Shown here in pieces: positions 1 to 64,000 of a stretch of 64,000 nucleotides of DNA. Position numbers and translations under genes: made by a program. The stretch's first letter is position 1. Every line of letters begins with the position of its first letter. Origin of the DNA: Deroplatys truncata (taxonomy: Eukaryota; Arthropoda; Insecta; Mantodea; Mantidae); contig CM060981.1 of assembly GCA_030765065.1 (NCBI GenBank), forward strand, positions 228,973,152 through 229,037,151, given 5' to 3'. The notes below the pieces were generated by a model that was given only the letters and a program-made list of their open reading frames with translations, was not told the DNA's origin and made no database searches.

Positions 1-190
1 ACACACGCATTTCACTGCTGGGCTACCATGCATGCAACCGAACTGGAAGGTATCTTCCTACTTATCGCATAACTTTGAAATGAACGCAGGGCGATATTAA
101 ATCATGTATTGTGAACGCAGCGTGAGCAAATGCTTCCGACGTTTTCCAAATCGAACTCCCTCTCTGGCTGTTGCTAATTTATTTTGTCTT
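1..190. other. Unassigned sequence at window edge
   Basis: I see no gene, RNA or repeat here. The tetranucleotide microsatellite begins directly after it. Confidence 0.4.
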
Positions 191-239
191 TGGATGGATG
201 GATGGATGGATGGACGACGGACGGATGGATGGATGGATG
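191..239. repeat. (GGAT)n microsatellite
   Basis: Tandem GGAT units, with a short interruption (GGACGACGGAC) in the middle. The interruption shows it is an ageing tract. Confidence 0.95.
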
Positions 240-880
240 CTCCCGTGGGCACTGGAGGACTGCCTGGTTGAACCGGGCGTTCATCGTCTTCCCTAAGCAG
301 CTCCATTAGAAGGATTATCTTCGGGCTAAAATCTATTAGTGACTTCCGAGCGTCTTTGTGGCATGTATGCCTACGGCCTATAACATTTTTATTTCATTCC
401 TTCCTGCTAGGGAGTGGTAGCAGCAATAGATCTCCCGTAGGTCACAGTACGCGAGGTGTTTCCCTCCATTGTATACCCTATATCCTAACATACGAAAGAC
501 CAATAGATAAAGAAAATAAACTTTTCAGATCCATGCAGCTAATTAGAACAATTAAAAGAAGAGTAATAAGAAAAGTATTGAACAAAACGCACTAAAACAC
601 TATACAACAACTGCCATTCCAACTTAACATACAGATCAAAAACTTGGGCTGACTAAAATCAAAGAAGGAGTATAGAGGCAGTTGAAATGAAATTATTGAC
701 ATCATTGGCAGAATATGGACTACAACAGCGAAGAAGCAGCAGAGATATAGGCTCCGAAATAGAAACTGAAAGTTTAATTGAAATTATTGGTTAATATGTA
801 TACCAATGTCACGAGCATTTATTAACAATGAAGAACGATATCGTTCCTTTGAAGATCTTAACTGTACAAGCCAATTAGAA
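240..880. other. Unassigned sequence
   Basis: No convincing coding or RNA feature. The short open frames are unlike any family I know and lack coding character. The distal part (about 600-880) may be decayed LINE sequence leading into the fragment described next, but I cannot show that. Confidence 0.35.
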
Positions 881-883
881 GAA

Positions 884-985
884 GAATTTTGGGAGGTCCA
901 CGGAAATGGTGGAAAGAACAGATTTGAGTATTGGAGAAGGAACGGGCGACATGACTTATCGTAATTGTTTATCATCACCAGCAAA
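884..985 (+). pseudogene. Possible LINE ORF2 C-terminal scrap
   Basis: In one frame this stretch reads GGPRKWWKEQI, and in a neighbouring frame EGTGDMTYRN. Many LINE ORF2 proteins end with a basic GRPRKRWK-type motif followed by a short acidic tail, so this could be the last part of such a protein with a frameshift. It would converge on the opposite-strand LINE remnant starting near 1005. The match is short and could be chance. Confidence 0.25.
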
Positions 986-1004
986 CTTCAAGATAGGCCA
1001 TAGG

Positions 1005-2031
1005 CCTGTTTCGGCTCAGAAAGGATTCTCTCAGCGTCTGCACGGTGTTCCAACATCTCTAGTGCCAATTTGTTTGTTTTGCAAGGCCTGTTTTGCCAGT
1101 CTTTCCTTTGGCATTCAAGAGATATGATCTTTCCATTTCATTTTATGTTCCCTGATTTTGTCACTTAACTTAAATATTTTAATTGTGCTCTTATTGTTGT
1201 CTCTTTTAATGTTACCTTTGGACTACAGCCAGCTGCGTACCTCGATAAATAAATATAAATTGAGTTTTATTTCTGGACGCTCTTTAACTACTATGGTCCT
1301 TAGCATATTGGGCATGAAAGAGCGGTAATTTTGCTCAGAGGCCTCTTTATCAGGCTTGAGGTTCTTTTACGTGCCGTAAATCTACGACACGGGACCACAG
1401 GCTTTACTTCCCTTCCGAAGCCCTGATAAGGATTTTTACGCCTGAAAAAAATCCATCGCCCTCCGCCGGGTTTGAACACGTGACCTTGAGAACTAGAGGC
1501 TAGCACGGTACCACTTGTCCACGGAGGACGACAAGCGTACCTCGAAAATTTCATTTCAATTATTCTTTTATCGTTCCTATTCATGGCACCGAGGTCTCGG
1601 CTCCATAAGATATAATAGGCACTGCCATAGTTTTATACAAGTTTAATATTGTATATCTTCCTCTTTTATTTTACAATGTCTGTTTTATAGTGCCATATAT
1701 GTATTGAAATTTATATACCTTTTTCTTAAACCTCTTTCATATTGATATGAAATGTCCCATCCGAGATAGTTAAGTATTTCACTTGTTCAATTGGTTCGCT
1801 TTTAGGAGTATTTTGATCGGGTTGGGTATTTGCGAATAATGGACATCACTTTTATTTTCTCTCTGAAATAATTAAATTGTACTTTGACTTTGTTTTATCG
1901 AAGTAGCACGAAGCTAATTGTAGTCTGTCCTGAGTATCTACCAGAACGACCTGATCATCTGCAAACAAGACGGTTTGTCCTAATTTAAAATCTGTTTTCA
2001 GCTGCGCTTGCCACTTGACAACTCCTGCGTC
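1005..2031 (-). pseudogene. LINE reverse transcriptase ORF2 remnant, split by a SINE
   Basis: Read on the minus strand, this is the C-terminal half of a non-LTR retrotransposon ORF2. The palm motif of the reverse transcriptase is visible as VLFADDQVVL (about 1972-1943), with the two catalytic aspartates in FADD. Further on come a NYLGWDIS-like block (about 1750), a YGAETSV-like block (about 1605-1585), then KWKDHI and MPKERLAKQALQNKQIGTRD (about 1120-1050). These follow the usual order after the palm in insect LINE proteins with a basic C-terminal tail. Stops and frameshifts occur throughout. The (TA)n tract abuts the upstream end and the N-terminal half is missing. A SINE at 1245-1534 splits the frame after a block reading EMKFSR, and the same protein resumes at 1234. 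The exact clade is not decidable from this piece. An RTE- or Jockey-like LINE is my inference. Confidence 0.75.
1235..1544 (-). mobile_element. tRNA-derived SINE, family S1, with 10-bp target-site duplication
   Basis: The element proper is 1245-1534. It is flanked by the perfect direct repeat GCGTACCTCG at 1235-1244 and 1535-1544, the target-site duplication left by LINE-driven retroposition. On the minus strand it opens CGTCCTCCGTGGACAAGTGG, has a B-box-like GTGTTCAAACCC, and ends in an ATTT-rich tail. Two relatives lie at 34495-34735 and 55580-55856. It inserted into the LINE ORF2 remnant, so it is younger than that copy. Confidence 0.85.
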
Positions 2032-2037
2032 TATATA

Positions 2038-2096
<59 letters not shown>
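2032..2096. repeat. (TA)n microsatellite
   Basis: About 65 bp of alternating TA with one C interruption. It replaces the upstream continuation of the LINE remnant. Confidence 0.95.
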
Positions 2097-2099
<3 letters not shown>

Positions 2100-5016
2100 A
2101 AAATGTTGGCGACATTGGGCAGCACTGTTATAGCTACTGCTTTGAAACCGTTATCCATATGAATCAATAACGATAGTCGGCAATTTTGAAGCCGTTTGAC
2201 CTACTTCGTTGTTGATTCTGCTATTGTGATCTCGTAACTCGTTCTGTTGTCTTTTATGCCAGCTGCTCCAGCGATAAAGCTACGAGATCTTTCTCTCAGG
2301 GTATGCGTAGAGATATTGTTAAAGGATAATACCAGTTGAAATTGACTGAGAAATTTAATGTGATCTAATACTTGAGCAATTGAAGATATTTCCCGACGGT
2401 ATGAAGATAAAGAATGAAAATGACTATCAATCTTAGCGCTCGAAATTGTAACTGAATTATTATACCTGATAACTTCTGCAGTATCTAAGTTAAGGTTTGA
2501 AGTAACTGCTTACGCAATAAAAGAAATTAGTGGCGTAACTTTCCGTGAGTCGCTAAAATGCTTATAGGCGAGACTTCTCGCGATAGCTTGCTCATACAAA
2601 CGCGTCACTAGGCGCTTAAAATATCACACGAGCAGCAAGTACCGGTGGCGGTACCAGAGTAACGAATGTATGTACAAATGCATGCACGAAGTTGTGCAGG
2701 AATTAATGTCGATCAGCACCTCCGGTACCAGAGTAACTCTCTGATATAAAATTGCATAATTTTATTACTTTTAGCTCGGCTTACTTCATTACTCCCACCA
2801 ACGTTTTTATTCACGCGCAGCCAATACTTAAAATCTTACATGTGCCTCTTGCTTTGTTTCCAGAATTCTGCCTACGTGATCCCGCAGACGTACTGAGCTT
2901 ATAATCTAGCTGAATTCCCAGAATCTTTAAGCTACTGTGTTCTGTCCCCGGCTGATATTAATGACTTTCGCTAACCTGACTTTCTAATCGCCTTCTTTCC
3001 GGACAAATCTTTCAACCCAAGTTTGTTAAATTATACATTTTATTAAATAGTTTTTATTTAATCATTTCCAATAAATTATTTATTGCAATCATTTATCTTA
3101 CTGATATTTAATTATTTATATCTTCCTGTCAATAATTACGGTATCAATACTAACAAGAATCCCTTCATACACTTTCTTGTGAAGTTTCATGATGATAATT
3201 ATGTTGGTATAAAACAAAAATTTTTGACCATTCAGTCAATGCCGTCACCGAAAACGAAACTATGCTTAATGAGACATTTGTTACCTCCTAAGCCACTAAT
3301 TCCCGTTGCAGGGAACAAAGGCTTGGTATATCACAGCTATGTTATAAATTATGTCGTGTTGAAGCACTAATCACCGTAGAGTCGACAAAGATATTCAAAA
3401 GCGGAAATGACACACAATGATTTGTGCTTACCTTTGAAATTACTGCCCAGTAGCACAATTCAAAACGAGGGATCGAAAAGCGGAAGTAGCGTGCAATATG
3501 ATTTACAATTGCCTTTGAAGTCACCAGTCGCCACTGCACGACAAATATCCATAGAGAGAAGTAACAAATATCACAAGTTGTTTAAGCCGAATATCAGGCT
3601 TTATCAGCGCAGGCAAGGGTAATAATAACCCTGTTATAAGCCTGTTCATATGTCGTGGTCATCAGTCCTCCAGTTCAAACGATTATATGGGCCCAGCGAG
3701 TGTCCATTATGCAACTGTAATGGGGCATAACGCCCCTAAGGGATCACCTCGCTCAATCCTACATGTTTCTGCCATTGATGAAACGAAATGTTCGCACGAA
3801 CATCACACAAATGTAGTGACGGACTTACTCTAAACTGTGTCAAATATATGAATCCAATCCCAAGAGCACTTTATTAATTGTTATATGTAAGAAGTAGGCA
3901 AACAGGCACTACAAAAGTTCAAAATAGGCACTATTAGTAATGGTAGGAAGTGAATTAGGCATAATACTTAATTTATTTACCACTTATAAATATTAAATAT
4001 CAATATTTTAAATTTACTATAGTTCAGAACTTATAAAAAACTCTTGGGAGGTATAACTCACCTGGTCATGTATTCCCCTTTCTAACTGCCTTGGGCGGAC
4101 ATGCCTCTGAGTCGCTGCTTAAGCACCGCACACCATAATTTCGCCTAGCTCGTGTTTTATTTTATTTTATCCTCACAAAATTCTTTATCACTTGCTGTAA
4201 AACCCACTGTAGAGGCAGGACTAAAGACACAAGAGCACTGCAAACAAAAATGCTGTGTTTGTAGATTGCTGCGACAGCCCATGCAAGTAGTAAAGTGCAG
4301 CGGGTGTGAAACAAATGTTTGCATATGACTAGCGATAGCATTTTACGTACATGCGTTGTTATAATGGGATATCCACCAACAGTTAATTCACACTTTTTAG
4401 GATATATCTTAGTCTTTACTCCTCTAACTATCTCTTCAACGAAAAAACTTCCACGCGCATTGATTTTCATAATACAAATTATTCCAATTCAAGTTCTACA
4501 AAGAAAACCAGCGTCTTTAATTTTTTTTTACAGGGAAACCAATCACACACCATCATTTTCTCGAAACTATGCTCTTTAACATACCTCTTACCGAAATGGA
4601 ATAAGGATTTTACTTTTTGTGTTATCACGATGTAAATAATATCCTATTAATTTTTCTATACTATAGAAATGCTGTGATCACGACAGTGACGTGACACTTG
4701 TTTACGCGTATCAGCCCACTTCCTCTTTAAGACTCCTCATTGGATAACGCAGTAACTAAAGGCAAAAGACAAGTAGAGTGGGGCGATTTATAACACCTAA
4801 ATACTCGCGTAGTCTGAAGACCGGGGGATGTTACCACCATGATAAATTCCACTCATCTTATTCGAGTGTAAACAGTAAGTATTATTTCTATCAATTTGCA
4901 CTCCTCAGTTGGTATGTAGATATTTTCATACAAACCCCGCCAACTGCAATCAGAATATTTCCTGTATGATTATGCAATTTCGATAAATTAATAATTTAAG
5001 TGCTGTAATTGCCATA
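2097..5016. other. Unassigned sequence, 2.9 kb
   Basis: No recognisable gene or repeat. Two small items were seen. The 14-mer GGTACCAGAGTAAC occurs twice, near 2650 and 2722. A short perfect hairpin, GGGGCATAACGCCCC, lies near 3721. Open frames up to about 100 codons occur on both strands without family resemblance or coding character. Confidence 0.4.
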
Positions 5017-5215
5017 ATTGATCGAGCGGGATGCCCCAAGTGACAACGTCTGTGGCGCGCAATCGGGAGGTCTCGGGTTCAAACCTGACCGAAGGGTTAC
5101 CTCTTCGCTAAGCGAATGCTGGGTTGAATAATTTGACTCGCGAATTTCTCTATTATTCCTTTGATCATTACATTCCATTTTCTTCTCCTTCACCGCCATT
5201 GGGCTGATCACCCAT
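5017..5215 (+). mobile_element. tRNA-derived SINE, family S2 (tail type c)
   Basis: The head begins GATCGAGCGGGATG and continues through ACGTCTGTGGCGCGCAATCG to a B-box-like GGGTTCAAACC. The same head occurs at 17449 and 25594 and, more decayed, at 6257 and on the minus strand near 40100. A shared core motif, GCGAATGCTGG, follows. The remaining tail is unlike the tails of the other S2 copies. Target-site duplications were not found. Confidence 0.65.
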
Positions 5216-6256
5216 CCTGAATATACTATGATCCAGAGTTTGCTTGCTCCTCTACAGGCTACTGACCCAAAGCTTGTGAGTGCTTGGGGTGTAAGTATTA
5301 TAATGAGGAGGGTAATCGAATTGAAATATTAATGTAAAGTGAACTCAAGAACTTGATTTCGACATAACAGAATTTTCATGCTGTACTTAACAAGAAACAA
5401 ACTAAACTAATCAATCATTAAAACGCGACGCTACATAATAAAATCACTAGATTTGCTTTGTAATGTTGAAAAGGAATGCTGGTATTACAAACTTCATCAG
5501 GCATGTTGTCAACGATGGCTCATTGGATCCGAGCGCAAAATATTAATTACAATATTAAAGTTAACATCAAATTAATGAATAACCACCTATAACAAAAGTA
5601 ATGAAATTACATTAACCAAAATCTTTGATAAAACTACTCATTAAAAAAACAAGCCATAATAAACCCTTAAGCTATGAAAATTCGCACCCTATGAATATAC
5701 GCAATTTTAGGCACTATAAAATTAATATATTTTACTCCAGTAAGCATGAAACATATTTAGGTACACAAAGCTTCATATTCTAAAGAAAGAGGAAAATAAG
5801 GCAAATTTCTATCTCTAGTAAGAAGTAAACAGACATGTATAGTTGGCAGACGTTTCTTATGCGATAGGAGGATGAATGGTAAGGCACTGGCTATGTTTTA
5901 CCGAAGGTTACTTAATTACACCTTTGACATTTTGCCACCATTATGTGATATTTCACTAGAATCTGGTGATATTTGAGTTGTTAGGTTTATTTAGAACCGT
6001 CAGATCTTCCTCAAATGCATAAACTGTTACAATTACTGCAAAGGTTAGCTATATTTAGAGACAGGCAGAATATAAAGAAAAATTTGCCAAAATATGAAAA
6101 TAGAAGAAAAATCCCACATATTTAAGAAATATGTATTTTAAAGCCAACACATCTTATACTTCTAGGGTTTCGAGCAGGTTCACATCGCTAGTTTAAAACA
6201 AATAGACTTTGTAGAAATGTCTCCTTACTTTATAATAAAATATCAAATTAAATATA
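5216..6256. other. Unassigned AT-rich sequence
   Basis: About 1 kb of AT-rich DNA without any repeat, RNA or coding region that I can support. Confidence 0.4.
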
Positions 6257-6775
6257 CCGAGTGGGATGGCTCAGGCGTTTTTGTCTATGGCATGTATTCG
6301 GGAGGGTGCTGGATTTGATTACCGTGGCCGACCTTCCTGACCCATGGCCTTTCTTCGGAGTTTTCCCGGGTCGCCAGGCTTTTCCCCCGAATTTCCTGTC
6401 CCTCCAATTTATCTTCGGTCTCATTTCACTTCATCCGTTGGTCTCTTTCAGAATTGGAAGTGTCGTCGATGGTGAAGTGTGGCAGAGGAAAAACCTGCTC
6501 TTTGGGACTCTCTCCGTCCCTCGGCTTTCGGCTGGCTGCCGGGGGAATCCGAACCCTCTTGAGGGGCATTCGACCCCATTTATGCGGGGTGGGTCCCCGG
6601 TCTGCCTGTCCGTCTGCTGGAGAGTCTCTATATGGAAACTTAGGGGCCCTGCTATTCCTGTGCCGTCAATCCTGTTTCCGGCCACCCGGGGACGCCTCCT
6701 TGTGGAACATAGATGTAATCCCATATGTGGATCAGTGTAGAGTACCCTCCTTTGCCCTCCAATCCAAATGAAATA
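6257..6775 (+). mobile_element. tRNA-derived SINE, family S2 (tail type a)
   Basis: It starts TACCGAGTGGGATGGCTCAG, the S2 head. The B box has decayed to GGATTTGATTACC. The GC-rich body shares blocks such as CCCGAATTTCCTGTCC, CTGTGCCGTCA and a GGGGAC-rich tail with the copy at 25594-26065. Open frames of up to 159 codons on both strands are by-products of GC-rich, stop-poor SINE sequence, not genes. Confidence 0.75.
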
Positions 6776-6796
6776 TAACAAGGTATATATATATTT

Positions 6797-7085
6797 TTAA
6801 TTTTAATCATTGTGTAATTTTAAACTTTGAACAAAAGAGTTTACTGTTTACTTTGTTCATTTTAAAACTATACTCAACCTAAATACCTAATTTGGTGTCT
6901 ATCCGACTTTTTGTTTTCGAGCTATGCTGATCATAGACACATACACAAAACCTACGGACCTTTTTCTAAAAATGCTTCTTTAATTCATATGGCCTCAAAA
7001 ATGTATTTCCGGTGAATCTTGACATAGAACTTAAGGGTGGAATGGAATACCCTCTCTACCTACTAGGAACGTCGTAGAGGAAATA
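6797..7085 (-). repeat. WR1 partial copy (5' part)
   Basis: It contains the WR1 blocks CTATCCGACTTTTTGTTTTC, ATGTATTTCCGGTGAA and the CTCTACCTACTAGGAACGTC terminus in reverse. It is diverged and ends directly against the next copy, in tandem head-to-tail fashion. Confidence 0.75.
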
Positions 7086-7695
7086 AAAAACGAAAGGCGA
7101 CTTCCCATTTGTGAAAAGCATAAGTGTTTGAAAATTTAAACCAATAAGACAAAATGTCTTTGCAATGTTTTATCTCACAAAAATGGAATTAACATAAATT
7201 GTGTGTTTTAATGAGATACGCATATTTCTGTAGTAAAATTTGGTTTGTAACTTGCGGTTTACCAGTTATACCAAAGTAATTCAGAATGAAGATTTCACAG
7301 GCTCTTCCCAGAAAATTCAAGGTATAGATTTTATTTGCCATAAAAATATCTTAAACATATGGTACTTTAAACAAAATCGTTAAGCCCTTTTTGAGAAGAT
7401 CCAAAATAATGAAATAGTTTCCTTTGAAAGGGTACTTTGACGTGGGGTATTTTCTTGCAAATCTTTCTGTTGCACATTCGGAAGAGCTAAACTTGAATAC
7501 CAAGTTCGTTACTTAACTGACTTTTCCTTTTTTAGCTATGCAATCCACAGACACATAGGCTCGCAAACATATGAATATTTTCCCTTTTATTTTTATCCAG
7601 GGGACTTCTAAACGTGATTTCCGGTGAAATCCCCGTATCGAATTTTTGGGTGGAAAGGAAAACCTCTTCTACTTAATATAGCTAAGTAGTATGGA
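7086..7695 (-). repeat. WR1 copy, diverged
   Basis: It runs from the ACTTCCCATTTGTGAAAA block to the terminus near 7690. The diagnostic block TATCGAATTTTTGGGTGGAA is intact. The CA tract is reduced to a few units. Confidence 0.8.
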
Positions 7696-7880
7696 TAGTA
7701 CAATTTAGCAATAATATAGATAAACACATGTCCATATTGAAACGCAGTGCCTATGAACCAAGGTTATTCGGAGGTTGGTGTAAACAAGATAAATGCCGCT
7801 CACGAGCATAAACAGCGGGCGCGTTATCGGCAGATAACGTTTGAGAAGCTTTTTCTCCCCTACCTCCTTCAGAAGGTATG

Positions 7881-8350
7881 TTGAAATAGTTCTAGAGCAT
7901 TCGAGAACCTTGTGAAAAGATTCCACTGACTATATAAGCGAGCGCTCTCGCGGTTGGCAGGTAGTAGGGCAGTGCGAGTCGATGAGTTGAATTGCGTCGG
8001 ACAGTCGGCGAGCGAGTTCGTGGTACGATATCACGTGCGATTTTCCGAGCAGCAGGTGATCTGCTGTAACGTGCAGCGAGTGCTACTGCGGAATGACGGG
8101 TTGTGGAGTTCTTGTGTTGGACCCCCGAATGAAATGAACCGTCCGGTATGAAAAGGCTACGTCACGAAGGAAGTGAAGCGACGGAGAGACGAACTAGTTC
8201 ACTTTAGTGAAGTGAACGCCCAGTGAAGGCGAACCAGATAAGAACCTAGAACAGTGACAGTTGAAAAACTGGATTGTGCTTCATTCCCGAGCTACAATGA
8301 TTTTTCTGGTATTAAGGTACAATAAATAGCCTACGCGGTCTTTTCTTTAC
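7881..8350 (+). promoter_or_regulatory. LTR-like promoter block, possible solo LTR
   Basis: A candidate TATA box, TATATAA, lies at 7931-7937 in a region that turns suddenly GC-rich downstream. Just upstream are alternating TTC/GAA pentamers (TTCTAGAG, TTCGAGAA, AGATTCC at about 7890-7923) that resemble a heat-shock element. AATAAA follows at about 8322. Start-like TGTTG, TATA box and polyadenylation signal in that order fit a retrotransposon LTR. I found no paired LTR, primer-binding site or target duplication, so a solo LTR is inference. A host promoter is a less likely alternative, because no coding exon is visible downstream. Confidence 0.4.
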
Positions 8351-9063
8351 AGATATTTCTACAAAAACTAGTTAAAATTGCAGCCACATCTCTATAACAG
8401 CCTTCTTAAGTGTCATATCATCGACAGGCTTAGGTACTCTCTCCTTATTTCAGGGTTTTACGGTATCTGTCGACACTTTTTATTCAATTCACTGCTGGAA
8501 TACTTCAACGTTTTGAGTATCTCCATTGCTCTGTGGCCGTGGAATGAGTAAAGAAGTAAAATTCTGATGTGGCACTGATACGACTGTCTCTACTATTACA
8601 ACTTCTCATAGGTTACGATCCAGCAGGGAATCCTAGAGGTATATACACATAGTCATGGCAACTTTTATTTTATGTAACATGTTTTATGAAGAACGATGGA
8701 GTAGATTGAAAGTAGTTCTTCATTTCCGAGTACAGCTCAAAGTACCTACAGTCACATTCTCCAACATACGTAAACGCCTAAGGCATCATAAAAGCTGCGA
8801 AGGAGTTAAAGGGCTATATCCCGCGATATTCGTCGTTTTAAAACATATCATTAAATTCCTTGAAACACACAAGCAAACCACACGTGAATCAGAAGACAGG
8901 AAATTGCGAAAGAAGAAATAAATTTAAAACTGGAAAAAGTAATATAGTGAAAAGGAAAATTCGAAAATAGAAATAAAGTCTCAACAGAAAAATTACCGCG
9001 GCCTGTTTTTAAAATAAGCACCGATATTTTTTTAAAAAAAATAACATAGCATTATTTTCCGAA
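8351..9063. other. Unassigned sequence
   Basis: No feature I can support. An 88-codon open frame at 8655-8921 is basic, matches no family I know and is probably chance. Confidence 0.4.
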
Positions 9064-9065
9064 TA

Positions 9066-10436
9066 CAGTGCCGTTTGTGAAAATTGCAACACCAAGAAAG
9101 AATTTCCTGAATGACTCCAAAACTAGTGGAAGTGTAGAAGAGTATGCAGGCAATAAGTGATTAGGTTTGTAGAGAGATAGGGTACACGTAGGCCGAGCAG
9201 AGCCCTCTCGTGTCGGTCTGTCAGTGGTGCGCCCATTGTAGTCAGTGCAGAGCTGTCAAACAAGGTGGAAACAATAAAGTGAGTGCCTGTATGCCAGTCG
9301 ACACCAAAGGGAGCTATATCGGCATGTGAATGACTTTGAATGGGACAGCATGATCGGTCTCCGGGAAGCGAGTTTGTCATACCGTGACATTTTGGCTCGT
9401 ACAGAGCATACTGCTATGGCAGTGATGCGTGTGTGGAAGCAGTGGATAGATGAAGAGCGGGTACTGGACCATGGAACATGACCACAGCACGGGATGACCG
9501 TCATCTTGTCCGCATGGCCATAACGGACCGTACAACTTCATCCACAGTGTTGGCTCGACGCTGGATCACTGCAACTTATCTGCATCAACGGTTCGTCACG
9601 TCTGCTGCAGGTTGGATTGGTTGCATGCATGCCATTACGTCGGCTTTCATTGTCCATAAACCACAAACTCCTCCGATTGCAATGGGCACGTGAACACCGT
9701 CACTGGGGTGCTGAGTGGCAAAATGTAGTCTTTTCGGACGAATCCCGCTTCAATGTGTCTTATAGTGATGGCCGCATACGTGTCCGAGGTACCATGGTGA
9801 GCGCAACCTGGATGGCTGCATTGTTGAGCGGCATAGCGAACAAACACAAGGTGCGATGGTTAGGGGCGCAATTGGTTACAACAGCCGATATCGCCTCCTA
9901 CGAATTGAGGGCACTTTGAACAGCAACCGGTACCTAGCGGTGGTTGTAGAGCCTGAGGTATTCCCCTGCTTCAGGCATCTCCACAGGCACATTTCAACAA
10001 GACAATGCCCGGCCACATATTGCGAGGAATGTACAAACCTTCTTCGAAGAGTGAAGGATACCATTGCTTCCCTGGCCTGCACGTTCGCCTGGCATGTCGT
10101 CCATCGAACATGTCTGGGATATGGTTTGTCGGCACCTGGTGCATCACGGTCTTCCAGTTACCAGTGTCACGGATTTGTGGGCTCGAACACAAATTGCGTG
10201 AGGGAAATCCCTCAGGAACTCATTCAGAACCTTTTTTGATTAAATGCCACGGCGTATAGCAGCTTTAATTGCAGCGCACAGAGGCCACACCAAATACTGA
10301 ATATTAGGGCTCAAAGGTTACGTATAGATTTGAAAGGTTTACCATTTGTTACTTGTCATGTACCTAACCTGTGGTATTAAATTCATTGAATCCATGCGTT
10401 TCCTTCTTGGTGTTGCAATTTTTACAAACGGCAGTG
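9066..10436 (+). mobile_element. Tc1-like transposon with intact inverted repeats
   Basis: The ends are inverted repeats of about 33 bp: CAGTGCCGTTTGTGAAAATT at 9066 and its near-perfect inverse up to 10436. Each end is flanked by TA (9064-9065 and 10437-10438), the target duplication of the Tc1/mariner superfamily. At 1371 bp the length is normal for this group. It holds one degenerate transposase frame. The well-preserved ends suggest a comparatively recent insertion, but the coding frame is dead. Confidence 0.93.
9290..10300 (+). pseudogene. Tc1-like DDE transposase, broken
   Basis: This is the transposase that would cut and rejoin the element's inverted repeats. The N-terminal paired-like helix-turn-helix is readable as NDFEWDSMIGLREASLSYRD and MRVWKQWIDE (about 9325-9455). 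RDDRHLVRMAITDRTTSSTV follows, then QWAREHRHWGAEWQNV and VFSDESRFNVSYSDGRIRVR with the second catalytic aspartate near 9737. The last part has QQDNARPH-like and ARSPGMSSIEHVWDMV-like blocks, and ends GHTKY then a stop at 10298-10300. These blocks sit in at least three different frames, so there are several frameshifts and no product is possible. The order matches canonical Tc1 DD34E proteins of about 340 residues. The start is approximate. Confidence 0.88.
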
Positions 10437-10439
10437 TAC

Positions 10440-10900
10440 TTTATCATTCGTTATCTTACACCTTACACTATTTCTCCACATAGTCACCGCCGTTATCCAG
10501 GCACTTGTCGTAACGGGAACAAGTTTTTGTATTCCTTCGTCAAAGAATGATGCCGCCTGTGTGGAAAGCCAAGTCTGCACTTCTTGTTTCACACCGCCGT
10601 TAAAATGTTTTCCACCAAGGAATTTTATCACGTGAAGAAACAGTTGAAAATCGCGTGATGCCAAATCCGACTGTAGGAAGGGTAGTCGAATTATTCCCAA
10701 CAAGCAATGTGATCAGATATTGAGTTTTTTTGGCTGTGTGTGGCCAGGCATTGTCACTCATTATTGTTTCCACATAAAACTTGCAAATTTGGTGTGAAGG
10801 TTTGCTGGCGTACATGTCTGCATTCAAAAAATGAATCGCTGATCTTATTTCACAGTCAGCGGACGGTTCGATTGTTTTGAAGATTTCGAAATGCTCAAAC
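10440..10900 (-). pseudogene. mariner transposase with internal deletion (HTH joined to C-terminus)
   Basis: On the minus strand the frame opens with SADCEIRSAIHFLNAD, which resembles the N-terminal DNA-binding region of mariner transposases. It then passes directly through VETIMSDNAWPHTAKKTQYL into the C-terminal block with SDLASRDFQLFLHVIKFLGG, AASFFDEGIQKLV and a WRNSV-like end. The normal protein has about 200 residues, including the first two catalytic aspartates, between the helix-turn-helix and DNARPHTA. Here that part is absent. The joint lies where N-terminal ...IMSD and catalytic SDNARPH would overlap, which suggests deletion at a microhomology. Further frameshifts are present. No inverted repeats were identified. 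The remnant abuts the Tc1-like element end at 10438. Confidence 0.8.
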
Positions 10901-10947
10901 AACTGGAAATCACAAAGTGATGATCGCTCACAGCTGCATCTGGTCAC

Positions 10948-11194
10948 CTAATGAACGGAAGAGATGATCATGCACGTTCAAAATCGCGACTACTGCTGCA
11001 CAATATTGAAATGGTACTTATTGTAAAAACAGGTCCCGTATATGCAGCAGCCACATTAATTTTTCTACACAATTGCTACTTCAGAATGAATCTACAAACG
11101 AATAACAGAAAACATGTTTCTATCCATTTCATACTAGATAATTATTCTTAAAGCACAGCAAACAGCAAAATCACTCACATGGCCCCCAAAAAAC

Positions 11195-11239
<45 letters not shown>

Positions 11240-11641
11240 TGTCTACCAAGAGTTGTAAAAAATAAAAGCTTGCACCCTACAGTTTCAAATTATATTGGTA
11301 AGCATACCTCAGAAATGACTTTGCCATTTATTGGCAATAACTTATCTGTTTAAAATGGCACATCGCGCTTCATTTAAATGAAGATGACTTTATTGGTGAG
11401 AATAAAGAGGTTTTATTTGTAATTTTCGTAAAACTAAAATATATATTTTTCACTTGAAATAACAATCCAAAGGCGATATAGCACACACACACACACGATA
11501 AATAGAAAGAAACATATATAGAAAAGAAAGAGAAGCAGAGACATTGGGTTTGTTTCTTGACACGTCACTGGGGCACGTGTGAGAAGAGATCTGGAACAGA
11601 ATATTTTCATACATGTTAAAATAAAGCGGTCCAAGGACGAA
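10948..11641. other. Unassigned sequence with short simple repeats
   Basis: No gene seen. It contains the AAT microsatellite listed next and a short CA run at about 11482-11497. Confidence 0.4.
11195..11239. repeat. (AAT)n microsatellite
   Basis: About 15 perfect AAT units. Confidence 0.95.
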
Positions 11642-12034
11642 ATTAGAAATGGTGTTACATTTTAAGGCGCGAAGGTGAGCGTCACTAGGTTTCGGTATAA
11701 AAGGGGGAAACAGGCCCCAGACTTTCACTCTCTTACAGACTCTCTTACATAATCGCCTACGTGATATTCCACGAGGTGAATGACGACGGATGCACGTGTG
11801 TGCATATGGGTGAGGAAGCGTGGGCAGCTAGATTAGGCTCCTAATTTACTATTATCTATAAAAGTGGTGTGAATTGTTACAAGCATCATAGATAGGAAAA
11901 GCTAGACGCCCATAAGTATTTTATTTGACAATAAATCATATTTTAAGGGAAATACAGTGTGTTTTAATTTTGCCTCACCTACGAAAATCTTGAGATTAGT
12001 GAGATTATTTAGATAGGTAAATTATTAGAAATGG
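11642..12034 (+). other. Possible solo LTR or retroposed insert between 11-bp direct repeats
   Basis: The 11-mer ATTAGAAATGG occurs at 11642-11652 and again at 12024-12034. The 371 bp between begins TGTTACATTT, has a candidate TATA box (TATAAAAGGGGG, about 11697) and AATAAA at about 11930. That order fits a solo LTR, but the 3' side does not end in CA and 11 bp is long for an LTR target duplication. Another retroposed insert is possible. Confidence 0.35.
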
Positions 12035-12544
12035 AGAAATCATCAGCCGATAAGCAGAGATGGTAGAAAAAATACTGACAATGTTCCTACAAGATGTCTG
12101 GTTTTATCTTGGGAAGCTCAAATAACTTGCATGCTTGAACTGGTACTGAATACGTTGTTTAGGTTATATTACAAGGGGTGAAAGTAACTGTGATGACCTC
12201 CACTAACAATAAAGGTGCTACTAAATGGCCAATGAATTTGAAACTACCTTTTATACTGATAATCACATCATAATCTTCTTGTATCACCGGTATTTTCTCT
12301 CATATGCCAATACTATTTTCAAAGGACTTCTTGGTTCACTTTCCATGTTAGAGGTCGGTGTCTTTTTTGTTGCTGAATGTACAAAAAGTGGAAATGCGGC
12401 ATGAGATAACGAAATAAAGTAAGTCAATAAAGTGGAACATTTGACTCCGCTAACATTCTTTGTATAGCAGAAGCCTGACTGGTGACAGTCGATTGTGAGA
12501 ATGCTCTTTGTATCTCTACCATGCATTCTACAGTAATTTTCTTT
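12035..12544. other. Unassigned sequence
   Basis: No feature that I can support. Confidence 0.4.
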
Positions 12545-12775
12545 CACATTTTGGTCACCATAACGGCTCGAGCGCGCTTGCAGAGTCATAATATCCCCGC
12601 AACCGCGTTACGTTCTCGTATTTACAATTACAATGGTAATAATCACAACCTTATCATAAAAGAAGTTGGAAATGTTGTGCTCCTCTATCCGCATATTTCT
12701 GACATCTCAGAAAATTGTTATTCACATTCGACAGTGAAACTGAGTAAATTTCTCGTCTGGTGTTTTCTTGTAGTC
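12545..12775 (+). repeat. Dispersed repeat, copy 1 of an inverted pair
   Basis: Blocks such as ATAATATCCCCGCAACCGC and AATTTCTCGTCTGG recur in inverse orientation at 13955-14200. Spacing between the blocks is preserved and identity is moderate. I do not recognise the family, and the ends cannot be fixed. Confidence 0.6.
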
Positions 12776-12808
12776 CTTCCAGCGCATGAATTTTGCTATA
12801 CATCCTTA

Positions 12809-13604
12809 TTACTTTTTCTACTATGTAGGGGAAGTATTGTATTCCATCCAAAAATTCGATACCGTGATTTCACCGGAAATACAAATCCAAAAAAAACTGT
12901 GTGTGTGTCTATATGTGTCTGTGAACAGCATAACTCTGAAACGAACAGTCGGATAAACACCAAACTTGGTATTTAGGTTTAGTATCTTCCAGAGATGCGA
13001 CACGAAGGTTTTCAAGAAAATTCCCCCACCCCAGATTACCGTTTACATGGAACATTTTTCGAAAATTTTAATTTTCTCAAAAATGGCTCCAACGATTTTG
13101 ATTAAAATATCATATGTTTAAGATATTTTAATGACAAATGAAATGTATATCTCGAATTTTCTGGGAATGTCTCCAAAAGTATTCTTCATTGTGAGCGACT
13201 TTTGGATAACTCGTAAACCATAAGAGATAGAAAATCTTTTACTACACAAAATGTGCGTTAAAATATACAATTTATGTCATATACAGTTTTTTTGTTAGGT
13301 GAACCATTTTCGAGATAGCTTGTTATTCCCTTAAGTTTTCCAATACTTATACTTTTTCTCAAATTCGTTATTCATTTTTTTTTTTCCTGGTAATACAAAG
13401 AGAATGGAATACTCCACATAGCAACCAGCTCTTAAAATATTTGACTAACGCTTCAAGTCTAAGAATTCCCCTTGCACCTACAAGAAAATTAGCAATTAGA
13501 TTAACATCTCGATATCTCGATTAACATGAAGCATACGAGAATAAGCGTTTGTAAAAGTAGTTTGTACAAGGGTAGAAAAAGTCATGTGAGTGTAACACAT
13601 CAGA
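12809..13604 (+). repeat. WR1 full-length copy
   Basis: It begins TTACTTTTTCTACTATGTAG and ends with the hairpin block CATGTGAGTGTAACACATCAGA, about 796 bp. The CA tract is short (TGTGTGTGTCTATATGTGTC). A good reference for both termini. Confidence 0.92.
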
Positions 13605-13954
13605 TTGTTTCATGTTTCCTCATAGATGAAAATCACAACACTTAAATCAGCCAATCCTGATTATTGTTTGTGCAAACAATATCTCTATGCATTGACTACA
13701 GACCAGTATTCGCGTCATGCAAGGGAATATCGTGTGCGGAATTGGATTTCTCTGTGCTCCAATATTTGTTATTTTGCAACGAAGCATACACATATAAATA
13801 GAACCATGGTTCATCAGAGTAGAAAATTAAGCGTGGATGAATTATTCTTATCATTTCCCAAAATCCAATTGCAAAGTTTACTCAACTGTGATGATTACAT
13901 GAAGAATAAGATGTATGCAACAAACTCTATGTATTGTAAAAACTAAAAGTAAGC
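13605..13954. other. Unassigned sequence with a 106-codon open frame
   Basis: The open frame at 13626-13946 (+) begins MKITTLKSANPDYCLCKQYL. It has no recognisable domain, signal peptide or membrane segment, and sits between a WR1 copy and a dispersed repeat. I do not consider it a supported gene. Confidence 0.3.
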
Positions 13955-14200
13955 ATCAGACGAGAAATTCGTTCATTTTCGGATATTGAACTGTCGAGTG
14001 TAAATGAAAATTTCCAAAGAAGATACCAGAGCTGTGTGGATAGAGAAGGACAATATTTACTACATATTTTATCATAGGGTATGTGCCTTTTATCATTGTA
14101 GTTGTAAGAATAAGAATGTGAGGCGGTTGCGGGGATATTATAATTGTTTCGACGGAGTCTTGGATGTAGCGGCCGGCGCGCGAGCAGCCGTGCCATGGAC
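13955..14200 (-). repeat. Dispersed repeat, copy 2 of an inverted pair
   Basis: The inverse counterpart of 12545-12775. Shared blocks include GCGGTTGCGGGGATATTATA and CAGACGAGAAATTCG. The two copies face each other across the WR1 copy at 12809-13604. Confidence 0.6.
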
Positions 14201-14631
14201 ATAGTGTGACGGAAAGCACTGTATAAGGTCCTTCATTAGCCATATTAACAATTCAAAAGTGAAGTTCTAACGAGTGGAGGTAGAGCGTGGCATCACGTTT
14301 CTGTCTTGCAGTCTCTATGCTGGGTGATAGAACAAAACTGGGATTTCTTATAGGTTTACACAAAATATCGACTTCATTTTGAAAACAGATACAAATTATA
14401 TTGACATATAACTACAATAAGTGGGCCGCAGTATACTCAGTTTTAATTTCTGTCTGTTCTCCATGTGCTTCCATCTCATTATGCAAGATCCGTCATAGTA
14501 CTGTAAAATTATTATTTATGTGGGTGGATACGAAGTAACGAATATTTGGGTATTCTCTCTGCACTTTTAGCTAAGGTCGGATGGTTTCCTCGACTATTTT
14601 TCTCAGTGTTGCGTGAACTTCAGACAAAAAC
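14201..14631. other. Unassigned sequence
   Basis: No feature that I can support. Confidence 0.4.
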
Positions 14632-15432
14632 TCTGATGTGTTACACTCACATGGCATTCTCTACTCTTGTACAAACTATTTTTACAAACGCTTATTCTCC
14701 ATATGCTTCATGTTAATCGAAATGTTAATCTTATTGCAAATTTTCGTATAGATGCAAGGGGAATATGGTAGACCTTAAGCGATAGTCAAATATTAAGAGC
14801 TGGTTGATATGTGGAGTATTCCATTCTCTTTGCATGTCCAGGACAAAAAAATGAATAACAAATTTGAGAAAAAGTTTTAAGTATTGGAAAATTTAAGGGA
14901 ATAACAAGCAATATCTCGAAAATGTATATGACATAAATTGTGTATTTTAACGCGATCTACATTCTTTGTGTAGTAAGATTTTGTCTATCTCTTATGGTGT
15001 ACCAGTTATGCAAAAGTCGTTCACAATGAAGAATACTTCCGGAAACATTGCCAGAAGATTCGAGATATACATTTCATTTGTCATGAAAATATCTTAAACT
15101 GATATTTTAATCAAAATCGTTAGAGCCATTTTTGAGAAAATTAAAATTTTCGAAAACTGTTCCATGTAAAGGGTAATCTGTGGTGGGGGGATTTTCTTGA
15201 AAACCTTCGTGTCACATCTCTGGAAGATACTGAGCCTAAACACCAAGTTTGGTGTTTATCCGACTGTTCGTTTCTGAGTTATGCTGTTCACAGACACACA
15301 CGGACATGTTTCCAAAAATGCATTTTAGGGATTCAGGGGGTTTCAAAACATATATTTTCGGTGAAATCTGGGTATCGAGTTTTTGGGTGGAATACAATAC
15401 TTCTCCTACTTACTATACTAGTAGAGAAGGTA
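14632..15432 (-). repeat. WR1 full-length copy
   Basis: It runs from TCTGATGTGTTACACTCACA (hairpin end, after an A run) to the terminus near 15432, about 801 bp. The CA tract is short (CAGACACACACGGACA). Confidence 0.92.
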
Positions 15433-15479
15433 AAAAGTGTTATTGTGCTGTCTGTAATTGTTCAAATCATAAAAATCTA

Positions 15480-16584
15480 GAAACTGCTGGGAAAACCTTG
15501 ATGTGATTTATAGATGGCTCAAAGGATGACTCAGGAATAGGATTCAGAATACATAGCATAATGACAAAGGTGCAACGATATTTTCCCATGTGTGGTTATG
15601 CTACTTTGTTGTAAACAAACATTTATGCTATTATTCAATGCATACATGGAAACATAGGGAGAACTTATCCTCTCAGATAGCTAGGCTGCACTTAAGGCTC
15701 TAAGTAGTCATACGTTAGTAGTCAGGACTGGTTTTAAACTGCGTAAACATGCTCACAACCTTGAAGAACATACGGGCGGTGGCCTGCGCTCCGTAAACGT
15801 TTCTTCCCTGGCGTCGCTGCAGTACCGCTCAGTTAGGTCTCTCCTCCGAGTGTGCTCCGCCCCGGGGACCCTGGAGGATGGTTTCTTCTAGGCGGGGACC
15901 TGATGCGTTCTACCTGGAAACGTTAGGGACCCATCCACGCTTGCGCCCGTCGACATCCGGATTTGGTCGCCCTTGGGGCTTCTCCTCTCATCCCTCACTC
16001 CCAGGGGTCACGTTGGAAGCAAACAGAGCCGTTCCGACCTACTTGCGGTACTGTGGCCCGGTTCGGGGGTCCATCCATGGTAGCATACAGAGAAATGAAA
16101 AAGCTGATGAAGTTGCAATACAATCAGCAGCTTCATAATTTATTGGCCAGAGCCGACTCTAGGAATTATCGATGTAACAGAGGCTATTAAGAACTGGTCC
16201 AAAGTAGAACATCATAAAACCTGGCCCAAAACTCCAGGAAACAAACATGGTAAACTATTTATTAAAATAGCGTATAAGAGAAGAGCTGAAAGATAACTTA
16301 AATGTAACAGACCTCAGCTGAGAATTATTGCATTTGTCACAGGATATGCTCCTGTGAAAAAGCATCTAAGCACAATGGGAGTGTTTCAGGGTAACTTAAA
16401 TCACAGATCACGCAAGAAAGAAACCGAAACAGCCCAACATATTATATGCTCCAGTGAGGCCCTGGCTCACAGGAGACATATTGCTTTTGGGAAAATGTTT
16501 TTACAACCAGAAGAATTTCAAACCATATCCGTTATGAGGCTGTGTTCCTTGGTAAAGGATGCAGGCATAATGAATTGGCTTTAA
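15480..16584 (+). pseudogene. LINE ORF2 C-terminus with RNase H domain, interrupted by a SINE
   Basis: The first segment (about 15495-15775) reads as an RNase H domain. FIDGSKDDSGIGFRI carries the first catalytic aspartate in the usual (F)xDGS motif. Then come YFPMCGYATLL, IYAIIQCIHGNI and a degenerate SD-like block. After the SINE at 15776-16078 the protein resumes with RNEKADEVA, the closing motif of RNase H. It continues through GPEPTLGIIDVTEAIKNW, HHKTWPKTPGNKHGKLF and AFVTGYAPVKKHLSTMGV to TAQHIICSSEALAHRRH, a remnant of the Cys/His tail of LINE ORF2. The stop is at 16582-16584. At least two in-frame stops and frameshifts are present. A C-terminal RNase H points to the I/LOA/Jockey side of LINE diversity. 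The upstream reverse transcriptase is absent, as expected of a 5'-truncated copy. Confidence 0.82.
15776..16078 (+). mobile_element. SINE S2 tail (type b), truncated, nested in LINE remnant
   Basis: From about 15855, GCCCCGGGGACCCTGGAGGA, GGCGGGGACCTGATGCGTTC and CCCGTCGACATCCGGATTTG match the copy at 17449-17870 closely. The tRNA-like head is missing. It splits the RNase H region of the LINE remnant. The first 80 bp (15776-15855) are not shared with 17449, and their origin is unclear. Confidence 0.75.
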
Positions 16585-17448
16585 AACGACACAGGTAGCG
16601 GAATAAGTCCAAGGCTGAAGTGCGTCCAGAACAATGACAGGAATCTGTATCAAGACAAGACAAGATTTTTGAAATCAAAGCTTTATGATACAAAGTCCCA
16701 CCGACTCAGAGGTGAATTTTTGAGTGCTCGGAGTTTGAAACTTGCAAAGTTCATGATGAAACAAATGTGAAAACGAAGTATTAAATGTTCAAGAATGGAC
16801 GAACAAATGTGTATGACAAAACTCGACCCAGACGTTCGTGACTCAGTAGAGATTATGTGAAGATTCAAGTGAACAACAATATCCTAAAGGACAGACGTGT
16901 AACCCTAGATGAGTTAAAGATTTATTTCTTAAACATATGCCGTTCTTTGCTTGGTGCAATTGTATCCAAACATCTTAGTTTAATGGATTAGCGATAGCCG
17001 ATTACAACGCGGGAGTTCTAAAACTCGTGGGCAGTTATGGCAAATGCTTGAATAACGTATGTATAGAAATAATTTGCAAGTGACATGTCTGTTTTAATAC
17101 AATACCATCTTTGAATGTATTAAAGTCAAACGTCTTTACTTCCTGCATGATACTCGTAATTGGTTCAGTTTAATTCAATACAATACGTCCAAGACTTTCA
17201 ACGTTGTGCTTTTGCGATAACAAACTTTCAAAATCCATTCCACTATTACAGCCTTTTTACACAGCAAATATCAAAGGTGTTTCTAATTTAGATTAACCAG
17301 TCCTTTCATCACTTCTTATAGGTACATGTCGACCATATTTATTAAATTGTTTTTAAGCATTGTTCCTATGCTAACTGCAAATATGATAATTTCTATTTTT
17401 TGCGGCATACGTGAATTGCAAGGTGATTATCACCCATCGGTACCGAGC
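16585..17448. other. Unassigned sequence
   Basis: It may include the 3' untranslated part of the LINE remnant just after 16584. Otherwise nothing recognisable. Confidence 0.35.
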
Positions 17449-17870
17449 GGGATGGTTCAGGTGGCAATGTCTGTGGTCCGCATTTGGGAGGTATCGGAAT
17501 CGATCCCCGGTGAACACCCACTCTAGCCCATGGGTTTTTCGTGGTTTCCTCGGGTTACCAGAAGAATGCTGGGGTACTTCACCTTCTACCACGACTCTCC
17601 TCCCTCTCATTTCCTGTGCACATCATCTTCCTTGTTATCTGTTTCCGCCCCGGAGACCCTGGAGGATGGTTACTTGTAGGCGGGGACCTGATGCGTTCTA
17701 CCTGGAAAAGTTAGGGACCCCATCCACGCTTACGCCCGTCGACATCCGGATTTGGTCGCCCTTGGCGCTTCTCCTCTCATCCCTCCCTCCCAGGGGTCAC
17801 GTTGGAAGCAAACAGGGCCGTTCCGACCTACTTGCAGTACTCTGGCCCGGTTCGGGGGCCCATCAATAGT
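17449..17870 (+). mobile_element. tRNA-derived SINE, family S2 (tail type b)
   Basis: It starts TACCGAGCGGGATGGTTCAG. The A-box-like head and the B-box-like GGAATCGATCCCCGG mark tRNA ancestry and RNA polymerase III transcription. The core has CCCATGGGTTTTTCGTGG and GAATGCTGGGG. The tail, from GCCCCGGAGACCCTGGAGGA, matches the truncated copy at 15776-16078. It is one of the most complete S2 copies here. Open frames of 80-150 codons across it are by-products. Confidence 0.8.
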
Positions 17871-18514
17871 ACGTACCTTTATCTTTCTTTTACACCCATC
17901 GCGACAGCAATGGTCAAGCTCAAGGATAAAATTCCCGCAGTTTATTATAAAACTTAGGATTGGAGACGAGCAGATCGCCACCAACGAGACGCTAAGAATT
18001 GCTAAACCTGCGTACGAGGCGTCAGAGGAATCTAATTTTACTGCTCAGTACGGATAGGCACGTGGCGACGACCCGGCGTGAAATTAGTCATATCTTCTTC
18101 CTCACTATTCTAATCTGTTCAGTATCCCGGTGGTCAGAGAGGTTCTATCAGATAACTTGAAGCTTCGGACTTCCCCGAGTGACCTTGGAAGAGAATCATG
18201 TCCTACAGCAGGCTATTACCAAGGAAGAATCTTCTTCGCCATTAAATAAGGAAAAACATCTATAACTCCAGGATATAATGGCATTCCACATGAGTTGTAC
18301 AAAGTATTTCGGAATATTATTAGGAATGATTTAATGAATATATCAAAAATTTGTATATTACAGACCAAACAATTATGTTTCCTGTGCTAGTAAAGAAACA
18401 ATATGACAAACGTGAAGTGGATGAATCCATTTTACTTTTGAATTCTGATTATAAACTATTACCATGGACATTATCCCATCAGACTCTTGATTAGATTAAT
18501 TCATCCTGCACAGG
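17871..18514. other. Unassigned sequence
   Basis: No feature that I can support. A GC-richer stretch at about 17940-18090 has no recognisable coding content. Confidence 0.4.
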
Positions 18515-18516
18515 TA

Positions 18517-19751
18517 CAGGGTCATTAAAACATATGGTAACCCATTTCGCGGGCTCTCTTCACAGCACGGGAAGCGAGAGTCGCCGGGAAAATTGTGCCA
18601 TCAGAGGCGCACTAAAATCCTTATAATAGATGCTCGAAATGTTGACCTTCTGCGCTCAAACAGCTAGAATATCTTGTAAAAATGTTTTCGCTCAGTCGGC
18701 TAAATTCCTTGTGATTTCTTGAAGATGTTAACAATAATTTCCTGTAAGTACGATGGTAAGAATGATATGTGCTTCTTTTCTTTCAATGAACCCCACAAAC
18801 AAAAGTCGCCACTAGTTAGGTTGGGGGAACGATGGGGCCATAAATTAACACCTATAATTCTTCATGAAACACCTCATTTAATTTATTTCATGATCCGGTA
18901 GCCATATGTGCTGCTGCAGAATCTTGTTGAAACCAAACATAAGCTTTTTCTTCTTCTCTCAAGCGATCAAAAGAAGTCCCTAGAATTAGTCTCCGATATC
19001 TCTCTGCACTGTTTCTTTAAAGAAAAGGGGTCCTATTACTCTTTTAGCACTTATCGCGCACCACATTGCATTTTCAGGTCATAGTGGGGCGCTTTTTCAT
19101 GTAACGCACAGATTTTTCTGCTGAAAGAAAAAACTGCGGATCAATGAAACCACTTTCTACAGATCGGAAAAACCAATTGCACAAATTCACTCACTTACAG
19201 GGATAATTTTGTTTCAACGTTGCACTCTATTATGGCGATAGAGTTTTAGTTTTAACAAACGTGTAGCATTTCTCGCAGAACACCTGTTTGTTGAGCTAAT
19301 TTGTTTAGCGATTTTCGAGGCCTTCGCTCTAAAGCGGCGCCGATTTCATCTAGTTTAACTTCGTTAACACTGATCTCCCCTTAGAATGTTTTTCTTCTGC
19401 AACACCGAACTCGAAGCTTCAAATTTATTCACGATCGCATGTATAGTTTTCCTTGCAGGTGGTACAGAGTTTGAAAATCTTTCAACAAACTCCCTGCGCA
19501 CACGGCGAGCAGGTTCGTGTTTAAAGTAAACTTTGCGAATAAACACACTTTCTTTCCAGAGTAAGTGACGCACCTTGTTTACTGTATCGACAGAGACACC
19601 TGACTGACTCCTTCTGACACAGTAATAACAGTGAGACAGGCGCCAATGCACTTTCGAGCGGGAATTGACCGTCCTAAGTCCCGCTAGATCGCGAAGGAAG
19701 AGCACAGGAGAGAAAGCCGCGAATGGGTTACCATATGATTTAATAACCCTA
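18517..19751 (-). mobile_element. Tc1/mariner-superfamily transposon (DUF4817-type)
   Basis: Ends are CAGGGTCATTAAAACATATG at 18517 and its imperfect inverse, RC TAGGGTTATTAAATCATATG, up to 19751. TA flanks both ends (18515-18516, 19752-19753). The inverted similarity runs about 35-40 bp and includes GGTAACCCATT and CGCGG. Length 1235 bp. One broken transposase lies inside on the minus strand. Confidence 0.88.
18621..19705 (-). pseudogene. DUF4817/DDE-type transposase, broken
   Basis: The N-terminal part is clear: WKESVFIRKVYFKHEPARRV, FVERFSNSVPPARKTIHAIV and NKFEASSSVL. This is the helix-turn-helix region found at the start of a large insect transposase group (annotated as DUF4817 in many arthropod genomes). 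Downstream the frame is broken many times, but pieces of the DDE domain remain, notably LWPHRSPNLTSGDFCLWGSL, with the family's usual W-P-x-RSPDLT-x-DF-x-LWG pattern. The end reads GQHFEHLL then a stop at 18621. A normal member has about 340 residues, so the span is near full length, but no product is possible. Family assignment rests on motif memory, not a search. Confidence 0.82.
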
Positions 19752-19753
19752 TA

Positions 19754-20647
19754 TAAGGTTTATCTGGTCGCTCAATTTTTGGTCTTACATGCTCTTTACA
19801 AGACGCTGTGTATATAGTAATTATAGTAATAAAAATCAGTTATTACCTCGCTAAACTTTAAGAATGCTTTGACAGCTTGTATCTTCGGTAGGTAGCTGTG
19901 TTGAAATGATATGGATTTATCCACAAATTTTATTTTTTTTAAGTGCTTGTGTCGTGATATTTCCTCAACCGTACAAATTCTGACAGGATTTTACTGACTA
20001 AAGACTCAATTAATCAGGGTTGTTCGGCTTCAATGATTTATTTGCTTCAACTACAAAATACCCCATTATACCATCTATATAACGGAGTGCATGGCATATA
20101 CTCAAGAGGATGTAAATTTGCAGTTTCAGCTTATGCTCCTGAAGCCAGTATATAATATCCACTGATTCGGATGTTTCAAATATGGCCTACTACCATTAGG
20201 TCCTTGGAGATTGCAATCTGAAGCACAACCTTGGAAAACTGTAACGCAGATTAAAATGTTAGATATAATTTACACCTCATAAATAAATGAAATACAGTCT
20301 GCATGTTGGTCCCCAATCGTCCAGAAAATGAAATTTTGCTGTAAACAATTGTACATTCGAGAGCTTTGTATGAAGGTTCTCAGAACCTCCATACGCGTAG
20401 ATGTTTGGAATATCGCATCAATCAACAGGGGAAACATTTCGAGCTCCTATTCAATGAGTGAAGTCTGTATAACAGTACCGTTAGATGACGATGATGATGA
20501 TAATAATAGTAAAAATAAAATTTACAATACAACTTTTATGCATTATATTAACATTTACAAACAGTAGTGAAAGACTGCGTCCGCTCATGTATGTTGCTTA
20601 CCGTCCGAAATGTTAGACAAGAACAGCGTAAACGCAATTTAAAAAAA
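19754..20647. other. Unassigned sequence
   Basis: No gene or repeat seen in about 0.9 kb. A short GATGATGATAATAAT-like tract lies at about 20490-20520. Confidence 0.4.
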
Positions 20648-20923
20648 CCTGATGTGTTACACTCACATGACTTTCTCTACTCCTGTACAAACTATTTATT
20701 CAAACGCTTATTCTCCATCTACTTCATGTTAATCGAGATAAACATTTGCAGACTCTATCTTATTGCTAATTTTCTTGTAGATGTAAGCGAAATATATATT
20801 TACAAGGGCATTTGGAAATACAGTAGCCTTTAAGCACATACATATCTCTTAATAGCTGGTTGCTAGGTGCACCATTCCCTTTGCCACAGATTAATACTCT
20901 CTGCATATCCAAGACAAAAAAAA
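20648..20923 (-). repeat. WR1 3'-end fragment (left arm of inverted duplication)
   Basis: It starts with the hairpin end CTGATGTGTTACACTCACAT and carries the variant block CTTAATAGCTGGTTGCTAGG. It matches 24979-25261 in inverse orientation, including the variant TTTGCCACAGATTAATACTC, so it belongs to the inverted duplication. Confidence 0.88.
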
Positions 20924-21832
20924 TCTGATGTGTTACACTCACATAACTTTCTCTACTCTTGTACAACCTAATTTTACAAACGCCTATTCTCCATATGCTT
21001 CATGTTAATCGAGATATCGAGATGTCAATCTTATTGGTAATTTTCTTGTAGATGCAAGGAAAATATGGTAGCTTTTAAGTGATAGTCAAATATTTTAACG
21101 CTGGTTGCTATGTGACGCATTCCATTCTCTTTGCATGTCCAGGACATAAAAAAAATGAATAACGGATTTGACAAAAAGTATAAGTATTGGAAAATTTAAG
21201 GAAATAACAAGCAATATCTCGAAAACGGTTCACTCAACAAAAGAAATGCATATGACATAAGTTATGTATTTTAACGCGATCTACATTTTTGTGTAGTAAA
21301 ATTTTGTCTATCTCTTATGGTTTACCAGTTATGCAAAAGTCGTTCACAATGAAGAATACTTTTGGAGACATTCCCAGAAAATTCGAGATATACATTTCAT
21401 TTCTCATGACATTACCCTAAACATATGATATTTTCATCAAAATCGTTAGAGCCATTTTTGAGAAAATTAAAATTTTCGAAAAATGTTCCATGTAAAGGGT
21501 AGTCTGGGGTGGGGGGATTTTCTTGAAATCCTTCGTGTCGCATCTTTGGAAGATACTGAACCTAAATACCAAGTTTGGTGCTTATCCGATTGTTCGTTTT
21601 TGAGTTATGCTGTTCACAGACACACACACACACACACAGACACACACACACAGACACACAGATACAGACACACACACACACACACACAGACACACACACG
21701 GACATATTTCCAAAAATGCGTTTTTTGGATTCAGGAGGTCTCAAAACGTGTATTTCCGTTGAAATCTCGGTATCGAATTTTTGGGTGGAATGCAATACTT
21801 CCCCTACTTACTATACGTAGTAGAGAAAGTAA
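20924..21832 (-). repeat. WR1 full-length copy with long CA tract
   Basis: It runs from TCTGATGTGTTACACTCACA to the terminus near 21832, about 909 bp. The internal CA tract (21613-21700) is longer than in most copies and is interrupted by CAGACA units. It contains variants (ACAACCTAATTTTACAAACG, TTTTAACGCTGGTTGC) shared only with the copy at 24130-24978. Confidence 0.93.
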
Positions 21833-22258
21833 AAATGAATAACGAATTCCCATTTGAGAAAACAAGTATTGAAAAATTTAATGGAATAACAAGCAATATC
21901 TCGAAAATGGTTCACTCAATAAAAAAAATGTATATGACATAAATTGTGTATTTTAACGCGATCTACATTTGTTATGTAGTAAAATTTTGCCTATCTCTTA
22001 TGGTTTACCAGTTATGCAAAAGTCATTCACAATGAAGAATACTTTTGGAGACATTCCCAGGAAATTCAAGATATACCTTTTATTTGTCATGAAAATATCT
22101 TAAACATATGATATTTTAATCAAAATCGTTATAGCCATTTTTGAGAAAATTAAAATTTTCGAAAAATCATCCATGTAAAGGGTAATCTGGGATGGGGGAT
22201 TTTCTTGAAAACCTTCGTGTCGCATCCTTGGAAGAGTAGTATACGTAGTAGAGAAAGT
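21833..22258 (-). repeat. WR1 internal fragment with deletion
   Basis: It begins inside the element (AACGAATTCCCATTTGAGAA) directly at the terminus of the previous copy. It then jumps from CGCATCCTTGGAAGA straight to the terminal hairpin block, losing about 170 bp that include the CA tract. Confidence 0.88.
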
Positions 22259-22875
22259 AAAAAGAAGAAGAACATGAAGCTCGCTCACGCTAATTCGCCA
22301 GTTCCTCACTGACCTGTGTTTACTTTAATTCGCCCCGTTCAGTTCTGCAACTCTTATCGCACGAAGGGAAATATGCATACTTGAAATACGGCGCGGTTGG
22401 GCCACCTGGTATGTCATTGAACGAAGTTATCTCCTGAAGAACATCACTGCACACCAAAGAGAACCTAGTAATGATTTCCCGTAAAGCTCCTGAGATGAGA
22501 ATATCCAAGGTCTTGCCTCCTGGCGCTCGGTATTCTAATTTATTTCACATCTGAAAGTGTTTGATGTACGACGAGAGCATACTATTGTGTCCTATTGTGC
22601 AGCGCATTAAGCAACACTTCATGGATTCTCTGAATAAACTCCGGATGTGTCGCTATAAATGGTGTAACCTCAACATTGCCATTTGACCAGACTACGTACT
22701 AAAGCCGATTTCAGACCTAAGTAGTGCTTAGGTATAGCTAATACGGTTTAATGTGTGTGGCACCACTCTCACTGTTGGATTTTCAGAATATGTTGCCTAT
22801 GTACAAACAGAACACTCAAATTCTTTCGTAATAGACTAAAATGTACAAGATCTATGCAACTTTGTGAAATAATTT
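22259..22875. other. Spacer between the arms of the WR1 inverted duplication
   Basis: About 0.6 kb without WR1 or any other repeat that I recognise. The short open frames have no family resemblance. Confidence 0.45.
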
Positions 22876-23488
22876 TTACTTTCTCTACTACGTATAGTAA
22901 GTAGGGGAAGTATTGTATTACACTTAAAAAATTCAATACCGAGATTTTACCAGAAATACATGTTTTGAGACCCCCTTAATCCAAAGAAAGCATTTTTGGA
23001 AACATGTCTGTGTGTGTATCTGTGAACAGCATAACTCAGAAATGAAAAGTCGGATAAACACCAAACTTGGTAATTAGGTTCAGTATCTTCCAGAGATACG
23101 ACACAAAGGTTTTCAAGAAAATCCCCCCACACCAGATTACCCTTTACATGGAACATTTTTCCAAAATTTTAATTTTCTCAAAAATGGCTTTAACGATTTT
23201 GATTAAAATATCACATGTTTAAGATATTTTCATGACAAATGAAATGTATATCTCGAATTTTCTGGGAACGTCTCCAAAAGTATTCTTCATTGTGAACGAC
23301 TTTTGCATAACTGGTATTCCATAAGAGATAGACAAAATTTTACTACACAAAAATGTAGATCGCGTTAAAATACACAATTTATGTCATATACATTGGTTTT
23401 GTTGAGTGAACCATTTTCAAGATATTGCTTGTTATTCCCTTAAAGTTTTCCAATACTTATACTTTTTCTCAAATTCGTTATTAATTTT
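22876..23488 (+). repeat. WR1 5' part
   Basis: It starts TTACTTTCTCTACTACGTAT and ends in the GAAAAAGT/TTCGTTATT region, where the next copy begins. The 3' hairpin half is missing. Confidence 0.9.
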
Positions 23489-24129
23489 TTACTTTCTCTA
23501 CTACGTACAGTAAGTAGGGGAAGTATTATATTCCACCCAAAAATTCGATACCGAGATTTCACTGGACATACATGTTATGAGACCCCCTGAATCTAAAAAA
23601 AGCATTTTTGGAAACCTGTCCGTGTGTGCGTGTGTCTGTCTGTGTGTCTGCCTGTGTGCCTGTCTGTGAACAGCATAACTCAGAAACGAACAGTCGGATA
23701 AACACCAAACTTGATATTTAAGTTCAGTATCTTCCAGAGATACGACACGAAGGTTTTCAAGAAAATCCCCCACCCCAGATTACCCTTTACATGGAAGATT
23801 TCTCGAAAATTTTAATTTTCTCAAAAATGGCTCTAACATTTTGATTAAAATATCATATGTTTAAGATATTTTCATGACAAATAAAATGTATATCTTAAAT
23901 TTTCTGGGAATGTCTCCAAAAGTGTTCTTCATTGTGAACGACTTTTGCATAACTGGTAAACCATAAGAGATAGAAAAATTTTACTACACAAAAAATGTAT
24001 TCCGCGTTAAAATACACAATTTATGTCATATACATTTTTTTATTGAGTGAACCATTTTCGAGATATTGCTTGTTATTCCATTAAATTTTTCAATACTTGT
24101 TTTCTCAAATGGGAATTCGTTATTCATTT
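23489..24129 (+). repeat. WR1 5' part (right arm of inverted duplication)
   Basis: It starts TTACTTTCTCTACTACGTAC. The CA tract contains TGTGTGTCTGCCTGTGTGCC. Its end, with the AAATGGGAATTCGTTATTC joint, is the inverse of the joint at about 21832 in the left arm. Confidence 0.9.
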
Positions 24130-24978
24130 TTACTTTCTCTACTACGTATAGTAAGTAGGGGAAGTATTGCATTCCACCCAAAAATCCGATACCGAGATTT
24201 CCCGGAAATACATGTTTTGAGACCTCCTGAATCCAAAAAAAGCATTTTTGGTAACATGTCCGTGTGTGTGTGTGTGTGTGTCTGTGAACAGCATAAATCA
24301 AAAACGAACAGTCGGATAAACACCAAACTAGGTATTTAGGTTCAGTATCTTCTAGTGATGCGACACGAAGGTTTTCAAGAAAATCCCCCCACCCCAGACT
24401 ACCCTTTACATGGAAGATTTTTCAAAAATTTTGATTTTCTCAAAAATGGCTCTAACGATTTTGATGAAAATATCATATGTTTAAGATAATGTCGTGAGAA
24501 ATGCAATGTATATCTCGAATTTTCTGGGAATGTCTCCAAAAGTATTCTTCATTGTGAACGACTTTTGCATAACTGGTAAACCATAAGAGATAAGACAAAA
24601 TTTTACTACATAAAAATATAGATCGCGTTAAAATACACAACTTATGTTATATACATTTCTTTTGTTGAGTGAACCGTTTTCGAGATATCGCTTGTTATTT
24701 CCTTAAATTTTCCAATACTTATACTTTTTCTCAAATTCCTTATTCATTTTTTTTATGTCCTAGACATGCAAAGAGAATGGAATGCACCACATAGCAACCA
24801 GCGTTAAAATATTTGACTATCGCTTAAAAGCTACCATATTTCCCTTGCATCTACAAGAAAATTAGCAATAAGATTGACATCTCGATATCTTGATTAACAT
24901 GAAGCATATGGAGGATAGGCGTTTGTAAAATTAGATTGTACAAGAGGAGAGAAAGTCATGTGAGTGTAACACATCAGA
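24130..24978 (+). repeat. WR1 full-length copy (right arm)
   Basis: It begins TTACTTTCTCTACTACGTAT and ends with the CATGTGAGTGTAACACATCAG hairpin. It is the inverse counterpart of 20924-21832 and shares private variants with it. Confidence 0.92.
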
Positions 24979-25261
24979 TTTTTTTTTCTTGGATATGCAG
25001 AGAGTATTAATCTGTGGCGAAGGGAATGGTGCTGCACCTAGCAACCAGCTATTAAGAGATATGTATGTGCTTAAAGGCCACTGTATTTCTATATTTCCCT
25101 TGTAAATATATATGTATTCCCCTTGCACCTACAAGAAAATTAGTAATAAGATAGAGATTGCAAATGTTTATCTCGATTAACATGAAGTAGATGGAGAATA
25201 AGCGTTTGTAAAAATAGTTTGTACAAGAGTAGAGAAATTCATGTGAGTGTAACACATCAGA
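24979..25261 (+). repeat. WR1 3'-end fragment (right arm)
   Basis: It carries the GAGAGTATTAATCTGTGGCG variant and the 3' hairpin. It is the inverse counterpart of 20648-20923. Confidence 0.88.
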
Positions 25262-25486
25262 TTTTTTTTATGTCCTGGACATGCAAAGAGAATGGAATGC
25301 GCCAAATAGCAATCAGCTTTTAAAACATTTGACTATCACTTAAAATCTACCATATTCCCCTTGCATCTACAAGAAAATTACCAATAAGATTGACATCTCG
25401 ATTAACATGAAGCATATGGAGAATAAGCGTTTGTAAAAATTGTTTGTACAAGAGTAGAGAAAGTCATGTGAGTGTAACACATCTGA
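25262..25486 (+). repeat. WR1 3'-end fragment
   Basis: From the GTCCTGGACATGCAAAGAGA block to the hairpin end, finishing CACATCTGA and then T-rich. It is a third 3' end in tandem with the preceding two. Confidence 0.88.
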
Positions 25487-25559
25487 TTTTTATCATTTTG
25501 TTGCATATAATGCATTTAACCAACATTGTGTCACCAATCAAATATTTATCCTACGAATT

Positions 25560-26540
25560 TTACTTTGTCTACTACTTAGTAAGTAGGAGAAGACCGAACA
25601 GGATGGCTGTGGCGGCAACGTCTGTGGCTCGCATTTGGGATGTTCTGGGTTCGATCCTAGGCGATCGTCTACTCCGACCCATGGGTGTTTTCTAGGTTTT
25701 CTCGTGTCGTCAGGCGAATGCTGGAGTGACTACAGCCCCGAATTTCCTGTCCTTCCATTTTGTTCCAATGACCATTTCTATTCATCCCTCACTCTTAGAT
25801 ATTTTTCAGGTTGGAAATGTCGGCGATGGCGTTTAGGTGGGGCGTGGCATGGAAAAAGGATGATTTCTGTTGAACTTTCTCAGTCTCTCGGGTTTGGGGC
25901 GAGAATTCCCGGTATGCTTGTCTGTCTGTCCCAATATAGAAATTGTATAGACCCTGTTATTGCTGTGCCGTCACTCCTCTCATCTCCTCTTCCCTCCCGG
26001 GTGCGCCCCCTCGTGGGGACACGGGTAAAATATCCTCACTGGAGCAGTGCGAGACCTCTCTGATAATCAAAAAAAGCAACCAGATGAAATACTGCATTCC
26101 ACCCATAAATTCAATATCGATATTTCACCGAAATTACACGTTTACGCCGAATTACACCCTGAATTAAAAACACAAAGTCCATGTGTTTTTATGTCTGTCC
26201 GTCTTGTCTGTGAGCACCATAACTCAGAAATAAAAACTCAGTTAAATACAAAACTTGGTATTTTAAACACAGCGTCTTCCAAAGTTGTGAAGGTTTTCAA
26301 GAAACTCCCCCAGCAGCAAATTACCCTTTACATTGAAAGCTTTTCGTTATTATTTTTATTTACTCAAAAACGGATGTAATGATTTTAATTATAATACCAC
26401 ATGTTTAGGCAAATAAAACGTGTATATTGAATTTTCTGGGAATAGCAGGTGAAGTCCTTTTCGTTTTGAATTACTTCTGTATAACTAGTAAACCATAACG
26501 GATAAACAAACCTTACTACAAAAAAATGTTTATGTCAAAC
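25560..26540 (+). repeat. WR1 old copy split by a SINE
   Basis: The 5' end TTACTTTGTCTACTACTTAG is at 25560-25593. After the SINE the copy resumes at about 26080 with ACTGCATTCCACCC and continues to about 26540. It is heavily diverged and lacks the 3' hairpin. Confidence 0.78.
25594..26065 (+). mobile_element. tRNA-derived SINE, family S2 (tail type a), nested in WR1
   Basis: The head is ACCGAACAGGATGGCTGTGG, followed by AACGTCTGTGGCTCGCATTT and the B box GGGTTCGATCC, the best-preserved B box of the family here. The core has CCCATGGGTGTTTTCTAGG and AGGCGAATGCTGG. The tail shares CCCGAATTTCCTGTCC and CTGTGCCGTCA with 6257-6775. The insertion separates the WR1 terminus from its body. Confidence 0.82.
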
Positions 26541-27212
26541 AAAATTATTTTTAGACAGCGTAACCTAAACGTGAACTTCTAACAGAGAGCACAAGAGCTA
26601 AATGCTGTAGATTATCGCACTAGTGCGATTATCTTAATTGTGACCAACTTTTGTTTCAAGTCCAATCGCATGGCAATTACCCTTTATATTTGTACATGTT
26701 TAACAACTCAACTTCGTTTGATTAGGTTTTACTTTTCATTACATATTTTCACATTATTAATTACCATGGTGCTCGCATTATCTGTTCACAGTACAAATCT
26801 TAATACTTCGTTGTAGAGATAACCTATACGTTATATTAGCAACTTTCTACTTTTGTTCACCTAAAACGTAATTGATTTATCTAGAATACCTTACATAAAG
26901 ATTAAATGACGGAAATTAGTTCAGAAGAGACTGAAATGGAGAAACTCACGTGAAATTACAGAAGCAGCAGAAAGAATAACACTAGAAGTACTTACCCAAA
27001 AAAATCCAGAAAGTAATATGATAAAACATTTAATCACTTCATTGTCTGGTGTAAGGTAAAACATGATGAGAATAATTTCACTGAAAATGACTGCTCGCAA
27101 ATCAACAATACATCTAACATCTCAATTTTTAACGTCGTTTCTCTTGTTTCAAGAACCGCGTTCTACACGTGATCTCTGTCACTTTCAGCAATCAGTATAA
27201 TATTATTGATAT
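26541..27212. other. Unassigned sequence
   Basis: AT-rich, with nothing recognised. Confidence 0.4.
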
Positions 27213-27539
27213 TGTGACGTACAAGTATTGTTGCGTACGTGACTTGGCTGCCCAGATCGGGTATTGCGTAAGAGTGGTGGGGATAAACGAGTTTTAGATA
27301 GTCATCACGCCGAGTTAGCGTGGGTTGAGTCAGTCAGTAGACGACAGTCGTGGCTAGCTACTGGAAGAGGCAGGTTGTGTTGTGTGCGTGCTACCCATGC
27401 GTCCAAGCATGGCGTCCTCACCAACAGACATGGAAACAAGGAGGTACTGTATCCCTTTACATCAATAAACCCCCTTACCATCCATCGTCCTTTTGTTTAA
27501 ATTATCATAGTAGATAGATCCCTTCTCTCATCTACAACA
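27213..27539 (+). other. Possible solo LTR
   Basis: It starts TGTGACGTAC and ends CTACAACA. It is internally GC-richer than its surroundings and holds AATAAA at about 27464. TG...CA ends plus a polyadenylation signal fit an LTR of about 330 bp. There is no TATA box, partner LTR or clear target duplication, so this is tentative. Confidence 0.3.
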
Positions 27540-27726
27540 TGTAGTAATCCTTTTACTAGGTATTTTCTAATATTTTTCACATTTATCTTAGCTGCGTCCC
27601 TCGTCGTGACCTTGCATAATGTAAATTATTAACTTTTAGAGTTGCGAGTCGCTCTACCCCCCATTGAGCTAGTCTGTTTAGAGGTCACCACATTATTTTA
27701 CAAAGTCGAGCGCTGTCTAAAAAAAT
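27540..27726. other. Unassigned sequence
   Basis: Nothing recognised before the next WR1 copy. Confidence 0.4.
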
Positions 27727-28696
27727 TCTGATGTGTTGCACTCACATGACTTTCCCTACTCTTGTACAAATTATTTTTACAAACTCTTATTCCCCATGTA
27801 TTTCATATTAATCGAGATAAGCATTTGCAGAAACGATCTTTTGACATGCAAAGAGAATTGCATTTTACACATAGCAACCAGTTTTAAAAATATTTGACTA
27901 TCGCTTAAGGCGTACTATGTTCTCCTTGTTTTGTAATTGCAAGGGCAATATAGAAATACAGTAACCTTTAGGCATAGATATATCTCTTAATAGCTGGTTG
28001 CTAGGTGCAACACCATTCTCTTTGCCACAGATTAATACTCTTTGCATATCCAAGACAAAAAAATGAGTAACGAATTCCCATTTGAGAAAATAAGTATTGG
28101 AAAATTTAAGGGAATAACAAGCAATATCTTGAAAATAGTTCACTCAACAAAAACATGTATAGGACATAAATTGTGTATTTTAACGCGATCTACGTTTTTT
28201 GTATAGTAAACGTTTGTCTATCTCTTATGGTTTACCAGTTATGCAAAAGTCGTTCGCAATGAAGAATACTTTTGGAGACATTCGCAGAAAATTCAAGATA
28301 TACATTTTATTTGTCACGAAAATATTGTAAACATATGATATTTTAATCAAGATCGTTTAGAGCCAATTTTGAGAAAATTAAAATTTTTGAAAAATGTTTC
28401 ATGTAAAGTGTAATCTGGGGTGGGGGGATTTTCTTGAAAACCTCCGTGTTGCATCTCTGGAAGATACTGAACCTAAATACCAAGTTTGGTGTTTATCCGA
28501 ATGTTCGTTTCGGAGTTATGCCGTTCACAGTCACACACACAGAAAGACACACAGACACACACACGGACATGTTTCCAAAGATGCTTTGTTTGGATCCAGG
28601 GGGTCTCAAAACATATATTTCCGGTGAAAACTCGGTATCGAATTTTTGGGTGGAATACAATACTTCCCCTACTTCCTATACGTAGTAGAGAAAGTA
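27727..28696 (-). repeat. WR1 full-length copy, long form
   Basis: About 970 bp from TCTGATGTGTTGCACTCACA to the terminus GTAGTAGAGAAAGTA. This long form has two versions of the 3' subterminal block in series (GGTTGC at about 27870 and CTGGTTGCTAGG at about 28000). The same composite occurs at 41052-42004 and 52059-53011. Confidence 0.93.
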
Positions 28697-28889
28697 ATAC
28701 TATATGCTACACATATTGAAAGTGGTTTTATATTGATCTGTCTATAGCTTTCGTTTCGCAAACATTCCTACTCGCAAAATAAAACCCTACTTTTACCCCC
28801 AGTATCATAATCTACTATTTGTTGTTAATAATTTCAGAGATGTACTTTGTGATTCGTTTGAATTTTCAAACACTTAAACCTTTTAAAGC
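28697..28889. other. Unassigned sequence
   Basis: Nothing recognised. Confidence 0.35.
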
Positions 28890-29095
28890 CGCTATTCATT
28901 TTTCCCTCTTGGTCATGCAAGAGCGTTGAGTTTTAAAGCCATCTGACTATTACTTTACCTACTGTATTGTTCTTATACCTACAACGAAATGTGTAAATAA
29001 GTATATTATTAAGAAGTAGATAGAAGAATAACTTTAATAGAATATTTTATGGAAGACTGAGTAGAGAAAGCCATGAGAATGCAACATATCAGATT
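28890..29095 (+). repeat. WR1 old 3'-end fragment
   Basis: Diverged, but it ends GAGTAGAGAAAGCCATGAGA and then a CATATCAGA-like terminus. Confidence 0.7.
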
Positions 29096-29235
29096 TTTTG
29101 TATAGTATTTTTCCTTTATTCCTTGCAGTATTTAGATTTTTCTTTCATTGTGTTCGTATTTTGTGTATCAGAAGTGTTTCCTTGCTTCTTTTGTGTTGAA
29201 CTATCATGTAAAAGTTGTGCTTTTATTTTAAAAAA

Positions 29236-29967
29236 TCTTATGTGTTACACTCACATGACTTTCCCTACTCTTGTACAAACTATTTTTACAAACGTTTATT
29301 ATCCATATAATTCATATTAATCGAGATAAACATTTGAAGAAATTATTTTATTCCTAATTTTCCTGTAGGTGCAAGGGGAATATGGTAGGCTTTAAGCGAT
29401 AGTCAAATCTTTCAAGAGTTGGTTGCTACGTGGAGCATTCCATTCTCTTTGTGTGTCCAGGACATAAAAAAATAATAACGAATTTCCATTGGAGAAAAAG
29501 TATAAGTATTGCAAAAATTAAACAACTAAAGAGGAATATCTCAGAAACGGTTCACTCGAGAAAAAAATTGTATATGACATCAAGTGTGTGTTTTAATAAG
29601 ATCTAATTTTTGTGTAGTAAAACTTTGTCTATCTCTTACGGTTTACCAGTTATGTTAAAGTCAAACAAAATGAAGAGGACTTTTTGGGACATCTTTAGGA
29701 AATTCTATATATACATTTCATTTAGCATGAAAATAACTTATAAACATATTATGTTTTAATCTAAATCTTTAAAGCCACGAAAGGTTAGTCTGGGTTGGGG
29801 AAATTTTCTTGAGGATCTTCGTGTCGCATGTTTGGTATTTATCCCACAGACGTAAAAAATGCTTTTTGGATTCAGGACCTCAAAACATATATTTCCGGTG
29901 AAATCTCGGTATCGAATTTATGTGTGGAATGCAATACTTCCTCACTTCTTTACGTAGTAGATAAATA
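29236..29967 (-). repeat. WR1 diverged copy
   Basis: It begins TCTTATGTGTTACACTCACA and ends CTTTACGTAGTAGATAAATA. The CA tract and surrounding 90 bp are missing. Confidence 0.85.
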
Positions 29968-30360
29968 AAAATGAGACTAGAAGCTTAGCTTGAAAATACG
30001 CCGAGCATGTGCCACACAATACCAGTTTTTAAAGAGAAAATAGGTTAAAGAAAGAAAGAAAGCGCATGGTATATCTTTCTTTGAGCTGTCATCCGCAAAG
30101 CTCATTTACAACTTCGAAGGGATAACTTTAAACTATGGGGCTTGGCAAAGAAAGTAGGTTTTGCTGCTGCTGGCAGTTTGAGTATGTATACAATGGGGAA
30201 AGACGGGATCATAGATCGGGAAAACACAATGCCCACAACGATATGTTTATGCCATTGAAATCCCCTACAGATAAAATTCTACTTGTAGGAGCAAACATGC
30301 TAATGTTCTTGAAAATTCTAATGTAATGAATTTTGGTATGAATATTACATAGTAATTTGG
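29968..30360. other. Unassigned sequence
   Basis: A short AAGA run at about 30050-30062. Otherwise nothing recognised. Confidence 0.4.
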
Positions 30361-30362
30361 TA

Positions 30363-31795
30363 CACTAGTGTCCAAAAGCTAAGCATAATTCAATATTTTG
30401 ATACAAAAATATGAGAATGGCACTAAATATGTGCAAATGAATTACACATGATCTGGTATGCAACAGGGTAAAACATATCAGACAAGTTTGTTTTATTTTG
30501 GCCTAAGGATACACTTTTACACAATTACAAAACCTGACTTATCGCGTCCACAATAACAAAGATGGTGCTGAGGGGTTAATATGGATTATGGTTACCCCTC
30601 ATGCTACACAGGCCTCGCAGCGCCTCTCTGGGAGGTGTTCAAGAACTCTGCAGACAACAGAACTCTGCCATTCCTCACGAAGAGCAGTGTGGAGGTCTGG
30701 AAGTGTCCTCAGTGGAGGCTGGCGAGCTGCAACTCGTCTTCTTAATGCATCCCATGCATTCTCTATAGGGTTCATTTCCGGGGACCACGATGTCGTTCAC
30801 CAGTGAGCTCTATGTGGATGTGCATTATCTTCCATAAAGATGACGTGTAGATCAACTGCACCTCTGAAAAGTTGCATATATGGTTCTAATACCTCGTCTC
30901 TGTAACTCTGGGCATCCACAGTACCACCTTCAAAGATGTGCAGATCTGTACGTTCATTGAGCATTATGCATACCCACACGAGTACAACACCCACCACCAA
31001 ATGGATGCTTTTCCACGATATTTGTGGTGTGAAACTGGGTTCCACGTTCTCTCAGATTATTGTGCGACATTGGTCAAACTGAATCTGGACTTATCTGTAA
31101 ACATCCTCCGTTCAATCAAGTTCCAATGTTGACGTTGCTGACTCCACTGTAAACGGGCCCTTATGTGTATTTGAGTGAGCAGGACACTTATTATTGGACG
31201 TCTGGCATTGAGACTTACTGCCCTGAGGCTCCGGTGTAGAGTTCACCTAGAAGCTCAAAGCCTGAGGCGGCTACAAGCTCGGAAGACATTCGTCTTCAAG
31301 GCATCTTCCAATGTCGTCGTGCTGTTAAGGTCAAACATCGGTCCTGTTGAGGCGCTGTACAGGCATACGAAGAATACCTCCTGTGTTGGAACCGTCGCCA
31401 AAGCTAGAAATGACACTTTGTGGCACATTCAGGGCCCGAGAGACTTCGGTCTGTGTCTGGCCTGCTTCAAGACTTCCGATTATTCTACCCCCCAAAACAA
31501 CGTCCAGTTGGCGTCTTTGTGGCATGTTGGTGCTTTCCCTGTAAATACTTCACCAAAAGACTACCCTCTTTTTCACAATGAGAGAACAAAAACGAATAAG
31601 CCGCCCTGGATCTGATACTCTGGTTTTGTTGACCTTTGAAACATTGTTTATTCGGAGGTGCAGTTACCCCTTCCTTATGCCAGAGCACAAGTAAAGTAAG
31701 ACACAAACTGTGATAAAGTTTAATGGTACTCGTTCACCGTTTGCCCTATTATTCCTCTATTTAACGAATTATGCTTAACCTTTGGACACAAGCGT
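30363..31795 (-). mobile_element. Tc1-like transposon
   Basis: Ends are CACTAGTGTCCAAAAGCTAA at 30363 and its imperfect inverse, RC CGCTTGTGTCCAAAGGTTAA, up to 31795. TA flanks both sides (30361-30362, 31796-31797). About 28 bp of inverted similarity. Length 1433 bp, with one broken transposase on the minus strand. Its termini differ from those at 9066 and 35403, so it is a separate Tc1-like family. Confidence 0.92.
30576..31525 (-). pseudogene. Tc1-like DDE transposase, broken
   Basis: It starts MPQRRQLDVVLGGRIIGSLE and continues AGQTQTEVSRALNVPQSVIS, a well-preserved N-terminal helix-turn-helix. The central DDE part (about 31045-30797) includes LVWVCIMLNERTDLHIFEGG, SYRDEVLEPYMQLFRGAVDL and VIFMEDNAHPHRAH, with the aspartate of the DNAxPH motif. 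The C-terminal part reads NPIENAWDALRRRVAARQPP-like and closes RGNHNPY with a stop at 30576. Frameshifts separate these blocks. About 317 codons in total is close to full length for the family. The protein would bind the element's ends in the nucleus, but no intact product can be made. Confidence 0.88.
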
Positions 31796-31797
31796 AA

Positions 31798-31918
31798 TTT
31801 GGTTATTTGGTAGTTGTTCAGCTCTATAGCACTTACTATAAAGCTACCTCTGACTCCAGTGCACTTACAGTTGCCACTTTGAAAGTACGTTGCTTCTCAA
31901 TACATAGTCTTAAGCTAC
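31798..31918. other. Unassigned sequence
   Basis: Short spacer between the Tc1-like element and WR1. Confidence 0.4.
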
Positions 31919-32740
31919 TTACTCTCTCTACAACGTATAGTAAGTAGGGGAAGTATTGTATTCCACCTAAAAATTCGATACCGAGATTTCACCGGAAACA
32001 TATGTTCTGGGACCCCCTGAATTCAAAAAAAGCATTTTTGGAAACACTTCCGTGTGTGGTCTGTGAACAGCATAAATCAGAAACGAAGAGTCGGATAAAC
32101 ACCAAACTTAGTATTTAGGTTCAGTATCTTCCAGAGATGCGACAGGAAGGTTTTAAGAAAATCTCCCAACACCAAATTACCCCTTACATGGAACATTTTT
32201 CGAAAATTTTAATGTTCTCAAAAATGGCTGTAACGATTTTGATTAAAATATCATATGTTTAAGATATTTTCATGAGGAATGAAATGTATATCTCGAATTT
32301 TCTGGGAATGTCTCCAAAAGTATTCTTCATTGTGAACGACTTTTGCATAACTGGTAAACCATAAGAGATAGACAAACTTTTACTACACAAAAATGTAGAT
32401 CGCGTTGAAATACACAATTTGTCTCATACATTTTTTTTGAGTGAACCATTTTCGAGATATTGCTTGTTATTCCCTTAAATTTTCCAATACTTATACTTCT
32501 TCTCAAATGGAAATTCGTTATTCATTTTTTTGGTCCTGGTAATGCGAGGAGAATGGAATACTTGACTTAAAATATTTGACTATCGCTTAAAGCCTACCAA
32601 TTCCCCTTGAATCTACAAGAAAATTAGACATAAGATTAACATCTCGATATCTCGATTAACATGAAGCATATGGAGAATAAGCGTTTGTAAAAATAGTTTG
32701 TACAAGAGTAGAGAAAGTCATGAGAGTGTAAAACATCAGA
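31919..32740 (+). repeat. WR1 full-length copy
   Basis: It begins TTACTCTCTCTACAACGTAT and ends CATGAGAGTGTAAAACATCAG. About 822 bp, with the CA tract almost lost. Confidence 0.92.
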
Positions 32741-32989
32741 TTTTATTTTTAACTCCTCTTACAGAGTATAAGTCACCTAATATGAGTAAATTTGGCCTTT
32801 TTATTTGAAAAAGCACTGACGTCACGAAATTAGTTCAATGCATAGTGAAATGAAAAACATATTCACGCCTACTTAAGCCCTTTTTATGAAATCCAAAGTA
32901 TTTTGAATACCAGTCTAAACATTAAAGCTAATTGAGATGCACACGATGGAACAGCCTGTTTATTTAGGTTGAGTATTCCACTCACACAC
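32741..32989. other. Unassigned sequence
   Basis: Nothing recognised. Confidence 0.35.
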
Positions 32990-33205
32990 TGCGTATTTGA
33001 TATTGACCAAGTGCTTGCCAAGTTTGGTATTTATACCATTTTTAGTTTTTGTATTTCTCAGGAAATGTATAATGTAGCTATTTCTGCAAGCATTTATTTG
33101 GATTAAAACCTAATAGATAGAAAAATAAGACTTCATAAGAAGGATTTAAATACCCACTAATAAAGGTGGAGGGTACAGTAAGTAATGTGAATGTATAACA
33201 TCAGT
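32990..33205 (+). repeat. WR1 old 3'-end fragment
   Basis: Strongly diverged. It is recognisable by AATGTAGCTATTTCTGCAAG and the end ATGTGAATGTATAACATCAG. Confidence 0.6.
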
Positions 33206-33211
33206 TTTTTT

Positions 33212-34070
33212 TTACTTTCTGTGCTACGTATAGTAAGTAGAGGACGTATTGCATTCCACCCAAAAATTCTATTTCGAAATTTACCCGGTAGTACATATTT
33301 TGAGGCCTCCTGAGTCCAACTAAATCAGTTTTGTAAACTTGTCCGTGTGTGTGACTGTGAACAGCATAACTCAGAAATGCAAAGTCGGATAAATACCAAA
33401 CTTGTTATTTGAGTTTAGTATCTACCAAGAATGCGACACGAAGATTTCAAGAAAATCTTCATCTCAGCTACCTTTTACAGGGAGCATTTCTTGAAAACTT
33501 TGATTTTCTAAAAAATGCCTGTAACAATTTTGATTAAAATACAATATCAGAAAGATATCTGCATAACAAATAAAATGAATGTCTTGAATTTTCTGCTGGA
33601 AATAGCCTAACAGTTCCTCTTTATTCGGAAGGAACTTTGTATAATTCTGCATAACTTGTAAACGTTAAGTGATAGACAAAGACGTACCATATAAAAATGT
33701 AGATCTCTTTAAAACACACAATTTACTATAAATAAGTTTCTTGTGGCATAAACCGTTTCTGAGATTTTCGTTATTAAATTTTCGAACTCTTCAATACTTG
33801 TCATTCTTTTAGTCTCATAGATTTTTAGTTGTTTCTCGCGATTGCACGGAAACATCATGGAAGTTTAAGTTCGGCATGTGGCGTCCAGTTCTTAAACATT
33901 TGACTTCGCTGTCCCCTTTGTATCTATAACGAAATATGTAATGGAGCTATTTCTGCAAATGTTTGTTTGAATTCAATGTAGTAGATAGAAAAATGAGCTT
34001 TAAGAATAGCTTGTGTACAGACTAATAAAAACAGAGTGCAGAAAAAGTCTAGTGAATGTATCACATAAGA
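33212..34070 (+). repeat. WR1 old full-length copy
   Basis: It begins TTACTTTCTGTGCTACGTAT and ends near GTATCACATAAGA. Divergence is high, and the middle has variants (GGAAGGAACTTTGTATAATT) shared with 42015-42790 and 49190-50122. This indicates an older subfamily. Confidence 0.85.
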
Positions 34071-34082
34071 TATTTTAATTCA

Positions 34083-34184
34083 GGGGGCCTCACAACATGC
34101 ATTTTCGGTGAAATATCGCTGTCGAATTTTTGGGTAGAATGGAATACCTTCTCTACTTATTAGATACATGGTAGAGAAAGTAAC
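34083..34184 (-). repeat. WR1 5'-end fragment
   Basis: About 100 bp containing TCGAATTTTTGGGTAGAATG and the terminus GTAGAGAAAGTAA. Confidence 0.75.
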
Positions 34185-34494
34185 GACAATGCATTCAAGG
34201 GCTGAAATCACATATAACTATACTACATCATGAGTAGGTATGGGGATATCATTATTACAGAGCCATGGAATAGTTTAAAAAGACGGGACGAAGTCGAGTT
34301 TCTAATTCAGAGTTGTTTTGCATATCTCACACATGTACTGCACACTATTTTTTGCCCAATTCTGTTTTACTGAATTGTTAATAAAAGAACTATTTCTAAT
34401 GAACTTGCCAATCGTCAACTAAAATGTCCGGTAGCGCATTCCTGCCAATGTAACGGCTATAACTAATACAGTGATTTAATCAGATACTGTAATT
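34185..34494. other. Unassigned sequence
   Basis: Nothing recognised. Confidence 0.4.
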
Positions 34495-34735
34495 TAGGCT
34501 TCCCGAGGTCGCGGGAACCCGGCGGAAGGCCATGGATTTTTTCGGGCGTAAAAGTTCTGAGAAGAGCTTCCTCCGGAAGGGAGGTAAAGCCGGTAATACC
34601 TTGTCGTAGATTAATGAGCAGGTAAATAACTTCAAGCCTGAAAAAGAAGCCTCTGATCAAAATTTCCGATCTTTCACGCCCGTATAGAATGGGACGCTGA
34701 GAACCACAGTAGTTAAAGAGGGTCCACAAATAAAA
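34495..34735 (+). mobile_element. SINE, family S1, 5'-truncated
   Basis: Shares CCCGAGGTCGCGGG, ACCCGGCGGA, GAAGCCTCTGATCAAAATT and AACCACAGTAGTTAAAGAGG with the S1 copies at 1245-1534 (inverse) and 55580-55856. The tRNA-like 5' end is missing. Confidence 0.8.
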
Positions 34736-35400
34736 ACAGTTTCAACTAGTTTCGGAAGTCTAAATCTCGATAATATTATGTGTTTTATTATATTATAATA
34801 ATCTTATAATTTAGGCAACTTTCATAGTTTATGCCCTGACTCTAATCGAGTGGTTTAAAAAGAATACTATTATGGACGATAATAGAGGTTCCCTATTTCA
34901 AGAAAAATTTAATGTCGGTAACGTGGATTATGACTACGCAAATATTGAAGAGACATAGAGAATCGGTGTGCGTTATTGATTCCTGAAAAATCTAGAATGA
35001 GTCACGAAATGCTGATTCACCTATAGCTATAGGTGATACAACAAAGGTCGACATCAGCCTACAGAAATCTATTGCGGTCCCAGGTGGAAGGAATGAAGTA
35101 AAGCAACCACATGAGGCCACAGGACGCAGATACACCTGCCACAGAGACGCGTGGAAGTACATAATAGTTCCAGCCTCGAAGACCCGTCTCACTGCTGGAG
35201 CTACCTAGAGAGGGCGATGAACGACCCGTCGACCAAGCAGCCCTCTGGAGTCCACGGGGGCTACCGTTAACTTTGAACATGCATCCGCTCAATCTGTTTA
35301 GCACTTCCGTACTCCGCGAAACCTAGACGCACAAATAAACAAATAAATAAATAAAATTTGAATATACTACCCCAGCACCCTGAATACATGCACCAGGACA
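34736..35400. other. Unassigned sequence
   Basis: No gene supported. The stretch at about 35100-35260 is GC-richer but has no recognisable protein. An AAATAAATAAATAA run lies near 35335-35355. Confidence 0.4.
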
Positions 35401-35402
35401 TA

Positions 35403-36193
35403 CACTAGTGATCAAAATTATCCGGACACCTGGCTGAAAATGACGTACAAGTTCGTGGCCCCCTCCATCGGTAATGCTGGGAGTCAATATGGTGTTGGTC
35501 CTCCCTTAGCCTTGATGACAGCATTCACTCTCGCAGGCATACTTTCAATCAGGTGCTGGGAGGTTTCTTGGGGAATGGCAGCCCATTCTTCATGGAGTGC
35601 GGAACTGAGGAGAGGTATCGATGTAGGTCGGTGAGGCCTGGCACGAAGTCGGCGTTCCAAAACATCCCAAAGGTGTTCTGTAGGATTCAAGTCAGGACTC
35701 TGTGCAGGTCAGTCCATTACAGGGATGTTATTGCCGTGTAACCACTCCCACAGCCCGTGCAGTATGGATAAGTGCTTGATCGTGTTGAAAGATGCAATCG
35801 CCATCCCCGAATTGCTCTTCAACAGTGAGAAGCAAGAAGGTGCTTAAAATATCAATGTAGCTCTGCGCTGTGATCGTGCCACGCAAAACAACAAGGGGTG
35901 CGAGCCCCGTCCAGGAAATACACGACCACACCATAGCACCACCACCTCCGAATTTTACTGTTGGCACTACACACACTGGCAAATGACGTTCACCGGGCAT
36001 TCACCATACCCACACCCTGCCATCGAATCGCCACATTGTGTACCGTGATTCGTCACTCCATTCTGCTGTTTCACGATGTCTAATGACTACTGAGGTCGCG
36101 GATAATGAGTACCAGGCAGTAGATGACAGCATAATGTACTTAAGATGAAAAACGTATGTTTGTGGGATGTCCGGATAATTTGATCAAATATGG
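35403..36193 (-). mobile_element. Tc1-like transposon, internally shortened
   Basis: Ends are CACTAGTGATCAAAATTATC at 35403 and the inverse sequence (RC includes TTGATCAAATTATCCGGACA) up to 36193, with TA on both sides (35401-35402, 36194-36195). Only 791 bp remain, about half of a normal element. The missing part corresponds to the transposase N-terminus. Confidence 0.9.
35484..36060 (-). pseudogene. Tc1-like transposase, C-terminal two thirds
   Basis: Read on the minus strand, the first clear block is MPGERHLPVCVVPTVKFGGG, then AMVWSCISWTGLAPLVVLRG and EQFGDGDCIFQHDQALIHTA, where the usual HD-x-AP-x-H motif is altered to HDQALIH. After a frameshift comes MNPTEHLWDVLERRLRARPH, then KAKGGPTPY and a stop at 35484. 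The helix-turn-helix and first catalytic aspartate are deleted. The DDE part would already be non-functional because of the frameshift and the altered motif. Confidence 0.85.
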
Positions 36194-36195
36194 TA

Positions 36196-36520
36196 CATTC
36201 AAACTTTACGTACATTTATTCTCACAACACATTTACATTTTATATTACATCAAGTTTTTTTCAGACAAAATAACTAAAAAATAATAAATAAAAATAAAAG
36301 AAGGATAGAGAATAGAAATTACTAAATTAGAGTAAAACATAGTTATAAGTCTATATTCTATATTCATTTACACTTGCTGAAAGCCAGTAAACTTACCAAC
36401 TGGTGGTCAGCTACTATCTACTTCTGTTTAACTATATTCATTGGAAACCAGCGAAAATGTGCTGGTAGCCAGCACAAAACCTTCTAATAAGCTACTAATC
36501 ATTTTAATAAGTTTAGTTAT
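36196..36520. other. Unassigned AT-rich sequence
   Basis: Nothing recognised. A short imperfect duplication (CAGCGAAAATGTGCTGG and GCTGAAAGCCAG-like words) is not convincing. Confidence 0.4.
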
Positions 36521-36521
36521 A

Positions 36522-38331
36522 CAGGGTGGATCACCTAACACTTGCACCGCAAATATTACGGAAATTGAAAGTGCAGTTTTCACAGCATTGATTGGTAGTC
36601 AGGGTTCGTACATTTAGCCTATAAACAGATTTTAATAATACCGAGAAAGTGTATTTTTGACCAAACATACAATTTTTTAAATGGAACAATGTCTTGTTAC
36701 ATTCACAGAGTAAAGGTAGGGTAAATTAGAATGTCAGTGGCGTTTGTTGCAAGATTCTAGTACAAGTGGTTTACGAGAAATCTTATTTTGAAACCTTTAC
36801 GCACCGACACTTGTACAACCTGTGGTGGCACAAACTAAAGAAAAACAAAAGGGAATTACAATACTTCTGTGGATTCATACAAGTAAAGAGAACATAGCCC
36901 TTCAAAGGTTTTGTTCAAAATGACCACCGGGAGCTTCAATACACGCTTCCAGTCTCCTAAGGAAAGACTGCTGCACACGTTCTAGCATTTCAGCGTAAAT
37001 TTCAGAGCAGGCAGAAGTAATACGTCTGGTGTAGTTGGTACATGTTTGTAGACAGTGTCTTTCAGCCTTCCCCACAGAAAAAAGTCTAAGGGGGTCAGAT
37101 TCGGTGAACGGGCTGGGCAACGTACAGGTCCTCTTCGTCCAATCCAATGATTTGGAAACAATCCATTAAGACAAGTTACTTATGCACTATGGACTGGAAA
37201 GCCATCATGTTGGTACCAAAGGTTACTCCTGGTCTGCAAACGAACGTCTTCTAGCATCTGTGGCAGATGGTCTGTCAGGAGACTGCGATACTTGTGCGAG
37301 TTCATTGTTCCTTCTACTTATGAGCAAAGGGCCTATGAGCTGATGGTTCACTATCCCACACCACACATTTAAGCTCCATGGACGCTGACGTTCCACCTGA
37401 CGAAGCCAACGGGGATTGTCAACAGACCAATAGTGTATGTTTCTGCGGTTTACCTGGCTATGATTAGTAAATGTTGCTTTATCGATAAACATGGAGTATC
37501 ATGTCTTAATGCCCATGTACGAAAGTTAATACGATTCTCAAAATCGTTTCCAAGCAGCTCTTGATGGAGAGAGATGCGATAGAGATGGAGAATGCGCAGT
37601 ACACTTGCCTGACTTGTGCCAATTCCACGTGCGATTGTGCGGGGAGTAATTTGCGGATCTACTGCAACGGCAGCCAAAACATTCATTTCTGCCTCTTCTC
37701 CAGTCACTTGTTTGTTTCTGTTACGTTTTCTAGGGTTACAGTACCACTCTTACGTAATTAGTTAAAGAGGTTGATAAATAATTGCCGAGATGGTTGACGT
37801 CTATTGGGATACGTTTCCGCATACACCGTACAAGAACGAACTGCATTCTTCCTACACTCTCCATACTCCATGAGCATGTCGGCTTTTTCTGCATTAGAAA
37901 ACCCCGTCTTCCACTCACGACTTACTGCTTGAACTGTTACAAACTAACTAACCACAAAGTTGCAATGCAATCAATGAACAGAAAACACAATGCAAACAAA
38001 CATAACAACATCGTACCTAGCAATAAGCAGGTTTGAATGCGACAAACAATTGTCGGGGTGGAAACTTTTCAAAATACGATTTCTCGTAAATCACTTTCAC
38101 TAGAATCCTGCAGCAGAGACCATTGACATTCTAATTTGCCCTACCTTTATTCTGTTGATGTAACTAGGCACTGTTCCACTGTATGTTTGCTCGAAAAATA
38201 CACTTTCTCAGTATTATTAAAATCTGTTCATAGGCTAAGTGAACCAACCCCTGACTACCAATCAATGCTGTGAAAACTGCACTTTCCATTTCTGAAATAT
38301 TTGCTGTGCAAGATTTAGGTGATTTGCCCTG
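36522..38331 (-). mobile_element. Tc1/mariner-superfamily transposon with ~280-bp inverted repeats
   Basis: The left inverted repeat is about 36522-36805 and the right about 38055-38331. They match over most of their length, from CAGGGTGGATCACCTAACAC inward through GCAGTTTTCACAGCATTGAT to TTTACGAGAAATC. TA flanks both ends (36520-36521, 38332-38333). Length 1810 bp. It contains a broken DUF4817-like transposase. Long inverted repeats are unusual for classical mariner, and would allow a large foldback structure. Confidence 0.9.
36902..37918 (-). pseudogene. DUF4817-like DDE transposase, broken
   Basis: It begins MSGRRGFLMQKKPTCSWSME and, after a frameshift, continues TGEEAEMNVLAAVAVDPQIT with PRTIARGIGTSQASVLRILH, a second helix-turn-helix-like block. 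The next segment has RWLRQVERQRPWSLNVWCGI, the family's W-V-x-VWCGI region, and RSLLTDHLP-like words. Then comes a catalytic block near PARSPNLTPLDFFLWGRLKD (in frame with minor breaks) and the end EAPGGHFEQNL with a stop at 36902. About 340 codons would be expected and the span allows 339, so little was deleted. At least three frameshifts destroy it. It is a different lineage from the transposase at 18621-19705, judged from the sequence differences. Confidence 0.82.
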
Positions 38332-38333
38332 TA

Positions 38334-39035
38334 TTTCTATTTTATCTAAAATTTTGCTTAATTAAAACTTATAAAGTTATATTATCTATTTATAACATTT
38401 CATTGTTTTCATAATAATTATTTGATTTATAGTACTTTAATGTTTTGTTTAATATTTTTATAATTCTTATTTACGCGTTTGTGTTTGTTTTATTCATATG
38501 CTTTATATCATTTTGTTTAATCTCTATATTAATTTCTTATTGTCTTCCTTTTTGTTTATTTTATATATCAGTTTTAAGTTTTATCCTTATATACTACAAC
38601 TTTACCTCTTTTGACCAAACACTTAACCTTGTTTCTGCCATCACTACATATCCACTCTTTTTACCCCACAAGATTTTACTACACTCACATCCTCCATTTT
38701 ATTCTAATCCCATCTTCCCCTCCTATTAATAAAATAATAACACATTTACGGCTCCATACATCTAACATCATCATAACTCCACTCACTATCTTTCCCAAAC
38801 CACATTAACCGCTCCTCCAATGGCATACCTGATAGCTGCTCCTCCAATAATGGTAAACCTGCGCTCCAACACCAGCGTCGTCTTCCCTACTTATCTAGAA
38901 GCTGTACCATTTCGGCTCCTCCAACTCCGAAAGGTTACCATGGATTAATCTACCAGACCACTATATGCCGAGATAGGCGGCATCTCCATCTGTACCCTCG
39001 CCACGTGATAGCAACTGCCGCCCTTCTACGGATAC
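38334..39035. other. Unassigned sequence, T-rich then C-rich
   Basis: Strongly AT-rich to about 38700. GCTCCTCCAAT-like words then recur three times (about 38811, 38839, 38914). No gene seen. Confidence 0.4.
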
Positions 39036-39105
39036 GGTAGCCGAGTGACGTAACAGGCTGCTCTAGCGGCGAAAACTGCAAGTTGCGTTCAGGTCGACTC
39101 CCGGT
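39036..39105 (+). repeat. tRNA-like sequence, SINE head or tRNA pseudogene
   Basis: GTAGCCGAGTGACGTAACAG resembles an A box and AGGTCGACTCCC a B box, 53 bp apart. Stems are poorly paired, so this is not a functional tRNA. The GC-rich continuation to about 39170 may be SINE body. Confidence 0.45.
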
Positions 39106-39929
39106 GTGGCGAATGGCGACAGGAACAGAAAGAAAGGAAACGTGCGTCGAGTTGACAGGTCGCAACTAGAGAGACGAACGTGTAGGGTACGAATGAGTCA
39201 GCACTTCAAAATTCCTTTTCGGCTCTAAATTCGCTATTTACAATTTTTTCGGTGAGTATTCATCTAAATTCCCTTTTGGTAATAATTGTTCAGAAATTCT
39301 AGCTAGAGTGACGCATTTTTAGAGAGATACTTTGGGGGTTTCAAAACACACAAGTAATTTCCTTTCCCATGGTGTATTGTCTAACTTTTGCAATTCCTTA
39401 AAGTAATGGAAGGAAGAGAAGTTAAAGGTTACGTAAACTTTTAATGTAATGAAATGATGTTATTTTGGAAAACTTTTAAGCCTTATCTCATGCTACAATT
39501 TTAAAGATTACCTTGTTAAAATTTTCAAAGTTTAAATTAACGTTAAAATGATTGAAGATTATTCAAGTTGTATAATTATTGTTAAATGGAGTGAACATAT
39601 AAATCAGACATAGTGAATGGACACACACATCTTTGGGACGTTTGTTACGTCGAAGCCCAACCATTTTTAGACTTTATACTGAACATCGTCAGAACAATGT
39701 ATTGACGTATGGTTTATTTAATCCAGAGACAATTTAGGAAGTAAACAAAAACTATATCACGTTAAAAGAAACATATGTACTTTGATAATTGAAAGTAAAC
39801 TATCGCATCTTGAAAAATGTTTTATTTGAATTTCTTGGCTTTCCCTTACATGTGCTCATCTTTCCTACGTAGGTTCTATCCACAGACTTCAAAATTTGTA
39901 GGTCGTATGGGAAGTAGTTACTGCCAGTG
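39106..39929. other. Unassigned sequence
   Basis: No feature that I can support beyond the possible SINE continuation noted above. Confidence 0.4.
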
Positions 39930-40118
39930 TAAAGCACACATGGAAGATGAGAAGGAAAGGTAATGAAGCCGAAATGATGCAAAGGTAACCACCACAGCAT
40001 TCCCCTGCCGACCCAGGGAAGCTCTAAAACCCATGGGTTAGTGCGGACAGTCCCCTGGCATCGAACCCGGTTCTCCTAAATGCGAGTCGCACACTTATGG
40101 AAACGTCACCTAACTCGA
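39930..40118 (-). mobile_element. tRNA-derived SINE, family S2 (another tail)
   Basis: Read on the minus strand: GACTCGCATTTAGGAGAACC, then the B box GGGTTCGATGCC, then the core ACCCATGGGTTTTAGAGC and GGGGAATGCTGTGG. Head and core match S2; the tail differs from types a, b and c. Confidence 0.65.
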
Positions 40119-41051
40119 ACATCTTTAATCACAGTTAATAAGTTTTCAGCAATGTTTGAAATAACATGTTATTTTGGTCGAAGTATGCCGCTCATTGTAT
40201 TGTTTGTTGTTGATTATTAAAAGTATGTAAATTAGGGCTTGCAGTGTATTTTAGTTCCCTTCCTAGTGTATACTGTATGTTGTTACAGCCACCACATTTA
40301 TGTTGATACACAGATATGGGTTTCCTTGGGAACATATTCACGTGTTGGAATTCTAAATCTCCATCAGTGTAAATACCATCGGAAAGACGTAGAATACACG
40401 CGATCGCGCAAAAAGAATTTTACAGGCTTATTTGGTTCACAAAAAAGGGGATGAACTTTCAGTCGTTTAGCTCTTCACACACACACACCTTTTCTTTATT
40501 CTGACGCAAGGCTGTTTCTCACTTATCGTTTAACGTAATCCACGCTATGTTTCCATTCGCTCTCGGCACTACTCAAGACGTTGGGGGGGGGGGCTCTGCA
40601 ACTGTCGGGCTCTCTTGAGCTGCCTCACTTTTTATTTGATTTGTCGCTGAGTTAACAAAGAGAGCTCCCAGATGTTCTTTTACGTTTCAAGAAAATGTAG
40701 TGTAAATTGCCTGTCTGCAGGCAAAACCCCTTTATTAGCTTTCTTTGTGTATTCGTGACAAATCCTAACGTTTCTCTTTTATTAAATGCATTAATTTCAA
40801 CAAGAATTTTTCGTGAGTTTATGCTTTGAAGCGTACATCTTATTTGAAGATTATTTCTTTTTAATTGCAAGAAATGTAGCTAAACCATTTACAGATTTAA
40901 TCATCATCTCCAACGCCCTCATAATGCCGTCTTCTCCTTCGCCATTTGCTTTCACAACTCCGACAGCTTTTATATGATTATACCGCTTCGTTCTTAATTT
41001 GGTAGTTTTATACTTATTAGTGGGTATACAAACTATTCTCACTAAATCTTA
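40119..41051. other. Unassigned sequence with an 11-G run
   Basis: No gene seen. The G run is at 40583-40593. A short CA run lies near 40478-40487. Confidence 0.4.
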
Positions 41052-42004
41052 TTACTTTCTCTACTAGGTATAGTAAGTAGGGGAAGTATTGCATTCCACC
41101 CAAAAATTCGATACCGAGATTTCACCGGAAATATATGTTTTGAGACCCCTTGAATCCAAAAAAAGCATTTCTGGAAACATGTTCATGTGCGTGTGTGTGT
41201 GCGTGTAAACAGCATAACTCAGAAACGAACAGTCTGATAAACACCAAACTTGGTATTTAGATTCAGTATTCTCCAGTGATGCGACACAAAGGTTTTCAAG
41301 AAAATCCCCCTACCCCAGATTACCCTTTACATGGAACATTTTTCGAAAATTTTAATTTTCTCAAAAATGGCTCTAACGATTTTAATTAAAATATAATATA
41401 TTAAGATATTTTCATGACAAATAAAATGTATATCTTGAATTTTCTGGGAATGTCTCCAAAAGTATTCTTCATTGTGCACGACTTTTGCATAACTGGTAAA
41501 CCATGAGAGATAGACGAAATGTTACTCACACAAAATTAGATCGCGTTAAAATACACAATTTATATCATATACAATTTGGTTGTTGAGTGAACCATTTTCG
41601 AGATATTGCTTGTTATTCCCTTAAATTTTTGCAATACTTATTCTCTCAAATGGGAATTCGTTATTCAGTTTTTTTGTCTTAGATATGCAAAGAGTATTAA
41701 TCTGTGGCAAAGAGAATGGTGCTGCACATAGCAAGCAGCTATTAAGAGATATGTCTGTGCTAGAAGGCTACTGGATTTCCATATTGCCCTTGCAAATACA
41801 AAACAAGTGGAACATAGTAGACCTTAAGCGATAGTAAAATATTTTTAGAACTTGTCGCTATGTGTAAAATGTAATTCTCTTTGCATGTCAAAAGATTGTT
41901 TCTGCAAACGTTTATCTCAATTAATGTGAAATAGATGGACAATAAGAGTTTGTAAAAATAGTTTGTACAAGAGTAGAGAAAGTCATGTGAGTTTGGCATA
42001 TCAG
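41052..42004 (+). repeat. WR1 full-length copy, long form
   Basis: It begins TTACTTTCTCTACTAGGTAT and ends GAGTTTGGCATATCAGA. At 953 bp it is the same length as 52059-53011 and has the same composite 3' part as 27727-28696. Confidence 0.93.
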
Positions 42005-42014
42005 ATTTTTTTTA

Positions 42015-42790
42015 AATATACTTCACTTTAATCCAAAGAAACCTTTGCAGAAATAGCTACATTACATATTTCATTATATACACAAAGGAAACAGCGATAG
42101 TCCAATGTTTAAGAACTGAACGCTATACGCTGGCCTTATAATTCCATACAATTATAATTTGCATGCAATCGCGAGAAACAACTGCAAATCAGTGGGACTT
42201 TAAGGATTCACAAGTGTTGCACAATTAGAACATTTAATATCTCAGAAACGCCTTATGCCACAAAATAACGTATTTTAAATAAATTATGTGTTTCAAAGAG
42301 ATCTGCATATTTTGTGTAGAAGTTTTCGTCTATCGCTTAACGTTTACCAGTTATACAAGACTATACAAAGTTCCTTCCGAATAAAGAGGACTTCAGAGGT
42401 TATTCCCAGAAAATTCAAGATATACGGTTTATTTGTCTACCTTTAATATATATCAGTTTAATCAAAATCGTTACAATCATGTTTTAGAAAATGAAATTTT
42501 TCGAAAAATGTTCTTTGTAAAAGGTAGTTAGAGGTGGGGGATTTTCTTGAAAATCTTCGTGCCGCGTTCTTGGTAGATACTGAACGCATATACCAAGTTT
42601 GGTATTTATTTTCGTTTTTGAGTTATACTGTTCACATACATACACCTATACACATATACGGTCATGTTTCCGAAAATAATTTGTTTGAACATAGGAGTCC
42701 TCAAAACATGTATTTCCGGTGAAATCTTGGTATCGAAATTTTGGGTGGAATACAATTTTACTCTGCCTAATATGTACGTGATAGTGAAAT
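42015..42790 (-). repeat. WR1 old copy
   Basis: An older-subfamily copy with GTTCCTTCCGAATAAAGAGG. The end near 42790 is degenerate (TACGTGATAGTGAAATTA). Confidence 0.8.
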
Positions 42791-42794
42791 TAAT

Positions 42795-43175
42795 ACGATA
42801 CCAAGATTTCGGCCCCCTCTGTTCTGAGGCCCCCTGAATCCAACAAAGTATTTTTAGAAAAAGGCTCTTGTGTATGTATGTCCGTGTGTATGTTCAAAAA
42901 CGAAAAGGGTTTTCAAAAACCAAACTTGGTATTTAATTTTAGCATCTTCTAAGTGTGAGACACGAAGATTTTCAATTTCATTAATTTTACTTCTCAAAAC
43001 TGCTCTTTATAATTTTAAATAACATATCATATATTTAAGATATTTTCATGAATCACAAAATGTATGTATTTAATTTTCTGGAAATAACTTGTGAAGTCCT
43101 CTTCATCCTGAAGGACTCTTCTATAATTAGTAAAAGCCAAAGGAGATAAACAAAATCTTACTACACTTAACAATT
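42795..43175 (+). repeat. WR1 old partial copy
   Basis: Recognisable by ATACCAAGATTTC, CCCCCTGAATCCAA and CCAAACTTGGTATTTA. Truncated at both ends. Confidence 0.7.
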
Positions 43176-43179
43176 TTAT

Positions 43180-44013
43180 CTTAGCACTCACATAACTTTC
43201 TCTACTCTTGTAAAACTATTTTTACAAACGCTTATTATTCATATGCTTTATGTTAATCGAGATATCGAAATGTTAATCTTATTGCTAATTTTCTTGTAGA
43301 TGCAAGGGGAATTGGTAGGCTTTAAGCGATAGTCAAATATTTTAAGAGCTGTTTGCTATGTGGAGTATTCCATTCTCTTTGCTTGTCCAGGATATAAAAA
43401 AACCGAATATGGAATTCTCATTTGAAAAAACAGTATAAGCATTGGAAAATTCAAACAAATAAGGAGTATCTTGGAAATTGTTCACTCGACAAAAAAAAAT
43501 GTATATGACATAAGTTGTCTGTTTTAATGAGATCTACACTTTTTCTGTAGTAAAATCTTGTCTATCTCTTACGATTTACCAGTTATGCAAAAGTCATTCA
43601 GAATGATGAGGACTTTTGGGGATATGCCCAGAAATTCCAAAATATACATTTCATTTTCAATGAAAACATCTTAAACATATGATGTATTAATCAAAATTGT
43701 TAGAGCCAGTTTTTGAGAAAATCAAAATTTTCGAAAAAAGTTCCATGTAAAGGATAGTCTGGGGCGGGTATATTTCTTGAAAATATCTGTGTCGCATCCT
43801 TGGAAGATACTAATCTCAGATGTCAAGTTTTGTATTTATCTGACTTTTAGTTTTTGATTATGCTGTTCATAGTCGGAGAGACACTCGCAATTGCTTCCAA
43901 AAATGCTTAATTTGGATGTATGGCACCCCAAAACATGTATTTCCGGTGTAGTCTCTGTGTCACATTTTTAGGTGGAATGCAGTGCTTACTCTACTTACTA
44001 TACGTAGTAGCAA
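43180..44013 (-). repeat. WR1 full-length copy, diverged
   Basis: The hairpin end is decayed (TCTTAGCACTCACATAACTT). It ends CTATACGTAGTAGCAAAACT. Confidence 0.85.
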
Positions 44014-44200
44014 AACTAAAAATGTTGTTCTTGTTAAAGCACACTATTTGTTAAATTTTGGAGGCATTAAAGCGAATATTCTTGTTGTTGGTTTGAATTT
44101 CGATATACTTATATTTTCCCAAATGGAGCCACTATTTGTGGAGCAAAAAATGTCAAAGCTATCACATAGGAAAGATCTCCTTACTCACTATATCCTTATA
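44014..44200. other. Unassigned sequence
   Basis: Spacer between WR1 and the transposon. Confidence 0.35.
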
Positions 44201-45559
44201 CAGAGCGGTCCCTCAGCGCTCTGGCCGGGAATTCAAGGCCACGGGCTCTTCCACTTATCGGACATGTGGCAGCGGGCTTCATTCAGCTGTTATTGCTTCT
44301 TGTGTATAGACCTGAGACGCGTGTGTATTTGTGTGCGATTGAATTATCGGATTATTACAACCCAGAAGTGGTACTCAAATTTTCGCTTGAACAAAGACTT
44401 TTTATGTATGACACGTATGTGAAAACCGACTCATATAGAGGGGTGTGTAGGCAATTTCACGATAAATTTGCTGGTGTTCCAGTTCCGAGTAGAGAAACAG
44501 TTAGATATCTAGTGAATAAAGTGAAGAGAACGGGATCATTTAATGTTGTAGGTTGTAAAAAGAAACGAAGGGTTCTAACGGAAGAAAAACTTGATGAAAT
44601 TGACGAAGCATTTGAACGGTCTCTGAATAAATCTTTAAGACGTGTAGCACAACAAGTCAGTGTTTCAAAACCCTCAGTACATAGGTCTACGAAACCGTTG
44701 AAATTAAAACCAAACAGAGTGACTATTGTCCATCAATCAAGTTCTGTAACTGGATGTTACAAAATATTGCTGACGGTACTGTTGATCCACATCTAATAAT
44801 GGATCTAATGAGGAATGGTTTCTTTTGACTGGCCATGTTGCTTCACAAGAAAATAGGTATTGGTGTACTGAAATCCACATTCAATTCACGAGGTTCCCTT
44901 ACATGATGAAAAAAATTGGTGTATGGTGTGCTGTAACAGTTGAACGGATAATGGGCCCCATATTTTACAAACGATACCGTAAATTCCGATAGATACCGCA
45001 GAAATAATCTCGCGCCATTTTTAGCAATGTTTACAGATAATGAGAGGGAATAAGGCTATTTTCAACAAGATTCTGCCACAGCTCATACTGCGAAGGCTTC
45101 CTTGGAAGACATCAAGAATGTTTTTTTATGACAGAATAATCTCTAAAGGGTTATGGCCGGCTCGAACGCCGGATCTTAATGTGTGCGACTTTTAACTGTA
45201 GGGAACTCTCAAAAATAGGGTCTATAGGAATAATCCTCGCACCATAGACGATCTTAAAAACAATATAATAACAGAAATTAGAGAATACGCAACAAGAATG
45301 ATAATTTTATCAGAAGGTGCCAAGAATGTTTATCTGCCGAAGAACACCGCTTTCAACACCGACTGTGAAAAAGGTTAGTACTGATAAAATAAAAAGTAAT
45401 TATGTCTGTTAAATAGGTAATCAATATATCGTAATAATCATCATTAAATTAGTAATAATAGGTATCAGTATCAATAATGAGAATAATAAACAGATACACT
45501 GAATACAGAGCGCGGAACACGCATCGCGACTACCGGCCAGTTAGAGGGGGACCGCCCTG
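44201..45559 (+). mobile_element. Tc1/mariner-superfamily transposon (DUF4817-type)
   Basis: Ends are CAGAGCGGTCCC at 44201 and the inverse of CAGGGCGGTCCC ending at 45559, each with CTGGCCGG further in. TA lies on both sides (44199-44200, 45560-45561). Length 1359 bp, with one transposase frame whose first third is intact. Confidence 0.87.
44266..45368 (+). pseudogene. DUF4817/DDE-type transposase, N-terminal third intact
   Basis: The reading frame from 44266 is open for 176 codons and shows the family N-terminus clearly: FSLEQRLFMYDTYVKTDSYR, CRQFHDKFAGVPVPSRETVR, YLVNKVKRTGSFNVVG. Then come KRRVLTEEKLDEIDEAFERS, LNKSLRRVAQQVSVSKPSVH and KLKPNRVTIVH. Beyond about 44790 it is broken by stops and frameshifts, but WMLQNIADGTVDPHLI, YFQQDSATAHTA (a catalytic-domain motif) and a final HRFQHRL with a stop at 45366-45368 remain. 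The true start is uncertain, since the first 30 codons from 44266 (MAAGFIQLLLLL) look like untranslated sequence. The intact HTH part is the best-preserved coding piece in the window. Confidence 0.83.
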
Positions 45560-45561
45560 TA

Positions 45562-47010
45562 CCTATAAGGAAATGTGGATTAAGAAGAAATAGAACAAGC
45601 TTTTGTAAGAAGAGTTTTAGAAGAATGAGTAGAGAAACTGATATGAATGAAACACATTAGATTTTCTCAAGTGTTAAGTCGCTATTCGTTGCTTCTCGTG
45701 TTGTTGCAAGGGACTTTGAATTTTAAAACCATCACATTGAAATCGTTCTTTTTATATATATCTGACTATCGCTTTAGTGTACTGTATATTCTTCCTATAC
45801 TTATATATGCATAATATAAAGTTAAGTTTTAGTGTATATATACACTAATACAATGCTTGCTTGTACAGGAGAAAATGGGAAAAAAGAAACTTATATGCAC
45901 AACAACTGACAACAATAGAAATGGGGGAATCATAGACAGAAAGAATCAACAAAAGTCAGAGTTCCTGGAAAGAAATTAGAACGAAAATGGAGGATATTGA
46001 AAAGCAAGTTATTATAAGTAATTTCAAGGAAAAAAGGTGATTAATAGATTAAAAATGGAATGAGGAAAATAAAGATACATCGAAGCATACAAGAACCAGT
46101 ATGTGGTATGCATGGGCGAGGACAGGTGTATAGAATTTAAGTGGTCTAATAGGGAGAACAAGTGGGAGAGATGTGCTATATGCAATAGATTGCATGATAA
46201 TTGGGATTATATTGTAACGTATAGGTCAAGTTAAGGTATTTTCCTAAAAATTTGGTTCATGTGAAGATTATTTCTTGCATTCTCATGGTGCAACACAGGA
46301 TGCATGAGCTGGACATTCAGTGCCAGTCATATCCTTGTGATATTATGTGGGTGATGCCAACTCATAGAATAGAGGTTATCTCTCCATATATGGCCATGTC
46401 CTGTGTGGAGGCGGATAGCAGAATATAAAAGGCCTCCCATCAATCAATGGGGTGGCAGTCTTGATCGGAACAACCCATGTGCGGACGGAGGCGCTGCCGA
46501 GATCAACACTCACCTTTGGGGTATGGCATCCAACGTAAAATGTGCTCAATGGCACTAGCTAATTAGAAACAGGTCTTTCTAAAATACTTAATCTTAAAGA
46601 AGCCTTGCTTACTCACTTTCATTGTCTCTACTCATTTGTTATATTAAATCTATGTTTTTGTTAATTGTGTCTTACTATTTAGAGTTGCTCACAATCCTTA
46701 ATCGTGCTACGCTCCCAAATGCACGTCCTCAACCCTCTTCAAATTAAGGACGTGACAATATTCTGAAATGGGATATACAGACAAAGAAAGAGAGAATTTA
46801 ATAGTAGAGAAATGGGAAAATTTATCAATAGACCTAAAATTTAGGAAGATTTTAATACAAGATCAAATGAATATATGGAGAAAGCAGGAAAACATTTAGT
46901 AAAAATAAGGTTACATTGGTTAAAAGAAATGTGAAGTAGATTGGGGAAACTATGGAAAAGGGGTAACAAGCGATAAAAGTAAATAGCGGATACATTATGC
47001 TTACCCATTA
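45562..47010. other. WR1 scraps, then unassigned sequence
   Basis: Two old WR1 3'-end fragments on the plus strand are visible at about 45575-45665 (GAGTAGAGAAACTGATATGA, CACATTAGA) and 45690-45830. The rest (45840-47010) has no recognised gene. A GC-richer block at about 46280-46560 has no protein or RNA signature known to me. Confidence 0.4.
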
Positions 47011-47012
47011 TA

Positions 47013-47506
47013 CAGGGTTATTCAAAAAGAAGGAACAGACTTTAAATATTTATTTCTAGTGAACGACAATAGATGGCGACACATGCAATGCAGTACTGAA
47101 TAGAGAAAAGCTCGAAATTTTATGTTATGTGTTCAAAATGAGCACTATTTGTTATGCGAGGACGACCAGTGCTTTTCCGTTTGCATACGCAACCATCTTC
47201 TACGAATTTATTGTATCAATTGTAAATTTTTTATGACGAGGCGGCTCGTTGTTGAACTTACAACGAAATGCGTGCTATAATGAAACAATGGATTCATTCT
47301 TTGTCTAATGCAGCACACAAAACGCCTTTTCCTGTGGCGTCGCCATTTTCTCCTAAACAAACACAGCGGCACTGAATGGAACTAATAGGTGGGGCTTAAA
47401 ACTTTGAAATTTCCTCTATTCAATGACGTGTCGTGTGTGTCACTATCCATTGTCGTTCATTAAAAATGAATATTTAGAATCTTTTCCTTCTTTTTGAATA
47501 ACCCTG
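47013..47506 (-). mobile_element. Transposon deletion derivative with ~110-bp inverted repeats
   Basis: Left end CAGGGTTATTCAAAAAGAAG at 47013. The right end is its inverse up to 47506, with inverted similarity continuing through GAACGACAAT. TA precedes the left end; the right flank reads TG-TA, so the duplication is mutated there. The centre keeps a minus-strand scrap resembling a transposase C-terminus (a FEHI-like end near 47145). At 494 bp it is non-autonomous. Confidence 0.8.
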
Positions 47507-47715
47507 TGTATGCAACCCGCAGTTTATAATCTAATGTGAAAACATCGACCCTTTTAGAGAACAAACTGTTATTGTAGCTCTGTTCTTCTATTCGGCACTA
47601 TACATAACTAGCATTAATGATTAAAGGCCTGAATGAGAACCAAGGAACTGCAAACAGCCTTAAAAAGGTCGGTTCTTCATGGATATAATGCTTGCAAGGA
47701 AGTAGAGGAGTGTTC
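47507..47715. other. Unassigned sequence
   Basis: Nothing recognised. Confidence 0.35.
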
Positions 47716-47793
47716 TCAGCGATTTAGCTGAGTGGGTTAGCTGCCGGAATATGGTTTAGCACAGGTTAGCTTCTGAGGTTCAATCTAATACAG
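47716..47793 (+). repeat. tRNA-like sequence, SINE head
   Basis: TTAGCTGAGTGGGTTAGCTG is a good A box (47724-47743) and GAGGTTCAATCT a B box (47775-47786). A TTTC/TTTA-rich simple repeat follows at 47809-47845, as in many SINE tails. Pairing is poor, so a functional tRNA is unlikely. Confidence 0.5.
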
Positions 47794-48173
47794 GCATCAA
47801 GTGTTTGGATTCTTTCTTTCTTTATTTATTTCTTTCTTTCTCCTTGTGTTTATTTTCTGCATTTTAGTATACTAATTTATTTATTTTTGTTATTTGCTCT
47901 CCTGTGAGCCAAAGACATAACAATTACAAGCAGATAATTGTGCATCATGTTTACCGTAATAATCTGTATCGTATCTGTGTTGTAAATCGTGTTACGTAGT
48001 TAGCTTTCGTTCTGTTGGGCGCATATCGACGATATTAAATATAACAGTTTTTGTTACACATTTAAACTTTATGTTTCATTGCTTCTTTTGACAAAGGAGT
48101 TGTAAATTTGCTAAGTTCACGAGTAAACAGAATAATAAATTGTTAAAGAGCGTGGACTTCATCAAGAAAGTAA
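47794..48173. other. Simple repeat then unassigned sequence
   Basis: Pyrimidine-rich TTTC repeat at 47809-47845. Otherwise nothing recognised. Confidence 0.4.
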
Positions 48174-48300
48174 ATGTTCAAAAATGACGACCACCTTCAT
48201 CAATGCACATTTGTGTGCGTTGCCGGAGAGACCTTCTTGCATGCTGTAACATGCGCGGTGTAATCCGCCTGCATTCTTCATGTATGAGTGTGCCCGTATA
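48174..48300 (-). pseudogene. Transposase C-terminal scrap
   Basis: The minus strand reads RITPRMLQHARRSLRQRTQM, then CIDEGGRHF, then a stop. Many DUF4817-type transposases end in a GGxHFEHLL motif after an arginine-rich helix of this kind. Only the last 40 or so codons survive, and no inverted repeats were found around it. Confidence 0.6.
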
Positions 48301-48442
48301 TGATTTGGGCTTTGCGGTGGAAAACATGATTATTCTATTTTGTACACACTTATAATGTTATCAGAAATGTTATCTTTATCATAATATCAAATTTTAGGCC
48401 CAAAGAGATAAAATAAAGGCTAATAAAAAGTCATAACTTAAC
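48301..48442. other. Unassigned sequence
   Basis: Nothing recognised. Confidence 0.3.
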
Positions 48443-48520
48443 CTGAAGGATTTGAACCCGAACTGAAATGACACAGTGTTAAAGTAACCCTGATAATACC
48501 ATTCGGCTAATGTTACCTTG
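48443..48520 (-). repeat. tRNA-like sequence, SINE head or tRNA pseudogene
   Basis: On the minus strand, ATTAGCCGAATGG (A-box-like) is followed after about 40 bp by CGGGTTCAAATCC (good B box). The stems do not form a convincing cloverleaf. Confidence 0.45.
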
Positions 48521-49189
48521 CGAGCTTAGATTCCTATACGAATTAGTAATCGCAGAAGTAGACCCCACCTCGAATCTTTACACGCTTTTTGCAGCGTTAT
48601 ACAGTGTTTTGAGATCGGTTTGGTAGTTTTAATTCAAACAAATAAACTGCATCAGTCATTACAATTAGTGTATGAACTGAAATATGCCTAGTTTGTGACA
48701 GAAGAAATATTATCTACTTAATACTTAGGATTTTTTGACAAGGCTGTACAACATTGACTAACAGCTTAAATCCAATTGGTCGCACTGCGTAGATCTGCAA
48801 TTTTGTTTTCAAATGGTTTTGTCAACCGATTCATGTGATAGGCTGTTTCTTCAGGAGCGTTTTCAAAGTGGTGCATGAATGTACGCTAAAGAATAAAAGT
48901 TTGTAAAATCAGCTAACAGTGCTTTTGCAGCTCCCAGTGTCAGGGTAGGATGTTTTTGGAATCGACATATATGGCGATTGCATTCTGTCCCGTAAAACAC
49001 TTATGCACTGAGTTATCTGTCCTACCTCTATAAAGTGTTATGCAAATCAGCCATTAGAAGGCATTCAAGAAAGGCGTAAGTCAAATATGTCGCTTAGCAC
49101 GTTGCATAATTCAAAAATAAATAGGCACATCTGACTCACCTGGTATATCTGAGAGAGAGAGAGAGAAACAATAGCATAACAAAAAAACA
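48521..49189. other. Unassigned sequence with a (GA)n run
   Basis: The GA tract is at 49151-49166. No gene seen. Confidence 0.4.
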
Positions 49190-50122
49190 AAATGTTGGTA
49201 TCCAAACTTGGTATTTAAATTCAAAGATTTCCAAGAAAAGCCAAGCCGCTCTTTACACGGAACGTTTTTCGAAATGTTTTCATTTTCCGAAAAATATCTC
49301 GAACGACTTTAATTAAATATATATATATGTATTAAAGGTATCTATTTGCATTAGAAATAAAATATATATCTTGAATTTTATGCAAATAGTTGTTAAGTCA
49401 TTATTTGGAAATAATTTTTTGTAACCTTGCACAACCGGTAAACGTTAAGCGATAGACGAAAACGTACTCCACAAGAAATATAGGTCTCTTTAAAACAGAC
49501 AACTTACTTCCAATAAATTTTTTGTGGCATCAGCATTTCGAAATATCCGTTATTAATGCTTCGAGTTGTTCAATACTTAGCCAGTCTTTTAAACTCCTGT
49601 CAATTTTCATGGAAAGAAATGGAATTTTAGGCCAGCGTATAGCGCCCAGTTCTAAAACATTTGACTATCGCTATTCCCTTTGTATGTATAATAAAATATG
49701 TAATGCAGCTATTTCTGGAAAGTTTTATCGCGATTAAAATGAAGTAGATAGGAAAATAAACATTCATGTGAATAGAATCAGACGACTGAAAAATTCAATA
49801 CCATAACCGGGATTTGAACCACGGATCTCCAGGTTTCCGTCCGGTTGCTCTAACCACTGAGCTACCATGGAAACATGCCGGCCCGACATTAAATTCTCCA
49901 ACTGATTCACATTTTTCCCTGTGAATAACAAGGAGATCTCAAATTGTATCCATATGGCATACCCCAATGGCGACTTACAATGTTGTATTTTAAGTCGTCT
50001 GATTCTACCTGTCCAACACGCGGCTTGTGTGGATGAACAGTTAATTCCATTGATATGAATAGTTTGCATGCCGAGTAATAAATGATAGAGGGTAGAAAAA
50101 CACTCGTGAATATAGCACATGT
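49190..50122 (+). repeat. WR1 old copy interrupted by a tRNA-bearing insert
   Basis: WR1 sequence at 49190-49772 (CCAAACTTGGTATTTAAATT to AACATTCATGTGAA) resumes at about 50063 and ends with CTCGTGAATATAGCACATGT. The 5' end is missing. It belongs to the older subfamily. Confidence 0.75.
49773..50007 (-). mobile_element. Short element with 15-bp perfect inverted ends and an internal tRNA-like sequence
   Basis: TAGAATCAGACGACT at 49773-49787 is the exact inverse of 49993-50007. With TA read as target site, the ends would be 13 bp, as in a Tc1/mariner-type MITE. Inside, on the minus strand (49800-49872), lies GGTAGCTCAGTGGTTAGAGC with a perfect A box, and GTGGTTCAAATCCCGG with a perfect B box at the right distance, plus a D-arm (GCTC/GAGC). 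Alternatively, imperfect direct repeats CATTCATGTGAATAG (49761) and CATTGATATGAATAG (about 50047-50063) bracket a larger insert, which would fit a SINE with target duplication. Confidence 0.7.
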
Positions 50123-50764
50123 GATTCGTTTTATTTTATTTTCATTTGTTTATGTAATGTTTTAGGTGTACATGTAGGAAATTAGCATCATCATCATCAG
50201 ATTTCATATGCTTAGACTGCTTATTCACAATCCAGAAGTACGTAGCCTTTACAGAATGTATTCATACATGTTTGCGGTTGTTAATAATATATAAGGCCTT
50301 ACTCAAAAGTAGGAAGATAGAGTGCAAATGGCAGCAAGCCCTTTTGTAAGTTATTCCATCAGGTGGACAACAAAGCCAACCTCTGGCTTCAAACAAATCC
50401 TTTCAGGCACTACCACAAAAGCTGTATCCATGGGGCGTAACTCTACACTGACACTAGAAATCCGCTTTAACAACTATGCAAATACCACTCTCTCTATGCC
50501 ATACCTGCATGGAGTGTTCTAAATGATGAATTCATTTATATGGTAATGGTGTTCGCTGAAAGAAGGACAGGCCGACACTGTAATCATCTGGTTCACTTTA
50601 GCTTTCCCAGATGGCCAACCAAATTGGCAATCACTGGAAAGGCTGATGGAGTGCTGGACTAGAGGCAACTAGCAAATGTATCCCTTTAGCTTTGCTTATT
50701 TCATTTTCATAGTGTGAAACCATTCTCCCAAAGGGTGTTGCTCAGTAGAAGGATGTTTAAAAGC
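50123..50764. other. Unassigned sequence
   Basis: A 66-codon open frame at 50322-50522 has no family resemblance. Nothing else seen. Confidence 0.4.
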
Positions 50765-51004
50765 ATCTGATATGTTACATTAATTTGTCTTTTTCTATTC
50801 ACTTTTCTACAAAATCTTACTAAAAGCTCATTCTTCTATCTCTTTCATGTTAATCCAGATTAACATTTTCAGAAATGTTGTAGATATAAGTGGAAAACAG
50901 TAGGCTTGTGTGATGCTTACATCCTTTAAAAGTGGAGCGCTATATCAAAGCTTTGAAAACTGTTTGCATGACCACCAGAAAATATATGATTTTACTTTTT
51001 CCAT
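50765..51004 (-). repeat. WR1 old 3'-end fragment
   Basis: It begins TCTGATATGTTACATT and continues TTCATGTTAATCCAGATTAA. Diverged; it ends where the next copy starts. Confidence 0.7.
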
Positions 51005-51733
51005 TTGCAGAAACTATCTTATTGCTAATTTTCTTGTAGGTGCAAGTGGAATATGGTAGGTTTTAAGCGATAGTCAAATATTTAAGAGCTGGTTGCTATA
51101 TGGAACATTACATTCTCTTTGCGTGTCCAGGACATAAACAAGAATAACGAATTCCTATTGGGGAAAAAGTATTGTAAAATTCAAACAAATCACAAGAAAT
51201 ATCTCGGAAATGGTTCACTCCAGAAACAAAAAAAAGTATATGGCATAAATTGTGTGTTTTAAAGGGCTCTACATTTTTTTTGTGTAGAAAAATGCCTATC
51301 TCCTACGGTTTACAAATTATGGAAAAGTCATCCAGAAAGAAAACGACTTCTGAGGACATTCTCAGAAAATTCAAGATATACGTTTTATTTGAAAATACCT
51401 TAAACATATGATATTTTAATCAAAATCGTTAGAGTCGTTTTTGAGAAAATCAAAATGTTCCAAAAATGTTTCACGTAAAGTGTAGTCTGGGGTGGCAGGG
51501 TTTTCTTGAAAATCTTACGTCGCATTTATGAAACACCGTGAACCTAAATAACAACTTTGGTGTTTTTGTGACTTTTCGTATTGAGTTACTTTGTTCACAC
51601 ACAAACCTTTTCTAAAAGTACTTTTTTGTATTCAGGGACCTCAAAACATGTATTTCCGGTGAAATCTAATTATCGAAGTTTTGGGTGGAATGCTATACTT
51701 CCTCTACTTATTATAAGTACTAGAGAAAGTAAA
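51005..51733 (-). repeat. WR1 copy lacking the 3' hairpin
   Basis: From TTTGCAGAAACTATCTTATT to TTATAAGTACTAGAGAAAGT. Moderately diverged. Confidence 0.85.
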
Positions 51734-52058
51734 AACTAATAGAGTTATCACTTGAAAGGGTTTAAGTACATGAAATATCAAGCCCAAAACAAACAATACC
51801 TCGGAGATAGTTAACGCCACATTTAGTTTCTGTTTATTTTACGTCGCTTTAACTGCCTGGTCATATCTCGACTGATCTGTAAGGAGACACCTCGCGGATC
51901 GGTAGTTAGTCTCCTGTACCATACCATCCTACTTCGTCATGCTTCCACAGAGGCCTTAGTGCACATCAACTGTGCAAATGTCATCACGGTGCCGTCCAGC
52001 CTGTCTGCTTTCATTACCTGTGGATGTATAGTACAGCATTCGCTATTATCGTCTATTT
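51734..52058. other. Unassigned sequence
   Basis: Nothing recognised between two WR1 copies. The stretch 51840-52010 is GC-richer. Confidence 0.4.
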
Positions 52059-53011
52059 TTACTCTCTCTACTACGTATAGTAAGTAGGGGAAGTATTGTA
52101 TTCCACCCAAAAATTCGATACCGAGATTTCACCGGAAATATATGTTTTGAGACCCCCTGAATCCAAAAAAATCATTTTTGGAAACATGTCCGTGTGTGTG
52201 TGTCTGTGTCTGTGAACAGTATAACTCAGAAACGAACAGTCGGATAAACACCAAACTTGGTATTTAGGTTCAGTATCTTCCAGAGATGCGACACGAAGGT
52301 TTTCAAGAAAATCTCCCCACCCCAGATTACTCTTTACATGGAACATTTTTTGAAAATTTTAATTTTCTCAAAAATAGATCTAAAGATTTTGATTAAAATA
52401 TCATATGTTTAACATATTTTTATGACAAATAAAATGTATATCTTGAATTTTCTGGGAAGGTCTCCAAAAGTATTCTTCATTGTGAACGACTTCTGCATAA
52501 CTGGTAAACCATAAAAGATAGACAAACATTTACTACAGCAAAATGTAGATCGCATTAAAATACACAATTTATGTAATATACATTTTTGTTGTTGAGTGAA
52601 GCATTTTGGAGATATTGCCTGTTATTCCCTTAAATTTTTCAATACTTATTTTCTCAAATGGGAATTCGTTATTCATTTTTTTGGCTTGGATATGCAAAGA
52701 GTATTAACCTGTGGCAAAGAGAATGGTGCTGCACCTAGCAACCAGCTATTAAGATATATGTCTATGCTTAAAGGCTACTGTATTTCTATATTACCCTTGC
52801 AAATACAAAACAAGGGGAACATAGTACGCCTTAAGCGATAGTCAAATATTTTTAGAACTGGTCGCTATGTTTAAAACGTAATTCTCTTTGCATGTCAAAG
52901 ATCGTTGCTGCAAATGTTTATCTCGATTAATATGAAATAGATGGAGAATAAAAGTTTGTAAAAATAGTTTGTACAAGAGTAGAGAAAGTCATGTGAGTGT
53001 AACACATCAGA
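52059..53011 (+). repeat. WR1 full-length copy, long form, well preserved
   Basis: It begins TTACTCTCTCTACTACGTAT and ends CATGTGAGTGTAACACATCAG, 953 bp. It is the best-preserved long-form copy, with the CA tract as TGTGTGTGTGTCTGTGTCTG. A suitable reference copy. Confidence 0.94.
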
Positions 53012-53084
53012 TTTTTTAATTTTACTATTGTCTTATGTTTAGTGCATTTGGGTCGTGGTATTAAGTATCCAATCTGGTATTTGC
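53012..53084. other. Spacer between WR1 copies
   Basis: T-rich spacer. Confidence 0.4.
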
Positions 53085-53460
53085 CTTGGGAAGCCATAAG
53101 GTTGTATTTGACGTAAACTATACACTTTACCGATATCTACATGTTTTGTGTAGTAAGGCTATGTCTATTTCTTATAGTTTACGAACTATACAAAACTTAT
53201 TTAGAACGAAGAGGACTATCCACAGAAAGTTTTAAGTTATACATGTTTTTCTCATACAAATGTCTTAAGCATGTTTTTTAATCAAAATTGTTTTAGTCAT
53301 TTTTTAGGAAATAAAAAAAGCTCAAAAGCTTCCGTGTAGAATGTAGTTGTAGTGGGCTACTTTATTAAAAATCTTCGTTCACATCCTCGGAAGACGCTGA
53401 ATTAAAACTCTGAGTTTGGAATTTAACCAACTTTTCGTTTTTCAGTTGAGCTGTTTATAG

Positions 53461-55578
53461 ATACCCACACACACCACCCACACACCACACACATACACCC
53501 CACACACACACCACACACATACACCCCACACACACACACCACACACACTCACCCCACACACACCACACACATACACCCCACACACACCACACACATACAC
53601 CCCACACACACCACACACACTCACTCACACCACACACACTCACCACACACACCACCCACACACCACACACATACACCCAACACACACCACACACCCACAC
53701 CACACACACCACACACACTCACCCCACACACACACCACACACACTCACCACACACACACACTCACCACACACCACACACCCACACCACACACACCACACA
53801 CACTCACCACACACACACCACACACACACCACCCACACCACACACATACACACCACACACACTCACCCCACACACACCACACACCCACACCACACACATA
53901 CACACACACCACACACACTGACCACACATACTCACCCCACACACGCAGCACACACACTCACCACACACCACACGCCACACACATACACCCCACACACACT
54001 CACCACACGCCACACGCCACACACCCACACACATACACCCCGCACACACACACCACACGCCCACACCACACACACCACACGCCACACACATACACAACAC
54101 ACACGCACCACACACACTCACTCACCACACACCCACACACATACACCACACACACACCACACACACATACACACACACCACACACACTCACCCCACACAC
54201 CCAGCACACACACTCACCACACACCACACGCCACACACCCACACACACATACACACACCACACACACACACCACACACATACACACACCACACACACACA
54301 CACACCACACACATACACACACCACATACACATACACACACCACACACACTCACCACACACACTCACCCCACACACTCAGCACACACACTCACCACACAC
54401 CACACGCCACACACCCACACACATACACCCCACACACACTCACCACACACCACACACACACCACATACATCATACACACACCACACACACCACATACATC
54501 ACACACACCACATACATCACACACACACCACATACATCACACACACACCACATACACCACACACATACACACACCACATACATCACACACACACCACATA
54601 CATCATACACACACCACATACACCACACACATACACACACCCACACATACACACTCCACACGCACACACACCCACATACCCACACACATACACACACCCA
54701 CATACCCACACACATACACACACCACACCACACACACATACACACACCACACACACACACCACATACATCATACACACACCACATACACCACACACACAC
54801 ACCACATACACCACACACATACACACACCACACCACACACACCACATACACCACACACACACACCACACCACATACATCATACACACACCACATACACCA
54901 CACACACCACATACACCACACACACACCACACCACATACATCATACACACACCACACCACATACATCATACACACACCACATACACCACACACACCACAT
55001 ACACCACACACACACACCACACCACATACATCATACACACACCACATACACCACACACACCACATACACCACACACACACACCACACCACATACATCATA
55101 CACACACCACATACACCACACACACCACACCACATACATCATACACACACCACATACACCACACACACACACCACATACCCACACACATACACACACCAC
55201 ACCACACACACATACACACACCACACACACACACACACCACATACATCATACACACACCACATACACCACACACATACACACACCACATATATCACACAC
55301 ACCACATACATCACACACACACTACATACATCATACACACACCACATACACCACACACATACACACACCACATATATCACACACACCACATACATCACAC
55401 ACACACTACATACATCATACACACACCACATACACCACACACATACACACACCACATACACCACACACATACACCACACACATACACACACCACATACAC
55501 CACACACCACATACACCACACACACATACACACGCCGCACACCACACATACGCACAGACCCACACACATACACACACA
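53461..55578. repeat. (CACACACC/CACACTCACC/CACATACACC)n minisatellite array
   Basis: More than 2.1 kb of CA-rich tandem repeats with superimposed units. Up to about 54460, CACACACCACACACACTCACC-type units dominate. After that, units with CACATACATCA and CACATACACCA take over. The boundaries coincide with the CA tract position of WR1. The array is free of stops on the minus strand, which creates many spurious Cys/Val-rich open frames. Confidence 0.95.
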
Positions 55579-55579
55579 T

Positions 55580-55856
55580 AGTCGTCCTCCGTGGGCTAGT
55601 GGCACCGTGCTAACTTCTGGTTCCCAAGGTCGCGGGTTCAAACCCGGCGGAGGGCGTAAAAATCCTTAGCACGGCTTCCTTCGTAAGGGAAATAAAGCCG
55701 GTGGTTCCATGTCGTAGATTTACGGCACGTAAAAGAACCTCAAGCCTGATAAAGAGGCCTCTGAGCAAAATTACCGGTGTTTCACGCCCAATATAGAATG
55801 GGACCCTAAGAACCATAGTAGTTAAAGAGCATCCATAAATAAAACTCGATTTAATT
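55580..55856 (+). mobile_element. tRNA-derived SINE, family S1, inside the CA array
   Basis: It begins CGTCCTCCGTGGGCTAGTGG, has the perfect B box GGGTTCAAACCC and ends with CCATAGTAGTTAAAGAGC and AAATAAAAC. The most complete S1 copy here. Array sequence continues on both sides (55578 and 55861), so the SINE inserted after the expansion began. Confidence 0.88.
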
Positions 55857-55860
55857 TTTT

Positions 55861-55973
55861 CACACATACACACACACCACACACACATACACACACACCA
55901 CACACACATACACACACCACACACACATTCACACACACACCAGACACACACCACATACACCCCCACACACACT
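55861..55973. repeat. CA-rich array, distal part
   Basis: Continuation of the array beyond the SINE, with CACACACCACACACACATA-type units. Confidence 0.92.
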
Positions 55974-56105
55974 ACTGATCGTTTTCTGTGAGCTCTTTTT
56001 GGATTCAGAGAGCTCTAAAATGTGTTACCAATGATGAAGTTTCGGTATCGAATTTTTGGGTGGAATGCAACAGCTGCTTCCTCTACATACTATGGGCAAA
56101 ATGTC

Positions 56106-56402
56106 AGAAAAAGTAAAAGTTTTTAACACACGTATGCCAAAAAATTCTGCGACATCCTTCCATTCATAAATAGTATTGAGGGCGGTCTTTGGAAGCTAAA
56201 TTTAATGCAAGTTACAATGAGGTGTCAGAAAATGAAGATTCCTCAACTGCAGTAGGTTATTTTCTGCATGGATTATAGTTTTATTATATTTTTCCTCAAT
56301 ATCTATTGAAAATGTCCCTGGCTTAGAACAAGTTATAAGTCTGATTGTTATGAACATCGCATCTATTTCATCATGTTTCTCATCTTTGCTTGCATAGGTA
56401 TA
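56106..56402. other. Unassigned sequence
   Basis: Nothing recognised. Confidence 0.35.
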
Positions 56403-56728
56403 TAAGGTGAACCATTTAAGTCGAGACTTTATAATATCTCCAAAACTAAGCGTTGTAGAAAGAAATGTCTTTGATAAAAGTTGCTTGATATTATGGGGAA
56501 AATAAATGCCATTAGTCGTGTTTTATTTGTAGGACGTTGTGATGGTCATTTTAGGGTCAATTTAAATTGTGGACCCTAAAATGACCATCATAACGTCCTC
56601 CAAACCAACAACGACTAATGGTATTTACTTTCCCCCATAATATCAAGCAACTTTTATCAAAGACAGTTCTTTGTACAACGCTTAGTTTTGGAGATATTGT
56701 ACAGTCTCAACTTGAATGGTTCACCCTG
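56403..56728. mobile_element. Foldback MITE, near-palindromic
   Basis: A 326-bp near-perfect palindrome. The right end, read inward, is CAGGGTGAACCATTCAAGTT. The left end matches it (TAAGGTGAACCATTTAAGTC). Shared inner blocks include AAAACTAAGCGTTGTA, AAAGTTGCTTGATATTATGG and TGATGGTCATTTTAGGGTC. TA lies on both sides (56401-56402, 56729-56730), pointing to a Tc1/mariner-type transposase. It has no coding content. Confidence 0.92.
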
Positions 56729-57019
56729 TATAGATGTAACAAAATCGTAAACAACCTTACAGACGTGCTAACTACAAATAACAACGCTCCAATCCCATTT
56801 TACTACTTTTTGTATGAGGTTTTGTTTTAAGTTTCTAGGTCTGAAAGCTGGAATAATAAGTTAGCATTTATAAACAGGTTACTATGGCATAATGTTAGTA
56901 TTTATGCGACGTCTTTTTTAATTTGTCCGGACTCACGGGCCATATTTCTGACCTTTTTACGAATTAATATATGACCAGGGAACCGAGAGACACCTCACAC
57001 CTCGACCCAACGCGGATCT
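56729..57019. other. Unassigned sequence
   Basis: Nothing recognised. Confidence 0.35.
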
Positions 57020-57392
57020 TTTGTAATTTATACAAAATAAAATGTTTTGTGACGTTAATTTCTTCCAAGATGTTTCCTGTTATTGGATTAAATTTTAAAT
57101 TACTTCCTACTTTTCTCAAAAGAAAAATCACTATTTTTTCCCTCATTATCATGCAAGGAGAACGCAATATCAAAGGCATCACATAGCGACCAGACCAGCT
57201 ACTAAAAGATTTGACCATAGCTTAAGCCTACTGTATTTCCCTTATTCCCCTGTATCTATAAGGGAATGTGCAATAAGATGATTGCTGTAAATATTTGTCT
57301 CAATTAACATGAAGTAGATAGAAGAAAAAACTTTTGTAAAAATAGTTTGTTGAAGAATGGGTAGAGGAAATCGTGTGGGTGTAAGAGATCAA
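57020..57392 (+). repeat. WR1 old 3' fragment
   Basis: Recognisable by CATGCAAGGAGAACGCAATA, TTAACATGAAGTAGATAGAA and a degenerate hairpin end (CGTGTGGGTGTAAGAGATCA). Confidence 0.75.
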
Positions 57393-57482
57393 ATTTTTAA
57401 CAATTAAACGCACCCATATTCACTCCCACATTCATACTTCCCGACTCTTTTGGGAATAAGGAATGATTCTGTTTAAAAAAAT

Positions 57483-58388
57483 GTGATGTGTTACTCTCGC
57501 ATGACTCTCTCTACACTTGTACAAACTTTTTTTTAAAAACGCTTATTATCCATCTACTTCATGTTAATCGAGATAAACATTTGCAGAAACCACCTTAATG
57601 CTATTTTACTTGTAGGTCCAAGGGAATATGGTAGTCTTTAAGCGATAGTTAAATATTTTAAGAGCTGGTTGCTATATGGAGCATTCCATTCCCATTTGAG
57701 AAAAACTATAAGTGTTCGAAAATTCAAACAAATAGCAAGGAATATCTGGAAAATGGTTCACTCAACAAAAAATGTATATGACATAAATTGTGTGTTTTAA
57801 CGAGATCTGTATTTTTTATGTAGCAAAGTTTGTCTATCTCTTGCGGCAAGGGTGGCGAAAATGCCTTTCTCTCTCGAGTCATCAAATATGCAACACGCAC
57901 TACACCACTCAGCCGCACATGGAAAACAAATGAATAGACGGCTAGAAAAGGAGTTGCGCCTGCGAGACACACTGCCTCGCGAGTCGCGTTTTCGCCACCA
58001 CAGTCTTACAGTTTACCGGTTATGCAAAATTCATTCAGAATGAAGAGGACGTTTGGGAACATTCCTACAAAATTCATCATATACACTTTATTTGCCACAA
58101 AAGTATCACAGTCATTTTTGAGAAAATTCAAATTTTCAAAAAATGTTCTATGTAAAGGGTAGTCTGGGATGAGCGCAGTTTCTTGAAAATTTTCGTGTCG
58201 CATCTTTGAAAGATACTAAACCTAAATACCAAGTTTGGTATTTATCCGACTTTTCGTTTTGAATTATGTTGTTCACAGGCACACACTGGAATCTTTTTCT
58301 GAAAATGTATTTCCGGTGAATTCTCAATATAGAATTTTTGGGTGGAATGCAATACTTCCGGGCTTTCTATATGTAGTAGAAAAAGTAA
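57483..58388 (-). repeat. WR1 copy carrying a hAT-like MITE
   Basis: It begins TGTGATGTGTTACTCTCGCA and ends CTATATGTAGTAGAAAAAGT. The WR1 block TCTATCTCTTACGGTTTACC is split by an insert at 57847-58003. Confidence 0.85.
57847..58003. mobile_element. hAT-like MITE, 157 bp
   Basis: Ends CAAGGGTGGCGAAAATG and RC CTGTGGTGGCGAAAACG form inverted repeats of the hAT type (C-A/T-x-GGTGGCxAA). It is flanked by TCTTGCGG (57839-57846) and TCTTACAG (58004-58011), 6 of 8 identical, an ageing 8-bp target duplication as hAT elements make. No coding content. Confidence 0.78.
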
Positions 58389-59349
58389 AAATTACCCGCC
58401 ATAGGTGAGAATTGAACCAGAAACCTTTGTGTGGAGAGAATCCACAGTACTGGCTGCTTCGTTGCAAAGGCAAGTAAATATTTTATTGAAGCATATAGAT
58501 GAGGCACGGAAAGTTCGCTGAGTTGGTGCCTATGAAAAGCCGGAACGTGCAAAGGTGAAAACAAGAGTCACAAGCCGCTGGGCGATGCATGTGACCCCTC
58601 TCTCAATTTTCTGATTAAATTCCAACAAGAGGGATGGAGGAGCAGGCTATAAACGTATGTGATATGTAAATCTCGCCCTAGTGGGTGGTAAAGGTAGTGT
58701 AATGTACTGTGGCACATACGAAATCTAAATGATAATATATACACATACGACTCTCGAGGCATGCGCGCTCGACACCAATCTGCGGGAAGTGTTCAATTGC
58801 ATGGAAGGGCGATAAACATTGCTGGTCCAGCAGGAGGACATTCAGACCGGTGCGCCACCACTGTGTTTGTTTGATGGATGCTCTAACACACCGAAAATGC
58901 GGCTCAGATTTAAGGGAAATGTATATCAACCGCAGCACGGGGCTAACGCCTGACAAGGAAGGGGATGCAAGTTTGATGCATGATTGCGATATCTATATAT
59001 TATACGAGAGAGGGATCAAAACATTCATACAAGGTTTATACTTCCTATAGACAATAAGGAAAAAAGGTGACATGACGCACGTTTGAAAACATGATTATAA
59101 AAAAAACAGATAAAATGAAAAACAGGGCTTAAACTGGAGATAGGTGTTATAAATATACTTCTTCTGACAATAAATGAAGAGACAGCCATGCACTCATTTT
59201 AATACTTATAATTTGGAGTTATATAAGAAGTGTGATTGACAATATCATCCATGGAAGGTGATACGACAAGAATCTGATGGGATGGATTCATATAACTTTC
59301 TGTACCCTCTATTGTTTATTAGTAGGCGCTCAACTATATTTACTAAAGC
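58389..59349. other. Unassigned sequence
   Basis: About 1 kb without supported genes. GAGAATTGAACC near 58408 resembles a B box in inverse orientation but lacks a matching A box. Confidence 0.4.
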
Positions 59350-59515
59350 TTAGAAAACGATCCATTTGTGTCTGCCTGTCTGTAAAAAGCCCAACTCAAA
59401 AGTAAAAAGTAGGTTAAGTACCAAATTTAGTATTTAACTTCGTCCTCCAAGGTTACAACGTGAAGATTTTCAAGAAAATCCTGTAATCCTAACTACGCCT
59501 TACATGGGAAAAGTT
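59350..59515 (+). repeat. WR1 old fragment
   Basis: Only CCAAATTTAGTATTTAACTT, GAAGATTTTCAAGAAAATCC and neighbouring words are recognisable. Confidence 0.6.
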
Positions 59516-59521
59516 TACTTA

Positions 59522-60303
59522 TTACTTTCTCTCCAACGTATAGTAAGTATATTCAAAAAAATCGACAACGATATTTCACCGGAAATGCATGTTTTGAGGC
59601 CCCGAATCCAAAAAAAGAACTTTTACAAAAACTGATGTGTCTGTGACAGCATAACTTACTATTTAGGTCCCGTACCTTTCAAAAATGCGACACGTAGATT
59701 TTCAAGAAAATCCTCCCACCCCAGACTACCCTATACATGGAAGATTTTTCGAAAAAATTGATTTTTTCAAAAATGGCTTCAACGATTTTAATTAAAACGT
59801 CATATATTTTAAGATATTTTATGAAAAATAAAATGTATATCTTGAATTTTCTGGGAATGTCCCCAAAAGTACTCTTCTTTCTGAATGGCTTTTGCCTAAC
59901 TGGTGAACCGTAAGAGATAGACAACATTTTTCTACACCAAAAATTTAGAGTTCATTAAAACACACAATTTATGTCATATACATTTTTTATGGAGTGACCA
60001 TTTCCAAGATATCCCTTGTATTTGTTTGAATTTTCCAATGCTTATACTTTTCTCATGTGAATTAGTTATTCCTTATTTATGTCCAGGACATGCAAAGAGA
60101 ATTGAATGGTCCACAGAGCAACCAGATCTTAAAAGATTTGACTACCGATTAAATCCTACCATATTCCCCTTGCATGTACAAGAAAATTAGCAATTAGTTT
60201 CTGCAAATGTTTATTCTGATTAACATGAAGTAGATGGAGAATAAGTGTTTGTAAGAATAGTTTGTACAAGAGTAGGAAAGGCATGTGAGTGTAACATATC
60301 AGG
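59522..60303 (+). repeat. WR1 full-length copy, diverged
   Basis: It begins TTACTTTCTCTCCAACGTAT and ends CATGTGAGTGTAACATATCAG. The CA tract is reduced to GTGTCTGTGA. Confidence 0.88.
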
Positions 60304-60470
60304 GTTTTTTCCCCTGAAAATTGGCTCTAAGGATTTTAGGTAAATTACCATGTGTTTGATATATGCATGGCAACTATAATGTATATTTTAACTTTTCTGT
60401 GATTAGCCTGTCAAGTTCTCTTCATTTTGAATTAATTTTATACTATTTATTGCATCTATACTAGGGCCAC
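60304..60470 (+). repeat. WR1 old fragment
   Basis: Words of the central part (AAAATTGGCTCTAAGGATTT, AGTTCTCTTCATTTTGAATT) remain. Confidence 0.55.
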
Positions 60471-60479
60471 AGATCGCAT

Positions 60480-61650
60480 ATATGCGTAGCTCGCTAGCAC
60501 CGCACTAACCTCCGTATGTTCTACTAGCGCACTAGCGGTGAAGAGGTGCTTAAGTTTAGCAGCTGTTCTACTGTGTCGGTTGCTGCCTTCTGTTCGAATT
60601 GTAAAGAAGTTCGTTTATTGTGCATCTCAAAACTGAAAGTTTCCTTAAGACAACTGTGTTGTGTGTGAATTGCAATAGAGTTTTCCTATTATACCACTGA
60701 AATACTTACCAAAACGCTCGCGCATGAACTAAGAATTTTTATGTAGAATGCAGGCTGTGGACATTTTGAGGCAAAATTTCTTGGTTTTCCAGTTCCGGGT
60801 TTATATAGGTTAAATTTAGTTAGGACAATGGGGTCGCTAAACCTAAGAAGCGAAAAAGACAATACGTTCTAACAGAGGAAAACAAGCAGTATCTCGAAAA
60901 TGGTTCACTCAACAAACAAAATGTATATGACATAAATTGTGTATTTTAACGCGATCTACATTTTTGTGTAGTAAAATTTTGTCTATCTCTTATGGTTTAT
61001 CAGTTATGCAAAAGTCGTTCACAATGAAGAATACTTTTGGAGACATTCCCAGAAATTTCAAGATATACATTGCCATAAGCTGTCTTAAACATATGATACT
61101 TTAATCAAAATCGTTAGAAACCTTTTTGAGGAACTAAAGATTTAAAGATTTTCCAAAAAATGTATCATGTAAAGGGTAATCTGGGGTGGGAGGATTTTCT
61201 TGAAACCTTCGTGTCGCATCTCTGGAAGATACTGAACCTAAATACCAAGTTTGGTGTTTATCAGACTGCTGTTTCTGAGTTATTCTGTTCACAGACACAC
61301 ACAGACATGTTTCCAAAAATACTCTTTTTGGATTCAGGGGTCTCAAAACATACATTTCCGGTGAAATCTCGGTATCGAATTTTTGAGTGGAATACAATAC
61401 TTCCCCTACTTACTATACGTAGTAGAGAAAGTAAAAATTGATGAAATTGGTGCATCGTTCGAACGCTATCCAAAGAAGTGGCATAGACGTGTTGCACAGT
61501 AAGTGACTGTTTCAAAAACCTGTATTCATAGAGCTGCTAACATTTTAACATTGATACCCTACAGAGTGACTATAGTTCACCTCGTGGCAACGAAGAATGT
61601 CAGAAATGTCCATGCATATGAACACCACTTTCAACAAAGATTAGTACTCA
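60480..61650 (+). pseudogene. DUF4817-type transposase, internally deleted and split by WR1
   Basis: The N-terminal part before the insert includes TKTLAHELRIFM and AKFLGFPVPGLYRL, then a KKRQYVLTEEN-like block. These correspond to SLEQRLFMYDTYV, FAGVPVPSRETVR and RRVLTEEKLDEI of the better-preserved copy at 44266-45368. A WR1 copy follows at 60883-61434. The frame resumes KIDEIGASFERYPKKWHRRV, then IPYRVTIVH. It then jumps straight to a scrap like the extreme C-terminus (AYEHHFQQRL against AEEHRFQHRL). The whole catalytic domain is therefore missing. No inverted repeats were identified at the ends. Confidence 0.8.
60883..61434 (-). repeat. WR1 copy lacking its 3' part, nested in a transposase remnant
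   Basis: It starts inside WR1 (CAGTATCTCGAAAATGGTTC) and ends with the intact 5' terminus GTAGTAGAGAAAGTAA. Because the host sequence on both sides is known from the related copy at 44201-45559, this copy defines the WR1 5' boundary to within a few bases. Confidence 0.9.
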
Positions 61651-62595
61651 TCATAGTGCATATTACTGCAGCATGGGTTGCTTTTCTTCCCTCGAGATGA
61701 CACTTCTATTTTCTCACGCCTTTCCAGTCATACAATGCTGTGCCTGGGTTTTCTGAACGCGCTTCTCCCGCTGGTGAATTCTTTTGCATGATTGGCTGTG
61801 GAGAGTCAGCTGAATTGTGGGTTGAAGGCAGCTTGGGCTGGGCGAAAGAGGCTGGCAGAGTTACCTTGGAGTGTGGGAAGTAGCTGGGCTATAGAACTTC
61901 AGAGAGAAGTTTCCTTTGTCTACCACGTGCGAACGCTGGGAGTTTTGATCTAAAACGAGTTTAGAAATTTCATCCCCCGGTGTCGGGTGTTTCCCGTGTT
62001 AACCTCGTGGAAGGGAAATGCACTCGTGTGGTTGAGTGTAGCAATCTCCGGCACGAGGCTGTTGTGACGGATTAAATTAAATTTGGTATATTTAAACTAA
62101 TCATTACTACGCCATTCTCGTTAAACAAACCCTTCACGGACCTTTAGCTTACCGCGGTAAGAATTTGACCGGTGTAATCATCAAACAGCGGTGTACCAAT
62201 GTTCATTGCAGCTTAGGTAACCGTGGTTACCTGGCAGGCGCTCGCCTTGGTTGAGCGCACCGTTCATTGCAAGTAAATTACTGAACGCACCCGGATGTAT
62301 ATCATGTCATCTGTTTTTCACTTGTTCTATTTTTTGCTGAAGCGTATTGATGTAGTTCAGCGTGGAATGGCGGAAAACATCAGCATACCAATTTTTTAAG
62401 AAAAGATAAAGTATAGAGATAGAAGCAATAACTTTAAGATAGACACGTACAACACAACTGATTAGAAAAATATACTGAACTTTATAGAGTTTGTTTTTTC
62501 CTTTCTTTCTTTCTTTCTTTCCACACTGACTACATTCTAGCTACCTTAGTCGATATTGACTTACTGAAAAAAATAAGAAATAAACATACTCCAAA
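61651..62595. other. Unassigned sequence, partly GC-rich
   Basis: The 61680-62300 stretch is GC-richer than average without a recognised gene. It holds an 8-bp-arm palindrome at 62215-62232 (AGGTAACCGTGGTTACCT) and a TTTC simple repeat at 62500-62521. Confidence 0.4.
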
Positions 62596-62652
62596 ACAAG
62601 ATTTGAACCCAAAACCCCATGAATAGGAAGCGCATACGCTACCTCGACACCA
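62596..62652 (-). repeat. tRNA-like sequence, SINE head or tRNA pseudogene
   Basis: The minus strand has GAGGTAGCGTATGCGCTTCC (weak A box) and TTGGGTTCAAATC (good B box). Not a convincing cloverleaf. Confidence 0.4.
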
Positions 62653-63258
62653 CAATGATTACCTCAGATTATAGACTTCGGAACTGATCTATTTAGGTTA
62701 CCAGATTCCTATATTGCCATTATAGTACATAATATTCTTTAAAATATATTAATTGCACTAAATCCATTCATTACTACTCTTATTTCTGCCTTGTGCTTGG
62801 AACTATGCATCAACTGATATAACTATGTTATGTAACGCTGTGATTCTCTGGATTTTCGTTACATCTCGCGTCAGGATATTAAAGGCACCTGTCGCAGGAA
62901 AAAAAAAAGTGTCTTAAGCATTACACATGACAAAGTACATTAAACTAACTTTATGAGGATGTAATTCATTGTCGAAAATGGAGTCTATCTACTTGTTGGG
63001 AATTCTAACCTATATCGTTCCGCCATTTTAACATTTCAGCACACGAGTTGGAAATAATCGGTGAAAACTGGCCGTTCATGGCCGGTCAGATTTAACCGGG
63101 TAAAACCCTCGACAAACTTTTACCGGCGTCGATGCATCACAAATGACCGATCACCGCGATAAAATCCACATTTTACAACGGTAAAATCTTGATCGAAAAT
63201 GGTGCACACGGCCATCAGCCTACTTCTCTACTCGGATATTTAGAAATTTTTTTCGTCG
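62653..63258. other. Unassigned sequence
   Basis: No gene. GGTAAAA/TTTTACC-like words recur at 63100-63190 (AACCGGGTAAAACC, TTTTACCGGCG, CGGTAAAATC) and may be the end of an unknown repeat. Confidence 0.35.
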
Positions 63259-63582
63259 TATTGACGCACATTGTGTAATATCTCCAAAACTAAGCGTTGA
63301 AGAAACAAATGTCTTTAATAAAGGTTGCTTGATGTTATTGGGGAAAGTAAATGCCCTTAGTCGTGTTTTGTTTGCTGGACGTTATGATCGTGACTTTAGC
63401 GTCGATTTAATTTTTTAATTGGGAATCTATAATATCCATTACAACATACGTCACATAAAACCGACTAATGACATTTACTTTCCCCTATAATATAAAGCAA
63501 CTTTTATTCAAGACATTTCTTTCTACAACGCTTAGTTTTGGAGATATTGTGAAATCTCAACTTAATTGATCCAACCTGTGTA
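63259..63582. mobile_element. Foldback MITE, second copy, diverged
   Basis: Same family as 56403-56728. Shared blocks: AATATCTCCAAAACTAAGCG, TTGCTTGATGTTAT and, on the right side, TTTACTTTCCCCTATAAT and CAACGCTTAGTTTTGGAGAT. The palindrome is decayed in the middle and the left end is hard to define. Confidence 0.8.
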
Positions 63583-64000
63583 TATTTAATTTTATAGAGT
63601 ATAAAATTTTAAATTTATTTATCATTTGTTACATTTAAAGCGTCATAATTATATTTATGGAGGTGAGCTTGACTAGGTTCAGTGGATTTGGTATGGGATT
63701 TTCCAATGTTTGTTCGAGTTTTCTGTTCCTTGGTGAATGGATCTGATGTAATGTGCTATTCAGAGGCACTGGTGGTATTATAGCGCCTGATATAGCTAAG
63801 TAAATCGTTACCCGTATGTCATTCTGTTGGAAATATTGTCAGGAATTAACCACATACGGGAGGTCTTTGTCAAGAGTATGTAATGTGAGGTTTTGGTGAT
63901 TATCGTATTCACATTACTTTCCTCCAATAGGTCAATCTTTACATTTTGTCGTTGGGTCATTCTGGCAGTAATACTGGATGGAGGGAGGGAGGGATAAGGT
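63583..64000. other. Unassigned sequence at window edge
   Basis: No gene. A purine-rich GGAGGGAGGGAGGGA tract lies at about 63982-63996. Confidence 0.4.

Follow-up and report, generated by a model that had tools for sequence, protein, structure and literature searches.

WR1, an abundant repeat on the HINE plan, and a Helentron of the same genome that very probably moves it

This study provided evidence that the abundant repeat WR1 is almost certainly a HINE, namely a non-autonomous Helentron moved as rolling-circle DNA by the Rep, helicase and endonuclease of a Helentron in the same genome. A large rolling-circle transposon located elsewhere in the genome, with near-identical two ends, very probably moves the short, gene-less WR1. 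Comparison of the sequences demonstrated a 5' block common to WR1 and this Helentron together with a near-identical 3' terminus, a partner coding region with Helentron hallmarks, and the entry of WR1 into T-runs without duplication of non-T bases, along with empty sites and nested arrays. The original prediction, that WR1 is a Helentron derivative on the HINE/DINE-1 plan, was borne out by the structure, the T-run insertion and the Rep/helicase/endonuclease partner. Both WR1 and its Helentron have often jumped into a T-run inside earlier copies, building nested arrays.

Abundance, structure and insertion of WR1

The predicted repeat proved to be real, since its word counts were far over those of shuffles and the consensus gave 47 BLAST HSPs in the window (the whole 64,000-bp stretch of DNA analysed), 18 of them extending to the 5' end and 18 to the 3' end. 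The 5' word TTACTTTCTCTACTACGTA matched 19 times with up to three mismatches and the 3' hairpin word ATGTGAGTGTAACACAT 13 times with up to two, compared with a mean of 0.05 and a maximum of 1 for each word in 20 mononucleotide shuffles. The BLAST coverage was 18,288 of 64,000 bp, or 28.6% of the window. In a 200-kb sample of the 4.29-Gb genome (20 pieces from C1–C4 and C6–C8 only), WR1 represented 17% (bootstrap 11–25%), and crude extrapolation to a 4.3-Gb genome gives perhaps 0.75–0.86 million copies. L002–L008, which had been retrieved as the best hits to the query and so are not a random sample, were omitted from this estimate and kept in the counts of ends, flanks, arrays and nested junctions; the end and array counts exclude L009 as well as L001, whose DNA is that of the window itself. 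The only 5'-word match in viral contigs, in L009, lies in a contig without WR1 and was read as chance.

The WR1 consensus, built from 11 aligned copies, is 857 bp long. Its subterminal inverted repeats measure 12 bp, a hairpin lies at the 5' end and a weak one at the 3' end, a GT/CA microsatellite is present, and each end has a T-run. The longest T-run of WR1 (T8) sits between a 5' block A and a 3' block B. The parts stand in the order originally described (5' word, microsatellite, inverted word, hairpin, CAGA and T-run). The fixed plan ascribed to the copies holds for the consensus but not for every single copy, as c43185 (minus strand, 43185–44019) is truncated at its 3' end within the hairpin and c29232 is without the first bases and the microsatellite; the minus-strand copy at 29228–29965 has internal deletions. 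The internal CA microsatellite was likewise present, but on the element strand it is GT. The 5' end is ACTTTCTCTACT, directly after TT, and its inverted counterpart near the 3' end is AGTAGAGAAAGT, in agreement with the subterminal inverted repeats of HINEs, which are 12–15 bp long (13 in DINE-1), have the 5' copy 2–4 nt inside the end and keep at least 11 identical positions within a family.

Concerning the hairpins, a 14-pair stem within the first 36 nt (z −2.05; equalled by 4 of 200 shuffles) corresponds to the palindrome or second inverted repeat found at the 5' repeat of HINEs; this 5' hairpin had gone unmentioned in the earlier description. HINEs also have a 5–10 bp palindrome or stem-loop close to the 3' end. 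The 3' hairpin described for WR1 was present as a word and a 5-bp stem, ATGTG/CACAT, which occurs in both the WR1 consensus and the Helentron, but its folding was no better than that of shuffles (z −0.46 for WR1 and −0.60 for the Helentron). Canonical Helitrons have 5' TC, 3' CTRR and an A/T target, whereas WR1 has 5' TTAC, 3' CAGA followed by Ts, and a T-run target.

All six positions named in advance were ends of WR1 copies: 12809, 41052 and 52059 are 5' ends on the plus strand, and 14632, 20924 and 27727 lie at the 3' ends of minus-strand copies. The range given for the repeat, 12809..61434, holds copies, but diverged ones were also found beyond it, such as the minus-strand A-block pieces at 6870–7680. 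WR1 has a short form and a long form, and nested arrays are built by some copies. The short form was observed at 12809–13610 (plus; A block 12809–13382, B block 13377–13610), 14622–15433 (minus) and 31919–32747 (plus), and the long form at 27719–28697 (minus), 41052–42012 (plus) and 52059–53018 (plus). A blocks lie at 33212–33799 (plus), head-to-tail after a diverged 3' terminus that ends near 33205; at 60876–61434 (minus, 5' end at 61434); and at 25560–26527 (plus), where 25560–25592 and 26086–26527 are split by an insert of approximately 490 bp at 25593–26085. Further diverged copies occupy 51016–51732 and 57478–58388 (minus) and 59522–60310 (plus).

The insertion target agreed with the predicted CAGA abutting a T-run and insertion at TT, as T represented 85, 87 and 80% at positions −3 to −1 of 55 clean 5' ends and 86–96% over the 5 nt past CAGA at 56 clean 3' ends. 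Target-site duplications, named beforehand as evidence against a Helentron origin, were not seen, except possibly as Ts, in 28 copies with clean flanks: the adjacent repeat averaged 1.46 against 1.19 for shuffled partners (standard deviation of means 0.30), and it reached at least 6 in 1 of the 28 copies against 0.27 expected. Save for a possible duplication consisting of Ts alone, WR1 therefore shows the TT/T-rich insertion without target-site modification that characterizes HINEs. Well-matched empty sites, expected at TT, were located at T-runs, but a T-run is absent from one weak candidate (L020-6564, 70% over 107 bp). As in HINEs, the best of the paralogous empty sites confirm the boundaries of WR1; those of the copy at 41052 lie at 34028–33701 and 33163–33048 of the window and at L021:1214–1553, and another WR1 sits at a T8 run inside the Helentron copy C8, with the same run uninterrupted in the C4 copy.

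Nested arrays and proposed alternative ends

Further WR1 copies sit in the A/B T-run of earlier ones, giving A-A-B-B nests. In the window, the plus-strand array at 22876–25490 (A-A-A-B-Bmid-B) was read as three WR1 copies, each inside another at the A/B T-run, and the minus-strand array at 20644–22260 (A(deleted)-A-B-Bmid) is collinear with its inner part at 94–95% identity. Directly after consensus position 622–627 lie 9 of 74 WR1 5' ends, and directly before 620–622 lie 7 of 72 3' ends, all in the same orientation, these nested junction counts being few and not independent because nests can move as units.

Comparable data were obtained for the Helentron from 22 copies taken from the Rep match list, which are biased to young ones because they were chosen by open frames of at least 1100 aa; 15 of them were searched for both ends, and a single copy was read through, with ends only for the others. 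The start of block B trails 9 of the 22 copies, near-identical copies occurring with and without it, while two A blocks stand at 11 of the 15 5' ends read. Among seven copies with both sides read, four, at scattered loci, are preceded by block A and followed by block B. The outer A block was considered as the Helentron's own 5' end and set aside, because copy L066 has a single A block.

It is unlikely that the A-A-B-B arrays arose by ordinary tandem or segmental duplication rather than by nested insertion. Local duplication may also occur, because one window array is an inverted copy of part of the other; however, plain tandem duplication was judged less likely on account of the order A..A B..B, which fits nesting, whereas head-to-tail duplication gives ABAB. 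The array junctions at element ends and the A/B T-run, and the scattered Helentron loci with a block on either side, also argue for nested insertion.

Based on the array types, WR1 would carry a preferred target of its own in the T8 run that separates A from B, where later copies would nest in the same orientation, and the nests would then move as units from either 5' block to either 3' terminus. The extra-block forms suggest alternative starts and stops, which the self-insertion model published for Fusarium predicts. The series A-A-B, A-B-B and A-A-B-B, together with Helentrons with or without trailing B, offers a natural record fitting alternative initiation and termination. We give an even chance to a self-feeding system, in which the element brings its own preferred target and therefore every wave would nest in the last, while free choice of 5' starts and 3' stops would yield new transposing forms. 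The commonest long-frame Helentron, with two 5' blocks, would have arisen so, and the process would have helped WR1 to reach its perhaps 0.75–0.86 million copies.

The Helentron partner

The autonomous Rep/helicase partner sharing the WR1 ends, sought as a check on the prediction, was found in the same genome as an element of approximately 10.2 kb encoding Rep, a PIF1 helicase and a C-terminal endonuclease, with a Helentron-type Rep motif; the same-ended element encodes neither a DDE transposase nor a reverse transcriptase. Among the matches listed, 18 Rep matches lie in open frames of at least 2000 aa (longest, 2543). The protein contains the domains PIF1, Helitron_like_N, DUF6570 and Herpes_teg_N, the last of which we take to be an OTU-like protease. 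At the C-terminus, Exo_endo_phos_2 (PF14529) scored 28.1 bits against a cut-off of 27.4, consistent with the endonuclease fusion of Helentrons, and PF03372 scored 19.2, under its cut-off of 24.5; neither an NCBIfam search of the protein nor a PDB search with the C-terminal 255 aa (E up to 0.1) gave a match. The Rep motif VEFQMRGSPHEH has the Helentron-specific S (RGSPHEH), and S between G and P of this motif is described as marking Helentrons (PMC4067079).

The Helentron begins with the WR1 5' block and finishes with a close match to the WR1 3' terminus. All 22 Helentron 3' ends examined carried a WR1-like terminus, with 94.6–95% identity over 37–40 bp in the five compared by BLAST. The copy L066/L056 starts with the WR1 A block and has WR1 sequence at both extremes, and none was found in the flanks read (609 bp on the upstream side and 392 bp on the downstream side); the L066 head diverges from the C4 copy after approximately 880 bp. 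Like HINEs, WR1 thus has an autonomous Rep/helicase/endonuclease partner with common ends.

The three long WR1 copies align to Helentron positions 1–871 and 10128–10164/10167 and are collinear with its head over 840–857 bp. In the copy at 52059, bases 1–840 match Helentron 1–871 (88.3%) and bases 921–960 its 3' end (92.5%), and the copy at 27719–28697 also aligns collinearly to the head and the 3' end. From these alignments, the long copies look like internal-deletion derivatives of the Helentron, with approximately 80 bp (841–920) having no Helentron match. Block B of the short form has in common with the Helentron only its final 35–40 bp plus a weakly matching stretch of 60 bp; over the last 60 bp, the short-form consensus and the Helentron gave 47 identities in 65 columns, while the published subfamily rule is 80% identity across this region (PMC4067079). 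Judged on sequence identity, the Helentron found is of the same family by its repeat and of another subfamily, and it is not the short form's closest partner, because little of block B is common and the last-60-bp identity is below 80%.

The short form's block B, most of which the Helentron is without, and other Helitron_like_N matches that score higher (reaching 196 bits), many of which contain stop codons, might point to a different rolling-circle element, such as a Helitron2-like one without endonuclease, as the mover of WR1, the Helentron only sharing or having captured its ends. This is quite improbable in view of the terminus at every Helentron 3' end examined, the WR1 sequence at both extremes of L066/L056 with none in the flanks read, and the collinearity of long WR1 with the Helentron head. 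The reading of WR1 as a MITE, belonging to a cut-and-paste transposon whose inverted repeats are subterminal, favoured by its short, non-coding, very abundant form with inverted repeats at both ends and by software that classed abundant repeats of another large insect genome as MITEs (PMC5691397), is highly improbable and was rejected because non-T duplication is lacking and the same-ended partner encodes Rep, helicase and endonuclease, whereas MITEs have terminal inverted repeats with target-site duplication and the WR1 ends are asymmetric, with a subterminal 3' repeat.

For WR1 as a HINE, established knowledge of Helitrons and Helentrons suggests that the Helentron protein would work in trans on the WR1 ends, that replication would begin at the 5' end and halt at the 3' subterminal repeat and hairpin, and that a single-stranded or circular intermediate would go into a T-run.

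Comparison with known systems

DINE-1-like elements are described as often hard to classify, or filed as MITEs, because the autonomous partner is missing (PMC4067079). Here, one genome contains WR1, its relationship by deletion and a Helentron that has many long open frames and was apparently active in recent times, and this one repeat family makes up a large part of that genome.

As described in PMC2374699, DINE-1/INE-1 of Drosophila resembles WR1 in its block A with a microsatellite, its block B, its subterminal inverted repeat with a second inverted repeat next to the 5' one, and its TT/T-rich insertion; its 3' stem-loop a few nucleotides past the 3' repeat corresponds in place to the candidate 3' hairpin of WR1. 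WR1 differs from that description in the sequence and length of the repeat (12 bp versus 13 bp), in its 3' stem (5 bp versus 7–11), in its far higher estimated copy number and in its A/B boundary, a T-run that takes in further copies.

The HINEs and Helentrons of mite, Culex and Drosophila, in the account of PMC4067079, share with the present elements the Rep/PIF1/endonuclease protein with S in the Rep motif, an autonomous element and a deletion derivative with common ends, and a target site unmodified but for variable Ts. Compared with that account, the Helentron found here has a Herpes_teg_N domain in the same frame, and the 3' repeat stops 22 nt short of the CAGA end, compared with 38–60 bp from the 3' terminus in the mite families.

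The composite FoHeli elements of Fusarium oxysporum likewise combine a single 3' terminus with several 5' termini, a structure attributed to self-insertion and a subsequent transposition that runs from the outer 5' end as far as the first 3' end (PMC5148889). As that source presents them, the 5' duplications of FoHeli are typically short (<200 bp) and an endonuclease is absent, whereas here whole 5' blocks of approximately 650 bp are repeated, at 11 of the 15 Helentron 5' ends read, and arrays with extra 3' blocks occur as well.

WR1 as a repeat: structure, abundance and insertion sites

WR1 proved to be a genuine repeat, in agreement with the original prediction, as its 5' word was matched 19 times and its 3' hairpin word 13 times, compared with a mean of 0.05 each in 20 mononucleotide shuffles. 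BLAST within the window divided the repeat into a 5' block A of ~620 bp and a 3' block B of ~230 bp. The 857-bp consensus, built from 11 copies, starts with TT and then ACTTTCTCTACT, whose adjoining inverted copy gives a 14-pair stem; a GT/CA microsatellite, an AT-rich body, a T8 run and block B follow, and at the 3' end the inverted word AGTAGAGAAAGT precedes a 5-bp hairpin and CAGA, behind which stands a T-run, most commonly of 5–7 Ts. A longer block B was found in three window copies (27719, 41052 and 52059).

In the window, WR1 covers 18,288 of 64,000 bp (28.6%). Twenty 10-kb pieces were also drawn, at round coordinates, from seven contigs of the 4.29-Gb assembly that includes the window; in these, WR1 accounted for 34,713 of 200,000 bp (17.4%; bootstrap interval 11–25%), or 9.5% (4–16%) when only stretches of at least 80% identity were counted, and matches were present in 17 of the pieces. 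As controls, the reversed consensus covered 28 bp both in the samples and in the window, and five shuffled consensuses gave zero hits. The sampled 200 kb held 40 5' ends and 35 3' ends, which extrapolate crudely to ~0.86 million and ~0.75 million genome-wide. The HSPs of at least 300 bp (n = 69) showed a median identity of 81% to the consensus (10–90% range 70–93%); therefore, many copies look old, and WR1 likely spread in more than one wave.

At clean 5' ends (n = 55), the last three flanking positions were T in 85, 87 and 80%, preceded by A or C in 73%, and at clean 3' ends (n = 56) the first five bases behind CAGA were T in 86–96%. Since WR1 inserts into T-runs, a short duplication made of Ts alone is indistinguishable from the Ts of WR1 itself. 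Among 28 copies with both flanks clean, non-T direct repeats averaged 1.46, within error of the 1.19 for shuffled partners (sd 0.30), and repeats of 6 or more occurred in one copy against 0.27 expected.

The joined flanks of 12 WR1 insertions were compared with their best matches. The best T-run empty sites were those for L005, window 41051, the nested window copies at 24129 and 42168, and two insertions in L020. The matched empty site of L021-7990 lacked a further 21 bp, the candidate for L020-6564 (70% over 107 bp) had no T-run at the matched site, and matches for window 52058 and 59521, L002 and L003 were too diverged to be informative. The clearest case came from the autonomous Helentron: a complete WR1 sits within a T8 run of the copy on contig C8, and the C4 copy has this run unbroken.

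Another repeat, with several copies ~75% alike, was observed in L021 (1166–3860 and 8612–9078) and in L005, where it hosts the WR1 insertion. Diverged WR1-like ends are also present in L021, and WR1 may be one member of a broader group of related HINEs.

The window contains further features. An irregular CA array of 2.1 kb (53466–55578 and 55861–55972), far exceeding the WR1-internal microsatellites, adjoins diverged WR1 sequence at 53103–53485. An insert of ~490 bp at 25593–26085, with a GGTTCGATCC word noted by eye, splits a WR1 A block and is therefore younger than that copy; its translation resembles, by eye, the ORF text at 17390–17869. Likely transposon remnants lie at 44170–44796 and 19364–19759 (DUF4817 helix-turn-helix, both over cut-off) and at 9524–9919 (HTH_Tnp_Tc3_2, below cut-off). 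The minus strand at 49799–49871 matches an Rfam tRNA family at 38.7 bits, ARAGORN calling no tRNA, and is perhaps a tRNA-derived repeat or pseudogene.

The autonomous Helentron and its kinship with WR1

A Helitron_like_N search of the same genome, in which 150 of 291 candidates were scored, gave at least 152 matches. Open frames of at least 2000 aa contain 18 of the matches listed, and 17 of these fall in a narrow band of 103–106 bits. The single copy read through (L030 and L031) encodes a 2405-residue stretch with Herpes_teg_N, which we take to be an OTU-like protease in this setting, DUF6570, Helitron_like_N, PIF1 and Pif1 2B domains, and, at the C-terminus, Exo_endo_phos_2 barely over its curated cut-off (28.1 versus 27.4). 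Its Rep motif, VEFQMRGSPHEH, contains the S described as diagnostic for Helentrons in the available text of PMC4067079.

In-frame tandem units (KMKNTKNLKGREIK..., by eye) were seen within the frame near L030 7315–8658, and the open frames of several copies (2261, 2324, 2345, 2387 and 2408 aa) differ by multiples of 21 aa. Also among the matches listed is a second, higher-scoring class (G000:C1:38116489, C13:170325206, C4:128870265, C16:246487701 and others); these four score 187–196 bits with one stop codon apiece, and the class perhaps represents older, different Helitrons.

In the L030/L031 copy, the WR1 3' terminus lies ~0.9 kb past the stop codon (35 of 37 identical), and block A occurs twice upstream of the frame. 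Sampling of ends only, in four further copies at both ends and then at 17 more 3' and 10 more 5' ends, recovered the terminus (16-base word, at most two substitutions) in all 22 3' ends, followed by CAGA (one CATA), a T-run and differing flanks. The last 350 bp of the copies are 94.8–100% identical pairwise (median 99.1%), and two copies have identical two 5' blocks, which together suggest recent movement. The L066/L056 copy carries just one block A, right at the 5' boundary, and WR1 was not found in its flanks (609 bp upstream, 392 bp downstream); therefore, the Helentron is taken to start with block A and to finish with the hairpin end. The L066 head matches the C4 copy at 93.9% for ~880 bp and then diverges.

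The original prediction had inferred a Helentron origin, and the alignments point the same way. In the three long WR1 copies, the first 840–857 bp align to Helentron 1–871 at 88–89% and the last 37–40 bp to 10128–10164/10167 at 84–93%, with ~80 bp between them lacking a Helentron match; judged by alignment, the long form appears close to the deletion-derivative relation that ties HINEs to Helentrons. What the short form has in common with the Helentron is block A, the last 35–40 bp and a weakly matching stretch of 60 bp; by the rules in the available text of PMC4067079 it is of the same family but another subfamily, as the last 60 bp agree in 47 of 65 columns.

Nesting of WR1 and of the Helentron

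The A/B boundary is a run of 8 Ts, longer than any other in the consensus, and holds about one in ten of the bases found in WR1 T-runs of at least 4. WR1 5' ends stood directly behind WR1 sequence in 19 of 74 cases (9 at consensus 622–627, 4 at the 3' terminus, 6 elsewhere), and 3' ends directly before WR1 in 14 of 72 (7 at 620–622, 4 at the 5' terminus, 3 elsewhere); the numbers are small, and some of the cases depend on one another. In the window and sampled pieces only, the A/B run accounted for 6 of 14 such 5' ends and 4 of 11 such 3' ends, and for all six same-orientation internal 5'-end cases.

Among 144 unit chains, 23 were plain A-B, most others were single or partial blocks, and 11 had at least three units, six of them in the non-random loci L002–L008. 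The window array at 22876–25490 reads A-A-A-B-Bmid-B, which is what three WR1 elements inserted one within another would give; the array at 20644–22260 is collinear with its inner part at 94–95%. A-A-B, A-A-A-B, A-B-B and A-B-B-B are among the other arrays, each seen once in full-length form.

Similar arrangements surround the Helentron. A common A1|A2 junction occurs in 11 of 15 copies with a 5' piece, which therefore carry two 5' blocks; the outer end, read in nine of them, abuts unrelated DNA or WR1 ends. Of the remaining four, three show just a single 5' block belonging to the Helentron, and the fourth could not be assigned. At the other end, the sequence behind 9 of 22 copies is the start of block B (consensus 618–622), and behind another three it is WR1 from elsewhere in the consensus. 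The 5' piece was read for seven of these nine: the end of a block A lay just upstream in four, the piece was too short in two, and unrelated DNA was found in one (C10). The C10 and C1 Helentrons are 99.7% identical over two 5' blocks, with a trailing block B in C10 and none in C1. These patterns are most simply explained by insertion of a Helentron into a WR1, followed by replication that began at the outer 5' end and ended at the first or second 3' end; the same scheme was proposed for short doubled 5' ends in Fusarium in the available text of PMC5148889.

Proposed mechanism and comparison with known families

The WR1 ends, target, empty sites, partner protein and nests are shown by sequence, and a mechanism joining them can be proposed. 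The Helentron protein would nick the WR1 5' end, and its helicase would unwind the element as far as the 3' subterminal repeat and hairpin. The resulting DNA, which may be single-stranded or circular, would be put into a T-run with help from the endonuclease, and the internal T-run would turn each WR1 into a target for the next.

WR1 and its Helentron are a new HINE/Helentron family of a known superfamily. In a word-based, not sequence-based, search of the open-licence literature, none of the titles and abstract starts listed described a comparable family in this setting. Unusual in this family are its abundance, its recent-looking partner and the amount of nesting. In a 4.2-Gb stick-insect genome, the most abundant repeats were classed as MITEs by software, according to the available text of PMC5691397. 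In gomphocerine grasshoppers, helitrons of all families together make up 7–20% of the repeatome in the available text of PMC7486953; therefore, a high share is not unheard of.
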